Positions 1 through 64,000 of a DNA stretch of 64,000 nucleotides are shown one piece after another. The notes under the pieces are model-generated. The model was not told the DNA's origin and made no database searches. It saw nothing but the letters and a program-made list of their open reading frames with translations. Position numbers and translations under genes: made by a program. Every line of letters starts with the position of its first letter. The first letter of the stretch is position 1. This DNA comes from Limnomonas spitsbergensis (lineage: Eukaryota; Chlorophyta; Chlorophyceae; Chlamydomonadales): the NCBI GenBank assembly GCA_037349105.1, contig JAYJMM010000100.1, forward strand, positions 1,855,001 to 1,919,000, read 5' to 3'.

Positions 1-539
1 CAGTTAGGGATGGGGAAAGGGATTCGGGCACGTAGGGTACATCATCCTGAACAAGGTCCAACACCAAGGTGTGGAAATTTCATACTGGTCCGCCTCAACG
101 GCAATCAGGCTGCCCTCTTCCAGCAAGCAGCCAGGAGGGGGGGGGGTCCAGGATTAAAAGTTTAAGGCTACGTGCATGATCAATACACGTCAGACGCTTC
201 GACCCAGCGCTCCAAAGCCAGAGTCTGACAGCTCAACCTAGTTTAGCTTCCTACCCTTGAACCTGAACCCTACACTAAAACCTGAGCATGACAGCCCAAC
301 CTAGTTTAGGGTTCATGGCACTACGCTTCTTCCTACACCGCACACCTGAAACTTACAGCCCAGCCCCTATACCCCAGTCCCATAATTGCGTTGGAAGTGT
401 GGAGGGTGTAGGGTGATCCACCCCACACCTTGGCCCCACCCATCACTCCTAGGGTGTATGCCTAGTTACTCAACCCTCAACCTACACCTGCAACTCTCAA
501 CCCTGTTCACATCTGGCACTCATACCCCCCCCAAACCCT

Positions 540-979
540 GTTCACACCCATCATGTATCCCCCCCTTACCCCACACACAATCTAAACCCCACCCCCGTTC
601 ACACCTGGCACTCGTATCCTCCCATAGCCAGGAGAGAGCGTTGGGCACCTATCACCCACACCCTGTTCACACCCGTTATTGCCCCCCTCCTTACCCCACA
701 CACAATCTAAACCCCACCCCCGTTCACACCTGGCACTCGTATCCTCCCATAGCCAGGAGAGAGCGTTGGACACCTATCACTCACACCCTGTTCACACCCG
801 TTATTGCCCCCCTCCTTACCCCACACACAATCTAAACCCCACCCCCGTTCACACCTGGCACTCGTATCCTCCCATAGCCAGGAGAGAGCGTTGGACACCT
901 ATCACTCACACCCTGTTCACACCCGTTATTGCCCCCCTCCTTACCCCACACACAATCTAAACCCCACCCCCATTCACAC
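540..979 (-). repeat. exon-end array, 125-bp unit, 3 extra copies (cyclase, exon 980-1088)
   Basis: The 3' end of the exon with its donor (minus strand CTCCTGGCTATGGGAGGATA then CGAGTGCCAG|GTGTGA) recurs around 850, 725 and 600, period 125 bp. Copies keep GGYECQ, the exon itself has GGYEWQ. Bases 1-540 hold telomere-like words and nothing else I can support. Confidence 0.85.
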
Positions 980-3900
980 CTGCCACTCGTATCCTCCCAT
1001 AGCCAGGAGAGAGCGTCGGACCGTGTCGTTGTACACCTCAAGGACGTCCCTCGCCAGAGGCCGGTCAACCGCCCGCATGTCAGAGTACCTAAATCAGGGT
1101 TAAGCGTGAAGGCTTTAGTTTTGTTTGCTTAGGGGCTTAGGGTGAAGGGTTCAAACTAAGGGTTTTAAGCAGACAGTCAATAGCTAGAGGGCCTAGATGA
1201 GGGTTAAGTATAAAGGCTTGAAAAGATATACAACACAAGTTTGCATGCCAGAGTGCCTTGTTTGATGTCAAGGGTAAGGACGTGGACGGTAAGCAGAAGT
1301 GTGGTGATGAATCCATGACACAAACAACTGAACCCTGAACCCAGTAGGTGTGACGAAACATGGGGATTATCTACTTGTCAACTTCTCAAACAATGAAACA
1401 ACTGGTCCCTGGCCATGGTTAGTTCCGAAAAAGTTTGAACAAGCATCACTCATCCACTGTACAAACAACTGAACCCTACACCATGGTACATTACAAACCG
1501 TGTGAATGCGGCTCACACGTCCTTGCCAGGTGTGCATGAGTGTGAGGGTCACTCACTTGTCCATGGCACAGAATACCAGCGTTACTTACGGATAGCCCCG
1601 TTTGCCAATGTGGTTCATGGACCCGAGCGGGGCCAGCGCCGTCGCGGGTGCGTCCAAGTAGCCGGGCGTCAGCTGCTGGCAGCGGTCCAGGCGGGGCAGG
1701 AAGCGCGCCCGCTCCTCCAGACCCGGCACACGCACCTGATAGCGGCAGGAGGGAGTGGGAGATGGGAGTAGCAGGGTGGGAGGAGGCTCGCCCGCTCCTC
1801 CAGCCCAGACACAAGCACCTGATAGTGGATGGAGGGAGTGGGAGGTGGGAGGAGCAGGGTGGGAGGAAGCGCACCCGCTCCTCCAGCCCAGACACAAGCA
1901 CCTGATTGTGGAGGGAGGAAGTGGGAGGAGGGGAGTGGGAGGTGAGAGGAGCAGGGTGGGAGGAAGCGCACCCGCTCCTCCAGACCAGACACAAACACCT
2001 GATAGTGGCGGGAGGGAGTGGGAGGTGGGATGAGCAGGGTGGGAGGAGCAGGGTGGGAGGGAGTGGGAGGTGGGATGAGCAGGCGGGGTAACAAGCGCGC
2101 CCACTCATCCAGCCCAGGCACGAGCAACTGGCAGAGCGGCGGGAGATGGATGCCGTGGCAAAAGTCGGTTTTCAAGTACAGAGCAGGAAACGTGTCGCGC
2201 TGCTTGGCCTTGTCCAGCATGCTGATTTTTTTTTGCTGCATTTTGTTGCATGGTGGGCCTCTGCTCCTTCCATCCTGGGCTGGAGCAGGCAGGGCCCTCC
2301 TCCGGCCCAGGTATATGAGCAGGTTGAGCACCTAATAGCCATCATGGGCAGTCTCATCGCCTCTCCCCACTAGTATAAATCGGTTTTAGTCTCAGGCGAT
2401 CCACATCATACCTTAGTACTCCCAGTGACTACTTCCACACTGGATTTCAAATATGTTCCCAAGTACTCCCAGTGACTACTTCCACACTGGATTTCAAATA
2501 TGTTCCCAAGTACTCCCAGTGACTACTTCCACACTGGATTTCAAATATGTTCCCAAGTACTCCCAGTGACTACTTCCACACTGGATTTCAAATATGTCCC
2601 CAAGTACTTCCAGTGACTACTTCCACACTGGATTTCAAATATGTTCCCAAGTACTCCCAGTGACTACTTCCACACTGGATTTCAAATATTATAAAGACTT
2701 GCCCCCCCTATGCCCCCCCCCCATTTTTAATGTTTTTTTAATGTTTTTTTTTATTGAATTACGGTATTTAAATTTATTAACAAATTAATACCAGTACCGT
2801 AAAACACTGTTTCCAAGTTAATTTGTAAACCGGTAATTTATTAATTATAAAAATTAAAATACCCATACGAGCTTCCACACGTCTCTTACCTGCATGATGT
2901 CACTGTACTCCCGGTGGCCGCCCCCACAGTGGATCTCAAACGTCCCGCAGTCAACCACCTGCAAGCATGAACGCCAGGACATCAGAATGAAGACACAGAC
3001 ATCAGCATCGCAACACCAGCATCAACATCTCATCCTCATCGAAACAACATGTTCATCAACGTAGCGGTGGCATCGATTGTGAAACACCAACATCAGCATC
3101 GTAACACCAGCATCAGCATGACAACACCAGCATCAGCATCTCATCCTCATGGCAACAACATGTTCATCAACGTAGCGGTGGCGTCGATTTCGTAACACCA
3201 GCATCAGCATCGCAGCAACAGCACCAGCTTTGTTATGGCACCACCACTGCCTGCAAAGCAACACCAGCAACAGTGCCAGCAATGCTATGCAACACCAGCA
3301 ACAGTGCCAGCAATGCAATGCAACACCAGCAACAGTGCCAGCAATGCAACGCAACACCAGCAACAGTGCCAGCAATGCAATGCAACACCAGCAACAGTGC
3401 CAGCAATGCAATGCAACACCAGCAACAGTGCCAGCAATGCAACGCAACACCAGCAACAGTGCCAGCAATGCAATGCAACACAAGCAACAGTGCCAGCAAT
3501 GCAATGCAACAACAGCAACAGTGCCAGCAATGCAATACAACACCAGCAACAGTGCCAGCAATGCAACGCAACACCAGCAACAGTGCCAGCAATGCAATGC
3601 AACACCAGCAACAGTGCCAGCAATGCAATGCAACAACAGCAACAGTGCCAGCAATGCAATGCAACACCAGCAACAGTGCCAGCAATGCAACGCAACACCA
3701 CCAACAGTGCCAGCAATGCAACGCAACACCAGCAACAGTGCCAGCAATGCAATGCAACACCAGCAACAGTGCCAGCAATGCTATGCAACACCAGCAACAG
3801 TGCCAGCAATGCAATGCAACACCAGCAACAGTGCCAGCAATTCAACGCAACACCAGCAACAGTGCCAGCAATGCAATGCAACACCAGCAACAGTGCCAGC

Positions 3901-5980
3901 AATGCAATGCAACACCAGCAACAGTGCCAGCAATGCAACGCAACAACAGCAACAGTGCCAGCAATGCAATGCAACACCAGCAACAGTGCCAGCAATGCAA
4001 CGCAACACCAGCAACAGTGCCAGCAATGCAATGCAACACAAGCAACAGTGCTAGCAATGCAACGCAACACCAGCAACAGTGCCAGCAATGCAACGCAACA
4101 CCAGCAACAGTGCCAGCAATGCAATGCAACACCAGCAACAGTGTCAGCAATGCAACGCAACACCAGCAACAGTGCCAGCAATGCAATGCAACACCAGCAA
4201 CAGTGCCAGCAATGCAATGCAACACCAGCAACAGTGCCAGCAATGCAACGCAACACCAGCAACAGTGCCAGCAATGCAACGCAACACCAGCAACAGTGCC
4301 AGCAATGCAATGCAACACCAGCAACTGTGCCAGCAATGCAACGCAATACCAGCAACAGTGCCAGCAATGCAATGCAACACCAGCAACAGTGCCAGCAATG
4401 CAATGCAACACCAGCAACAGTGCCAGCAATGCAATGCAACACCAACAACAGTGCCAGCAATGCAATGCAACACCAGCAACAGTGCCAGCAATGCAATGCA
4501 ACACCAGCAACAGTGCCAGCAATGCAATGCAACACCAGCAACTGTGCCAGCAATGCAACGCAACACCAGCAACAGCACCACCAGCTTAACGAATGAGCAG
4601 GAGCACACACCTGTACAGCAGGTTCCCACACATGTACAGCTGGACCCCACACCTGTACCGCTGGAGCCCACACCTGTACATCAGGGGCCCACACCTGTAC
4701 AGCTGGAGAGTGGTAAATCCTGGCCTTGAACATGTCCGTGGCTCTCTGCGCTAGCTCCATGTCATGAACCACCTGAAGAATCATAAGGGGTGCATGAAGA
4801 GAGGGATGGAGTGGGGGGGCAAAGGGTGACAAAGTGGTTGTGAAGGTTAGATGGCACAGTAGGGAAGAGGAATAGGCAGGCCGACACTACTGACCGGTTG
4901 GTGCCGCTGCTCGCCCGACCGGCCCGGTGGCTCCACCCCAGGTCCTGCGCTCCACACGGGCTTCAGGGCGACAGAAACCAAGTCCAGAAGCGGCTCCGAG
5001 CCCTCTGTCTCAACGATCCCCGCTAGCTCGGCAAGGGCCAGACTGCTGGAAGTCCCCGCTGCCGCCGCCGCAGCGGCCAGGGTCGAGGTTGCGGATGAAA
5101 CGGGCGTGTGTGCTACGATGCCACCGCTGCACTGCGTGGAGTCTGCGCTCGTGACGCACTCCGGTGAGTCTACCAGCCAGCGACCGTCATGCCAGGTTCC
5201 CGCGGCGGGGGCAGCGGCGGCCGCGGAAGCGCCGGAACGGGAGTGTGGTCCGGGTTTAGGGGATCCCCTCTGTTGCTGCTGCGTGTATCGGGGCAGGGCG
5301 GGGCAGACCGGTGAGGTATACAAAAGCTCTACTGAATATTCGAACTCCTATACCTGACAGCCTGGCATCGTGACGTGCTCCTGCACAAGCCCCATGAATA
5401 TGCGATAATTAAAAACACAGTGCGGTACGGCACACTTAGGTAACTGTACGGATATGGTACGGTAAAAAAAAATACTGCACAAGTACGGTTCCTACTGAAA
5501 CGGGATGACCATACTCTTCTCGTGCAGGGAAGGAGAGATTATGGGAGGCGTACCCCTGTCAGCCCACCCGGATCCAGAAGGACAGACCATGAAACCTCAA
5601 CCCTTAATTCCTCCCTACTCCTCCCCCCTTTTAATCACTCTCCCCTCACCCAACCACCCCTCACCATCCCGTCCCCCCTCCTCCTCCTCACCCACAGCCC
5701 CACTCCCTCTGGTGCGACCCAGGTCTGGACGGCACCGTTTTCTAGGGCGGAGGGGTCAGGGGACGGGATGGGACAAACAGAGGAAGCGACAATCATTTAC
5801 CCTAAAACCTGGGGGAAATTAACTCAAAAATATTTTGTCTACCGGTAGGTGAAACTAAAAAACTACCGGTAAAATTGGCTTCCGGAGGCCCCCCCCTCTC
5901 ACCGATCCGGCCCGGGTCCAGAAGGAGCCACTTTCATCATAGTGGCTGTGAAACTTCCGGAACGAGGACGAGATCGCGCC
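980..5980 (-). CDS. class III nucleotide cyclase-like gene, C-terminal half (partial, continues past left edge)
   Basis: Not a single open frame. Six exons join in consistent phase on the minus strand: 5980-5903, 5269-4895 (its start is uncertain), 4772-4695, 2958-2890, 1735-1590 and 1088-980, together 855 nt or 285 codons. Most boundaries are CAG|GT type. In order they carry HDMELAQRATDMFKARIY, GTFEIHCGGGHREYSDIMQ, VPGLEERARFLPRL followed by LTPGYLDAP, and MRAVDRPLARDVLEVYNDT ending in RRSLLAMGGYEWQ. This order matches my recollection of the large volvocine adenylate/guanylate cyclases, where a cyclase core is followed by a VPGLE..R..LP linker and a second, degenerate cyclase half with a GGYECQ word. 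The 4895-5269 exon is Ala/Ser/Gly-rich and looks like a loop insertion. The catalytic Asp-bearing part is not seen, so the 5' end is missing or undetected. A following exon near 20-129 (GSLIAVEADQYEIS) is possible but weak. The nearest other gene is a cyclase paralogue, head-to-head. Family call is fairly sure; activity is unknown. Confidence 0.72.
1736..2135 (-). repeat. exon-start array, 82-98 bp units, 4 extra copies (cyclase, exon 1590-1735)
   Basis: Each copy repeats the acceptor CAG and the first 40 bp of the exon, translating as VSGLEERVRFLP or VPGLDEWARLLP beside the true VPGLEERARFLP. Copies lie upstream in the transcript, in the intron. Confidence 0.88.
2415..2693 (-). repeat. 47-bp array of 6 copies derived from cyclase exon 2890-2958
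   Basis: Each unit reads on the minus strand as FEIQCGSSHWEY, against FEIHCGGGHREY in the exon. The unit length is not a multiple of three, so the array is not coding. Confidence 0.82.
3240..4590. repeat. 31-bp minisatellite, about 43 copies
   Basis: Unit GCCAGCAATGCAATGCAACACCAGCAACAGT. Because 31 is not divisible by three and the unit lacks stops, all three frames stay open on the plus strand and also on the minus strand, giving several 200-500 codon frames. Intron of the cyclase gene at 0.98-5.98 kb; not a gene. Confidence 0.93.
4600..4694 (-). repeat. 21-bp exon-end/donor array, 4 copies (cyclase, exon 4695-4772)
   Basis: The exon end CCAGCTGTACAG|GTGTGGG repeats every 21 bp, so four decoy donors follow the real one. 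Confidence 0.82.
5540..5595 (-). repeat. single copy of a cyclase exon end (exon 5903-5980)
   Basis: Minus strand TCCTTCTGGATCCGGGTGGG repeats the exon end TCCTTCTGGACCCGGGCCGG, about 320 bp downstream of it in the transcript. Confidence 0.6.
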
Positions 5981-6109
5981 CTGCGGGACAAGGCATTTAT
6001 TTTCATATGCTGCAGGTCTACCTGGACTTATCTTGGATTGACCATGGATTTACCTTAGGTTTCCCTTTGAATCCCTTCGATTTACCTGGATTTACTTGGG
6101 TCCATCTTA

Positions 6110-6425
6110 GATTTACCTGGCTTCCCCTTTCCCCTGGATCTAACTTCCCCTGGATCTAACTTCCCCTGGATCTACTGCAGATGGACCTTCTATTTGTCTC
6201 ACATGACAAGACCGTTCCATACCGAACGGGACATGTAAAATAATAAAGCTTCGATTACCGTACGATTAGTATCAAACGGCCACATTGACATTTTGTGTCA
6301 TAACCAGAGGTCGAGATCGCTCAATGCACAGCACACCATTTTTAGCACACCATTTAGCACACCATTGTAGCACACCATTGTAGCACACCATTGTAGCACA
6401 CCATTGTAGCACACCATTGTGGATG
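6110..6425. repeat. short tandem repeats between the two cyclase genes
   Basis: A 16-bp CCCCTGGATCTAACTT unit (3 copies, about 6128-6175) and a 13-15 bp AGCACACCATTGT unit (7 copies, 6336-6421). No exon or clear promoter seen. Confidence 0.8.
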
Positions 6426-6483
6426 AAATTGTTTAAACCTCAGCACTCAATCTCACAAAGTCCTCACTGCCACCGGTAGGGTC

Positions 6484-6742
6484 CACAGTTGAGTGGGCCT
6501 GCCTTGGTACAGCAGACTAGCCATCGGCCTGGGGTGGCTGTCTAACTGCCTCAATAAGTAACTGCCTAATAAAGTAACCACCTAACTAACTGACTATTTG
6601 CCCAATTGCTGCACAGGACGGTTCCACTGACAGGGGCCGTAACCCAATGGGCCTACCGTGGTACGGCGCGCTGGCCATCGGCCTGGGGTGGCTGTCCAAC
6701 TGCCTCAGTCACTACCTAACTAACTGCCCCAATGCTGCACAG
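6484..6742 (+). repeat. exon-start array, about 128-bp unit, 2 extra copies (cyclase membrane exon)
   Basis: Copies at about 6485 and 6612 repeat the first 80 bp of the exon at 6743 (GGGCCTACCGTGGTACGGCG), including the acceptor at 6612. The middle copy begins with the same DGSTDR..NPMGLPWYGALA. Confidence 0.88.
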
Positions 6743-9700
6743 GACGGTTCCACTGACAGGGACCGTAACCCAATGGGCCTGCCATGGTACGGCGCACTTG
6801 CGATTGGGTTGGGCCTGCTGGTCTTGCTGCTACTGGCAATTGCTTTCTTCTGGCGCCGCTGGGCCCCCCAGGTGGGAATTGTGGGTGGATGTGTTAGATC
6901 GGACAGGTAGGGGGGGGGTAGGGTTTAGATTGTATTATTGAGGATAGGGTTACGGTTTGGGGTTGATATTGTCTTGGCTTGGGTTGAGGGTTTAGATTGC
7001 ATTCCTCAAGAGGGGGGAAGCGTCGATATTATATTCGTCAAGGTCAAGGGCTTATACCTGATTACTGATGTGGAGATGGGGTATATTAAGCACTCCGGGG
7101 TGGTGGGGGGGGGGGGGATCATGGTAGCACAATCCGGCTGAACCTGTGCCATATCGAGCTGTATCGTGCGGTATCATGGCACTTTGGTAGTACAATCCGG
7201 CCGAACCTGTGCCGTATTGTGCCGTATCATGCCGTATCGTGCGACCATGGGAGAGATTAGGTTCATCAGGTGGGTTTGGGGTTAATTGTAATACACAGGT
7301 GAGCACTTTGGGTCCCGTTTTTTAATTGGATTCCTCATGTGAGGGTTGAGGTTGAGATTCGGTTGATCAGGTTGGGTTCGGGGTTTACATGGGATTGATG
7401 TGGTGACGGTGCAGGGTTCAGGTCCTGTATTGGACTCGCTTGGCGGGGCTGGCGGCGCGGTCTACGGGCAGCCTTCCTCCGGGGCGGTTAGAAAGAAAGA
7501 AAGAAAACTAAGCCCTATTAGGGCGTGGAGGTTAAGGAAACAGCGCAGCATGGGGCCGAAGCCACATCCGCGCCGTTACTCGTACTCATGGTGTTCGTAT
7601 ATCCTTTAGTGCTGTATCTCGCCCTCCCTTCCCCTCCCCTCCTCTCCTCACCCTGCTGAGCAGTTTGAGGCCTACCGGGCCCTAGCAGCCCAGAAGCAGC
7701 CACCGCCGAGCATCCAGACGTTCCTGATTGATTTTCTTGGCTGCCACTTTGCCCCTCCCGCTCCTCCCCTCCCTGCTGAATAGTTTGAGGCGTACAGGGC
7801 CCTAGCGGCCAAGAAGCAGCCACCGGGCATACAATCACCGGACAGACCTGTCACACTGGTGCTGACGGACGTAGAGGGCAGCACAGAGCTGTGGTGGGTG
7901 TGGTCACATGTGTTCACACGAATGGGGTGGTGGGTTCACACGTGTTCACACTAATGGGGTGGTGTGGTTCCACGTGTTCACACTAATGGGATGGTTTGGC
8001 CACAATGGTTCACAGCTTTGTGGATGGCCACACATGTTCACACACATGTGGTGGTATGGTCACACATGTTCACACACATGTGGTGGTGTGGTCACTCTGG
8101 TGTAAACGGATGCGCATGCCAGCACTGAGCTGTGGTTGGTGTGGTCAGACTAGTCCACACATGTGTGGAGGAAAGCACTGCTGTAGTGGGTGTGTCACTC
8201 TTGGTCACTATATTTATTACACCAATATAGAGGTCAGCACCTTTGTTTTATACATTAATTTCGATCGCGTACAACACTTGTGTCACTCTGATTCAGATGG
8301 ATTTGCACATCCCCTTTTGTTTTTGCGCTGACTCACCGTCCTGCGTTTTGTGTGTGCAGGGAGTGGGACACAGAGATCATGGCCCTGGCGATCGACATGC
8401 ACGACAGGTGAGGTCCCCTACTTGTTTTTAGATGCTTCAGCTACAATGTTTCAAACATTCAGCTCAAATATAGCTACAATTCAGCTACAATTCAGCCGCG
8501 CCACTTCCCGGCATTTCCCAGCGGGAATGTGTGCCACTAGTTATGGTGCTTCGGCCAATTGGCAGTTGCCTGGAAGAGGCTCGGTGCCCGGTGGCCCGGT
8601 GCTGGCTACCCAGCGGCCTGATTAAGGTGGTTCCGATTCGCTTAAAGATGAGCACAGGTGATTGTGTTTGTGCGGGCGGGGTATTTGTGCGTGTAGGAAG
8701 GTGGGGGAGAAAATTAGGAAATAATTCTTTTTTAAATGGAAAAAAACTTGTAAATTTTAATAACAAGATAATGTTCATAAAACAATTTAAAGGCTGTGAA
8801 GCTGGATAAGCTCAAGTTTATGAAAACAAACGAAATCCTCTTTGGTATCCCCATTCTGCCAAGCCACTGAGCTTGCATGCTGTCCCTCGCCCAGGATAAT
8901 GCGGGACTGCATGAGCAAGCACTTTGGATACGAGGTAAGGCACGGTTCACACTTTTACACTTGTTTGTTCAAGGTGTGACCCTCGTCACACTTTTTGCGA
9001 AGATTAAGGTGGAACCTTGACCACACGTTTGGTAAGTTGGAGTGTGAGGTGATACACTTATCATACTATTTGTTCTGTACGTATGAGGGGAGACCGATAT
9101 CACTATTTTTGTTTTTTTGAATGTGACGTGAGCCGCTGATCTCACTCTTCGTGTACATTGGGAGTGAGACACGGCCCAGACCATTGCGGGGCCTTAAACC
9201 CTGTCTGCATCTTTGCACCCTAAACCCTGAACCCTAAACCCCCATGCACAGGTCATGACGGAGGGAGATGCATTCCTTATCAGGTGGGGCTGAAAGGGGT
9301 GTGTGGTATCAAGGGTTCAGGGTTTATGGATAAGTGAAATACCAGGGTTGATGATGTAGGGTTTAGGGTTTAGGTTAAAACCTCAGCGCCTGGCAATGTA
9401 CCTCGGATGTGCGTTGCCTACCCTTGCAATTAACGCTGTTAAGGGTTTTGAGGGTGCCTTTGGTAATCATCGCATACACCAGTTTTCAGCCGGAAACACA
9501 ACGCAGTCTGACTGACCCTAAACCCTGGCATTTTCGACCCTGTCATTCATAACCCTGAACCACTGTTGAACCTTAACCCTGAACCCTGATATGTCGCTGC
9601 AGCTTCCACGATCCCTTTGACGCCCTGGCCTGGTGCCTGGCCGCACAGCTGGCGCTGCAGAGTGGGTGCATAGAGTGTGTGTATGTGTGTGTGTGGAGGG

Positions 9701-12700
9701 GGGGGGGGGGCTCAAAATGAGGGGGGATGGGTGTGGGAGGGCTTGCGTGAAGGGGAAATCAGTGGTGGTGGGACTTACTGAAGAGAAAACCGGACTGTGG
9801 TTGACGGGAAACCGACAGATTTGAACCCATAAAAGCCAAGGGCTCGCTGCTTAGCAGCGAAAAGATGGATCACGTCCATAGACCTGATGAAGAGGGGCAC
9901 CCAACCTAAGACCTTAACCCTAAACGACGGGTAGATAGGATGCGGTGCAGAACCTGGACCTTCAACTATTGCCCATGTCATGATATGTGGTGTAAACGCT
10001 GAACCCTAAACTGTTAATTGCCTAGCCTATACCCTGATTTCTAAACCATAAATCCCTTTATCTCCCCCCCCCCTCCCCCCCCATTTCTCTTGATTCATGT
10101 ACATTGCTACTGGCCGGGCCAGCAGCTGAGGCGCCACAAACCCTGAGATGCCAACCCTCCCCCCCCTCCTAACTTGTCCATGCTTGTATATTGTGGCCGG
10201 TGTTTACAGCGCGGCGCGGATGTGGCTACGGCCCCAAGCTGCGCTGTTTAGCCCTATAGGAAGAAGCTTTATTCCTTTCTGTGACTGGCTGGATGAGCAG
10301 GTGAAGAGCTTTTGACCCTGAACCCTGAAACGCTTAACCTCATCCCCGAATCTTCTCCCCATCCCCTGGATAGTTCTTAGATTGCGACTGGCTGGATAAG
10401 CTGCTGCACCACCGCAAACACTGAACCACTTACCCTCCCTCCCCCCTACCTTGTCCATGTTTTTATTTTGTGACTGGCCGGATGAGCTGCTGCAGAACTA
10501 TTGACCCTGAAGCGCTTAACCTCATCCCCAAACCTTCCCCCCACCCCCTTGATGAATTTTAGATTGTGACTGGCCGGATGAGCTGCTGCAGCACCGCAAG
10601 GCCGGAATCCACACTGTGAGTGGGTTAAGGATGGAGGGGTTTTGGAGATCCGTACTGCTAGAGGGTAAAGGGTGTTTGGAAAACCACGTCGTGAGCAGGT
10701 CAAGGGTTCATCATGGGTGGGAATCCGCAGTGCTTGTGTGGTTTAACGGTTTAACGGGTCTAAGGAATATATGACCATCCTGAGCTCAGGGCCAGGCGCT
10801 GGCCAGGGCGTGTGGCGGTGCCCACACAAGCTCTTGAAAATAATTTTAGTAGACGATGTTACGACATTGAGAACACGATGTTACGACAACTCAATGCTTC
10901 AGGCGGGAGGAGGTTGCGCATAATCAGGCATCTTGATTTACGTTTATGGTAACGGCGCGGATGTGGCTACGGCCCCAAGCTGCGCTGTTTCCTGAACCTC
11001 CACGCCCTTCTGGGGTGTAGCTTTCTTTCTTTCTTTCTTAGGAGACAGGCCAGCAAGGCGCTGTAATCCTGAATTGAAATGCACTGTTTGCGTGCTGCAG
11101 GTCCGCGGTATGGAGCTAGCGCAGGGTCAGGCGCTAGCGGGGGGGCAGCAAGGCGCTGCAATCCTGAATTGGAATGTACAGCCCATGCCGCGCTGTTTCC
11201 TTAACCCTCACGCCCCTGTGGGGCGTGGTTTTCTTTCCTTCTTTCGTTCTGGAATGTACTGTCTGCATGCTGCAGGTCCGCGGTATGGAGCTAGCGCAGG
11301 GACAGGCGCTGGCGGGTGGCCAGGAGCTGCTGGACGTCGCGCCCCTGTTGGACACTGACATAGGCCTGACGGGCCACATGCTGGCGGAGGCCTACTCTGG
11401 CTTTGAGTCGTTCGAAGTGATCGGGTGCGTGCTCAGTATCAAGTGTCTAGGGTTTAAGGTATGTGTCGAGGTTTAAGGGTTTAGAATGGAGATGTGGGCA
11501 ATGCTGAGGGGGTGTGGGTTTGGGATTGAGTTTTTAGGGTTCAGGTTGTGTAATAGCCGAATGTGGAGGTTTAAGGTTGGGTGTGTCTTGAGGGTGGAGG
11601 GGTATGGAGGGGTATGAGCTGACTCCTGAGGGGTGGGGTGTGTGCTGTGGGTTTAGGTTTGGTGTGTGCTGAGGGTTTGGGTCGGTTTGTGCTGAAGGTC
11701 GAGGTTTGAGGGACGATGCTTGATGAGGTTGTAGGTTGAGTTAGGGTTTAGGGTTTAGGGTACAAGCAGGTGGTGTTGGGGTACAAGCAGGTGGTGTTGG
11801 GGTACAAGCAGGTGGTGTTGGGGTACAAGCAGGTGGTGTTGGGGTTTAGTCTGGCGCGTGGTGGTAAAACCCTAAACCCGAGGGTGACGACAAATCCATG
11901 AATACCATATATCAATATAACAATCGAGACGGTGCAAGGCTGTTGAGTCCTGGCAGGTGTGCTATTCGATACCAATCATTGCTGTGTCAAATTTGAAGAT
12001 TTACTACGCCCCTGTCAAGTGTGGGGGGGGTGGGGTGGGGGATGGGGGAGGCGCTGACTCATCACACTCTTGCTTTTGGAGAATTGTGTAGGATGGTGCA
12101 TCATTCCGCTGGTCATTCGTATATTCCTAACTGCTATCCTCGAGGTCAATTTGGGTCCCAGACGGCACCCCAAAAATGCCCTCCACTTTGTGGAGGAGCT
12201 TTTTTGGTAACCCCCACGCTTTAGAGAATAAGCGGGCTACCATCTGATACACAAATTGTTTTTTTATTTTATTCGAGACATGTGTTTAACTTCTTTTAGT
12301 ATATTTATAGCTACTATTCGTATATTTCTAACTAAAGGCAATATTTAATCATGCTCACATGTCTTTTACACGATCAATTTTCAAAATAACTGTGGTTCCC
12401 TTCATACCATACCAGTGGACATGCCGTAAAGCACGAAAAGCCCCAATGTTAACCCGCGAGTCCGTTAAACAAAAACATGACCATTGAGTTGTTGCATGTG
12501 CAGTGACCGCTCCGGGCCATCCAACGGTCACGAGCTGTTCTACGACCCCAGGAAAGCATGCGGAAAAAGGTTTGTAAAAACTGCGATATAATCATAAGAA
12601 GTAAAAACTGTGATATAATCATATAAATAAAAAAATAAACAATACCGAGGTTTGGATTAAGGAAGCCACCCGTTCGGCCGTCGCACTCGGTAGGCTGCCC

Positions 12701-13073
12701 TGTGACACCAAAGACAACGGGGAGAAATGTCATAAAAACATAATATGAGTACTTAACCGAGGGCTCAGTACCTGATGCCCTGGTTTGGGTGTTTGTTTTG
12801 ATGGTTTAGGGTTAAGGTTGGCTGCCCCCCTTAACTCAAAGCGCACAGACCAGGCAACCCGCCCCCCGCATATAATTCTTATTGTATCTGATTGTATACC
12901 GGTATATCGGGGTTAGGATTAGGGTTTAGGTTAGGGTTTAGGCTAACGTTAAACCGTATATCGGGTTTCCTTGTCCCACCATCCTGATGCATATTGTTCC
13001 CTCAGGGATGGACGCGGCCAAGGTAACTGCACTGATTGGGACCGGTTCTCACGATTGGGCATCATCTTCAGAG
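6743..13073 (+). CDS. membrane-anchored class III adenylate/guanylate cyclase (both ends uncertain)
   Basis: Eleven exons join in phase: 6743-6871, 7415-7486, 7784-7893, 8360-8407, 8895-8934, 9252-9283, 9603-9661, 10563-10615, 11276-11424, 12504-12569 and 13006-13073 (826 nt). Exon 1 encodes one membrane segment, YGALAIGLGLLVLLLLAIAF, followed by basic WRRW. Exons 3-6 carry the cyclase core: VTLVLTDVEGSTELW (metal Asp about residue 96), then FGYEVMTEGDAFLI (second metal Asp about residue 139). The 43-residue spacing fits class III cyclases, which make cAMP or cGMP from ATP or GTP. Exon 7 has FHDPFDALAWCLAAQLALQ and exon 8 has DWPDELLQHR, both usual downstream elements. I did not find the canonical RVRMGVH block or the Asn/Arg transition-state pair, so the core may be incomplete or an exon was missed. 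Substrate cannot be told. The first exon may start at the ATG at 6773 or belong to a longer protein. Micro-exons of 32-68 nt are typical here. Confidence 0.82.
7487..7586 (-). mobile_element. short SINE-like element with TTTC tail, inserted at a 5' splice site
   Basis: Read on the minus strand it starts GGCGCGGATGTGGCTTCGGC and ends in TTTCTTTCTTTCTTTC. Other copies lie at 10205, 10953, 11180 and 20000. GTTA flanks both sides (7487-7490 and after 7582), a possible short target duplication that also duplicates the GT of the cyclase exon ending at 7486. Confidence 0.68.
7640..7783 (+). repeat. exon-start duplication, 120-bp unit (cyclase exon 7784-7893)
   Basis: GAGCAG|TTTGAGGCCTACCGGGCC at 7664 repeats the acceptor and first 60 bp of the exon at 7784 (FEAYRALAAQKQPP against FEAYRALAAKKQPP). 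Only the second copy continues into the LTDVEGST motif. Confidence 0.88.
7894..8200 (+). repeat. exon-end copies and about 38-bp CACATGTGGTGG repeats
   Basis: CAGCACTGAGCTGTGGTTGG at 8120 and AAAGCACTGCTGTAGTGGGT at 8173 echo the exon end CAGCACAGAGCTGTG|GTGGGT. Between lie several TGGTCACACATGTTCACACA units. Confidence 0.68.
10205..10268 (+). mobile_element. SINE-like element, degraded copy
   Basis: GGCGCGGATGTGGCTACGGC is followed by CCCAAGCTGCGCTGTTTAGC and a decayed pyrimidine tail. It lies just upstream of the exon-edge copies of cyclase exon 8. Confidence 0.6.
10269..10562 (+). repeat. exon-start array, 90-107 bp units, 3 extra copies (cyclase exon 10563-10615)
   Basis: TGACTGGCTGGATGAGC or close variants at 10275, 10383 and 10477 precede the exon copy at 10567 that continues into HRKAGIHT. 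Confidence 0.85.
10953..11040 (+). mobile_element. SINE-like element with TTTC tail
   Basis: GGCGCGGATGTGGCTACGGC, then GCTGCGCTGTTTCCTGAACC, a CACGCCC..GGGGTGT hairpin and four TTTC units. Same family as the copies at 7487, 11180 and 20000; intronic in the cyclase gene. Confidence 0.7.
11041..11275 (+). repeat. exon-start duplication (cyclase exon 11276-11424), split by a SINE-like insert
   Basis: GTGCTGCAG|GTCCGCGGTATG at 11092 repeats the acceptor and first 50 bp of the exon (GMELAQGQALAG). A weaker third copy is at about 10790. Confidence 0.83.
11180..11249 (+). mobile_element. 5'-truncated SINE-like element with 10-bp target-site duplication
   Basis: TGGAATGTAC at 11170-11179 is repeated exactly at 11250-11259. 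The 70-bp insert starts AGCCCATGCCGCGCTGTTTC, holds the hairpin CGCCCCTGTGGGGCG and ends in TTTCTTTCCTTCTTTCG. Loss of the 5' part, the simple tail and the duplication point to retroposition. Confidence 0.8.
11752..11850. repeat. 21-bp minisatellite, 4 copies
   Basis: Unit GGGTACAAGCAGGTGGTGTTG, nearly identical copies, between TTTAGGG words. Intronic. Confidence 0.9.
12137..12205 (+). mobile_element. structured dispersed repeat (LINE/SINE end-like), copy 1
   Basis: CTCGAGGTCAATTTGGGTCC and CAGACGG are followed by the hairpin CCCTCCACTTTGTGGAGGAG. The same words recur near 53505-53640. It is intronic in the cyclase gene. Confidence 0.5.
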
Positions 13074-14872
13074 GTAATGCCGAACAATGGGGGGGGGGGA
13101 CTTAAGCAGGGTCTTTTTCAGTTTCAGCAGCTACACGCCATCATACCTTAGCAAACAATGCATTATTCAAGATGAATTGAAACTTTGCATATCAGATGAG
13201 GAGGCTGAACTCGCATTACATGATCAGGTTAAAAAACTAAAAAAACTAAAAAAACTGTAGATGGTACGATCAGGTACTGAGGTACGGTCTTGGAATATGG
13301 TGAATTGTGAGGATTTTTTTTCATCTGAAGAGTGCTGCACACATGCCATAAATGAAAGTCCAGCAATCCTGAGATTCTGAAATGTGCACTGATCCTGGTA
13401 TGGGTGATTGTCATGAAGGTTTTATAGCCTATGCTACAACCTCACTGTGCTGACTGACAGCATGCACCAAGAATTTGCGATTGCACAGCCCATAGTCATA
13501 GTATTGCTGTGCCCATACTGGTCAGTATCAACAATCCTGTGAATCAGAGATGTGCACTGACCCCTGGCATGGAAGGCTATCATGAAGGTGTCAATGACGT
13601 TACACCAATGCTGGCACAGCTCAAAAGGCTCGGCCGCGTCTGCGCCCAACTGTCCGGTTGGGGGGAAAGAAAAATTAAGGCAGACAAGGCAATGAAAGAA
13701 AGGAGCACAAAAGAGAGGGGAGCCCCTACAAAAAATGAAAGGCAAATGAAAGATGTCCCCAGCCCCTCTTTAGTGAAAATGAACGAGAGGATGAATAATG
13801 TCATGAAGGTGTGACAACCTACGTTACGTGTTGGCTGACACAGTGTGGTTGTAACCACAATGTGTTAATTGACACTACACCGTAACAATGGAGGGGCGGG
13901 GGATTATAATGAGCACCAGGCACCCCAAACCCACCAGCTTTGAACATTGCAACAGCGCGAGCCGCCATGCTATATGTCACAGAGCCCATGCTTGCAGGAG
14001 GGAGTCCATGCATGCTACGCGTGTCCATGCGGGGAGTCCATGCAGGGAGGGGCACTCCCACGCACCCCTATGCACTTGCATGCACCAAACGAGGACCGAG
14101 TGCCAGAAAATAACTGCATGCACGTTATAATTGGTAGGAGGCCCCATGCTTGCAATGCAATGAGCAACGAGATGCGGGCAGGAGCAATGATCGTGCCATG
14201 TGTGTTCAACTGATAACAGCAGAATCTGAACTCAGCGGCATGCATCTTCAGCCGTTCCAAGGAGGACTGCAAGAACTTAACATCTGGGCTGCTGGGGAAT
14301 GAGTTCTACCAGGTCATTATCGTTATGTTCTAGCACATTCATGCCATGTAGCGAAATCTGCCATCCAGTAGCTATCTGCAGGAGGGGGTCAAAGAAAGAG
14401 GTAGGGCTTCCTTCAATTAATCGTTCATGATAAGTCTGTATAGAGAAAAGCAATGTGGGCCAGGCGACGCTTACGGATTGCTTACGGCGCGGGTAGGTTC
14501 GATCGTATGAAGTCGAAGCTAATGCAACTATAAAAGGGCAGAGCTGTGTGAGTGTGTGTGCTTCCTGAATTCAAAACATGCAGAGGCCCTGCTTTTATCC
14601 ATCCCGTCAAATAAAATCTTCGGTGGGCATGGGCACCAGGGGACTGCAAGAAACTTCTGGTGTGCAAAGGAGAGACCGAGGACATTGGCGAGATAGGCTG
14701 TTCCTTTCTGCTGTTGGTAATGCTCTTTTGGTGAACATACGTGGTAAATCAGCGCTAGATTGACGATTGTTGGTTTTTCGGTTGCCTCCACCATTGATGC
14801 AGATTTCAAACAGTCTGGACAGGTGGACGACGCTAGCAATTCAACGACGCAGACTACAACGAACCCGACAAG
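13074..14872. other. no supported gene; local repeats and upstream region of the augmin-like gene
   Basis: About 13340-13860 holds three diverged copies (period 165-230 bp) of a segment with CATGAAGGTGT and GATGTGCACTGA. The AATGACGTTACACC word is at 13593. The rest is ordinary-looking spacer with CATGCA words. The end of the cyclase gene should lie here but no further exon is convincing. Confidence 0.6.
14529..14536 (+). promoter_or_regulatory. candidate TATA box upstream of the augmin-like gene
   Basis: The sequence CTATAAAAGGGC lies about 340 bp upstream of the ATG at 14873, in the non-coding stretch between the cyclase and the augmin-like gene. It matches the TATA consensus and has the right strand. 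Distance to the transcription start is unknown, so this is a weak call. Confidence 0.35.
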
Positions 14873-17800
14873 ATGCAAGGGGGCGAAACATTGGAAGTCA
14901 ATGCTGACATAGCCGCTAGTGGGTCTAACGCGGGTGAGAGCAGCCCTCTCAACGAGGGGACCACAGCATGCGACGCCGTGATCAAACGTGGTTTAAATAA
15001 CCCGTCAATTCACGCAGACATGATGAACGATCCAAATCAAACTGACGGGCCGTCAGAGCTTCCCCACGGTGCCCAGCCGAGGACCCAAGGGAGGCAGGTG
15101 AGGTGCAAGATCTCTAGACAACACGCGATCCGCTACATGGAAGATAACTACCCTAGGTAACCTGATTCATGTGCACTCCAAGGGCGCGCATCCGAACCAT
15201 GAGCTTCAGCTGCTCAAAGCCCCAGTCTTGCATGCCATGCAGAATTCCACATGCCATGTAATCCGCCATGCAGATGATAACTGCCGCAAAGGGGACTTTC
15301 ATTAACGTTCACGCATGCACCTATGGATTCCAGCTGCTTAAAGTCCCAGTCTGGATTGAGCTGGGATGTCCGCAGGCCATGAAGATCCATGCATGAGGCA
15401 CAGGCAGAGCCTATCTGCAATGTTTGTAAAGCCTTTTCGAAAAAGGCCATTGCATGGATGCACAGGCACTGTGAAAACATATCAGCTACCTTCGCTGCTC
15501 GACCTGCATCTCTGCTTGACCTGCATGAGTGAGACAGCCATCTTTTGTGCATGACCTGCATGAGCACTTTTGCCGCATGAGCTACATCGCGGTATAAGCC
15601 GGACACCTACCTTCACTTCATGAGCAGGACAGCCACCTTGGCCGCATGAGCTGCATGAGTAACAGAGCGACTGTCGCCGCATGAGTGGTATCCCTCATGA
15701 AGCAACACTTCCTGAGCAGCACAGCTATCACGGCCCCATGAGCCACATCGCTGCCAGAACTGCATGAGGAGGAGCCATTTTCACCGCATGAGCCGTATCG
15801 CTTCTGAACCGACGTTTCATGAGCTGCATGTGCCGCATCTCTTGTGGTGGCTCCCTTTCCTCTTAGCTGCAGCGCTGACAACTTGCCATGCAGCGGCAAG
15901 CATAGCACCTGTGCCTGCATGACACCTTTTACAAACTGACTCGCATCACTCCTCCCCTCCACACACACAGTCGCACCCCTTGCCCCCCTTCACACACACA
16001 CACAAGCTTCACACCCCTCACACACAGTCACATACCCCCCATATCCTCCTTTACATACCCACACCCGCCTCACCCCCCTGACACAGTCACAAATCCCTCC
16101 CCTGCCTTTACACACACTCCCACACACATGCACAGTCACACCTCCCTCCCTCCTACTGCTAGGTTGCCTCCCGCTTCCTGTCCTCGACTGCCAAGCAGAC
16201 CCCCACCGCCCACGGGATGGACGCTCGCGGCGGCCGCGACCAGGCCGTCCAGGCGATCCTGATGCGCCGGCTGTCCATGTCCGGCGCCGGGGGCTGTCCC
16301 TCCGCCGCGAAAGCCGGCGCGGCCTCCGGCCGGCGCGGCGGCAGCGTCACACTGGCGCCAGCATTCCATGCAGTGACCGGCACGCCCTCGGGGCCTGCGC
16401 ACTCGCGCCCGTTCCTGCACACGTTGCAGCAACAGCAACTGCAGCAGCAGCAACGCCAGGCGTGCGCCTCCTCCGCAATCATGCAACCCAGTCCCGACGA
16501 CCCCCAATGGGGCTCTCATATACCATCCGCACCCGCAGGTCCATCGGGGATCACCGGCTCAGCCGCCTCCTACTCCTACCCAATGTCCACAAGTCCCACG
16601 CACACCGGCGGCCCTTCCTCGTTCGTCACGCCCCAAAGGTACCCGTCGAACGATCGAAGCACCTCGCCTTCTTGCTCAGGCGCGGCCGAGGCGGTTCCGT
16701 TCCTCCTCCCGTCCGCCGCCGCCGCCGCCGCTGCACTACCATGCTTTGCGGACGGTATGGACTGCAGCCCGGTCGCGAGGCGCCCTGCCGCTGCCGGGAC
16801 CACTGGCAACAGTAATATTGGTGCCGGACGCGGCGGCGGGCACGCCCTCGCCGCGACCCCAGCAGCGGGCCCCATCTCCAGCATGAGCGCCAGCGCGGTG
16901 ATGGTTAGCGGCCCGGGCAGGAATGCGGGTGGAGCCGGCAACAGAGGTGTGGGGGGATGCGGGAGGGGGGGGGGGCTGTAGATTTGCTTTGCCTTCCCTC
17001 ATAGTTAACATTGTTTCGGGGTAAGAGATTTATTAAAATCATAATTAGCTACGGTATCATTGGAAGCAGTTTCCAGTCAGAAATGGAGAGTTTGGTCGAA
17101 ATTGTGCCCTGAGGGCTGCAAGGAAATAATTCATGAGTTCATACCTGAGGGAAGGCAATTTAAATCTACGGTATCAGTACGTATCTATTAACATGACTGG
17201 GCAGCTCTTTGCTAGACCTGCGCTTGCACGTACCCTCCTGGAGGTCTGCGATTGTCTAAACCCTTCTTTGGCCTTCTGCGGGACATTCTGCTCTGTTGGC
17301 ATGTCTCCATAACAGCATGCATGTGCTGGCATGCCTTTATAATGGCATACCTGCCTTAGGGCATGCCATAAAAGCGGGTCTCCATTAAAGCGGGGGCCTC
17401 CATAAAAACGGGTCTCCATGAAAGCGGGTTTCCATCAAGGCATGCCTCCCTTAGGGCATGCCTGCATTGGGCGTATTGCCATAAGAATACGTCTGCATGT
17501 AGGCATTTAGGCTTTGGGCATGTATCCTTTAACCTCTTTGAGGAAACATCCCTCCGTTTGTCCTTGGCTGTTGTTGCGGCATCAGCGTATCCTTTAAATG
17601 TCGTGGCGCTGTTCTGGATATGCACTTCCCTTTCTCGTCATCCTGCCCCACTGAGCGCTGAACCCTATCAGGTAGCCTTGAACCCTTAACAGCTAACCTA
17701 TACCGCATAATTCTCAATGCTTAACAATAAACGCTCACCCTACAGCGCTTTACGCTTAAGCCACTTAACGCCCGCACCCCACTCAGTCCCTTTCCCCCTC

Positions 17801-20800
17801 CCGTCTTGCCGATCACAGCAGAGATGGAAGAGCGTCGCCTGCAGCTCCAACAGTATAAGGCTGACAAGCTAGCCGCCAGACGGGATTCCCTGGCAGGGGG
17901 CATGGCGCCCCCACCACGCCGCGAATCCCTCGCCGGCAACATGCCGCCGCCGCCGCCCCGGCGCCCGCCTGCGGCGGGGCCCGCCGCCCTGCGGGCGCCA
18001 GGCCCCCCGCCGTCTGCAGGCGGCGGTGGCAGCCCGCAGCAGCAGCTGCGGCGGCGGCAAACGTTGCCGGGCCAGTGCCCGGCAGACGCGGCCACGACGA
18101 TGCCGCCCCCCGCCTTGCCCGCACAGAGGACATCGGCTCCCGGGACCTACTCCTCCTTGATGCCTCCGCCTCCTCCGATGGTGCCCCGGCTGCAGCTCTC
18201 GCAGCTGGCTGCCAGGGGTGGGGGCGGGGCGGGGGCCGTTCGGCCCATCACCTCAGCTGTGCCGTCGAGCGAGGCTTCCGCTTGGGTCTCGTCTGAAGGT
18301 GGCCTCTCCCTCGGGTTGCAGCAGCAGCAGCAGCAGCGTGAAGGTAGTTGGCCCGCTTTGCAGCAGGGTGTACACTGGCTTTACGATGTGCTATGTTTTG
18401 TACGGTTGCTGTATGTACATGGTAATGGGGAAGCCAGCAGCGGGGTACGGAATGCCAAGGCATGAATGAACTCAGAAACTTGTATGGACATATACTTGCA
18501 TGCATACATCTTCATACAAATCGATGCACATTCATTTAATTATGTTCACGTTCACACATTGCCAATCACTTTCATACAAACCCATACACATCTGCACCTT
18601 TCCTGTGGGATACACTGCATCACTGCATCGGTTTCTGCTTTAAAATGCATGCATGCAAATTCCGCACACTCACCCTCACATTCCCAATCACACATTCACA
18701 CATATCCTGAGGGATGCCCCTGAACCCCCCCACCGACCCCCACCGACTCTCCCCGAAGCCCCGCCGTGAAGGGTAGCACGTGGCAGGCCTTGGTCCCCCC
18801 AGCACATGTGGCAGGCCTTCCCCCCCCAAGCACATGTGGCAGGCCCTGCCCCCCCCCAGTACATGTGGTAGCCCCCCCCCCAAGCACATGTGGCAGGCCC
18901 TGACCCCCCCAGCACATGTGGCAGGCCCTTCACACAGAGTGCACGCATATTCATACCTTTGCTGTCCCCTGAAGGACCCATCGGTTTCTCTCTCTCATGC
19001 CCCACAGGCTCCGCCGTAAAAGGTAACGTGTGGCAGGCCCTCCCCAAAGAGTGCACATGCATTTACACATTCATCTGTGGGATGCTCCTGATTCCCAGCT
19101 ATATCCGATCTCCCCCTGCAGGCTCCGCCGTGAAGGGCAGTGCGTGGCATGCCCTGCCCCCCGAGCGCGCGTGGCAGGCCCTCCCCACAGAGCGCACGCT
19201 CCGCGCTGCGGCCAGGGCCCCCCTGCCAGACAATGGAGACCTCAACTCCACACTGGCCACACCTCGCACGCCCAACAAGCCCTCAACCTCTCAGGCGGTA
19301 AGAGGGTGCTTTGTTTGACGGGGATTACGGGTTTAAACGTGAACCCTAAACCCTCGCCTTCATATGTGTTGACAGCTTTCCCTGTCCGATGGGGAGGGCA
19401 AGGTTTTAGCATACAGCCTAAACTTTAAGCCCTCATCCTTGTTAGTGGTGAGAGCTTGCTCTTTCTGGTGGGGGGCTAAGGTTCCAACCTGACCCCTGAG
19501 CCCTCACCCCGACAGCTTCCGAGAGTGCGCTCTGTCAGACAGGGCAATAAGGGTTCCGGGGAGGTTTTGGGTACGCCTTTATTCCAAGCCCTCGTGATGA
19601 TTGGTGGTGATGCGTGGGTTGAGTCCAATGTTGAGGTCGGGGTCTAGGTGGGTTGAGATTAATGCTGAACCCCAAGCCCTCGTCCATGCTTATGGCAAGA
19701 GCGTCTGATGGGGGGGGAGGGTATGGTTTACAAAGAATCCGTTGTCCCAAACTGCTGTATCAAGAAAAGGAAGGGCTTGATCTAAAACGCGGGGGCTTAG
19801 GCACTAAAAACGAACCCTCGTCCTTACACATTGCACCGTTATGTGCAAAGACGGGCGTGAGCGTGATCACTCGCTGTATCCGGTGTATGAAGGGTGTGTC
19901 TGCCTCTTGACCATTATATATTTTCTTCACACCTGGGTTGCATACTCTTCCACATGTTTTTGTTCAGGAATCAGTGTCAAGAGTAAAGAGAAGGGAAGAG
20001 AAGGAAAGAGAAGGAAAGAGAAGGGAAGAGAAGGAAAGAAAACTACGCCCCCCTAGGGGTGTGCGGGTTAAGGGACACAGCAGCCCGGGGCCGAAGCCAT
20101 TCAGTGCCATGTGCATGTATGGGGGGTAGGGGCGCACCGCCAAATGCTATTTATCTATGTGTGTGTTAGCAAGTCCTCTCCTTCAGCACCCATGCAGCAT
20201 ATCTTTGGTTTCAGACTTAGCACCCTACACATACAAATTCCTGTAGGGTTTAGGGTTTAGGGTTAAGGGGAAAACGCAATCCATAGTTCCTGGAACTGTC
20301 ACGCTTGGCACACCTCCCTCTTTCTTCAGGGCCCATGCAGCCTATTCCTGGTTTGAGCCTAGACCTCTACCCCTGAACTCTGAACCCAACCCCTAAATCC
20401 TGGAGCCTGTGCTTCTCCCCCCTTTGTAGCCCCCCGCAGCCCATCCATGGTGTGGGCCTAAATCCTGAACCCAGCCCTTCAACACTGGACCTCGTGCTTC
20501 CCAAGTCAGGTCCCCCGCAGCCCATCCATGGTGTGGGCCTAAATCCTGAACCCAGCCCTTCAACACTGGACCTCGTGCTTCCCAAGTCAGGTCCCCCGCA
20601 GCCCATCCATGGTGTGGGCCTAAACCCTTCCTCATGAACCCAACCCCTAAGCCCTGGACCCTGTACCCCCTTTTCAGGTCCCCCGCAGCCCATCCATGGT
20701 GTGGGCCTAAACCCTTCCTCATGAACCCAACCCCTAAGCCCTGGACCCTGTATCCCCTTTTCAGGTCCCCCGCAGCCCATCCATGGTGTGGGCCTAAACC

Positions 20801-23800
20801 CTTCCTCATGAACCCAACCTCTGGAACCTGTGCCCCCCCCCCATTCAGGTCCCCCGTAGCCCATCCATGGTGTGGGCCTAAACCCTTCCTCATGAACCCA
20901 ACCTCTGGAACCTGTGCCCCCCCCCCATTCAGGTCCCCCGTAGCCCGTCAATAAGCGCTGCAGCCAGCCCTTCCGACGTCGGCCGCCACCCGCACCCCCG
21001 CGGGCCTGCTGCGCCAGATCCGAGGTCTGAGATCCGATCCTTCCGGATCCAGGAGCTGCAGCTACGCTTCCTCAACGCACGTATGAGGCAGAGCCTGGTC
21101 GCACGGACGACAAAGGTATGACGGGGACACAGCATGATGCTTCATCGAGCAACAGGGCTGGATGCTCCCCCCAAAAAGCTTGCCAATTGCCCCCCTGTGG
21201 GACGAGCATTAGGCAGATCCTGGTCGCACAGCCGGCCAAGGTATGACGGGGATACATCATGATGCATCATCGAGCAACCCACAAGCTTTTTGCGGATGCA
21301 CCCCACAAAAAGCTTGCCAGTTGCTGCCTGACCCCCTGTGGGACGAGTACGAGGAACAGCCTGGTCGCACGGACGGCAAAGGTATGATGTGGACACATCA
21401 TGATGCATCATCGAGCAACAGGGCTGGATGCACCCCTCAGAAAGCTTGCCAGTTGCTGCCTGACCCCCTGTGGGACGAGTACGAGGAACAGCCTGGTCGC
21501 ACGGACGGCAAAGGTATGATGTGGACACATCATGATGCATCATCGAGCAACAGGGCTGGATGCACCCCTTAGAAAGCTTGCCAGTTGCTGCCTGACCCCC
21601 TGTGGGACGAGTACGAGGAACAGCCTGGTCGCACGGACGGCAAAGGTATGATGTGGACACATCATGATGCATCATCGAGCAACAGGGCTGGATGCACCCC
21701 ACAAAAAACTTGCCAGTTGCTGCCTGACCCCCTGTGGGACGAGTACGAGGAACAGCCTGGTCGCACGGACGGCAAAGGTATGATGTGGACACATCATGAT
21801 GCATCGTTGAGGCAACAGGGCTGGATGCACCCCTCAGAAAGCTTGCCAGTTGCTGCCTGACCCCCTGTGGAAACTGATTACGGTCGGCCAAGGTGTGACG
21901 GGGACAGATCACGCGGCATCATCTGTGGCTTCATCAAGAAGCTAGCCTTGCTTCACCCCCCCCCCCCGGCCATGGGCCATAAATGTAGCTGAATTTTAGC
22001 TGACGGGCTGTGAATTAATCAGGTCAGGGTCACCGGTGGTCGCAAGGGAATTGAAGGTGTAGGGTCATGTGCTGAGTCATCAAACCACAGGCCCCCCTAG
22101 AGGGCTTGCCACCTGACCCTCCCCTCCCCCGCCATGGGTTAGGGCCTGGTCGCACCTAGAGCCAAGTTACGAGGGGGAATCATGCTGCATCATCTCCTGC
22201 CTCATCGAGCAACAGGGCCTCCTGCACCGAAACGCCAGTCCACCTCTTCCCCCCGGCCATGGGCTGTAATTTAGCTGAATTGTAGCTGAAGCATCCTAAG
22301 CTAGACAGCCGTGCTCCCCCCACTCCTCTGTAGAAGAGTGATGGCTTCCAGGCATATCGCCCCCCCCCCCCACACACACACACGCACACATGACCCACCC
22401 TTTCACAGGTGACCCCCTGGACGACCTCCTGTCATCACTCTTCATATTGACTCCCTGGTGGGCCGTTGCACCTCCCTCCCCCTGACACCTGCCTTCCCAC
22501 ACTACATTGTCAGTTTGGCACTGTGTTTATATTGGCCGCTCCCTGATGTGCTATATGTGTATATATACCTACCCTGCCCCTGACACCTGCTCCCCCCTCT
22601 GATGTCACTTTATTTTGAGTGACCGCTCCCGGGCGTGATGTATCGCCTCGCTGGCCAAGCTGCATCACCTGCCCACACTCTGCCACCTGCCCCCCTCTGA
22701 TGTCATTTTATTTTGAGTGACCGCTCCCAGGCGTGATATATCGCCTCGCTGGCCAACCTGCATCACCTGCCCACACTCTGCCACCTGCCCCCCCTCTGAT
22801 GTCACTTTATGTAGAGTGACCGCTCCCTGGCGTGCTGCATCGTCTCGCTGGCCAAGCTGCATCACCTGCCCACACTCTGCCACCTGCCCCCCCTCTGATG
22901 TCACTTTATATAGAGTGACCGCTCCCTGGCGTGCTGCATCGTCTCGCTGGCCAAGCTGCATCACCTCCCCACACTCTGCCACCTGCCCCCCCTCTGATGT
23001 CACTTTATGTAGAGTGACCGCTCCCTGGCGTGCTGCATCGTCTCGCTGGCCAAGCTTCATCACCTCCCCACACTCTGCCACCTGCCCCCCCTCTGATGTC
23101 ACTTTATGTAGAGTGACCGCTCCCTGGCGTGCTGCATCGTCTCGCTGGCCAAGCTGCATCACCTGCCCACACTCTGCCACCTGCCCCCCCTCTGATGTCA
23201 CTTTATGTAGAGTGACCGCTCCCTGGCGTGCTGCATCGTCTCGCTGGCCAAGCTGCATCACCTGCCCACACTCTGCCACCTGCCCCCCCTCTGATGTCAC
23301 TTTATATAGAGTGACCGCTCCCTGGCGTGCTGCATCGTCTCGCTGGCCAAGCTGCATCACCTGCCCACACTCTGCCACCTGCCCACCCTCTGATGTCACT
23401 TTATGTAGAGTGACCGCTCCCGGGCGTGCTGTATCGCCTCGCTGGCCAAGCTGCATCACCTGCCCACACTCTGCCACCTGCCCCCCCTCTGATGTCACTT
23501 TATGTAGAGTGACCGCTCCCTGGCGTGCTGCATCGTCTCGCTGGCCAAGCTGCAGGACTCGGTCGCGGTGGCCAAGGCACTGAGCTTACGACAGGAGCTG
23601 CAGGGTCGCGTGCAGCGCTCGTGTCAGGAGCTGGGGCCGCTGATGGAACAGTGGGGGCACATGCAGGTGAGGGGAGGGGGTGTAGCATGAGGGGGGGGGG
23701 AAGGTCTGGGAGGACTAGGTGAGGGGGAGGGGGGTCTAGAAGGTGAGGGGGAGGGGGTTCTAGCATGTGAGGGGGAGGAAGGTCTGGGAGGACCAGGTGA

Positions 23801-25191
23801 GGGGGAGGAAGATGAGGGGGAAGGGGGTCTAGGAGGACCAGGTGGGAGCACATGTTGATGCGTGGGAAGGGGGTCGACGAGGACCAGGTGGGAGGCGGGA
23901 GCACATGTTCAAGCACGAGGTTCAAACACAATGTTCAATTGTTGACACATGAGACAAAGCTGATGACTGGCGGAGCCCTTCACCCAAAACCCAACCCTTA
24001 ACCCTGACGACTGATAACAAAACACAGCAGGCTAATTACGATGCTGGTTTGTTACAACAAGACGGGTGATCGCTCTCTGCAGGCGGGACACTTGGCCTCC
24101 GTAGACAACGTCGCCCGGGCCATCCGCGACGCTCTAGCGAACGTGCCTCTCATCAACGGCGCGAGGGTGAGAGGCGCATTAGGAGCAGGTGGGCTCCTCG
24201 GCAGCGACGGCTCTGCCTCGTCTTATTCTTCTGCGGCCGGCCTAGGAGACGGCGGCTGGGGAGCGTTGACGGCTGTGGCGGCTCCATCGGACGGCCTGGA
24301 GGCCTTGAAGCAAGCCCTGGGTCGAGGGGAGCGGGCGCTGCAGGTGCGTGTTGCTGCTGGGTGGGGTGAAGGGAGGATTCTCAGCCGACGAGCCCAAGCC
24401 ATAAACCACAACATATTTCCACGTACCCACAAACTCATACACATACATACACTCATACACATACATACACTCATACACATGCATACGCTCATACACATAC
24501 ATACGCTCATACACTTACATACGCTCATACACATACAAACATATGCACACGCCAGCATATTCCCTCCCCTAGGGTTTGCACAGCTTGGCCCTCTCCTCCC
24601 ATTCCACCCACGGCCCTTCCCTCTGTCTGGCCCGCCCTGGAGCCCCAACCCGCTCGCACCTCCTCTCTTGCCCTTGCCACCCTCACTTTGCCAATGTAGG
24701 CGCTTTCCGTATAAAACCTGATTTGAACCTGAGCACTCATCCCGGCCCACACATCTGCTTTCCGGTTTAGCAGAAACGCTCACCCCTTGCCAGGCATGTG
24801 CTTTGTCCTGCCGACGCAAACCCTCCCCTCCAACACGTGTCCACAGGCGCTGTCCGTATGCACGAATGCTCTTCATCCCTCCGGCGACGGCTGTGATGAC
24901 AGCTCCTCCTCAAGCGGGGCCAGTGCGCCACCAGCACCCTCTGGAGGAGCTACGCAGGAAGTGCTCGGAGGCGCGGACAGCTCAGAAGCCGCGTTTGCAG
25001 GCCGTCCGCTGCATACCGCGGCGTTGTTGTTGGAGCTGACGGAGACAGTGCGTGAGGAGGTGGTCACTTTGGGCCACGCGCTGGCGCTGCTAAGGCGCTT
25101 GCGTGACAGCGGTCAACACTTGGGCAGCTACCAGGCTCAGCTGATGGGCGGCATGCGTGCACCGGCTGAGCGCCTGGACAGCCACGAGTGA
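14873..25191 (+). CDS. augmin subunit 8 / QWRF-family microtubule-binding protein (HAUS8/AUG8-like)
   Basis: Eight exons join with matching phases: 14873-15097, 16163-16946, 17819-18343, 19122-19297, 20933-21115, 23508-23666, 24083-24343 and 24847-25191 (2658 nt, 885 aa plus TGA). The start ATG lies in CAAGATGC and opens a phase-0 exon ending CAG|GTGAGG. Residues about 76-83 give VASRFLSS, like the short basic SRYL-type motif near the N-terminus of plant AUG8. A long Pro/Ser/Ala/Gln-rich disordered stretch follows. The conserved C-terminal block starts with FRIQELQLRFLNARMRQSL (the QWRF-motif position), then SLAKLQDSVAVAKALSLRQE, LGPLMEQWGHMQ, HLASVDNVARAIRDALANVP and LLLELTETVREEVV. Order and spacing match the QWRF/DUF566 family, whose members bind microtubules; AUG8 recruits gamma-tubulin for branching nucleation. 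The C-terminus ends about 50 residues after the last helix, as expected. A further exon between 21115 and 23508 cannot be excluded. Introns hold a MITE, an 84-bp, a 130-bp and a 98-bp exon-edge array. Confidence 0.87.
15540..15850. repeat. about 50-bp GCATGAGC-rich degenerate repeats
   Basis: GCCGCATGAGCTGCATGAG and variants recur six or more times in the first intron of the augmin-like gene. No match to an exon edge was found. Confidence 0.6.
16977..17170 (+). mobile_element. MITE copy 1, about 194 bp, terminal inverted repeats
   Basis: It begins TGTAGATTTGCTTTGCCTTC and ends GAGGGAAGGCAATTTAAATC before TACG; the ends are inverted repeats of about 22 bp. The interior shares TTTGGTCGAAATTGTGCCCT with the copy at 34959. 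It sits in the second intron of the augmin-like gene. No coding capacity. Confidence 0.8.
18740..19121 (+). repeat. exon-start copies (augmin exon 19122-19297) plus a CACATGTGGCAGGCC array
   Basis: GCCCCGCCGTGAAGGGTAGC (18755) and CAG|GCTCCGCCGTAAAAGG (19006) repeat the exon start CAG|GCTCCGCCGTGAAGG. Four 30-bp units ending CACATGTGGCAGGCC separate them. Confidence 0.82.
19985..20098 (-). mobile_element. SINE-like element with long GAAA-type tail
   Basis: On the plus strand: AGAGAAGGAAAG tail repeats, then ACTACGCCCCCCTAGGGGTG, GCGGGTTAAGGGACACAGCA and GGGGCCGAAGCCA. This is the reverse of the copies at 10953 and 11180. It lies in the intron before augmin exon 5. Confidence 0.68.
20180..20932 (+). 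repeat. exon-start array, about 84-bp unit, 6 close and 2 decayed copies (augmin exon 20933-21115)
   Basis: CAG|GTCCCCCGCAGCCCATCC repeats the exon start CAG|GTCCCCCGTAGCCCGTC. Every close copy keeps its AG acceptor. Decayed copies at 20190 and 20330. Confidence 0.88.
21116..21900 (+). repeat. exon-end array, about 130-bp unit, 6 copies (augmin exon 20933-21115)
   Basis: AGCCTGGTCGCACGGACGGC then AAAG|GTATGA repeats the exon end and donor. Six decoy donors follow the true one. Confidence 0.88.
22600..23507 (+). repeat. exon-start array, 98-bp unit, 9 extra copies (augmin exon 23508-23666)
   Basis: Each unit has ACTTTATGTAG|AGTGACCG, then CTGGCGTGCTGCATCGTCTC and GCTGGCCAAGCTGCA, where the exon continues GGACTCGG and the copies switch to TCACCTGCCC. 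The frame is open through all units by chance of a stop-free unit; not a separate gene. Confidence 0.92.
23667..23935 (+). repeat. donor-derived GGTGAGGGGGAGG repeats and exon-end copies (augmin exon 23508-23666)
   Basis: The donor GTGAGGGGAGGGGGT recurs about seven times; GGGAGCACATG at 23845 and 23898 echoes the exon end GGGGCACATGCAG. Confidence 0.65.
24415..24545. repeat. 16-bp CATACACATACATACACT microsatellite-like array
   Basis: Eight or nine units of ACTCATACACATACAT in the last-but-one intron of the augmin-like gene. Confidence 0.9.
24680..24720 (+). repeat. single exon-start copy (augmin exon 24847-25191)
   Basis: TGTAG|GCGCTTTCCGTAT resembles CACAG|GCGCTGTCCGTAT at 24847. Confidence 0.55.
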
Positions 25192-26250
25192 AGTGGGCAG
25201 GCAGGGGGCGGGGTCAGACCGAGAGGTACAGACTTGTCAGCGCTGTCCCTCACATTGATGTTCCGTTTTTTCATATTTTCACTAGGTGACTCAAGACCGG
25301 TACGTAGAGACAAGGTCACTTTTCCAGATTTGTATTCACGAGGTAACAAACAAAAGACCGGTTTATAGAAAAAGGGGGGGGGGGGCGGCGACGGCGATAT
25401 CTTGCTACTTGCACGTCGAACACGGCCATTTTCGCTGTGTGGAAGCAGATGGTGCACTTAGTGTGGCAAAGTGGGCGCTTTCAACAGCTAAGAGATCTGG
25501 AGATGCACTTGTGCTCACCATGGGCCGCAATCTTTACCAGTGGCGTTCAATGAACCACACTCAATTAAACCAAGGGTGTAGTCCAACCCTGCGTACAAAT
25601 CCAGGGATCCCGGATCCAGCGGTACCTCGCAAATGATAGGTTGTGTTCTAGGGTTTTTAATTGGATCCACTGCCGAGGGGGGGCAAAAAGTTAAATTAAA
25701 TTCCCCATCCCCCAAATGTATAGAGCTATACAGATCTGATCTTTAAATTGTTCTTGGCCTAGAGGAGGGGTCGAAAAGGGTCAGAAAAGCTGGGGGGGGG
25801 TAGACTGGAGGTTCACCCCAAAATGAAAATTTTAGAAAACATTGCCAACTATTAATCTAGGCATCAGATTGAGAATATAACAACACCTTTGCATTCCCCC
25901 CGTCAATATGGCATGCCTTGTTGGCATTGCCTGGCATGCCATATTGACATGAGGGGATAGGGGGCACCTCCGAAAACACACGTATCGGTACTACTGTTTA
26001 ATTGTTCATTACTTTTCATCGGATTCAGGTGCCAAAGAAAGCAGTATGCGGTATATGACATACGCTCTGGATGATAATAAGACACCCACCAGCAGGGTAA
26101 ATCAAAGAAGGACAGGCGATATGCAAGTAGGTGGACCGCTGCACCCACCAGCAGGGTAAAGTATATAAGGGCAGGCGGCCAGGCGTTGTGCACCACTGCA
26201 CCCATCGGATGGGTATTGGGTACAGTAAATAAGGGCATGCGCTCTGCAAG
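25192..26250. other. no supported gene; 3' flank of the augmin-like gene and LINE downstream flank
   Basis: Mixed unique sequence with a G-run at 25373-25386. ACCCACCAGCAGGGTAAA occurs twice (26087, 26145). The LINE linker frame fades out at about 26270 and no reverse transcriptase motif follows on the minus strand. Confidence 0.55.
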
Positions 26251-26269
26251 TGTGTCAATGACGTTATTC

Positions 26270-28445
26270 CTCTGGGCCCTGCGTTCTGACAGGGGATAGA
26301 CTGGGCTGTGGCGCCGTGACAGATGGGGGCGGAATTGCGGTGAACTGCTGCTGCAGGTGAGCCTCCCAATTCTGGGAGGAGACAGCAGTGGTAGGGCACA
26401 CATGCCGCCTGTCTTGCAGCTTCTCCCGATAGGCGCTGTGGTCATGACGTTGCAGCCTATCCGCTAAAGCCGCGGCCATATGGTGCGTGAAATACTGAAA
26501 TACCAGCGGCGGCGGCATTCTGCGGACTCATACCGTTGCCTGGCTGCCTTGCGCTCTGGTCCCGAGGCACTGCTCAGCGACAATTAGCGCAGCTCAACAT
26601 ACACTTTATGTACCTCCTGCCTCAACCCATCACAGGGGGCGCTGATGCTGACCGCGCTGTGCATGCGGCTTGGCTACGCATCATGCCTGCACCTTCGGTT
26701 GCGTTCCAAACTGTGGCCGTGAGCGCCGCTGCAGCTTCCTCACTGTCACCCGCCACGATGGCCGCTCGAAAGCGCTGTAGGCCCTGCTCTGTCTTGTTCT
26801 GCCCTGTCTGGCCAGCGTTGCGCAGTAAATCGCTGCTTTGTCCGCTTTCAGGTCAAGATGGTCCTCCTGCTTTCTGCTGGCTGGCTAGCTGTCTGCTGAC
26901 GGTGGTTCCCATATCAATGCTGCTATCTCTCAGTGGTATGAGGGTGGCCGCGCCCCGTCGCTGATCTGAAAGATCCGATCCGGTAGGCAGCACAGTGTTG
27001 TCCTCCACCTGCCCCCAAAGGCTGTGATGCACCGCGATGTGGTCGACGCAGGATCGGCCGAGAGCCGCTAGGAAGGTGGCTTCCCCCTCATCTCCCTTGC
27101 GGCCCGTGAGCAGCGACATGCCAGTGGCCGCTGCGTTGAGCAACATCCGGGCCTGCTTCAGCAGTTTGGGCGGCTCACCTCGGAGCGCCCGGTGCGTGTG
27201 CATCTCAGGTGCATGCTGGATTGCCCTTGGGCAGTGGTTCGCACCACTGTCCGGGAGCTTGCTGCCATGCCACACGTCTGCATTGAAGTTCCCCGCCCAA
27301 ATGCAAGGGCCTCGCTTGCTGAGCTGCTCCGTCTCCTGCTACAACTCCTGTAGACACTGCTCATACTCCCCGGTTTTATCATGATTCTGTCCAATTGGGG
27401 GCAAGCAAGTAAATGCATGCCAGGAAAGTAGACTGAGGGCTGCTAAAAAGTCGCTCGCTGCATTCTAGCCAGGCCTGTCCCCTGTGGGTGGAGGTGCTGT
27501 CCAGGCTGCAGAGCCCCGAAATGTTGCTGGCCACCACAAAGGCAAATGACGTTACACCGGTAGGCCCTGCTAAAAAGTTCGGCGCACCACAAAGGTCACA
27601 CCATGTCCCTTGCCTGACCGCTGCTGGGTCCAGAACAGACTGTGGCTGGGAGCGAACAGCTGCTGCATCGCCGCCTCGTTTATGCCAGCGACGTCATGTA
27701 AATCCACTATCTGATGCCGCCTAATGAAGCCGAGCAGGGCGTCCACCTTGGGGGTGGGGGCACCCAGGACTGCGGCTCTAAGGTCAGAGCCGCGCAGCCC
27801 GTTGCAGTTGAGGGTGGCTATCCCCGAACCACAACATGATGCTTTGACCCTCCGGCCTAGACGTTCCCCTGCCGCCTAGGGAGCGACCTGGCAGCTGGTT
27901 GTGCCGGCCCACCACGTGGCTGGGCCCGACCAGCCGGAGCTGCCCTGCCGTGTCCCAGCTCCTTCGGAGAGCAGGGGCGGCTGCGGTGGCGGGGGCAGCG
28001 GCGGGGCAGGGGCGGGGGCGAGGGCAAGGGAGGGGGCAGGGGCGGGGATGTTCGACAGGCGTCTGAAAGCTTTGCGGCGCACGCATCCAACGATATTTGT
28101 CCCTATGCAGATCTCGAAACAGGCTGCTGCTGATGCCCTCCAGTTCAGTCATGCGGGTTCCCTGCAGGGCCATGCGTGCAGCCATGCATTGCAGGGCTTC
28201 TTCTTGCTCCCTGCGCTGCCGTTGACGCTCCTGTTGCTCCTGTTGCTGATCCTGTGGTTGCTGATGCGGCGGCTGTCGTTGCTGTTGCTGCCGCTGCTGG
28301 TGCCGCTGCTGCTACCGCTGTTGCAGTGCCTGCTGCCGCCCAGTACGCCCAGAGGTGTAACGTCATTAACCCTTTTGCAAAAGGGCCCGGCAGAGCAAAC
28401 CCGGGGGAGAACACCGGCCAACAAAAACCAAACCGTCAACAAACT
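26270..28445 (-). mobile_element. decayed LINE (non-LTR retrotransposon): Q-rich leader, AP-type endonuclease, linker; no reverse transcriptase
   Basis: Read on the minus strand from 28445 down. First comes a Gln/Arg-rich leader (about 28340-28150: QQQEQQERQRQRREQEEAL) and a Pro-rich hinge. From about 27830 to 27600 the frame gives IATLNCNGLRGS, VDALLGFIRRHQIVDLHDV and GKGHGVTFVV, the N-terminal half of an exonuclease-endonuclease-phosphatase fold. After a 53-bp insertion it resumes with LECSERL and STFLACIYLLAP. A frameshift and a TAG near 27350 interrupt it. It then continues 27310-26853 with GNFNADVWHG, ATFLAALGRSCVDHIAVHH, the GDFNA and S.DHI motifs of LINE endonucleases. About 26520-26270 is a linker-like part (WEAHLQQQF). 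The usual downstream reverse transcriptase is absent, so this copy is dead and truncated at its 3' half. The family (L1/RandI-like) cannot be fixed. It lies between the augmin-like gene and the kinase fragment. Confidence 0.82.
27532..27595. mobile_element. 42-bp insertion with 11-bp target-site duplication inside the LINE endonuclease
   Basis: CACCACAAAGG occurs at 27532-27542 and again at 27585-27595, flanking 42 bp (27543-27584) that begin CAAATGACGTTACACCGG. Removing the insert plus one repeat restores an uninterrupted endonuclease frame (GVTFVVASNISGLC on the minus strand). The insert shares the AATGACGTTACACC word with four other places in the window. Confidence 0.72.
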
Positions 28446-28593
28446 CTTGCTGGGCTACCCTAAACTCTTGTTGGGCTGCCCTTCCAGAAAAACTGAAATC
28501 AGGCCTGATAGGACTTAGAAACAAAACATTAAAAAAACAACCTTTTCCGCTTGCCCTTCGTCTTCCACTTCCGCTTGTCCTTCGTCTTCCGCT

Positions 28594-28821
28594 TGCCCTT
28601 CGTCACGTATTGGCCTTATTGCCAATTTTCAACGCCCCATCATTCCAACTGTGTTGGCTCCCGGAGTCCGTTGCCTAGTCCCCGTTGACATCGCCCGCCT
28701 TATTGAGTGTTGTTGGGACCAAGACCCGGCAAAGAGGCCTTCATTCGCGCAATTGAAGGCGAATTTAGAGACATTGTGGCAATTGGAAGCGAACTTTGAG
28801 GCATTGGAAGCGAGGGCTTAG
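28594..28821 (+). pseudogene. orphan protein kinase C-lobe (TKL/tyrosine-kinase-like), rest of the gene absent
   Basis: An open frame ends at TAG 28819-28821 and reads NFQRPIIPTVLAP, PVDIARLIECCWDQDPAKRP, SFAQLKANLETLWQLE. This is the conserved tail of TKL and tyrosine-kinase-like kinases: RP.IP, then LI..CW..DP..RPSF...... The whole N-lobe, the HRD and the DFG motifs are missing; upstream in the same orientation is only Ser/Cys repeat (GCTTGCCCTTCGTCTTCC, three rounds) and then the LINE. Codons are AT-rich at third positions (TTA, TTG, AAT, GAG, CAA), unlike the GC3-rich neighbouring genes. It may be a 3' exon cut off by rearrangement or LINE insertion, a processed fragment, or a transferred piece. 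It is unrelated to the STN8-like gene downstream. Confidence 0.8.
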
Positions 28822-31100
28822 TTAAAGGCATCAACTTTTTTGGTAAATTGCTAGAAGATGTACATTGGATGTGCATTGCAGATTACATTGATATTAAGGC
28901 TTTGCTTCTTTCCTGAACGCGCTAGCTTCACAACCAAGAATCTTACCTTTCGAATGGCTTCGAAGTCTTTGCATTTGCCTCTCCCTATTAGACCCGAAAG
29001 GCAAATGTTGGTGCCACGTGTCCTCAAGTGTTGTGAGAAGTATTTACGACCTTTACGAGGTGTGAACATATGCACCCCACGATATCGCGTCCATTTTTAC
29101 GTGTGAAATGAAACGTAACGGAAGGGATAAAATAGGGGTAAAAGAGTATGTATGTTTTTAGGTAGGTGACCAAGTCAAAAATATGTTTTCCCGTTTGAAA
29201 GGAAATGTATGTGTTGCATCACACATGACTTGTGTGACGAATCCCGAGGTATCAAGGTTCATGGTCAAGGGCATTTGAAAAAGGCGGTCCATGCCGAAGA
29301 GTTGCGTGTGGACCTCATGTGCCTAGTGTAGGGTTAAAAGCTAAGGAGAGGTTGGGAGATTTAGGGTGGGGGTAAAGGATGTAGGGCAGAGGGTTTAGGG
29401 TCCAGGGTTTAGAACCCTAGATGCATGTCGCATGGTTGCTTACCGAGTTGGCTGATGTCGGATAGCCCATGCCAGAGAGCTGCTTCCATACCTCCATCAC
29501 TGCGCGCCTAGAACGCCGGGTTCCATGATCCTGCCCCCTCACGTAGGAGGATGGCTGCACCATGTCCCTAGTGATGCATGGTAGCTGGAATGAAGCTTAG
29601 TCATTCCATGTCAGCCCCACGTAGCCGACGTTCAACAGGACCCAGCAAATATGCACCGTTCTAAACCCATAATGCATCCCCATCACCGTCAGAACTTCCT
29701 CTCAATCTCATCCATCGCAGAATATTTGCTGCGCAAAGCAAGCAACAGCCATCCGATCATAAATGCCAAATCGACCACCGTATTTGACAGGTCATCGCTT
29801 CGGTAACTGCAACTCAAACCCATCAACAGTCATCATTCATCACCGTAACTGTGCGGGGTCCAGGTGTAATGTCATTGACCTTAACTGTGCGTTTCCGCTG
29901 AACTGCAAAAACGTCAGGGAGCACATTTAATGGCTCTTTAAGTTTTGTTACTTCACTTAACAGCCACTCATAAGCTCCCCATGTATCCCCAGGTATCAGG
30001 CAAAGGCAGCAGAGGCTGTTGCATCTCGCTGGCTCGCGAGCCCTGGATCTTGTGCCTGAATCTCTGAACATCCTGAGAAAGACAGCCGTCCCACGTTACA
30101 GGAATTCTGTCACATACAAAGGTCATACATGTACTTTCATGTCTTGGCGCCCACACCCGAGACCTACAAATGTATGGCAATCAAATACCACGATCTGGAA
30201 AGATGGCGAATCAAATCCACAGTCTGGCCCTGTTACTGGTCTACACAATCTGCTCCACGAATCTCGAAATAAAACCCGGCACACAATTGGAATAATGGTG
30301 ATAATCATGCAAATACAATCCGTCTTGCTGGTCCTACTCGCAACGCCTGCAGCAACAGGCGATATGTATGGTCATTTAGGTCATCGATCTAGCCCCCGCC
30401 CCCATAGCACCCGCTACGCAGGGCACACGCCACTGCCAGGAGCACTGCGAGCAGCTGCTAGGTAGCTGCCCTCCGGTCACCCATAATGCTTCATCACTTA
30501 CCAACACCACTGAAATCCCCAAGCCCATGCTCAGTATCAACCCGCAGTATGCTCAGTATCAACCCGCAACCGCGTCGTACTCAGCTGTTACCCAACTTTA
30601 CCAGGCTTCGTTTATACGGAAGCTACAAGAAAGCAGCCATGCAAGCCGACACCCAACATCCAGAACCTCAAAAGCTGCTTTCCGAACCCCTGCCGGAGCC
30701 GCCGCAGAACCAGCACAGGAGCCGCCAGAGATACCTCATGAAAAAACGCAATTACTCTCCTCGTCCTCCTCCTCCTCAAGCATGCTGCCTACGCCTCCTC
30801 CTCCCCCTCACACATCCTCGTTATGCACCTCATCCACTGTATGCCACCTCATCCTCCTCATGCACCTTGCATCGAGCATCATCCTTCTTCACGTGCAACA
30901 CACGCAATGGCGGTCGTGCACCATTGATCACGCGATTTGCGTAAAGCTGTCACGCATGCTTGTCTAGTACCTTGTGTCCTCGACCTTGTCTTATGCGTCT
31001 TGCAAGAGGCACCCTGCAGTCTGTACCCTGTGCCCAGTTCTGCCTCTGGGAACTTGACTGAAAGTAGCACTTAGCCAGCGCTTACATTCTGCTCTGCTCC
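28822..31100. other. no supported gene; 3' flank of the STN8-like gene
   Basis: About 28850-29110 is AT-richer than its surroundings; on the minus strand it reads GTNICLSGLIGRGKCKDFEA before a possible donor (AAG|GTAAGA), unassigned. 29340-29420 has telomere-like words. 29863-29879 holds the reverse of the AATGACATTACACC word. Nothing else could be supported. Confidence 0.5.
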
Positions 31101-34100
31101 TCAAAACTCAAACTTGAAGTAGCGGTGCGCCAGCGCCTGCTCCACTGAGAACCGTCCCCGGTTATACTTATCACGCTTGCATAGCAGTTTCATTGCCAGC
31201 TCCCAGCCGGCCTTCTTATTGCGGTCCAGAAGTGAGAAGTCATACTTGTAGCCGCGCAGCTCACGCCACCTAGGAAAGCAGGGGTCGCGGATCGAGGGTT
31301 GAGGGTTTAAGGGTTGTGGGTTTAGGGGTTGCGGATTGAGGGTTTAAGGGTTGTGGGTTTAGGGGTTGCGGATTGAGGGTTTAGGGGTTGTGGGTTTAGG
31401 GGTTGCGGATTGAGGGTTTAGGGGTTGTGGGTTTAGGGGTTGCGGATTGAGGGTTTAGGGGTTGTGGGTTTAGGGGTTGCGGATTGAGGGTTTAAGGGTT
31501 GCGGGTTGTGGGTTTAGGGGTTGCGGATTGTGGGTTTAGGGGTTGCGGATTGAGGGTTTAGGGGTTGCGGATTGAGGGTTTAGGGGTTGTGGGTTGAGGG
31601 TTGAGGGTTTAGGGGTTGCGGATTGAGGGTTTAAGGGTTGTGGGTGAACGTAAACCTTCATGCGGTCTGTGAAGTCGTACTTGTAGCCGCGCAGCTCACG
31701 CCACCTAGAGAGCAGGGGCAGGTGTGCGACACAATTTTACAGGTCGCAGTTAGCCTGCTTGCCATCCTGAACCCTAACTTAGCCCCTCATCACTAGTGTA
31801 GGTCCGAGTCAATCTGTTTCATAGGTCACTTTTGTAGGTCCGATTCAACCTGTTTGAGCAGCCCCTAGACCCCAACCCAGCCCCTCCTCAGTCGTCCTGC
31901 TGAGCAGCTCCTAACCCTGAACCCTCAACCGCCTTGGGTCCCCAACCCTTCCCCTACTTGGGTAAACGACTCACTTTGCAGGCCCCCAACTCCTTAACCC
32001 GAACCCAGTCCCCTCATCATTCCTGAAGGTCCCAATCGACCTGCTCGAGCTCCTAAATCAAGAGTTTTCATACACCTCAGGTCCCTTGCCCTGCCCCTTA
32101 CATCCATGTGCGACCCCGTTCTTTCGTGCATCCATGTACGACCCCGTCTGTCGTTCATCCCCTATTTCAGTGCACAAACCCCAACATTCATGCACAACTC
32201 ACTTTTGTAGGTCCCAGTCGACCTGCTTCAGCTCCTGGTTGAGTAGCCTGATGCTCCCGCTGGAGCGCAGCCCCGGCACACACATCTGCATCAAGAGGAT
32301 GCCGACGCAGTACGAGTCGAACAGGCCCGGAGCGCCGTACACCCATGCAATCGGGGAGAGCAGCGCAGCGATGATCGGAGCAGGGGCACGCGGGAAGCCT
32401 GCCGGGCAACGGGGAGGACGGAGTCAGGGTGGGACAAAGAGCCTAGGGGAAGCGTGTATAGGAAAGAGGGGTCAGGGTTAAGGGAGTGATGATGGGGGCG
32501 GCAGCGTGCGGGAGGGGAGGAGAGGGGAGGGGAGGGGAGGGGAGGGTCAGGGTGAAGGGAGAAGGGCACGAAGGATCTAGCAGCTCCTTCAGTGGCCAGT
32601 ACCGCTGTTTAGGGTTAATGCACTCCCACTTAGGCAGAACTAGCTCCTTCAGTGGCTGATACCGCTGTTCAGGGTTCATGCACTCCCACTTTGGCAGAAC
32701 CATGTCCTTCAGTGGCCAGTACCGCTGTTGAGGGGTCGTGCACTCCCACTTAGGCAGAACTAGCTCCTTCAGTGGCTGATACCGCTGTTCAGGGTTCATG
32801 CACTCCCACTTTGGCAGAACCAGCCTCTCCAGTGGCCGGTACCACTCTTCAGGGTTACCGTGAACACATTTAAATGTTCAGGCACTCGGGTTCTCACCCT
32901 CAGGCAGGGACACCTGTTTGCTTGTTTGGCCAGTACCACTGCTCAGGGTTAGGGCGTAGGCGGAGGATCTCACTCTTTGGAAGAACCAACATCTCTGGCA
33001 GCAAATGGTGAGGGGCTAAACATCGTTTTAAGTAATTATACAGGCCTTCACACTCTTTGGCAGGGTCCACTCCTTAGTGACCAGCCCATTAAGGGTTAGG
33101 TATAATTAAATGTCCAGGCACTCACTCTTTGGCAGGACCAGCTCCTCTGGTGGCGAGTAGCGCGGGTCCAGCATGCCATACAGTGGGTTGAAGTTGATCC
33201 CAGTGCACAGGTCGACCGCAGCTCCGAAGTCAATGATCTTGACCTGTGGGGTAGAAGGTGAGGGGAAAGTGTTGGAGCGTGTGCGGCATGAGTGCAGGAC
33301 AGGCCAGTATCCAGTCATTATTCAGTCAAGTCCAAGCGCAAGAGGCGGGCTTCAGGGTTATCAGGGTTATCAGGGTTATCAGGGTTTCAACTCCCAAATC
33401 TTAGAGAAGGCCAAGCACTCAAGGAGCTAAACCAAGCTGCTCCTTTCGAACCCAACCACTCCCCACAACTCCACCAATCCCTATCGAGCCCAACAGCAGA
33501 CCATCAGCCCACCTGCCTGTATCAAATCCCGCCGCCGCCCCTCAGCCCAACTACCCTTATCGAACCTGAATGCCGTCACCCAGTCCACCTGCCCGTTTCA
33601 AACCCAACCGCTACCCCTCAGCCCACCTACCCTGATTGAACCCCAAATGCCGTCACCCAGCTCACCTGTCCAACAACTTCACTAACCCCTTTCAATCCTG
33701 CCATCACCCAGCCCTCATGTCCTTTACTAACCCAACCAACACTCCTCAGCCCACCTGCCCGTCCACAGTGATCACCAAGTTGTCCGGCTTCACGTCTCGG
33801 TGGACAATCCCGATGGAGTGCAGCCGCCTGAGACCAACCAGTATCTGGCGCAAGATCTCCTTGATCACCTGCGAATTCGGTATCAGAAATACAGGGCTCA
33901 GGTTTAAGGATTCAGTATTCAGTATTCAGGCGCCGAAGTTTAATCAGCGCTTGGCGCAAGATCCCCTTGATGACCTGCGAAATTTGATCTAAGAAATCCA
34001 GGTTTTAAGGGTTCCGTTTTCAGGATTCAGACGCCCAAGGTGAATCAGCACTTGGCGCAAGATTTTCATAACCACCTGCAAATTTTGTGTTTGAACTTCA

Positions 34101-37100
34101 GGTTTCAGGATTCAGTTTTTAGGTCCCAGCTGCCTGAGGCCAAGCAGCCTCAGGCACAAGCGCCCCTTAATCAACTGTGAAAAGAAATCCAGATTTCACA
34201 AATCAGATTTCGCAAGTGTACCGCATGAGGCCAACCAGCACCAGGCACAAGATTTCCTTGATCACCTGCAAATTCGGAATTATAAATCAAGCTTTGAGAA
34301 TCCAGGTTTCAGGATTCAGCCACCTACAGCCAACCAGCAAATGGCGCAAGATGTCCAGCAAAACTGGCATGAGAAATCCATGTGTAAGGGTTCAGTTTTC
34401 AGGATTCAGACGCCCAAGGTGAATCTGCACTTCACGCAAGACCTTTATAACCACCTGCAAATGCTGTGTTTGAACTTCAGGGTTCAGGATTCAGTTTGTC
34501 AGGTCTCAGCTTCTGAAGGCCAAGCAGCCCCAGGCACAAGTGCTCCTTAATCAACTGTGAATTTGGTATAAGAAATTCAGGTTTCAGGATTCCGATTTCG
34601 GGAGTGCCAGTATAGGCGACCAGCACCTTGAGTAAGATCTCCTTGATGACCTGCGAACTTGGCATTATAAATCCAGCTTCCAGGATTCAGGTTACAGGAT
34701 TCAGTCACCTGAAGCCAACCAGCAATTGGCGTAAGATACGGTAATCTGCGAATTTGGCATGAGAAATCCAGGTCGAAGGATTCAGGTTTCAGGATTTAGT
34801 CGCTCGAGGCTCATCAGTACGTGGTACAAGATCTCCTTCATCACCTGCAAATTTGGTATTTTAGCTTCAGATTTTAGAATTCAAAGTTCAGGCTTCTGCC
34901 GCCTGAGGCCAACCAGCACCAGGCGCAAAGTGTCCTTCAAGACCTGTGGATTTTGTACTGTAGACTTGCTTTGCCTTCCCTCGTTATTAACCTTGGTGAA
35001 GGTTGAGATCTCTAGTTGGGAGATCTAAAAATATTCAAATTTTCGATTGACAACGCAAGATTTCACAAATTAAGAGTTTGGGTCGAAAATTTGCCCTGAG
35101 GGCACTAAAAGACATCATATTTTCATACCTGAGGGCAGGCAAATCAAATCTACGGTATTCAAAATCCAGGAATCAGGTTTCAGGATTCAAGATGCCGGGT
35201 TCAGCCGCCTGAAGCCAACCAGCACCTGGCGCAGATCTCCTTGATCACCTACAAATTTGGTATTTGAAATTCAGGTATCAGGATTCAGGTATCAGGTATC
35301 AGGTATCAGGATTCAGGTATCAGGATTCAGGATTCAGGTATTAGGATTCAGGTATCAGCCACCTGAGGTCAGAACCAGCTTGTTGCAATATCTCCTTCAT
35401 GATCTGCGAATTTGACATCAGAAATCCAAGTTCAAGGATTCATGCTTCGGGATTCAGCTGCCTTAAGCCAACCAGCAACTGCTGCCGTTTGATGCCCTGC
35501 AAATTTACTTTTCGAAATCCAGGTTTCTGGATTCAAATGCAGGCTCCAGCTGCCAGAGGCCAACCAGCACCTGGCGGAAGGTCACCTTTCATCACATACG
35601 GATTTTTATCAGGAATCCAGGTATCAGGATTCGGCAATTTCATCTTCATGACCTGCAAAATAGGGTAAAGAGATCCAGGATTCAGGTTACAGATTTAGCC
35701 GCCTGAGGCCATCTAGCACCTGGCACAAGACCCCCTTCATGGTCTGCAAATTAGGGTTAAGAAATCGAGTTTCGAGGATTCAGGTGATTAAGCCGCCCAA
35801 AGCCAACGAGCACAACATCTCATAAATGGCCTGAGAATTTGTTATTTGGCGCTCGGGTTTCAAGTTAAAGAGTTTTTTCATCAGTTATTAGGATCTAGGT
35901 TGGTGGACCAGTCAGCACCAGGCGCAAATGACACCAGGCACAAAGGACCCCAGGGTACCTCCCCCTATTTTGCATGTCCTTCCCTTTCCTACTCCTTGCA
36001 CAAATCCCCTCCCCACAGCGCATTTCCCATCTTCCTATCCCCCAGCCTCACCCGCGTCTCTAGCTTGCGCCTCACCATGTCCTTGTTCACCTCGCCTATC
36101 TTAAACCACTCAGACCTGTACAGAAAATCCCCCCATCACACCACCCATCATTACCCTGCTCCGCCTGTCCTCTCGTCCCCCGCCGTTCTGCCTGTCCCCA
36201 CATTCCACCAGTCCTCCCTACCCATCTGCCTTCCCCCAGCTCCCTCTCCAGCCTCACCAGCGTCTCCCGTTTGCCCCTCTCCATGCCCTCGTCCTCCTCG
36301 CCTTGTTATCCTTTCCTGTCTTGAACCCCTCAAACCTGTACAGAAAATCCCCCCAACACGCCACCCAGCACATCCCCCCTGCTCAGGCTGTCCTCTCATC
36401 CCCCCCCGCTCCGCGTTCCCCCAGCTCCCTCTCCAGCCTCACCAGCGTCTCCCGTTTGCCCCTCTCCATGCCCTCGTCCTCCTCGCCTTGTTATCCTTTC
36501 CTGTCTTGAACCCCTCAAACCTGTACAGAAACCCAACACGCCACCCAGCACATCCCCCTGCTCAGGCTGTCCTCTCATCTCCCCCCGCTCCGCGTTCCCC
36601 CAGCTCCCTCTCCAGCCTCACCAGCGTCTCCCGTTTGCCCCTCTCCATGCCCTCGTCCTCCTCGCCTTGTTATCCTTTCCTGTCTTGAACCCCTCAAACC
36701 TGTACAGAAACCCAACACGCCACCCAGCACATCCCCCTGCTCAGGCTGTCCTCTCATCTCCCCCCGCTCCGCGTTCCCCCAGCTCCCTCTCCAGCCTCAC
36801 CAGCGTCTCCCGTTTGCCCCTCTCCATGCCCTCGTTTTCCTTGCCCATCATGTATTCCTCCAGCCCGTACGGGAAATCGCCAATCTTGCCATCCAGCGCA
36901 TCTCCGAGCGTGGAGTCGCTCTCAAACCTCCAAACCAGCCATTGTGAGCCCTACGGTGATCAAGGGCGAGAAAGAGGAAGGCTCAAGGGCTATAACTGAA
37001 CTTTTAAATAAACCCTTTAAATTAAACTTACAAAACAGCTGTTGCAAGCCCTGCGGTGATCATAGGAGGGGAAGGAAAAGCGACAGGGTTCAGGTTAAAA

Positions 37101-40100
37101 ACTTAACACCTCAACTTCCAAACCAGCCAATGCGAGCCTAGCGGTGATTACAAGAGGGAAAGGGAAAGGGGCAGGGAGAGTATGAGGTCAGGTTACCAAC
37201 ATGAAACTTCCCATGCAAACATCCACATGCAATGCTCTTTCCATACAACGCACCCCATGCAGACCTCTGCACTCGATGCTTCCGTCATGTGAATCTCTCT
37301 CCTCGCAACGTATCCCATGCAGATCTCTGCACTAGATGCTTCCTTCATGCAAATCTCTCTCCATGCAACTCTCACTCCATGCATCGCCCCTCCATACATC
37401 CCTCTCTCACACCACACTCCACACATTTATTACTCAGGGTCGATTGTATCCAAACATGCCAGCCGCAACCAGGACTTGGGCCAAATGAAACTCCCTTCTT
37501 GTAGGAAAAGGGTTACATGTTGCCACTGATTTCAAGGTGCCCTCAATCGTACACGTGATTCTAAAGAGCCCTCAGGTGGAGAACTCGGGCATGACACTCC
37601 CCTCCTTCAGCATTGGGTTTTTATAATAAGTGCTTCAAAAATCACACCTTGAGAAATTGCCCGGTGGATGACTCGGGCATGAAGCTCCCATAGAACTCGG
37701 CACATGACTGCGCCACGATGGGGCTCCGACTGATCTTGCTGCACATGTAACCCTCCACCTACACGGAGGACGAAACGTGGAAGCTAAGCCATTTGAAGCT
37801 CTAGGTTGAGGATTGCTGCACATGTAACCCTCCACCCACTGGAGGACAAGAAGAGGAAGCTGAGGAGAGGGTGCCAGCCATTTGAAGCTCCAGGTTGAGG
37901 ATTGCCGCGCAAGCAACTCTCCTCGTACAGGGAGCGGCAAGAGAGGGAGCAGAGGAGAGAGGGTGCGGTCACTGCAGAGTTGCTCAGGTTGGGCATTGCA
38001 GCGCAAATAGCCTTTCATTCACAAGGAAGGGAGTCCAGGGAAGGGAGAGCCGATGTCAGTTGGACAAGCAGGCGCTCGCCACCTGAAGGGGGCAGAAGAG
38101 AGGGTGCAGCCTTTTGATCCAGCTACCAGCTTCTGATTGCTAGCCAAGAGGGCCCTGCATTGGCACATCAAGTCGTAAATCATAAACCCTAACTGCTGGC
38201 CAAGCAGGTGATGCACAAGCGTCTTCACCCTAAACCCAAACTACAGACCAGACAGAAATCAACCCTCCATTAGAGCACTTAACACTGACTGCTGGCCAAG
38301 CAGGTCTTGCCCAAGCATCTTCACCTTAAACCCAAACTACAGGCCAGGCAGAACTTGACCCTCAATTAGAGCCCTTTACACAAACTGCTAGTCAAGCAGG
38401 ACTTACCGAAGCTTCTTCCCCCAGCCTGCAGGCCAGACAGCACATGCCCCAGCATTTAACAACACAAAAAAGCCGGATGGGCAGGACTCAAGACTTTGGC
38501 ATCTAAAACCATGAACCATAACTTATTGCCAAGCCAAGCTTGCTTCTGCATCTTTAACCCTGAACCTGTACCCAAACCCTTGGCATAGCATGACTTGCCT
38601 TTGCAGTTTCTGTCGCTCCCTTTGCCATGGTCCCGGCCTTGAGGAAGTTCGATCTGCGAGAAAACAAGCACAAGACAGCAGGACTCAAAATAAATTAAAG
38701 ACAGCTGAATTCAAAATCAGTTTGAGACAGCTGACCTCAAAATAAGTATGGAACAGCTGGAAAATCGTGAGACAGCTCAAATAAGCCGACTGGTCAGTCG
38801 GCTGGCTGACTTCAACAGTAGCATACGGCACTAGCAAAACAGCAGATTTCAAAAGAGGCACAGGACAAAAAGGCAGCTGAATTCAAAAAAACGTATGCTA
38901 TGACGGCAGTGACTGTTTGGCACTGTGGCCTTGTGATCGACCCGCAACCATAGCACAGACGGACTTCAAGTATTACAACTCAGGCTTTGCTTAGTTACCA
39001 TGACAAAGCTGGGCTTAGAACATTTGTCTTAATGACCATGACAAGGCTGGATCACTTAAGGATTTATATACATACCTTTGGTAACCCTGGCTAGTGTCAG
39101 CCTTGAGGAAAACACCCATTCTATGACCAATGCTCACAGCCGATTTTATATCAAGACATATCATGGGATCCTTGGACAAAGCCCTAGCACTGGCCAAGCA
39201 TCTGCAAATACAAATATGCAACCCCCCCTGACACCTCCAAATCCTTGACCAGTCCCCTCCCCAAACACATGCACGTACGCTTGGAGATTTCCAACAACCT
39301 GCACCCCTCCTGCATCGCCTTGTTGCAGCACTCCACCCACCTGTCCCTCCCACCAACACCTGCACCCCATCCCTTACCTGCACACACACCCCACACACAA
39401 CTTCACACACACACACACACACACACACAAATAAGGGGGTTCTTGATGCACAGCTGCAGCTCCCCCTAAGCCCCACACTTCCACACTCATACACACCTGC
39501 TCTCGGTCTTCTCCATACCTGCTACTTGTAACGATCCTAATAACCTGAGAGGAGGTTAACTACATCTGGATCCTTTGGTCTAACTGGTAAGAACGCTATA
39601 CTACACCCCCCCTGTATCCCCCAACACACATGAGCGTAGGCAAGGGATTCCCTGACACATCGATCAGCTCACCGGAGGCTCCCCCACCCATCATACCTGC
39701 TTTTGGTCCTCCTGATACCTAATACCCCCCTCCCTGTAACCTCCACCACACATACGCGTAGGCATGGGATTTCCCGACACATCGATCAGCTCCCCCAGAG
39801 GCTCCCCCACCCCTCATACCTGTTTTCAGTCTTGTCCATGTTCACGCGTTTCAGAACCACACGCTTCTTCTTCTGCGCTGCGGTGAGCTCTGTGCGCACC
39901 CCCGCTGTCTCGCCCGGCTGCGGGACACATCCCATAGGGTGCAGGATTCAGGACAGGTGTCAAACAATGAAAACACACAGAAATTTAAATATTCCCAATA
40001 TCCTGGTAGTTGGGGAGAGCGGTGGGTTGGGATATGATAAAACTTGGCGCTTAATCACATAAATGGTACTGTTTACCTCTCTGTACACCTGGATCCTCAC

Positions 40101-43094
40101 AGCCTCTTAGGCCACGCTGAGGGCAGTATTGAACCCTCAGCCCTAGGTCCTGAACTTCATGCATTACTTCTCAGCCCACCTGGATCCTCAAAGCCTTATA
40201 GGCCACACCACAGTTCCCGGTATGATCTATGGGCAGCTCCTCCCTCGCTTATGTTTTGATCCCTCAACCTGAACCAGAAAGCCCACCTGAATCCTCACTG
40301 CCTCATAGGCCACGCCACGGTGCCCAGCATGATCTATGAGCAGCTCCTCCCTCGCTTGTGTTTTGATCCTTCACCCTGAACCACAGAGCCCACCTGAATC
40401 CTCACCCACAGTGCCCAGCATGATCTATGAGCAGCTATTTCAGCCCTCAACTTATGTTTTGAACAAGCCCACCTGAATCCTCACGGCCTCATAAGCCACG
40501 CCAAAGTTGCCACCGCCCAGCTTCTCCCTAATCGCAAAGTTGTCTGGCGCGTACTTGTTGGTCTTCTGGAACAGCTGCCCGAACACGTAGAAGTCGAAGA
40601 AGCCGACCACAGGGCTGGGCTTGGTCAGCAGCATGTAGTAAATGATCTGTGAGCAGGAGGAGCAGAGTCCATGGCACAAGCGTCAGCATGTCGTGCATCA
40701 ATTGAAACAGCAAAACGAGTGTGAACAGCATGTGTGTGAGCATTAGATATATGAGCCACAGGAGCATTGGAGGCGGCAACAGAAGCGGATATAGAAGATG
40801 GCCTGTGACCAATCGCCATATACTGCATCGCATGCACTGCACCACTGCAGCGCCATACACTGCACCAGCATGCAACGTGCTGCCATACCAAACACTGCCA
40901 TGCAATGTACTGCCATGCACTGCACCCCTAAGCATTACACTAACAAGCACTGAACCGCCATCTACTGCACAACCATGCATTCCACTGCCATGTACTGCAC
41001 TGCCATGCACTGAACAGCCATGCACTGCACAGCCATGCATTGCACTGCCATGTACTGCACTGCCATGCACTGATGCACTGCACCGCCATGCACTTCACTG
41101 CCATGCACTGCACCGCCATGCACTGCACTGCCATGCACTGCACTGCCATGCCATGCACTGCACCGCCATGCACTGCACCGCCAAGTACTGCACCGCCATG
41201 TACTGCACTGCCATGCACTGCATTACCATGTACTACACCGCCATGCAGTGCACTGCCATGCACTGCACCGCCATGTACTGCACATCCATGTACTGCACCG
41301 CCATGTACTGCACTTCCATGCACTGCACCGCCATGTACTGCACCGCCATGTACTGCACAGCCATGTACTGCACAGCCATGCACTGCACAGCCATGTACTG
41401 CACAGCCATGCAGTGCGCCGCCATGCACTGCACAGCCATGCACTACACAGCCATGCACAGCACCGCCGTGCGCCGCACAACCATGTCATGGTCATGGTGG
41501 CTAGTGAAGTGCAATGTGCATGAGCCGAATGCTGCTAGAGAAATCTATAAAGACATGCGTCTTGTGGCATGGAATAAGCAAGCCCCCGCTTCGGCTGCAG
41601 CATGCCTGAGCTGTGGGCTGCTACTCAATGCCAGTTGCGCCAATTTGTTGATGATGCCTGAGCAGCATGCTGTACGGTAGAAGAGGACTGCTAATAACCG
41701 CTATTCCTGCCAGGCAGATGCATCGAGGGTGCCACTTCAGCATGCATGAGCTGCAAAGGGCTGCACCTTGCTGCCTTTCGCCCTTTCCTAATAGGCTTTG
41801 GCTTGACGCTGTGAAACAAAATTGCATACGGCTAGCCCTCGGACTTGGACAACAATTGGGGGCCTGATTAGAACTGAAGGAAACAGTTTAAGAGAGAGAA
41901 AAAATGCCGCAGGCACCCTCACGCCACTTCCATTTCAAAGCTGGACAGAGGGACATCAAACTCTCAAGAGAGGGTTTAAAAGGTTTAGAGTGGACGCCTA
42001 GACGCTATAACGGCCCAAAACTTCCAGCTAATCGGGCCACCTGATCAATTGCATCTGCACCAAGGGTGCAGGGCACCATGCATGGGCTTAGGGCTGCTGT
42101 AACTGCCAGTTGGGACATTTGGTTCGTGGCATCTACCCATCATGCATGGGCTGAGAGACGCTACTGATTTCCTAGTACAGGGATTAGGTTGTAGAAATGC
42201 TACTAACTGCCCAGGCGGGCTGGCCCGTCTCCTGGGCCTTTTGGATGGATGCATGGTTGCTTTTACACAGTAACCCGCTGCCAGTCCTACGTGCCATGCA
42301 TGATGCAGGAGCTGAGGATATCTGTTGACACGAACTTTGCCCCTGGAGCTGAGAATGCTTACTAACACGACCTTTGTCCCTCTCTGAAAGATCTTTTGGA
42401 TGGATGTGCCATGCGCTGTCGTTTTGCATGGAAACTTACCGCCAGTCGCGTCACGCCATGCGATACAGCATGCATGTGCTAAAGACTGTGACTAACTGCC
42501 TTTCGGCCAGTTAAAAGACTTGAGGGCAGATGCTCTGACGCAAGTCTACTCAGCATTTGCCCTAGTGTCACCACAACTTACTGCCAGTCGCGCCACGCCG
42601 TCTACTGTGGGCGCAAGGTCGACAATTCCCACGATGTCTCCGCCGATGGCTGCGATGACCGCTTGGAGCGGCCCAAAAGGCGTCACGGCCACCAGCGCAT
42701 CCACCAGGCCTTGCAGCTGACCGCCTAGCGAGGTCGCTTCTGTGATAAGTAGGTTGCCTTCGGGGGTAGCAGCTGCAAGTTGTTCAGCGTATGTGATGAA
42801 GTCTACGATCTCATTGCCAGGGGCGACGGAGCGGCACAGCATGGTGTTGCTGCTGATGCTACTGCGCCCATGAGGATGAATGAAATTAGCCCGGTTGCTG
42901 CTGATGCTTTTCTGCTGGGAGTAGTTGGGGTAGCGATGCGGTTGATGCAGCGGTTGCCGAGCGGATGATGATGCAGAGATGACCGCCTGTCTGTGCCGTG
43001 GCGATGAGTGCTGTTGTAAATGTTGGTGTTGTTTTGGGGGACAGCTCGGCAGCATCTGGCCACGGAGACGCATTTGGAGCAGGGGTTGCTGCAT
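31101..43094 (-). CDS. STL1: thylakoid serine/threonine protein kinase, STN8/STL1 type
   Basis: Ten exons join with every phase matching: 43094-42582, 40646-40473, 39917-39820, 38653-38599, 37758-37648, 36950-36801, 33868-33755, 33243-33126, 32398-32203 and 31269-31101 (1698 nt, 565 aa plus TGA). The ATG at 43094 opens a Ser/Arg/Gln-rich leader ([13 protein letters not shown]) that looks like a chloroplast transit peptide. A hydrophobic stretch follows around [20 protein letters not shown], matching the membrane segment ahead of the kinase domain. Kinase motifs: Gly loop [13 protein letters not shown] (about 212-224), VVLKRVN (Lys 252), [20 protein letters not shown], catalytic HRDVKPDN (Asp 392) and [19 protein letters not shown] (DFG Asp 410), then [16 protein letters not shown] and [17 protein letters not shown]. 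The C-terminus is [14 protein letters not shown]. These words are specific to the STN7/STN8 group and nearest STN8 as I recall it; STN8 phosphorylates photosystem II core proteins. Intron 4 uses a GC donor (AAG|GCAAGT). No frame damage is seen; it looks functional. Confidence 0.92.
31285..31650. repeat. interstitial telomere-like array, about 37-bp unit with TTTAGGG core
   Basis: Unit TTGAGGGTTTAGGGGTTGTG then GGTTTAGGGGTTGCGGA, about nine to ten copies, in the last intron of the STN8-like gene. Degenerate, with genes on both sides, so not a chromosome end. Confidence 0.88.
31655..31715 (-). repeat. exon-start copy of the last STN8-like exon
   Basis: Minus strand CTAG|GTGGCGTGAGCTGCGC then GGCTACAAGTACGACTTCAC repeats the acceptor and the first 35 bp of exon 31269-31101 ([11 protein letters not shown]). 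Confidence 0.9.
31735..32202 (-). repeat. exon-end copies (STN8-like exon 32398-32203), about 5
   Basis: CACTTTTGTAGGTCC, CAGTCGACCTG and variants at 31735, 31797, 31815, 31970 and 32025 echo the exon end, on the donor side. Confidence 0.72.
32575..33125 (-). repeat. exon-end array, 60-bp unit, about 7 copies (STN8-like exon 33243-33126)
   Basis: On the minus strand the units read [15 protein letters not shown] against [15 protein letters not shown] in the exon. Four units are near identical, outer ones decayed. Confidence 0.9.
33440..33754 (-). repeat. donor-side copies (STN8-like exon 33868-33755)
   Basis: CAGCCCACCTGCCCGT and variants recur at about 45-60 bp spacing, each a copy of the exon end and donor GACGGGCAG|GTGGGC. 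Confidence 0.68.
33869..35870 (-). repeat. largest exon-start array: about 17 diverged copies, 100-130 bp units (STN8-like exon 33868-33755)
   Basis: GCGCAAGATCTCCTTGATCA then CCTG, the first 40 bp of the exon plus acceptor on the minus strand ([16 protein letters not shown]), returns about every 115 bp with decay, joined by GGTTTCAGGATTCAG spacers. A MITE has inserted at 34959. Confidence 0.88.
34959..35154 (+). mobile_element. MITE copy 2, about 196 bp, same family as 16977-17170
   Basis: It begins TGTAGACTTGCTTTGCCTTC and ends GGGCAGGCAAATCAAATCTA before CG, again inverted repeats. The interior GTTTGGGTCGAAAATTTGCC aligns with copy 1. It is inserted in the exon-edge repeat array inside the sixth intron of the STN8-like gene, so it is younger than that array. 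Confidence 0.8.
35880..36800 (-). repeat. exon-end array, about 178-bp unit, 4-5 copies (STN8-like exon 36950-36801)
   Basis: CCAGCCTCACCAGCGTCTCC, CGTTTGCCCCTCTCCATGCC repeats the exon end ([10 protein letters not shown]) and donor at about 36060 (decayed), 36255, 36440 and 36617. Confidence 0.88.
36951..37150 (-). repeat. exon-start copies, 2 extra (STN8-like exon 36950-36801)
   Basis: AACAGCTGTTGCAAGCCCTG (37035) and AACCAGCCAATGCGAGCCTA (37120) repeat the exon start AACCAGCCATTGTGAGCCCT. Confidence 0.75.
37195..37400. repeat. about 55-bp CATGCAGATCTCTGCAC repeats
   Basis: CCCATGCAGA(C/T)CTCTGCACT then GATGCTTCC(G/T)TCATG, two full and several partial copies, intronic. Confidence 0.7.
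37759..38080 (-). repeat. exon-start array, about 100-bp unit, 3 extra copies (STN8-like exon 37758-37648)
   Basis: TTGCTGCACATGTAACCCTC then CACC repeats the exon start; the minus-strand copies read [10 protein letters not shown] and [11 protein letters not shown] beside [10 protein letters not shown]. Confidence 0.85.
38150..38440. repeat. about 118-bp tandem repeat, 3 copies
   Basis: CTGCTGGCCAAGCAGGT, CATCTTCACC and AAACCCAAACTACAG recur at 38195, 38290 and 38390. Intronic; source not identified. Confidence 0.75.
39078..39115 (-). repeat. decayed copy of STN8-like exon 38653-38599
   Basis: Minus strand reads [11 protein letters not shown] against [12 protein letters not shown] in the exon, about 430 bp upstream of it in the transcript. 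Confidence 0.5.
39490..39819 (-). repeat. exon-end copies, 2 (STN8-like exon 39917-39820)
   Basis: CATACCTGCTTTTGGTCCTC (39697) and CACCTGCTCTCGGTCTTCTC (39495) echo CATACCTGTTTTCAGTCTTG at the exon donor. Confidence 0.7.
40070..40472 (-). repeat. exon-end array, about 105-bp unit, 4 copies (STN8-like exon 40646-40473)
   Basis: CCCACCTGAATCCTCACTGC then CTCATAGGCCACGCC repeats the donor and the exon end ([10 protein letters not shown]). Copies start near 40085, 40178, 40285 and 40388. Confidence 0.88.
40840..41475. repeat. 15-bp minisatellite CCATGTACTGCACCG, about 42 copies
   Basis: Units vary at two or three positions. The unit is a multiple of three, so long false frames of Met-His-Cys-Thr-Ala type appear on both strands. 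First intron of the STN8-like gene. Confidence 0.93.
41620..42581 (-). repeat. exon-end copies, about 165-bp unit, 3-4 (STN8-like exon 43094-42582)
   Basis: ACTTACCGCCAGTCGCGTCA (42436) repeats the donor and exon end ACTTACTGCCAGTCGCGCCA. Weaker copies near 42275, 42105 and 41627. Confidence 0.8.
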
Positions 43095-45192
43095 CTCAGC
43101 GCATAAGCGATGGTTTGAATGCGGGAGTGGAGCTGCAATTATCCGTTTGCCTCGACGATTAAATGACCTATATCCGTGTCTCCCTAGCGGATACGGCTTT
43201 GGGGGTGTCGTGCGACAACGATAATGATGAGCTATACTCGGTCCTGTCGTCTCAGGCTGATAGTACACAGAGGAGTTGTGGGAGGTGTAACGGATCACAA
43301 CGTGGCGTTTTCAGATGCTACGAGGGTCGGGATGGGGAGACGGGGAAGCGCTCGTGGTCCACAGGTGACGGATCAGCACAGGTCGCATGCTTGTGACCAC
43401 TCGCTGCCCGGTTCACACATGGATCAGGATCAGGTATGGAACGACGCGATGGGTGCAGCAGAAGAGTGGCCGCTTGGAACCGGGCGGCCACACTTCCGCA
43501 GAGATTGTCCTGGCTGGCGAAGAAGGTTTCCGGCATCTGCGATGGCAAGGCAGGAATCTTTGGCGTACCCCGTATATTCTATCGCCCTCAATATTTGAGC
43601 CTTAACCGAGAGCCTTATAATTGCAGATGCCCAGGACGAGATTTTCACATACGGTACACGTCATCGAGCAAAGACAAAGAGCTCCTTGTTGTTGTTTCCC
43701 GACCCTACTTTGTCCCCCCGCCTTGCCTAGGTCCTAACTAACTGTGACACCACATTCCTATGCCGGCCCCCTCTCCCGTTCGCACCTCAAGTCCACATGA
43801 TCAGCCTCACCATTTTGTGCGCACAAAAGGCTGTGAGGGAAGGTCGGTCAAAGGAAGCCTTGGCCTCTAAAACGTCTATGCCGACGCCCTATGCATTTAC
43901 GCCTCCAAATGTACCAGATGTTCCACACAAGCCAGGGCATCTCACCGTAGCCTGCTCTAGTAAAGCGTGCAAGTCTCTAGCGCCGCCTGGGGGCCTGCCC
44001 ATCCCCGCTCTATTTTGTTGATCTTGCACGCTGGTGCATTGTTAGCAGGCATGTACTCATGTAGCACGTCCAGCAAGCATGCAGCAGCCTGTCATGCGCA
44101 ATCGCATTATGTCGTGTGTAACCTGTCACTGCTTCAAAACAATTGAGCTGATAACCAAGGCTGTAATTCCAGCATCGTCCCCCGTCCAGCCAGCGAGTAG
44201 CCATGATGAAACATTTCAGACCACAGGGGGGCCCGACATTAAAGCTTTCACATTGTGGGACGTTGTTACATTGCAGAGACCATGGACCCAGGGTACAAAC
44301 ATCAGACCAGTTGGCCATCGGCCTTATTCCTTTGCTGCCGAAATGCTCAAATAAAACGAATACGGTCACGACATTGAGAGTTTAAAATAATTCCAAACAC
44401 AATTCAAAATACCGGCATGTCAACACAATCACCAGCTCAAATTTCAAAATTATGCCACCTGCCAGACCTTATCGGGTGGCATGCCCGCCCCTTGCGTAAA
44501 ACGTGACGTTCTGCTGACAGACTTCCAGAAAAAGATCCCCAAATTCAGAACGCCGCGCTGCCCGGGCCTGCCAAGCGCCACACCACATTCACACTGAGGC
44601 TGTTGCTCAAGCTGCCGCCGCAGCTTCTCTTTTCGTCTGTAAAATCTGCACACTTCAGCTGAGCATCACAATTCATGCATAGGAAAGGAACATTCTGCTG
44701 TCGCAGCCCAGTCACACCACACAAATTCCTGCTGCTGCCTTTGCCTCCCCGCCGCCGTTGCCGTTGCTGCCTCCGCCTCTACGCCGCCGTTGCTGCTGTC
44801 TCTGCCCCTCCGCCGCTGTTGTTGTTGCTGCCTCTCTGCCGCCGTTGCTGCTGCCTCTGCCCCTCCGCCGCCGTTGCCGTTGCTGCCTCTGCCGCCCCGC
44901 CGCCGTTGCTGCCTCTGCCTCTCCGCCGCCGTTGCTTCTGCCTCTGCACCTCCGCCGCCGTTACCATTGCTGCCTCCCTGCCACCGTTGCCGTTGCTGCC
45001 TCTGCCTCTCCGCCACCGTTGCTGCTGCCTCTGCCACTCCGCCGCCGTTGCCGTTGCTGCCTCTGCCTCCCCACCGCCGTTGCCGTTGCTGCCGGTCTCT
45101 CCGCCGCTGTTGCTGCTGCGTCCACTGCATCCATAACGGCGCTGCTTCTGTTCCACTCCAAGCACGGCATCGTGCGGTTGGCCAAAGCACCT
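43095..45192. other. intergenic: upstream region of the STN8-like gene, 3' flank of the glycosyltransferase gene
   Basis: About 43095-44690 shows no supported gene. About 44700-45130 is a GC-rich array of CTGCCTCTGCC(C/T)CTCCGCCGCCGTTGC units (24-30 bp), open in several frames but repetitive. At 45137-45185 the minus strand reads ANRTMPCLEWNRSSAVMDAV, a copy of ANRTVSCLNRSRSSAIIEAV in the last exon. Confidence 0.65.
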
Positions 45193-48100
45193 TCACACGA
45201 TACTCGTTGCGGCTGCAGCTGCTACGGATGCAGCGGCGGCCTCACCTGCCGCCGCATCCGTAGCAGCTGCATCCACAGCTTCGATGATAGCGCTGCTTCT
45301 GCTCCGATTCAAGCACGAGACCGTGCGGTTGGCGAAGAAAGCCACCCGGAACGCCGTCGCGTTGCGGTACATCTGCTCGTAGGAGCGACAGTGGTGGATC
45401 CCCCATGGGTTGAGGCCGCATGGCTTCCCTGCCTTAACCGCCTCTGCATGGGAAGAGGGGATGAAGGGTGGAGTCTCTGTCAGGCCTCTGCATGGGAAGA
45501 GTAGATGAAGGGTGGAGTCTCTGTCAGGCCTCTGCATGAGAGGAGGGGATGAAGGGTGGTGGTCTCTGTCAGGCCTCTGCATGAGAGGAGGGGATGGAGG
45601 GTGTTGGTCTCTGTCAGGCCTCTGCATGAGAGGAGGGGATGGAGGGTGTTGGTCTCTGTCAGGCCTCTGCATGAGAGGAGGGGATGGAGGGTGGTGGTCT
45701 CTGTCATTCCTCTGCATGAGAGGAGGGGATGGAGGGTTGTGGTCTCTGTCAGGCCTCTGCATGAGAGGAGGGGATGAAGGGTGGTGGTCTCTGTCAGGCC
45801 TCTGCATGAGAGGAGGGGATGAAGGGGGGAGTCTCTGGCAGGCCTCTGCATGAGAGGAGGGGAGGAAGGGTAGTGGTCTATGTCAGGCCTCTGCATGAGA
45901 GGAGGGCATTAAGGGTGGAGTCTCTGTCAGGCCTCTGCGGCAGTGGTGGCATCCTGGCATGCAAAACATGTTAGACCTTTATAAAGGTGCCAAAGTCGTC
46001 GTAATATAGGAACGAATTGGGACACGTTCGTGTGTTACGCATCCTGTATTAGCTGGGCATCACACACACTTAAGTGGCTGGACGGACATGGATGGCTACT
46101 GTGTTTCCAAGGATCCAGAGCCATCCCCAACAATGTGTTCAAAGACTTCCGCATGCATCGCATTGCCACTTTACATTTTGAACAAAACCTTGAGATGCTG
46201 GATGGTCTTAAACAACTCCTAGGTGGCCAAGGAAGGATCCAAAACCAACCCCACATAAGTGTCCAAAGACTACTGTTGGCATCGTCACCTCTGGCTGGGT
46301 GGTCTAAAACAACTACGCCTGGGGGGCTAAGTAGGGGTCCAGTCAGCCAGAGTCAAGGCCTCACCCATATGTGCCGGCAGACTACCATTGGCACCTCCAC
46401 CTCACACGGAACAGAATCTGATGCTGGACGTTCATAAATGACTCCTACGAGGCGAAGGATGCAGGGCCAGGTCCTCACCTATGTGCCCAAAGACTGCGGC
46501 GTGCACCTCCACCTTGTGAATGAAGGACTCAATCCGCATGGCCTCGTAGCCGCCAAAGTGCACCAAGGCTAGGTCGGTGCGCACATAGCACTGGAGACGA
46601 GGCGGGCACAGATTCAGATCCAGATCCAGATTCGGATAAAGATTCATATTCGGGTCCATGATAGGATTCATACTTACGTAATGATTCAGATTCATGTTTG
46701 AATTCGATTCGGAATCAGAATCAGATTCATATGTTCATTTCAGCTGAGGGGAACGGTGCAAATGGGAATGAGAACAAGGCAGATTCAGATTCAGATATCC
46801 AGATCATCAGAGGACAAGGGTGCATGCAGCAGAGGCAGGCTCATATTCACAGTACTGTTCAAATTCAGATTCACACTCTGCTTTAGCTTTCAAATTAAAA
46901 TGCGAGCAGCTGTACCTGCAATAAGCCCTGCATGCATGTGCTGCGTTGCTACTTGCTACACACATCCGAAACCTCGTAACCTAAAAGCCAACCCTAAACC
47001 CTTCACCTGAAACCCCTAACCGTATCACAGCAGTCAGACCTGCATGCAGGAGCTGCGCGGCTTCACACATCTCTCCCTCTCGCCTCCGTAGTGGTTGCCG
47101 TCGAACGTGTAGCTGAACCCGTTTGCGGCGTAAAACGTCTTGTGGAAGCAGCTTGCATTGTCGGGACGGGAAAAATAAGTCGCACCATACACTCGCCTGC
47201 ATGGGGGATGAGGGGGGGGCATGGAGGGCGATGCATGGAGGGTGCATTGGGCATGGCATACAATGTTTTGAAGGAGGCTGCTGGCACTGCCGCGATGGGA
47301 TAAATGAGTCGCGGGTGGGGGTGGCATGGAGGATGGTGCATGGAAGGCATGCATGGAGGGGGGGGGGGGTATATGCATGGGAGGCATGGGAGGCATGGAG
47401 TAAAAGTTGTTGTAGAGGCAGCTGCGTCGTCAAGATGGGAGAACTGTGTCCAGCCAAACATGTGCCTGCGTGCAAGGAGACACAGACATACTTGGGGGGT
47501 GGGTGCATGGTGGGTGCATGGCAATGGGTTCGAAGGGGAGGGTGCATGAGGGTGGGTGCATGGGTTGGATGCTTAGGGGTGTCACGATGGGTTGCACGGT
47601 GGGGTTGCATGGGAGGCAGGATATGGAGGGTGAATGGAGGGTGCAAGGGAGGTGCATGAGGGTGGGAGGGGGTAGGGGGAGGCATGGAGGGTGCATGGTA
47701 GATGCATCAGACGGGGGTAGGGGGAGTCATGGAGGGTGCATGGTAGGGTTGCTCGGGCAGTGTAGGATGGTGGGTACATGGAGAGTGCATGGCAGGCGTA
47801 TGCTTCATACATCGCTCTTCTTTTGAGGGCGCCTTATAACGCCCATCTAAAAATCAGGGCGCCTAATTGTGCACAAGTGCCGGCTGTCTTTCCCCTATCT
47901 CCCTACCTGACAGCGCCCGTCAACCCGCTGCCGTCATTGTCCGCTCCGCACGAGCCCGCCGACACGCTCCGGAACTTAAAGCTGTCCCCCTCCCGCATGC
48001 CCGGCAGCAGCGCCAACAGAGCGCCACGCACGACACGGGCATCGGCTACCAAGCCACGCCGCGGACCAGCATTGGTGGCGGCAGTGCCGCTGGGAGCGGG

Positions 48101-51100
48101 TGGTGGTGTTGTCAGGACAATGAACTCGTCAACCTGGTGCAAGAGACGGGACGATGAGGCGGATTCAGGGTTCGGGGTTTAGGGTCAGGATTTAGGGTAA
48201 GGGTTGATAATTAGTGTTTAGGGTTTCGGGCATACGAGGAGGGTCCAGAGTTCAAGGACTACCTTCCGGGGTACATCAATATGGTACAGAGTCCATGTAT
48301 GAAAAACAACTCTACAGACCGAGCGCCCCAGCTGTTGACTCATTGGTAAATACATGTAAACTTAGACCCTCGAACCTGAACCTTAAACCCTACAACCTTA
48401 AGCATTTTAACATGAACCCTGAAACCCGAACCCTTAAAACACACACAAACAAACCTAGACCCTTAAATCTGAACCCTTCAGTTTTTGATATGGTAACCTT
48501 CACCCTTAAACATGAACCCGGAACCCATAACCCTGAAACATACAGCCTGTAAAACTAGACCCTTCAAATGAACCCTTAGCCGATTGCAAATGAACTCTTA
48601 GCCGATTTCAAAGCCAGGACCAGTGATGTGCGCATTCGGAAGCCCTTGTGTCGTACTCATGCCCCACGTAATTAGGGTTTAGGCTTTTGGGTTTAGGGTA
48701 AGCAGCTTGGGGCAGAGGAGGCCCAGCAGATTACCAAAGTGTGGGTGTGTAGGGTTCAGGGTTTAGGGCTTGGTCTTACGCTTACAGGGTCGAGGGCTTA
48801 GGTTGAGGATTGAGGGTTTAGGTACGAGGATTAGGTTACGGGTTTGGGGTTTAAGACATGTGGCTTAGGTTCAGAGCTCAAGGTTTTGGGTATCGGGCAC
48901 ACAGGTTAAAGGGATCACGTTGCAGATTTCAGCACACGTGGTGTGCCTCAAATTGATTAGGTTGTGAACAGTTTGGATTAGTAGCCCCAGCAGGCACTGG
49001 GGTTCAAGAATTCATGAGTCTACTCCTGGGGCTTAAGGTTTCAGGGTTCCAGGTTTTTTACTTGGTTTCAGGGTTTATACTTGGTTTCAGGTTTTCACTT
49101 GGTTTCAGGGTTTCAGGGTTTCAATGTGTCAGGTTGCATACTTGGTTTCAGGGTTTACACTTGGTTTCAGGGTTTACACTTGGTTTCAGGGTCTACACTT
49201 GGTTTCAGGGTCTACACTTGGTTTCAGGGTTAACACTTGGTTTCAGGGTTTATACTTGGTTTCAGGGTTTACACTTGGTTTCAGGGTGAACACTTGGTTT
49301 CAGGGTGAACACTTGGTTTCAGGGTTTATACTTGGTTTTAGGGTTTACACTTGGGTTCAGTCAACGTGAGTAGCCCTTCATAGATCAGGACAGGTGCTTG
49401 GTGAGGCGGTGAAGGTAGCGGACCAGTACAGGCACCATAGGTGTAAGTTTATTCAGGGATAGGGATTGAGATTCAATGGTCAGGATGGGTAGCTGGAGGC
49501 AGTGGAGGTAGCAGCAAAGGAGGGCCCCCTAGTCTTAGGTTTCAGGGTTAATGGTTGGTTGAGCTTGGGCAGGGTAACCCTCTTTGATCGAAAGCTGCAG
49601 GGATTGGAGGTAATGGCGAAGTAGAGCAACCAGGTTGGTTGCTTTACGCTTTGGGGATAAGCAACAGTGGGGTGCGCTGGTTTAGGGTTTAGGGTTAAGG
49701 GGCGGGGTGCCATTCATATATCGGGATGAGCGGCGCTGCCATCGGTGACCACGCCTTGAACCTGAATCAACAAGAACATGCTGCAGCACTCTTCCCACCC
49801 TAAACACTGAACCTTAAACCTGCATTGCCATACGAAAGACCCGCCCGTGATCCGGAATCCTGCACACAGATAGCGGATGGCTGGTCATGTCCCACTCTGC
49901 ACCCTCTACCCTCTACCTTAAAGCAGTGCCTCACATCGATTGGGATGAGCAGCTTTGCCTCTGGACACTTTTTCTTGATCTGTCGCATCACCAGGCTTAG
50001 TGCGCGACCCTGGATCCAGCCTTCAAGCGGACGGCCCTCTTTGTCTTTGAGGGGAACGATGCGGAAACCCTGAGAACAGATGAAGGGCAATGGAGGGGTG
50101 GAAGGGTTTAAGGGAGGCAGGCTGTGGTGGAGCGGTGGAAGGGTCGAGGGTGCTGCCCTGGATACAGGCTTTGAGGGGACGGCCCTCTTTGCCTGTGAGA
50201 GGGACGATGCGGAATCCCTCAGAACAGATGAAGGGAGATGGAGGGGTGGAAGGGTCGAAGGGGGAAGGGGTTGAGGTGGAGCGGTGGAAGGGTTGAGGGT
50301 GCTGCCCTGGATACAGGCTTTGAGGGGACGGCCCTCTTTGTCTGTGAGGGGGACGATGTGAAAGCCATGGGAACAGATGAAGGGTGATGGAGGGGTGGAA
50401 GGGTCGAAGGGGGAAGGGGTTGAGGTGGAGCGGTGTAAGGGTTGAGGGTGCTGCCCTGGATACAGGCTTTGAGGGGACGGCCCTCTTTGCCTGTGAGAGG
50501 GACGATGCGGAATCCCTCAGAACAGATGAAGGGAGATGGAGGGGTGGAAGGGTCGAAGGGGGAAGGGGTTGAGGTGGAGCGGTGTAAGGGTTGAGGGTGC
50601 TGCCCTGGATACAGGTTTCGAGGGGACGGCCCTCTTTGCCTGAGAGGGGGAAGATGCGGAATCCCTGAGAACAGATGAAGGGAGATGGAGGGGTGGAAGG
50701 GTCGAAGGGGGAAGGGGTTGAGGTGGAGCGGTGGAAGGGTTGAGGGTGCTGCCCTGGATACAGGCTTTGAGGGGACGGCCCTCTTTGCCTGTGAGGGGGA
50801 CGATGCGAAAGCCATGGGAACAGATGAAGGGTGATGGAGGGGTGGAAGGGTCGAAGGGGGAAGGGGTTGAGGTGGAGCGGTGTAAGGGTTGAGGGTGCTG
50901 CCCTGGATACAGGCTTTGAGGGGACGGCCCTCTTTGCCTGTGAGGGGGACGATGCGGAATCCCTCAGAACAGATGAAGGGAGATGGAGGGGTGGAAGGGT
51001 CGAAGGGGGAAGGGGTTGAGGTGGAGCGGTGGAAGGGTTGAGGGTGCTGCCCTGGATACAGGCTTTGAGGGGACGGCCCTCTTTGTCTGTGAGGGGGACG

Positions 51101-54100
51101 ATGTGAAAGCCATGGGAACAGATGAAGGGTGATGGAGGGGTGGAAGGGTCGAAGGGGGAAGGGGTTGAGGTGGAGCGGTGTAAGGGTTGAGGGTGCTGCC
51201 CTGGATACAGGCTTTGAGGGGACGGCCCTCTTTGCCTGTGAGAGGGACGATGCGGAATCCCTCAGAACAGATGAAGGGAGATGGAGGGGTGGAAGGGTCG
51301 AAGGGGGAAGGGGTTGAGGTGGAGCGGTGTAAGGGTTGAGGGTGCTGCCCTGGATACAGGTTTCGAGGGGACGGCCCTCTTTGCCTGAGAGGGGGACGAT
51401 GCGGAATCCCTGAGAACAGATGAAGGGAGATGGAGGGGTGGAAGGGTCGAAGGGGGAAGGGGTTGAGGTGGAGCGGTGGAAGGGTTGAGGGTGCTGCCCT
51501 GGATACAGGCTTTGAGGGGACGGCCCTCTTTGCCTGTGAGGGGGACGATGCGAAAGCCATGGGAACAGATGAAGGGTGATGGAGGGGTGGAAGGGTCGAA
51601 GGGGGAAGGGGTTGAGGTGGAGCGGTGTAAGGGTTGAGGGTGCTGCCCTGGATACAGGCTTTGAGGGGACGGCCCTCTTTGCCTGTGAGGGGGACGATGC
51701 GGAATCCCTCAGAACAGATGAAGGGAGATGGAGGGGTGGAAGGGTCGAAGGGGGAAGGGGTTGAGGTGGAGCGGTGTAAGGGTTGAGGGTGCTGCCCTGG
51801 ATACAGGTTTCGAGGGGACGGCCCTCTTTGCCTGTGAGGGGGACGATGCGGAATCCCTGAGAACAGATGAAGGGAGATGGAGGGGTGGAAGGTTCCAAGG
51901 GAGGAGGGTTGAGGTGGAGGAGTGGAAGGTCGAGGGTGCTGCCCTGGATCCAGCCTTGGAGGAAAGGGCCCTCTTGGTCCTTGAGGGGGGCGATGCGAAA
52001 GCCATAGGAACAGATGAAGGGTGATGGAGGAATGGAGACAGAAGTTTTGTGGTTGAGGGATGGAGGGGTGTTGGGGTGGAGGTATGAAGGGTGGAGGTAG
52101 GGCGGACGGAGGGAGGAGGGAGGAGGTTGAGGGCCCTACCTGCCTCGTCACAGAGGAGACCCTCATGGATGCCCCAAGAACAGATGGGAGTAGAGGAGGA
52201 AGGGGAGCAAGAGGGTATTACGAAACCCTCACCTGTTCCTTAAACACTCACATATTGATTTAACCCTCACCTACACCTTGACCAATCACCTATACCTTAC
52301 ACCCTCGCCCATACCCTAAGCCCTCACATATATCTTGAAACTTCACCTACACCTGAGCCCCCCACCTACACGTTGCACCCTCACCTGCACCTCAAACCCT
52401 TGCCCATACCTTAAACCCTTTAACCTCCACCTACACCTCAAGCCCCCACCTATGTCTTAAACACTCACCTATGCCTTAAACCCCCACACATGCCTTTAAC
52501 CTCCACCTACACCTCAAGACCCCACCTATGCCTTAAACCCTCACCTATGCCTTAAACCCTCACCTATGCTTTAAACCTTCACCTATGCCTTAAACCCTCA
52601 CACATGCCTTAAACCTTCACCTATGCCTTAAACCCTCACAAATGCCTTAAACCCTCACCTACGTCTTATACCCTCACCTATGCCTTAAACCCTCACCTAT
52701 GCCTTTAACCTCCACCTACACCTCAAGACCCCACCTATGCCTTAAACCCTCACCTATGCCTTAAACCCTCCCCTACGCCTTAAACCCTCACCGAAGCCTT
52801 ATACCTTCATCTATGCCTTACACCCTCACCCATGTCTTGAACCCTCACCTGCGCTCTGAGCTTAGCTAGTGTGGCCACGACGGCAGGCAGTACAGATGAC
52901 TGGTCCAAGATGTACACATTCTCCGGGCCGAAGATGCGGCCATGGTACAAGGCCCAATCGGCCAGCAGCTCATCCTCATCCCTAAAAGGAGGGAGATCGG
53001 GGCAGAGGTAGGTATGAACCCTGATGAAAGCATAAACTAACAAACCCTAACGCAGGTATGAATCTGAACAGGGAATACGCGGCAGTGGCACATGACCCAG
53101 TCAGTGAGGGGCACGGCCTCATCCCTAAAATAAAGGTGAGAGAGTGGGGCACAGATTGGTATGAACGCTAATGCAGATATGGACCCTGAACGCAGGTATG
53201 AACCTGAACGGGGGATATGCGACCATGGAACAGCCCAAAGTCATTCAGGAACTCGAGGCGTTCAGGGCAAAGGTAGGTATGAGCAAAAGGACCCAACCAG
53301 CACCCCCCTCGGAGGCGTACTGACGCAAGCGCATGTTCACACTGATAGGGCTACCTCAGCGCAACGACTTGCTTTGAACATGCCCTACCGGTCATGATGA
53401 GATTTCCAGAGGTCCTAGTGGTGGCCGTCCAGCAGCCCCACGAAAGCGGTCTAGGGCATACAGACGTTAACAAAGTCAAGGCCCACCTCCACGCAACATG
53501 TTCTGTTTTCAGTTATCCTGTGTGATCCAATTTGGGAAACAGACGGTAGAGGCGTAGCCCCTTACCGTCTGGGACCCATATTGAGCTCGAGGAGTTACGC
53601 CGCGGCTCCTCCACCGTAGGTGGAGGGCCGCAGGCGGGCCTCCCCGTAGGAAGGTCCCCTGTCTCTGGTTCTGTCTTCCGTGCTTGGTTATGTGTTCAGC
53701 CGTTTTCTCTAGCTGCTTGTTTTGTTTTGTGTCCCGTGTTGCGTGTTTTAGGTTTTCGTTCTTGTAGCTTGTTCCCCCTCTGTTCGCTCTGCCTGGCCCT
53801 TTCGAAAAGGGCAGTGGGTGGTTGCGTCAACTTTGTAACAACAACATGCACATTGTTTGTTGAATAGACAGGGACCCGTGGGTTAGTGGTTGGATGGATA
53901 GCTTGACTGGTTGTCGTTCAAAAAACCGAAACCCTGAACTCTTTAACCCTTGGCTGGTTGCTGGCCACCTGTGGAATGTAAAGAGCTTGAGGCTTGAGGC
54001 ACGCGAGGGGCCTCCGCTGTCGGCAGATGAGGCACCGCCACCACTGCCACTGCCAGCGAACAAAGCAACACCACTGCTGCCAGCCGATGAGGCACGGCCA

Positions 54101-56088
54101 CTGCCATTGCCAGCGGACGAGGCACCACCGCCACTGCCACTGCCAGTGGTCGAGGCACCGCCGCCACTGCCACTGCCAGTGGTCGAGGCACCGCTGCCAC
54201 TGCCGCTGCCTGTGGTCGAGGCACCGCTGCCACTGCCACTGCCTGTGGTCGAGGCACCGCCGCCACTGCCACTGCCAGCGGACGAGGCACCGCCGCCACT
54301 GCCACTGCCAGTGGTCGAGGCACCGCCGCCACTGCCACTGCCAGCGGACGAGGCACCGCCGCCACTGCCACTGCCAGTGGTCGAGGCACCGTCGCCGCCG
54401 CCGCCGCCGGCCGACGAGGCCCTGCCACTGCCATCACCAGCGTACAAAGCCGCGGCACTACCGCCGCCAGCAGACGAGGCCCTGTTGCCGCTGTTGCCAG
54501 CAGACAAGGCCCTGCCACCGCCGCCGCTAGTGGATGAGGTACTGCCGCCACCAGCCGACGAGGCGCCGCTGTCGGCGGACGAGACACTGCCACCGCCGCC
54601 GCTGCCAGCTAACAAGGCCCTGCCACCGCTGCCAGAGGACAAGGCAGTGGCGCCACCTCTGCCAGCGGAAGAGGCGGCGGCGCCACCGCTGCCAGCAGAC
54701 GAGGCGGCGGCGCCACCCCTGCCAGACCTATGAGGATGTTGAAGGAGGCGGGCAGCTTTCCTGCTCGAGGCAATGGCGGCGGCGGTGGTGGAGGGAAGGA
54801 CGGTGGAGAGCATGGCGGACTCTGAGGCGGTGGAGGCGGCGATGGCAGACTCTGAGGCGTGGGTGGCGGTGGCGAGGGTTGCGGAGTGAATGGCGATTGA
54901 GGGAGTGTCAGCGGGGGACGAAGTGGAGGACGCTGGTGGGGAAAACGTGGGGGTGGAGGTGGGAGTGTGAGAGGGGGGAGAGGACAAAGGGAAGGAGGAG
55001 GAGAATGGCGAGGCGGGGGTGGGAGAGATTGAGGTGAGGGAGGGGGGGAGTGAGGAAGATGAGGAAGCGGAGGTGGGAAACGTTGAGGTGGAGGAGGGAG
55101 AGAAAGGGGAGGAGGAGGATGAGGAGACGAGAGCTTTGACAATGGAGGTTGTCTTAGTTGCGGGTGTTGCAGTTGTTGTTCTTGCAGCAGGTTTGAAAGC
55201 TTTTATCGTTCCAGCTTCTTGTTTTGTTGCTGGTATTATTGCAGCTGTTTTACTTGCAGCTGCTAGTGTTCTTTCAGCTTTTGCAGTGTCGGTCCTTGCG
55301 CCTGCTGCCAGTGCTCCATCGGCCAGGAGGAGCCCAACTCGAGTCGAAGTCGGTTGTAAGCTGGCAGACAGGCCAATGAGGTGTGGAGAGGGCCCTGCGG
55401 GGTTCAGGGTGTAGGGTTTAGGGCTGAGGCTGTAAGGGTTTAGGATGTAGGGTTCATATTTAATGGTAACCTGTGGGGGTCAGGGGTTAGGGTTGAAGGT
55501 TGATGGTTCAGGGCGCAGGATTTAGGTTTTCTGTTTCATCGGGGCCTGTATGGGGCTGGGTCCAGATAGGGGCCTGCATGGGCCTGCATGGGGCTGCATG
55601 GGCCTGCATGGGGCTGGGAGCAGGGTTCAACTGCGGTAATGTTCAGTGGAACCACGCAGGTGACAGAGAATGCATGGGGGGGGGGGGGCGCTACCTCGCG
55701 CTATGTGGACACTGGTTACCGGTAACTGTCATTTTTTAAAAACAGTGAAAAGCGGATTGCCTTCTGCAGACCAGTGTCTGTGGCAGGAAATTAGTGTCCA
55801 TGGCAGGGCTCAGGCAACCGAGCTTTTTCTTGGAGAAAAGGTGAGTCTTGAACCACAAATGTCTGAATAAAGAGCAAAAGGAAGTGACAGGAGGGGGGAA
55901 GAGGCAGGATTACTCCCCGCCCTCATGGTCGTGCGATACGGCATGAAACGGAACAGGATAAGCTAGATTGTTCTACCTGGGTAGCACGACGGAGCACGAT
56001 ACGAACAACATGATAACCGAATAAAGCTACCATGAGGAGCAAAGGCTGCCCATGTCCCTCCCACAATCCCACACCCCGCTAGGGCCAT
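45193..56088 (-). CDS. secretory-pathway glycosyltransferase (GT92/GT2-like, GT-A fold) with long Pro/Ser/Gly stalk
   Basis: Eight exons join in phase: 56088-55977 (tentative), 55394-53969, 52981-52849, 50069-49935, 48133-47907, 47196-47040, 46590-46479 and 45443-45193 (2553 nt, 850 aa plus TGA). Exon 1 starts MALAGCGIVGGTWAAF after basic SKNRKK, a possible signal anchor; an ATG at 56187 is an alternative. Exon 2 is one open run of 475 codons rich in Ser, Thr, Ala and Pro, with 27-bp Ala/Gly/Ser repeats, read here as a luminal stalk. The catalytic part starts KLFTFHR|DEDELLADWAL, YHGRIFGPENVYILDQSS, then LLIPID|VDEFIVL with the DVD metal motif, GDSFKFRSV, FYAANGFSYTFDG, CYVRTDLALVHFGGYEAM and NPWGIHHCRSYEQMYRN. 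R-D-E..LL..W..YH followed by LIP.DVDEF is typical of GT92/PF13704-type transferases. Substrate is unknown. The last exon could instead splice at 45246 (CAG|GTGAGG). Confidence 0.78.
45217..45275. repeat. near-perfect palindrome, about 22-25 bp arms
   Basis: GCAGCTGCTACGGATGCAGC then GGCGG is followed after an 8-bp loop by CCGCCGCATCCGTAGCAGCT. It lies in the last exon of the glycosyltransferase gene and would encode Ala-rich residues. Confidence 0.82.
45444..45945 (-). repeat. exon-start array, mostly 45-60 bp units, about 9 copies (glycosyltransferase exon 45443-45193)
   Basis: Minus strand CTCCTCTCATGCAG|AGGCCT repeats the acceptor (CTTCCCATGCAG|AGGCGG), pyrimidine tract included, then diverges. 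Each unit is a complete decoy acceptor. Confidence 0.85.
46115..46478 (-). repeat. exon-end copies, 3 (glycosyltransferase exon 46590-46479)
   Basis: CACCCATATGTGCCGGCAGA (46361), CCCACATAAGTGTCCAAAGA (46250) and CCAACAATGTGTTCAAAGAC (46126) echo CACCTATGTGCCCAAAGACT at the donor. Confidence 0.78.
46600..46875. repeat. GATTCA hexamer-rich degenerate array
   Basis: CAGATTCAGATCCAGATTCG and variants on a 6-bp beat, intronic in the glycosyltransferase gene. Confidence 0.85.
47197..47800 (-). repeat. exon-start copies, 2 (glycosyltransferase exon 47196-47040), plus GGAGGGTGCATG minisatellite
   Basis: Minus-strand copies read IYPIAAVPAASFKTLYA (about 47300) and GWTQFSHLDDAAASTTTFT (about 47440) beside GATYFSRPDNASCFHKTFYA. 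The filler is a GCATGGAGGGTGCATGG repeat. Confidence 0.8.
48150..49370. repeat. telomere-like words and a 19-bp TTGGTTTCAGGGTTTACAC array
   Basis: CCCTAAACCCT-type words cluster at 48165-48230 and 48660-48900. About 16 copies of the 19-bp unit run 49040-49360. Intronic in the glycosyltransferase gene; no exon seen. Confidence 0.85.
50070..52185 (-). repeat. exon-start array, about 149-bp unit, 13 copies (glycosyltransferase exon 50069-49935)
   Basis: Each unit repeats the acceptor and the first 70 bp of the exon; on the minus strand the copies read GFRIVPLTGKEGRPLKACIQ against GFRIVPLKDKEGRPLEGWIQ. The spacer is Pro/Leu-coding and stop-free, giving frames of 400 and 559 codons that are artefacts. 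Alternate units share variants, so pairs or triplets were copied together. Confidence 0.93.
52200..52848. repeat. 16-18 bp CCTCACCTATGCCTTAAAC array, about 35 units
   Basis: On the minus strand each unit contains GGTGAGGGTTT, like the donor of exon 52981-52849 (CAG|GTGAGGGTTC). A donor-derived satellite is likely. Confidence 0.8.
52982..53275 (-). repeat. exon-start copies, 2 diverged (glycosyltransferase exon 52981-52849)
   Basis: Minus-strand copies read DEAVPLTDWVMCHCRVF (53118-53068, with TTTTAG acceptor) and LEFLNDFGLFHGRIS (about 53260-53215) beside DEDELLADWALYHGRIF. Confidence 0.8.
53505..53832 (+). mobile_element. LINE/SINE 3'-end-like insertion with three hairpins, copy 2
   Basis: CAATTTGGGAAACAGACGGT pairs with TACCGTCTGGGACCCATATTG; a second hairpin is CCTCCACCGTAGGTGGAGG; a third, CCCTTTCGAAAAGGG, sits 30 bp before an ACTTTGTAACAACAACA end. 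T-rich in between. It lies in the second intron of the glycosyltransferase gene, on the opposite strand. Confidence 0.5.
54000..54720 (-). repeat. 27-bp coding repeats in the glycosyltransferase stalk
   Basis: Nine-residue units of TTGSGSGGGA / SSAGSGSGG type. The opposite strand is also stop-free (PPLPLP), a shadow of the repeat. Confidence 0.85.
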
Positions 56089-56188
56089 AGCTTTCTTCCT
56101 GTTCTTAGAATCAGCGGCAGAGTGGCGGGTGAACTGAATGACGCAGGCAATTCTGTGTTTTTGCCTAATATTTGTCCAGACTATCATC

Positions 56189-57880
56189 CTTTGCCCGGCA
56201 GGACTGTGGGGAAGCACCACATCAGGGGGGGTATGAGCCAAGGAGCGTGTTAGCGCGACATTTATTTTGCTTGGAGTGAACACAATTTGAGGCTGGCCGC
56301 CCAGGCCTTAAAACTCTGAGACGCTAACACAACATACATGCGCCATGTGTTCCATTCCCATGTCAGTGCTACCAGCCAGATCTTTCTTCGCAATTAGCTG
56401 AACATCCATGTCAATGGAAGCGGCCATTCTGAATATCTCCATGTCAGTTCGAGCCATTGCATCCATGATGTCTTGCCCATGCGGTCCCTTCAGCATGGCA
56501 TCCCTTCCCCCTTTGCTTGCCTGTCGAAAGTAGGAGGAGCAGCAGAAGCAGGGGTGGAGATGCGCGCACGCACCGCCTCGAGTGCATGAGAGTGCGGACG
56601 GGCCAGGTCTGGGCGGGGGTGTGGACGTGTCTGAATGAAAAATGTCGTTTGAGGTCAGGGAGGCCCTGCCAAGGAGGCCTGGGAGAAGCGAAAGTCGGCA
56701 GCGGTGGTCGGCAGGTCGTCTTTTCCGGTCGCCTCGAAACCAGACGATCCTGCCCCCCCCCTATTTCCCGCTCTTTGCAAACGCTCTGTACAGCAGCTTT
56801 GTCATACCCAAAACGCAGAAGATATCATGTAGAATTAATAAATATATAGAGACGTTGTCATATTCCCTAGCTCCTACCTTTCTTACCCCACACATTCCAT
56901 CGCTGTGCCCTCTGGGTTATTTTGCGGTAGGGCCAGAGCCAGCGCGTCTGACGACATGAAGCTTGGCGGGACGACTCTGTTTTTGAATGGCGCCATGCTC
57001 AAGGCATCGGCGGCGGCAGAGCAGCGAGACCCGGCCCGACCGTGTCGGGGCCCATCCAACGCTAGGGCGCCAATGTCTGTTGGATGTGAGTCAGTGGGGC
57101 TGCAATGGGAGGGCTGGCACACGCGGTCATGTGCCCGAAACCGCGTCTGCAGCAGTGCTAATGTCTTCATTCAAATAGCAACAACAAACACGCACATGAC
57201 GAGCTGCCACCCCCCATGCATCCTGTCCCACCCCCAACGGCCACTCACAGGCGGTCACATCGCTGGACGCGCGGCACCCACTGTCGCCTCGCCGCGCATC
57301 AAACCGGTGAGAACGACATATCGTCATTGCATATACATGCAGCGGCAGAGGTGCATTGCAGCGCATATTTATTTTGTGTAGATAGGGTTCCGTATTGCCG
57401 GTGGGTCGGTTGTGTGCCCGTGTGACGAGTCGCTCCCCTCCCCCACTGGCGCCTCGTCGCGCAGCAAGTTGGAGATCCCTAAAACAATTGTTATACCTGC
57501 GCTTTTATCAGAAGATGAGGATGCACGCGCACCTGTTCTCTATATAGGGTTTTGTGTCGATGGAGGTTGTCCTTGCTAGGGATTCCTCCTGCCCTACTCC
57601 CATCCACCCCTGCCATCCTGACCCCCATGCGTACCAGCCCCCCCTACACAACCCTCTCCCGATGTCTCTCGTCCGCCCCCTCCCCCCATTCGGCTCAAGC
57701 CCTCCTCCCCCTCTCCCCTAACGCCTCCCTCCCCCTATCCCCCCTCCCACGTCTACCCTCCCCCTACTTTCTCCTGCCCCCATCTCCCCCACGTGGCTCA
57801 GGCCCCCTCTCCCTCGTGGCCCCATACTCCCCCCATCCGGCTCTGGGCTTTTTCCTCCACCAACGCCCCCTCCCCCCCAT
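56189..57880. other. no supported gene; region between two divergent genes
   Basis: An open plus-strand frame of about 158 codons (56905-57381, DDMKLGGTTLFLNGAMLKAS) has a possible donor at 57087 (GAT|GTGAGT) but no family resemblance that I can name. CGCCTCG(C/T)CGCGCA occurs at 57284 and 57449. 57560-57870 is C-rich. It may hold 5' exons of the CBM20 gene. Confidence 0.45.
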
Positions 57881-60800
57881 ATGCTTCCCCATGCGTTCCA
57901 GGACCATTTCCCCCTCCAACCCTCCCTATGCCCCTCCCAGGTTCCCTTGCTGTCCTCGCGCCCGCAGCTACGGCATCGAGCCCTACGCGTGACGAGCCCC
58001 GCATCTATAATAACCCCCCAGGCCAGCCCTGCTGCCAGCCACAGCCCCCTCACCAGCAACAGCCCCCTCACCAGCAACAGCCACACAAGTAACAACCACA
58101 GCAACAGCAACCACGGCATAAGCAGCAGCCACATCACCAGCAACAGCGGCAGCGGGAGCGCCCCCGTGCACCCGCAGCTCTTCAGCACGAGCGTCGCAAT
58201 CAAGGACGACGATGTTGCGGCTTCGCCATCTTCAGAAAAGCACAACAGCAGCAGCAGGAGCGGCAGCAACCTGGCAGCTTGTCACTTACTGGTGCCGAGA
58301 TACATCGGGCAAGGGCGCAGGTGCAAGGGCGGGGGGAGAAAGTGGTGCTCTTGTGTGAGCTGTGTCAGCTTCCCTTGAGAGAGAGGCACATGCGGAGCAA
58401 TGACTGCCTCTCTCTCATGGGGGCCTCGTGGGGCCTCATGACTGCCTCTCTCTCTTACAAGGGTGCAGGTGCGAGGGCAGGGGGGAGAGAGTGGTCCACT
58501 TGTGTGAGCTGTGTCATCTTCCCATGAGAGAGAGGCACATGTGGAGCAATATTGCCTCTCCCTCATGGGGCCTCATGACTGCCTCTCTCTCATGGGGCCT
58601 CATAACTGCCTCTCTCTCATGGGGCCTCATAACTGCCTCTCTCTCATGGGGCCTCGTGACTGCCTCTCTCTCATGGGGCCTCATGACTGCCTCTCTCTCA
58701 TGGGGCCTCATAACTGCCTCTCTCTCATGGGGCCTCATAACTGCCTCTCTCTCATGGGGCCTCATAACTGCCTCTCTCTCATGGGGCCTCATGACTGCCT
58801 CTCTCTCATGGGGCCTCATGACTGCCTCTCTCTCATGGGGCCTCATGACTGCCTCTCTCTCATGGGGCCTCATAACTGCCTCTCTCTCATGGGGCCTCAT
58901 AACTGCCTCTCTCTCATGGGGCCTCATAACTGCCTCTCTCTCATGGGGCCTCATAACTGCCTCTCTCTCATGGGGCCTCATGACTGCCTCTCTCTCATGG
59001 GGCCTCATGACTGCCTCTCTCTCATGGGGCCTCATAACTGCCTCTCTCTCATGGGGCCTCATGACTGCCTCTCTCTCATGGGGCCTCATAACTGCCTCTC
59101 TCTCATGGGGCCTCATAACTGCCTCTCTCTCATGGGGCCTCATAACTGCCTCTCTCTCATGGGGCCTCATAACTGCCTCTCTCTCATGGGGCCTCATGAC
59201 TGCCTCTCTCTCATGGGGCCTCATGACTGCCTCTCTCTCATGGGGCCTCATGACTGCCTCTCTCTCATGGGGCCTCATGACTGCCTCTCTCTCATGGGGC
59301 CTCATGACTGCCTCTCTCTCATGGGGCCTCATAACTGCCTCTCTCTCATGGGGCCTCATAACTGCCTCTCTCTCATGGGGCCTCATAACTGCCTCTCTCT
59401 CATGGGGCCTCATAACTGCCTCTCTCTCATGGGGCCTCATGACTGCCTCTCTCTCATGGGGCCTCATGACTGCCTCTCTCTCATGGGGCCTCATAACTGC
59501 CTCTCTCTCATGGGGCCTCATAACTGCCTCTCTCTCATGGGGCCTCATAACTGCCTCTCTCTCATGGGGCCTCATGACTGCCTCTCTCTCATGGGGCCTC
59601 ATGACTGCCTCTCTCTCATGGGGCCTCGTGACTGCCTCTCTCTCATGGGGCCTCATAACTGCCTCTCTCTCATGGGGCCTCATAACTGCCTCTCTCTCAT
59701 GGGGCCTCGTGACTGCCTCTCTCTCATGGGGCCTCATGACTGCCTCTCTCTCATGGGGCCTCATAACTGCCTCTCTCTCATGGGGCCTCATGACTGCCTC
59801 TCTCTCATGGGGCCTCATGACTGCCTCTCTCTCATGGGGCCTCATGACTGCCTCTCTCTCATGGGGCCTCATAACTGCCTCTCTCTCATGGGGCCTCATG
59901 ACTGCCTCTCTCTCATGGGGCCTCATAACTGCCTCTCTCTCATGGGGCCTCATGACTGCCTCTCTCTCATGGGGCCTCATGACTGCCTCTCTCTCATGGG
60001 GCCTCATGACTGCCTCTCTCTCATGGGGCCTCATAACTGCCTCTCTCTCATGGGGCCTCATGACTGCCTCTCTCTCATGGGGCCTCATAACTGCCTCTCT
60101 CTCATGGGGCCTCATAACTGCCTCTCTCTCATGGGGCCTCATAACTGCCTCTCTCTCATGGGGCCTCATAACTGCCTCTCTCTCATGGGGCCTCATAACT
60201 GCCTCTCTCTCATGGGGCCTCATGACTGCCTCTCTCTCATGGGGCCTCATGACTGCCTCTCTCTCATGGGGCCTCGTGACTGCCTCTCTCTCATGGGGCC
60301 TCATAACTGCCTCTCTCTCATGGGGCCTCATGACTGCCTCTCTCTCATGGGGCCTCATAACTGCCTCTCTCTCATGGGGCCTCATAACTGCCTCTCTCTC
60401 ATGGGGCCTCATGACTGCCTCTCTCTCATGGGGCCTCATAACTGCCTCTCTCTCATGGGGCCTCATAACTGCCTCTCTCTCATGGGGCCTCGTGACTGCC
60501 TCTCTCTCATGGGGCCTCATGACTGCCTCTCTCTCATGGGGCCTCGTGACTGCCTCTCTCTCATGGGGCCTCATAACTGCCTCTCTCTCATGGGGCCTCA
60601 TAACTGCCTCTCTCTCATGGGGCCTCATGACTGCCTCTCTCTCATGGGGCCTCATGACTGCCTCTCTCTCATGGGGCCTCATAACTGCCTCTCTCTCATG
60701 GGGCCTCATGACTGCCTCTCTCTCATGGGGCCTCATGACTGCCTCTCTCTCATGGGGCCTCATGACTGCCTCTCTCTCATGGGGCCTCATGACTGCCTCT

Positions 60801-63800
60801 CTCTCATGGGGCCTCATAACTGCCTCTCTCTCATGGGGCCTCATGACTGCCTCTCTCTCATGGGGCCTCATAACTGCCTCTCTCTCATGGGGCCTCATAA
60901 CTGCCTCTCTCTCATGGGGCCTCATGACTGCCTCTCTCTCATGGGGCCTCATGACTGCCTCTCTCTCATGGGGCCTCGTGACTGCCTCTCTCTCATGGGG
61001 CCTCATAACTGCCTCTCTCTCATGGGGCCTCATGACTGCCTCTCTCTCATGGGGCCTCATAACTGCCTCTCTCTCATGGGGCCTCATAACTGCCTCTCTC
61101 TCATGGGGCCTCATAACTGCCTCTCTCTCATGGGGCCTCATGACTGCCTCTCTCTCATGGGGCCTCATAACTGCCTCTCTCTCATGGGGCCTCATAACTG
61201 CCTCTCTCTCATGGGGCCTCATGACTGCCTCTCTCTCATGGGGCCTCATGACTGCCTCTCTCTCATGGGGCCTCATAACTGCCTCTCTCTCATGGGGCCT
61301 CATGACTGCCTCTCTCTCATGGGGCCTCATAACTGCCTCTCTCTCATGGGGCCTCATAACTGCCTCTCTCTCATGGGGCCTCATAACTGCCTCTCTCTCA
61401 TGGGGCCTCATAACTGCCTCTCTCTCATGGGGCCTCATGACTGCCTCTCTCTCATGGGGCCACAGGACTGCCCCTTTCTCTTACAAGGGCGCATGTGCGA
61501 GGGCGGGGAGAGAGAGTGGTCTCCTTGTGTGAGCTGTATCCCCTTCTCAACCCTATCCGGCACATCCCACTCCACGGCCCTTATGCTGCACATAGTAATC
61601 ATTCCCCATCTGCTGCGCCCATCACCCCATGCGCTCATCACCCCATGCGCTCATCACCCCATGCGCTCATCACCCCATGCGCCCGTCACACCCATGCGCC
61701 CGTCACCCCATGCACCCATCACCCCATGCGCCCATCACCCCATGCGCCCGTCACCCCATGCGCTTATCACCTCATGCGACCGTCACCCCATGCGCCCGTC
61801 ACACCCATGGGCCCGTCACACCCCATGCGACTGTCACCCCATGCGCTTATCAACCATGCGACCGTCACCCCATGCGCTTATCAACCATGCGACCGTCACC
61901 CCATGCGCTTATCAACCATGCGACCGTCACCCCATGCGCTTATCAACCATGCGACCGTCACCCCATGCGCTTATCAACCATGCGACCGTCACCCCATGCG
62001 CTTATCAACCATGCGACTGTCACCCCATGCGCCTGTCACACCCATGCGCCCGTCACACCCATGCGCCCATCACCCCATGCGCCCTGCCTCTTCTGCCAGG
62101 TTGATGGTCGTGGGTAATGTGCGCCAGCTGGGCGCGTGGCGCCAGTCTCAGGGCGTACCGCTCCTTCCCAGCAGTCAGGACGAGAACATGTACAGCGCAT
62201 CCGTACTGCTGCCTCTGGGGGAGAAGATCGAGGCCAAGGTGTGGGGAGGAAGGGGTGGTGCGTGTGAATCATGTGTGTCTTGTGAACAGGGCTGCTGGTT
62301 CTTCTGCTGAGACCCCTGAATGACGGATATTAGATACGGGTCTAAACCCTCATCCCTAAACCTTGAATGAGGGATATTAGATACGGGTCTAAACCCGCAT
62401 CCCTAAACCTTGAATGAGGGATATTGGATACGGGTCTAAACCCTCATCACTTAACCCTGAATGGTGGATCCTGGTCTTTGCCCTAACACCCAACCCTGAA
62501 TCCTGAATGGTGGACCCTGATCTAATTTGTGTACGTACAGCTGCTTGTGTCCCCTCTTGTCCCACACTTCCATAGCTGACTGCCCCTCACACTTCCATAG
62601 CTGACTGCCCCTCACACTTCCATAGCTGCCCGCCTCTCACACTGGGATAAATCTTCAATGCCTAGCCACCCTTCCTGCTCGTGCAGCTGCCTCCTTTCCC
62701 TGCATGCAAGTGAGACAACTGAGAAACCTAGATGAAAGACTTCAGATGAGACCCTAAATGACAAATCCTCAAATTCAAAAACATAAATAGCATGGTTACC
62801 ATTGTATGGTTACTCTTGTGCAGTTACTCTTGTGTAGTTATTCTTGTGCGGTTACTCTTATGTGAGCAGGTGCTTGCATTCCACGCGAGAGAAAGAGAGA
62901 AATATAAACGATAACGCACAAATGATGGATATTGAACTTGGATGACTAAAGAGCCTGACTATATGTGTACCTGCAGCTGCTTGCGTTCCCTGTGCAAGGC
63001 GAGCCGGTGTGGGAGGCAGGCCCTAACCGCTGTTGGAGCCTGGACCTTCCGGCCGCGCTGGCAGCTGGGAGCAGAGCGGGGACAGCGCAGCAGCAGCAGC
63101 AGCAGCAACAACATGAGAGGGAGGACAGGGCGGAGGAGCCTGGGGGAGGCTTTCTAGTGATGATGCACTGGGGTATGCCTACCGCCGCGACCGAGGCGAT
63201 ATACTTCCCGCCACTGCCGGCAGGTAGGTGGGTGGGCATTGTACAATAACTGGTCACATTTTTGAAAGATTTAGTTGAAAGGTGAAAAGCTCAGCTTAGG
63301 AAGAGTTTCCTGCGCCAGTGCTGTTTAGGGTTTACAGTGTGCACCGGAAAGTACTTTTGGCAGGCCTTGGATCAGCTACCACTGGGTCGAAGGGGACAGA
63401 ACCTTGATCTGGCTGGAGGCGCATGTTGTTTGTTATGTGTTTGGTGCCACAGTGGCGAGTTTAGGGTTGTGGGTTCATAGCAGTTTCTGTAGGGTCACCT
63501 CCACATATTGGCCCCCCTCACCCCGCCCCCTCACTGGCTTTGGTCAAAGATGCGATACGAGCCCCAACTCGCGAATCAAACCAAAAGCCTCAAGCCCTAG
63601 ACCCAAGACAAACCCTAACCCTGAACCACCAAATCACTCCCGTCCACTCCAGGAGCCATGATGGGCTCAGACAACTTGCTAGACCTTGCGGCAGCAGGCG
63701 ACAGCGACGGCAGCATCTATGGCAGCAGCGGCGGTGACGGGAAAGGAAGCACGGACGCCACGACGACCTCAGTGGTCCTTTCTCCAGGAGGCGAGGAGCT

Positions 63801-63908
63801 GGGCCTGGCTGTGGACCCTCGCCCCATGTGCCAGTTCACGGTGCCGCACAAGGCAACTCAGTCTGGGGAATACCTTCTGCTCTGTGGTAGCTTGCCGGAG
63901 CTGGGCAG
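57881..63908 (+). CDS. protein with tandem CBM20 starch-binding domains (partial, continues past right edge)
   Basis: Four exons join in phase: 57881-58320, 62100-62238, 62977-63223 and 63653-63908 (1082 nt, phase 2 at the last donor). The first CBM20 runs across exons 1-3: CHLLVPRYIGQGRR, LMVVGNVRQLGAW, LLPLGEKIEAK, VWEAGPNRCWSLDLP. The second begins in exon 4: CQFTVPHKATQSGEYLLLCG, SLPELGR. The VGN..LG.W and WE.GPNR words are the core of the family, which binds starch and related alpha-glucans. Ahead of the first domain lie about 120 residues rich in Ser and Asn, possibly a plastid leader if the ATG at 57881 is right; an acceptor at 57967 (CCGCAG|CTACGG) is an alternative start of the exon. 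Gln and Asp/Gly runs separate the two domains. Candidates include an LCI9-like pyrenoid starch protein or the N-terminus of a larger starch enzyme; the window stops before any catalytic domain. Confidence 0.83.
58321..58560 (+). repeat. exon-end copies, 1-2 (CBM20 exon 57881-58320), about 135 bp
   Basis: AAGGGTGCAG|GTGCGAGGGC at 58458 repeats AAGGGCGCAG|GTGCAAGGGC. A third copy, AAGGGCGCATGTGCGAGGGC, lies at 61486, on the far side of the 27-bp array. Confidence 0.82.
58540..61470. repeat. 27-bp minisatellite, about 108 copies
   Basis: Unit ATGGGGCCTCATGACTGCCTCTCTCTC. Nearly all variation is one A/G site (CATAACT or CATGACT) and a rarer CGTGACT. The unit is a multiple of three and stop-free, producing false frames of 974, 1034 and 1197 codons. 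Intron of the CBM20 gene. Confidence 0.95.
61610..62090. repeat. CACCCCATGCGC-based 16- and 31-bp repeats
   Basis: First half: CATCACCCCATGCGCC units of 15-17 bp. Middle (61850-62020): GACCGTCACCCCATGCGCTT then ATCAACCATGC, six copies. They run into the acceptor of exon 62100. Confidence 0.9.
62300..62530. repeat. about 61-bp repeat, 3-4 copies
   Basis: TGAATGAGGGATATTAGATA then CGGGTCTAAACCC, with CCTAAACCTTGAATGA links. Intronic in the CBM20 gene. Confidence 0.85.
62531..62976 (+). repeat. exon-start copies, 3 (CBM20 exon 62977-63223), 100-180 bp apart
   Basis: TACAGCTGCTTGTGTCCCCT (62537), TGCAGCTGCCTCCTTTCCCT (62683) and GAGCAGGTGCTTGCATTCCA (62865) echo TGCAG|CTGCTTGCGTTCCCT at the exon. 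Confidence 0.78.
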
Positions 63909-64000
63909 GTTGGTGCATGCGGCGCGTTGGACAAATGGACAAATGAATACAATTAGAAGCGTAGCGGTAACCTGAGGTGCCCCTCCATCCCTCCGCACAA

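Follow-up and report, generated by a model that had tools for sequence, protein, structure and literature searches.

An excess of tandem repeats near intron ends is already known from Chlamydomonas reinhardtii and Volvox carteri, in which a survey reports that tandem-repeat density is highest in introns and greater towards the intron ends (PMC3887541). Tandem genomic duplication has also been reported as a source of intron gain, in which a new intron arises from the duplicate, flanked by AGGT copies on both sides (PMC3443670), and potato RdRp is described as such a case (PMC4974935). For human UBC, dual-specific AGGT splice sites of tandem-repeat genes have been described, many unannotated sites being usable (PMC10809524). 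The present study concerns 64,000 nucleotides of Limnomonas spitsbergensis (contig JAYJMM010000100.1; hereafter the window), where exon edges including their splice site recur as copies within the adjacent introns. In classical duplicated-splice-site competition experiments, identical tandem sites are presented and it is asked which one the spliceosome picks; compared with these, the constructs found here are natural, and protein homology would imply that the outermost pair, giving the longest intron, is joined.

The units repeated head to tail inside these introns, found as arrays by TRF, are of the same kind as the intronic minisatellites of Chlamydomonas and Volvox, and the host is likewise chlamydomonadalean (PMC3887541). 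The survey treats motifs by position, and its account of them does not mention an exon edge or splice site within the units (PMC3887541); in the present sample, 56 of 212 junctions (106 introns, 13 genes) have a splice-site-crossing copy in the intron next to them, and decoy integrity and coding outcome are measured. As in UBC, tandem repeats generate rows of equivalent splice sites, but the UBC units are reported to be coding and variable in monomer number, whereas those described here are intronic and use of nearly all of their decoys would break the frame (PMC10809524). As in intron gain by tandem genomic duplication, duplicated exon sequence leads to extra splice sites; unlike it, existing introns grow here, and the end-to-end match is absent from all 106. 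This bears on the possibility that the introns themselves were born when an exon piece bearing AGGT was duplicated in tandem. The required AG|GT word does lie within many copied donors, but the predicted match of the end of exon 1 to the intron end, or of the intron start to the start of exon 2, was found in 0/106 introns (60% identity over 30 bp). For these introns such a birth is contradicted unless very old, and we regard it as extremely improbable; growth through AGGT duplication, as proposed in an earlier first-pass annotation of the window, is rejected as an account of intron birth.

The 106 introns come from five genes of the window (26 introns, 52 junctions) and eight genes from eight other contigs. 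Five of the six spliced window genes were tested, the one at 14.7-25.2 kb being without a model. Junctions of STL1, HisD, OLA1, DHC18 and DHC21a were guided by proteins of other species, those of the cyclase (AC), glycosyltransferase (GT), CBM20 (CBM), G1, DHC19, DHC20 and DHC21b genes by their own open frames, and those of L022 and L023 by same-genome paralogs, an intron of these two genes being kept if two or more of its five guides were in agreement, which left 12 and 8, respectively. The best dynein matches lay in the Chlamydomonas entries 8glv and 7kzm. Ab initio gene finding was not used to enlarge the sample, since repeat arrays lead it to false exons. Dynein introns beside micro-exons or weak sites were omitted (4/10 in DHC21b, 4/18 in DHC19, 4/11 in DHC20), as were two OLA1 introns, one by a 12-bp and one by an 8-bp exon, and the STL1 introns upstream of 42772, where homologs disagreed. 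Also removed before counting were the two leading introns of the cyclase gene, the leading one of CBM20 and the final two of G1; a glycosyltransferase intron was retained in spite of its weak donor. A junction was called positive when a junction-crossing copy in the adjacent intron scored at least 28, with p<=0.005 as alternative cut-off. The highest score of non-cognate stretches stayed below 28 in the five-gene test of the window and was 28 on the other contigs.

In the window, 20/52 junctions are positive at a score of at least 28, which no non-cognate stretch reached there, and 24/52 at p<=0.005, near the roughly 35 of 80 (44%) estimated by eye in the first-pass annotation. At the score cut-off these are 10/26 donors and 10/26 acceptors, distributed over the genes as 10/18 for the kinase, 3/16 for the cyclase, 5/10 for the glycosyltransferase, and 1/4 each for CBM20 and G1. 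The claim that the spliced genes of the window carry such copies held for the five tested of six, among which G1 (0.5-5.3 kb) has a gene model without homology support. Repeat units at junctions measure 21 to 179 bp by TRF, agreeing with the 21 to about 180 bp noted by eye, and copies per positive junction number 1 to 13 at the threshold of 28, where 1 to about 17 had been counted. Positive junctions become more frequent with increasing intron length: there are 0/32 in introns below 250 bp, 22/42 at 600-1000 bp and 16/30 above. The outer-arm dynein alpha chain gene on another contig (L021) has a copy at 0/30 junctions (15 introns). Copies are about 75% to 100% identical, occur both as single duplicates and as arrays, and are present on 7/8 of the additional contigs, which include one of 9.5 Mb. 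Collapsed or expanded repeats in the assembly might cause a few long near-identical arrays to be miscounted; diverged copies cannot stem from misassembly, and the occurrence of copies as singles as well as arrays on most contigs sampled leaves an artefact with scarcely any probability.

The best-supported model of the window is an STL1/STN8-type plastid kinase gene (31104..42772, minus strand; ten exons used, nine introns), for which 8/8 homologs place the same nine introns; its best match is Chlamydomonas eustigma at 70% identity, in keeping with a chlorophyte host. Ten of its 18 junctions have a crossing copy at the score cut-off, and 12/18 attain the smallest p that the test allows. Intron 6 (33869-36800) carries both donor- and acceptor-edge copies (33951..36666, minus strand). 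The donor-edge copies lie at intron offsets +179, +358, +543 and +749, overlap a TRF array of period 179 (36231-36835), and include three decoys of 10.0 bits and one of 9.8, the real donor scoring 10.0; 13 acceptor-edge copies extend from about 35765 to 33951, with the AG kept in 12/13. The remaining copies of this gene are likewise on the minus strand. Intron 2 has four donor-edge copies spaced about 80-107 bp (40086..40405; score 68, null maximum 20), with a TRF array of period 107 at 40173-40405, and three of these four decoys have 10.7 bits, like the real donor. A donor-edge array of period 60 occupies 32581..32856 in intron 8 (score 44, null maximum 20), the GT being lost in four crossing copies within the array and kept outside it at about 32973 and 33051. 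This array is one of the protein-word examples of the first-pass annotation. Intron 9 holds a donor-edge copy at about 31826-31859 (score 40, null maximum 15) and an acceptor-edge copy at about 31668-31718 (score 80, null maximum 16). Further acceptor-edge copies are found in intron 4 (37813..37859; score 57, null maximum 27), where the AG is lost, and in intron 5 (two copies, 37024..37148; score 42, null maximum 15), and further donor-edge copies in intron 1 (42433..42457; score 40, null maximum 19) and intron 7 (33504..33520; only 17 bp, its score of 29 being the lowest listed, null maximum 20).

An adenylate/guanylate cyclase-like gene (7784..13074, plus strand; nine exons used, eight introns; PF00211 E=5.1e-7 with joined exons) had its junctions placed via its own open frames and GT-AG. 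It has a donor-edge copy in intron 1 (8091..8147; score 54, null maximum 20) and acceptor-edge copies in intron 5, the best of them upstream of the 10563 exon (10357..10417; score 72, null maximum 16), and in intron 6, upstream of the 11276 exon (11078..11148; score 107, null maximum 22), all on the plus strand. The glycosyltransferase-like gene (45277..52980, minus strand; six exons, five introns) is recognized by one distant homolog (P0121, 31% identity over 90%), not used for junction placement, and by a PF13704 match of 21.6 bits, under the curated cut-off of 27.5. On the minus strand, its intron 1 contains an acceptor-edge array of period 149 and 13.6 units by TRF (50008..52030; score 119, null maximum 19) as well as a donor-edge copy (52321..52358; score 32, null maximum 21). 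Intron 3 has a weak acceptor-edge copy (47396..47472; score 30, null maximum 22), and intron 5 a donor-edge copy (46107..46157; score 39, null maximum 23) together with an acceptor-edge array of period 45 (45440..45938; score 39, null maximum 16). In the CBM20 gene (PF00686 E=8.1e-16), an acceptor-edge copy lies at 62525..62555 on the plus strand, in the intron 62239-62976 (score 37, null maximum 27). The donor-edge copy of G1 (4607..4644, minus strand; score 56, null maximum 20) lies in the intron 2959-4694, inside a TRF array of period 21 (4596-4708). The FEIQCGSSHWEY array (2415..2689, minus strand; unit 47 bp), by TRF and sequence reading an exon piece without donor, was not counted; it had been put forward as a splice-site copy, which fails, as the repeated piece ends about 15 bp short of the donor.

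Within the introns themselves, 1313 of 2463 window points (53%) have a copy elsewhere in their own intron, and 1193 of 4227 (28%) outside the window. The earlier statement that most of the intron length seemed to be made in this way holds only within limits: exon-derived bases within junction-crossing copies amount to just 2419 of 24787 window intron bp. Over the window, 42% of points are matched by a local copy lying at most 1.5 kb away in either direction, compared to 2/400 for a far-partner null (one 1.5-kb stretch), and 10-kb stretches, one from each of 12 other contigs, give a mean of 39% (range 6% to 100%). Introners or transposon-borne introns, which would put one sequence into introns of several genes, were rejected as candidates for the window, where junction segments never reached 28 against non-cognate stretches and the far-partner count was as low as stated.

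The copies are one-sided. As claimed before, donor-edge copies lie downstream and acceptor-edge copies upstream, at median places of 0.19 and 0.80 of the intron length, and wrong-side copies number 1/87 and 0/87, or 1/174 in total. Across 106 introns, coverage by duplication on the donor side is 0.02, 0.05, 0.15 and 0.24 in successive 20-bp bins of the exon from -80, then 0.29 at 0-20 bp of the intron and 0.20-0.30 up to 300 bp. Approaching the acceptor, it is 0.28-0.39 deeper in the intron, 0.21-0.26 over the last 220 bp and 0.24 at the border, falling to 0.20, 0.14, 0.06 and 0.01 into the exon. Coverage is even across the border, at a level near that of the intron, and gone within about 80 bp of exon; among 505 exon points at least 85 bp from exon ends, none recurs in the intron downstream. 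The best copy reaches 8 to 82 bp into the exon (median 32, n=57), within 12 bp in 7/57, and a pile-up of breakpoints at the junction was sought at the exon-side end and not found (n=57).

We give a probability of roughly three in four to the reading that junction copies are a by-product of near-uniform local tandem duplication, which survives only if it leaves the mature mRNA as it was. Local tandem duplication with units of about 20 to 180 bp, presumably by slippage or template switching in repair, would strike intron borders about as often as the introns. Any duplicate falling within an exon would change the protein and so be lost, with purifying selection as the probable filter. A duplicate straddling the donor would do no harm as long as splicing keeps to the first donor, leaving its copies downstream in the intron, and one straddling the acceptor would do none as long as splicing keeps to the last acceptor, leaving its copies upstream; the outermost sites would then be those used, as protein homology suggests. 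Repeated rounds would yield a longer intron and decoy sites. The one-sided rule needs no targeting, because any other placement would add the copy to the mRNA. Duplication would thereby offer a concrete route to longer introns, running through introns and over their borders while exons merely resist, and it cautions studies of genome evolution that near-uniform mutation together with selection can produce a conspicuous pattern at functional sites.

The first-pass annotation had proposed duplication aimed at splice sites and tolerated within the intron; the tolerance is plausible, the aim mostly unsupported. With a matched control of the same query geometry, taken from the intron 60-220 bp away from the junction, the copy rate is 0.271 at junctions versus 0.196 in near-junction intron, a ratio of 1.39 (95% bootstrap 1.12-1.71; the 97 of 106 introns of at least 200 bp). 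The excess is 1.45 for donors and 1.33 for acceptors, stands at 1.50 and 1.51 for thresholds 44 and 60, and is gone only at 80, that is for the strongest copies (0.96, 0.58-1.69). The ratio is 1.14 (0.94-1.38) in the window only, 1.59 (1.12-2.22) outside it, 1.26 (0.60-2.59) in the dynein-gene subset and 1.88 (1.26-3.04) in HisD and OLA1 (11 introns). The size of the signal depended on the control chosen: with the crudest interior control it came to 1.46 (1.12-1.87; 86 introns), a value partly inflated by interior points close to the far end, for which little intron remains to be searched, and the matched control on 79 introns gave 1.30 (1.04-1.66). In the window, the junction rate of 0.38 compares with interior rates of 0.34 and 0.32 as intron means, or 0.50 and 0.46 by base.

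Uniform duplication simulated with protected exons and no indels gave 0.97+-0.13, with 0/20 runs reaching 1.39. Rising indel turnover raised this to 1.12+-0.15, 1.27+-0.29 and 1.35+-0.36, the rate of indels needed to approach the real ratio being an assumed one, and lowered simulated junction duplication to 0.15, 0.12 and 0.08 against the real 0.27. Since the simulated ratio varies with copy number (about 1.5 for single-copy duplication alone, about 1.0 for multi-copy), copy number was matched to the data, which gave 1.00+-0.15 (0/24 runs) against a real 1.45 under the cruder interior control. A first simulation was set aside, its duplication being far too dense. Duplication truly biased to exon-intron borders, for instance by repair slippage at R-loops or by splicing-coupled breaks, would add a modest excess to the general process, and could draw on the overall interval lying above 1 (also on the ratio at threshold 60), on the higher values outside the window and in HisD and OLA1, on the no-indel simulation staying below the observed ratio, and on the tandem-repeat excess towards intron ends reported for Chlamydomonas and Volvox (PMC3887541). 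Against such a bias stand the strongest copies, the window ratio, the unclustered breakpoints, and indel turnover, which alone yields 1.12-1.35. We consider it unlikely, while a weak junction bias of up to about 1.7-fold may be compatible with the data.

The most interesting part is a by-product of this duplication, namely intact and often equally strong decoy splice sites. The rows of decoys described in the first-pass annotation are real: 97/121 copied sites keep GT/GC or AG, and 37 of these 97 score at least as high as the real site (donor consensus CAG|GTGAGT). Selection might have kept the rows as a splicing device, serving to regulate alternative splicing or to take out long introns in steps, and the number and strength of intact decoys would suit this. 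However, use of a decoy would leave the flanking exons in open frame in only 5/97 cases; offsets of intact decoys fall into the three frame classes as 16, 14 and 15 for donors, with no preference for multiples of 3, and as 11, 24 and 17 for acceptors, with no clear period preference. Conservation of the splice dinucleotide does not significantly exceed that of its flanks (donor p=0.47, acceptor p=0.10; Fisher tests on counts rebuilt from proportions), and selection against decoy dinucleotides was looked for and not found. Junction copies are also missing in many introns, including 15/15 of the dynein gene, and a selected device appears very unlikely.

The duplicated donors and acceptors, of which some equal the real site in strength, amount to a library made by nature. 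The protein dictates which of its sites must win, so that splice-site choice by local sequence, by distance or by exon recognition becomes testable in one organism. Exon predictors can choose the wrong copy, a warning for annotation. Homology implies that real splicing would use the outermost sites, and the cell must then likely ignore rows of unused splice signals. Tentatively, and with less than even odds, splice-site choice might be made by position instead of local sequence, with the outermost donor joined to the outermost acceptor across intact, often identical decoys. In STL1 intron 6 the joining would span 2.9 kb, from the outermost of five equivalent donors to the final one of 13 intact-AG acceptors, although its innermost decoys could delimit an intron of normal size. 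Decoy-to-decoy splicing may even come first, unseen, with removal of the intron proceeding from the inside out; if so, tandem duplication would enlarge introns at no splicing cost.

The window (C100:1855001-1919000, within a 260.2-Mb assembly of 124 contigs) carries as gene 4 an STL1/STN8-type plastid kinase (31.1-42.8 kb, minus strand; top match Chlamydomonas eustigma, 70%), together with an adenylate/guanylate cyclase-like gene (PF00211, E=5.1e-7), a CBM20-domain gene (domain match, E=8.1e-16) and a glycosyltransferase-like gene (PF13704, under its cut-off). Judging by the top match of the kinase, the host very likely belongs to the chlamydomonadalean green algae. A domain search gave no match for a 5-kb gene, and three open frames of the gene at 14.7-25.2 kb had no Pfam match. 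Introns were placed by a purpose-written spliced protein-to-DNA aligner, which returned the identical nine introns of the STL1 kinase from 8/8 homologs. For each junction, a segment spanning it (no fewer than 8 exon and 6 intron bases) was matched against the adjacent intron and its best copy scored, with equal-length stretches from elsewhere as the null. At a score of at least 28, which no null stretch reached, such crossing copies were found at 10/18 junctions of the STL1 kinase and 20/52 junctions of the five window genes. Beyond the window, histidinol dehydrogenase (HisD, contig 35) and the OLA1/YchF GTPase (OLA1, contig 40), taken from random stretches with solved homologs as guides, had copies at 9/22 junctions, and six dynein heavy-chain stretches located by family search (contigs 75, 120, 122, 123, 86, and 92) had them at 12/98 (first four) and 15/40 (last two), so that crossing copies occur at 32/106 donors and 24/106 acceptors over all 106 introns. 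Donor-edge copies lie at a median intron position of 0.19 and acceptor-edge copies at 0.80, with 1/87 and 0/87 on the wrong side of the intron. Given these counts and the one-sided positions, the claim of the first-pass annotation that exon edges and their splice sites are repeated in the flanking introns, donor-side copies downstream and acceptor-side copies upstream, is borne out, and exon-edge copying is not peculiar to the window. Copied junctions increase with intron length, from 0/32 below 250 bp through 3/44 (250-400 bp), 15/64 (400-600 bp) and 22/42 (600-1000 bp) to 16/30 in longer introns. In an outer-arm dynein alpha-chain gene (contig 122, 64001-74000), whose introns are short (the 15 analyzed measure 136-371 bp), 0/30 junctions are copied, in contrast to another dynein gene (contig 92, 1152001-1161000) with 12/16.

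Rows of decoy splice sites had also been described, and indeed the dinucleotide (GT/GC or AG) is intact in 97 of the 121 crossing copies aligned over the splice site (45 of 56 donor and 52 of 65 acceptor copies). On a scoring matrix derived from the 106 introns, 20 of the intact donors and 17 of the intact acceptors score at least as high as the real site. Relative to its flanks, the dinucleotide in the copies has been neither eliminated nor retained significantly more often, at donors (0.892 vs 0.860, p=0.47) or acceptors (0.892 vs 0.836, p=0.10). Intact donor decoys do not favor offsets divisible by three (phase counts of 16, 14, and 15); the corresponding counts for acceptor decoys are 11, 24, and 17. 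Only 3/45 donor and 2/52 acceptor decoys, if used, would join the two flanking exons and the added sequence in a single uninterrupted reading frame. The real donor of STL1 intron 6 scores 10.0 bits and the decoys downstream of it 10.0, 10.0, 10.0, and 9.8 bits, while 13 copies stand upstream of the real acceptor, 12 of them retaining AG; all 8/8 homologs place the outermost pair of sites. In intron 8, unlike intron 6, GT is lost in all four copies within the array. Judged from protein homology, if protein is made, the spliceosome would have to join the outermost sites, or work from the inside outward, excising introns between decoys before it joins the outer pair, and this question of splice choice outweighs the mutational pattern itself.

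It had further been proposed that the duplication is targeted to splice sites. However, local duplication is general and not confined to junctions: 42% of points in the window have a copy within 1.5 kb (far-partner control, 2/400), and in 12 stretches from 12 other contigs the average is 39%, ranging from 6% to 100%. Two of these, at 500001-510000 of contigs 75 and 90, are locally repeated at 100% and 92% of points and are possibly satellite blocks. Over the 106 introns, the donor-side profile runs at 0.20 to 0.30 across the first 300 bp of intron and 0.29 at the border without a break there, and within 80 bp of exon the values drop through 0.24, 0.15, 0.05, and 0.02. The acceptor side behaves alike, at 0.21-0.26 in the final 220 bp of the intron and 0.28-0.39 deeper. 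Exon points at least 85 bp from exon ends had a copy in the downstream intron in 0/505 cases, and exon-side breakpoints are spread out rather than concentrated at the junction, the best copy reaching 8-82 bp into the exon (median 32, n=57), where 8 bp is the minimum required by the copy test. Such a level profile with exon fade-out is the expected outcome of roughly uniform duplication with protected exons, since exon bases are carried only by units straddling the border.

With matched geometry, junctions are copied 1.39 (1.12-1.71) times as often as intron positions 60-220 bp away, a ratio of 1.50 and 1.51 at stricter thresholds and 0.96 (0.58-1.69) at the strictest; by set, the window alone gives 1.14 (0.94-1.38), the first dynein set 1.26 (0.60-2.59), HisD with OLA1 1.88 (1.26-3.04), and everything outside the window taken together 1.59 (1.12-2.22). 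Uniform simulation with protected exons and similar copy number gave 0.97±0.13, reaching 1.39 in 0/20 runs. Adding indel turnover, at assumed rates and with less duplication than in real introns, raised this to 1.12±0.15, 1.27±0.29, and 1.35±0.36 (1.39 reached in 1, 6, and 8 of 20 runs), likely because the exon template is permanent, whereas in an intron-intron pair each of the two copies is open to loss. What stands of the proposal is thus a modest excess that is gone at the strictest threshold; targeting is unnecessary to explain the data and, if it does occur, is at most weak.

Intron growth through AGGT duplication had been offered as another cause. According to the available text of PMC3443670, intron gain by tandem genomic duplication at AGGT predicts that the end of exon 1 matches the end of the intron, or the intron start that of exon 2; here, differing from that system, the match was found in 0/106 introns (60% over 30 bp), and this origin was rejected. 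Within the window, copies are private to their own intron.

Tandem repeats in algal introns are already known, as is their excess toward intron ends, which is strongest in Chlamydomonas and Volvox in the available text of PMC3887541. Among the matches listed in full-text literature (including the best 20 of 220, 10 of 23, 12 of 24, and 15 of 7043, with subscription journals and preprints largely outside coverage), no title or abstract opening mentions introns filled at such a scale with repeats of exon edges and their splice sites, which is a weak negative.

Other sequences also drew attention. The telomere-like word CCCTAAACC occurs at 36 sites in the window (e.g., 31319-31614), whereas shuffled sequence predicts 0.73 and never gave more than 4; one array within STL1 intron 9 holds 13 of the sites, and the rest are scattered over the window. 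A minisatellite with a 27-bp unit and about 108 copies (58553-61480) holds two overlapping open frames of 1042 and 1198 codons, the kind of array that could mislead exon predictors. Local duplication is nearly absent at 25300-30900 (3% of points vs 42% window-wide), and minus-strand frames near 26.9-27.9 kb resemble, by eye, pieces of an APE-type endonuclease, which together suggest that this segment may be a recent mobile element. On contig 30 (500001-510000), where local duplication is low (6%), open frames reach 726 codons; three frames scanned had no Pfam match, and another carries a polysaccharide pyruvyl transferase domain (PF04230, 8.4e-11), and the stretch may be an inserted large-virus segment.
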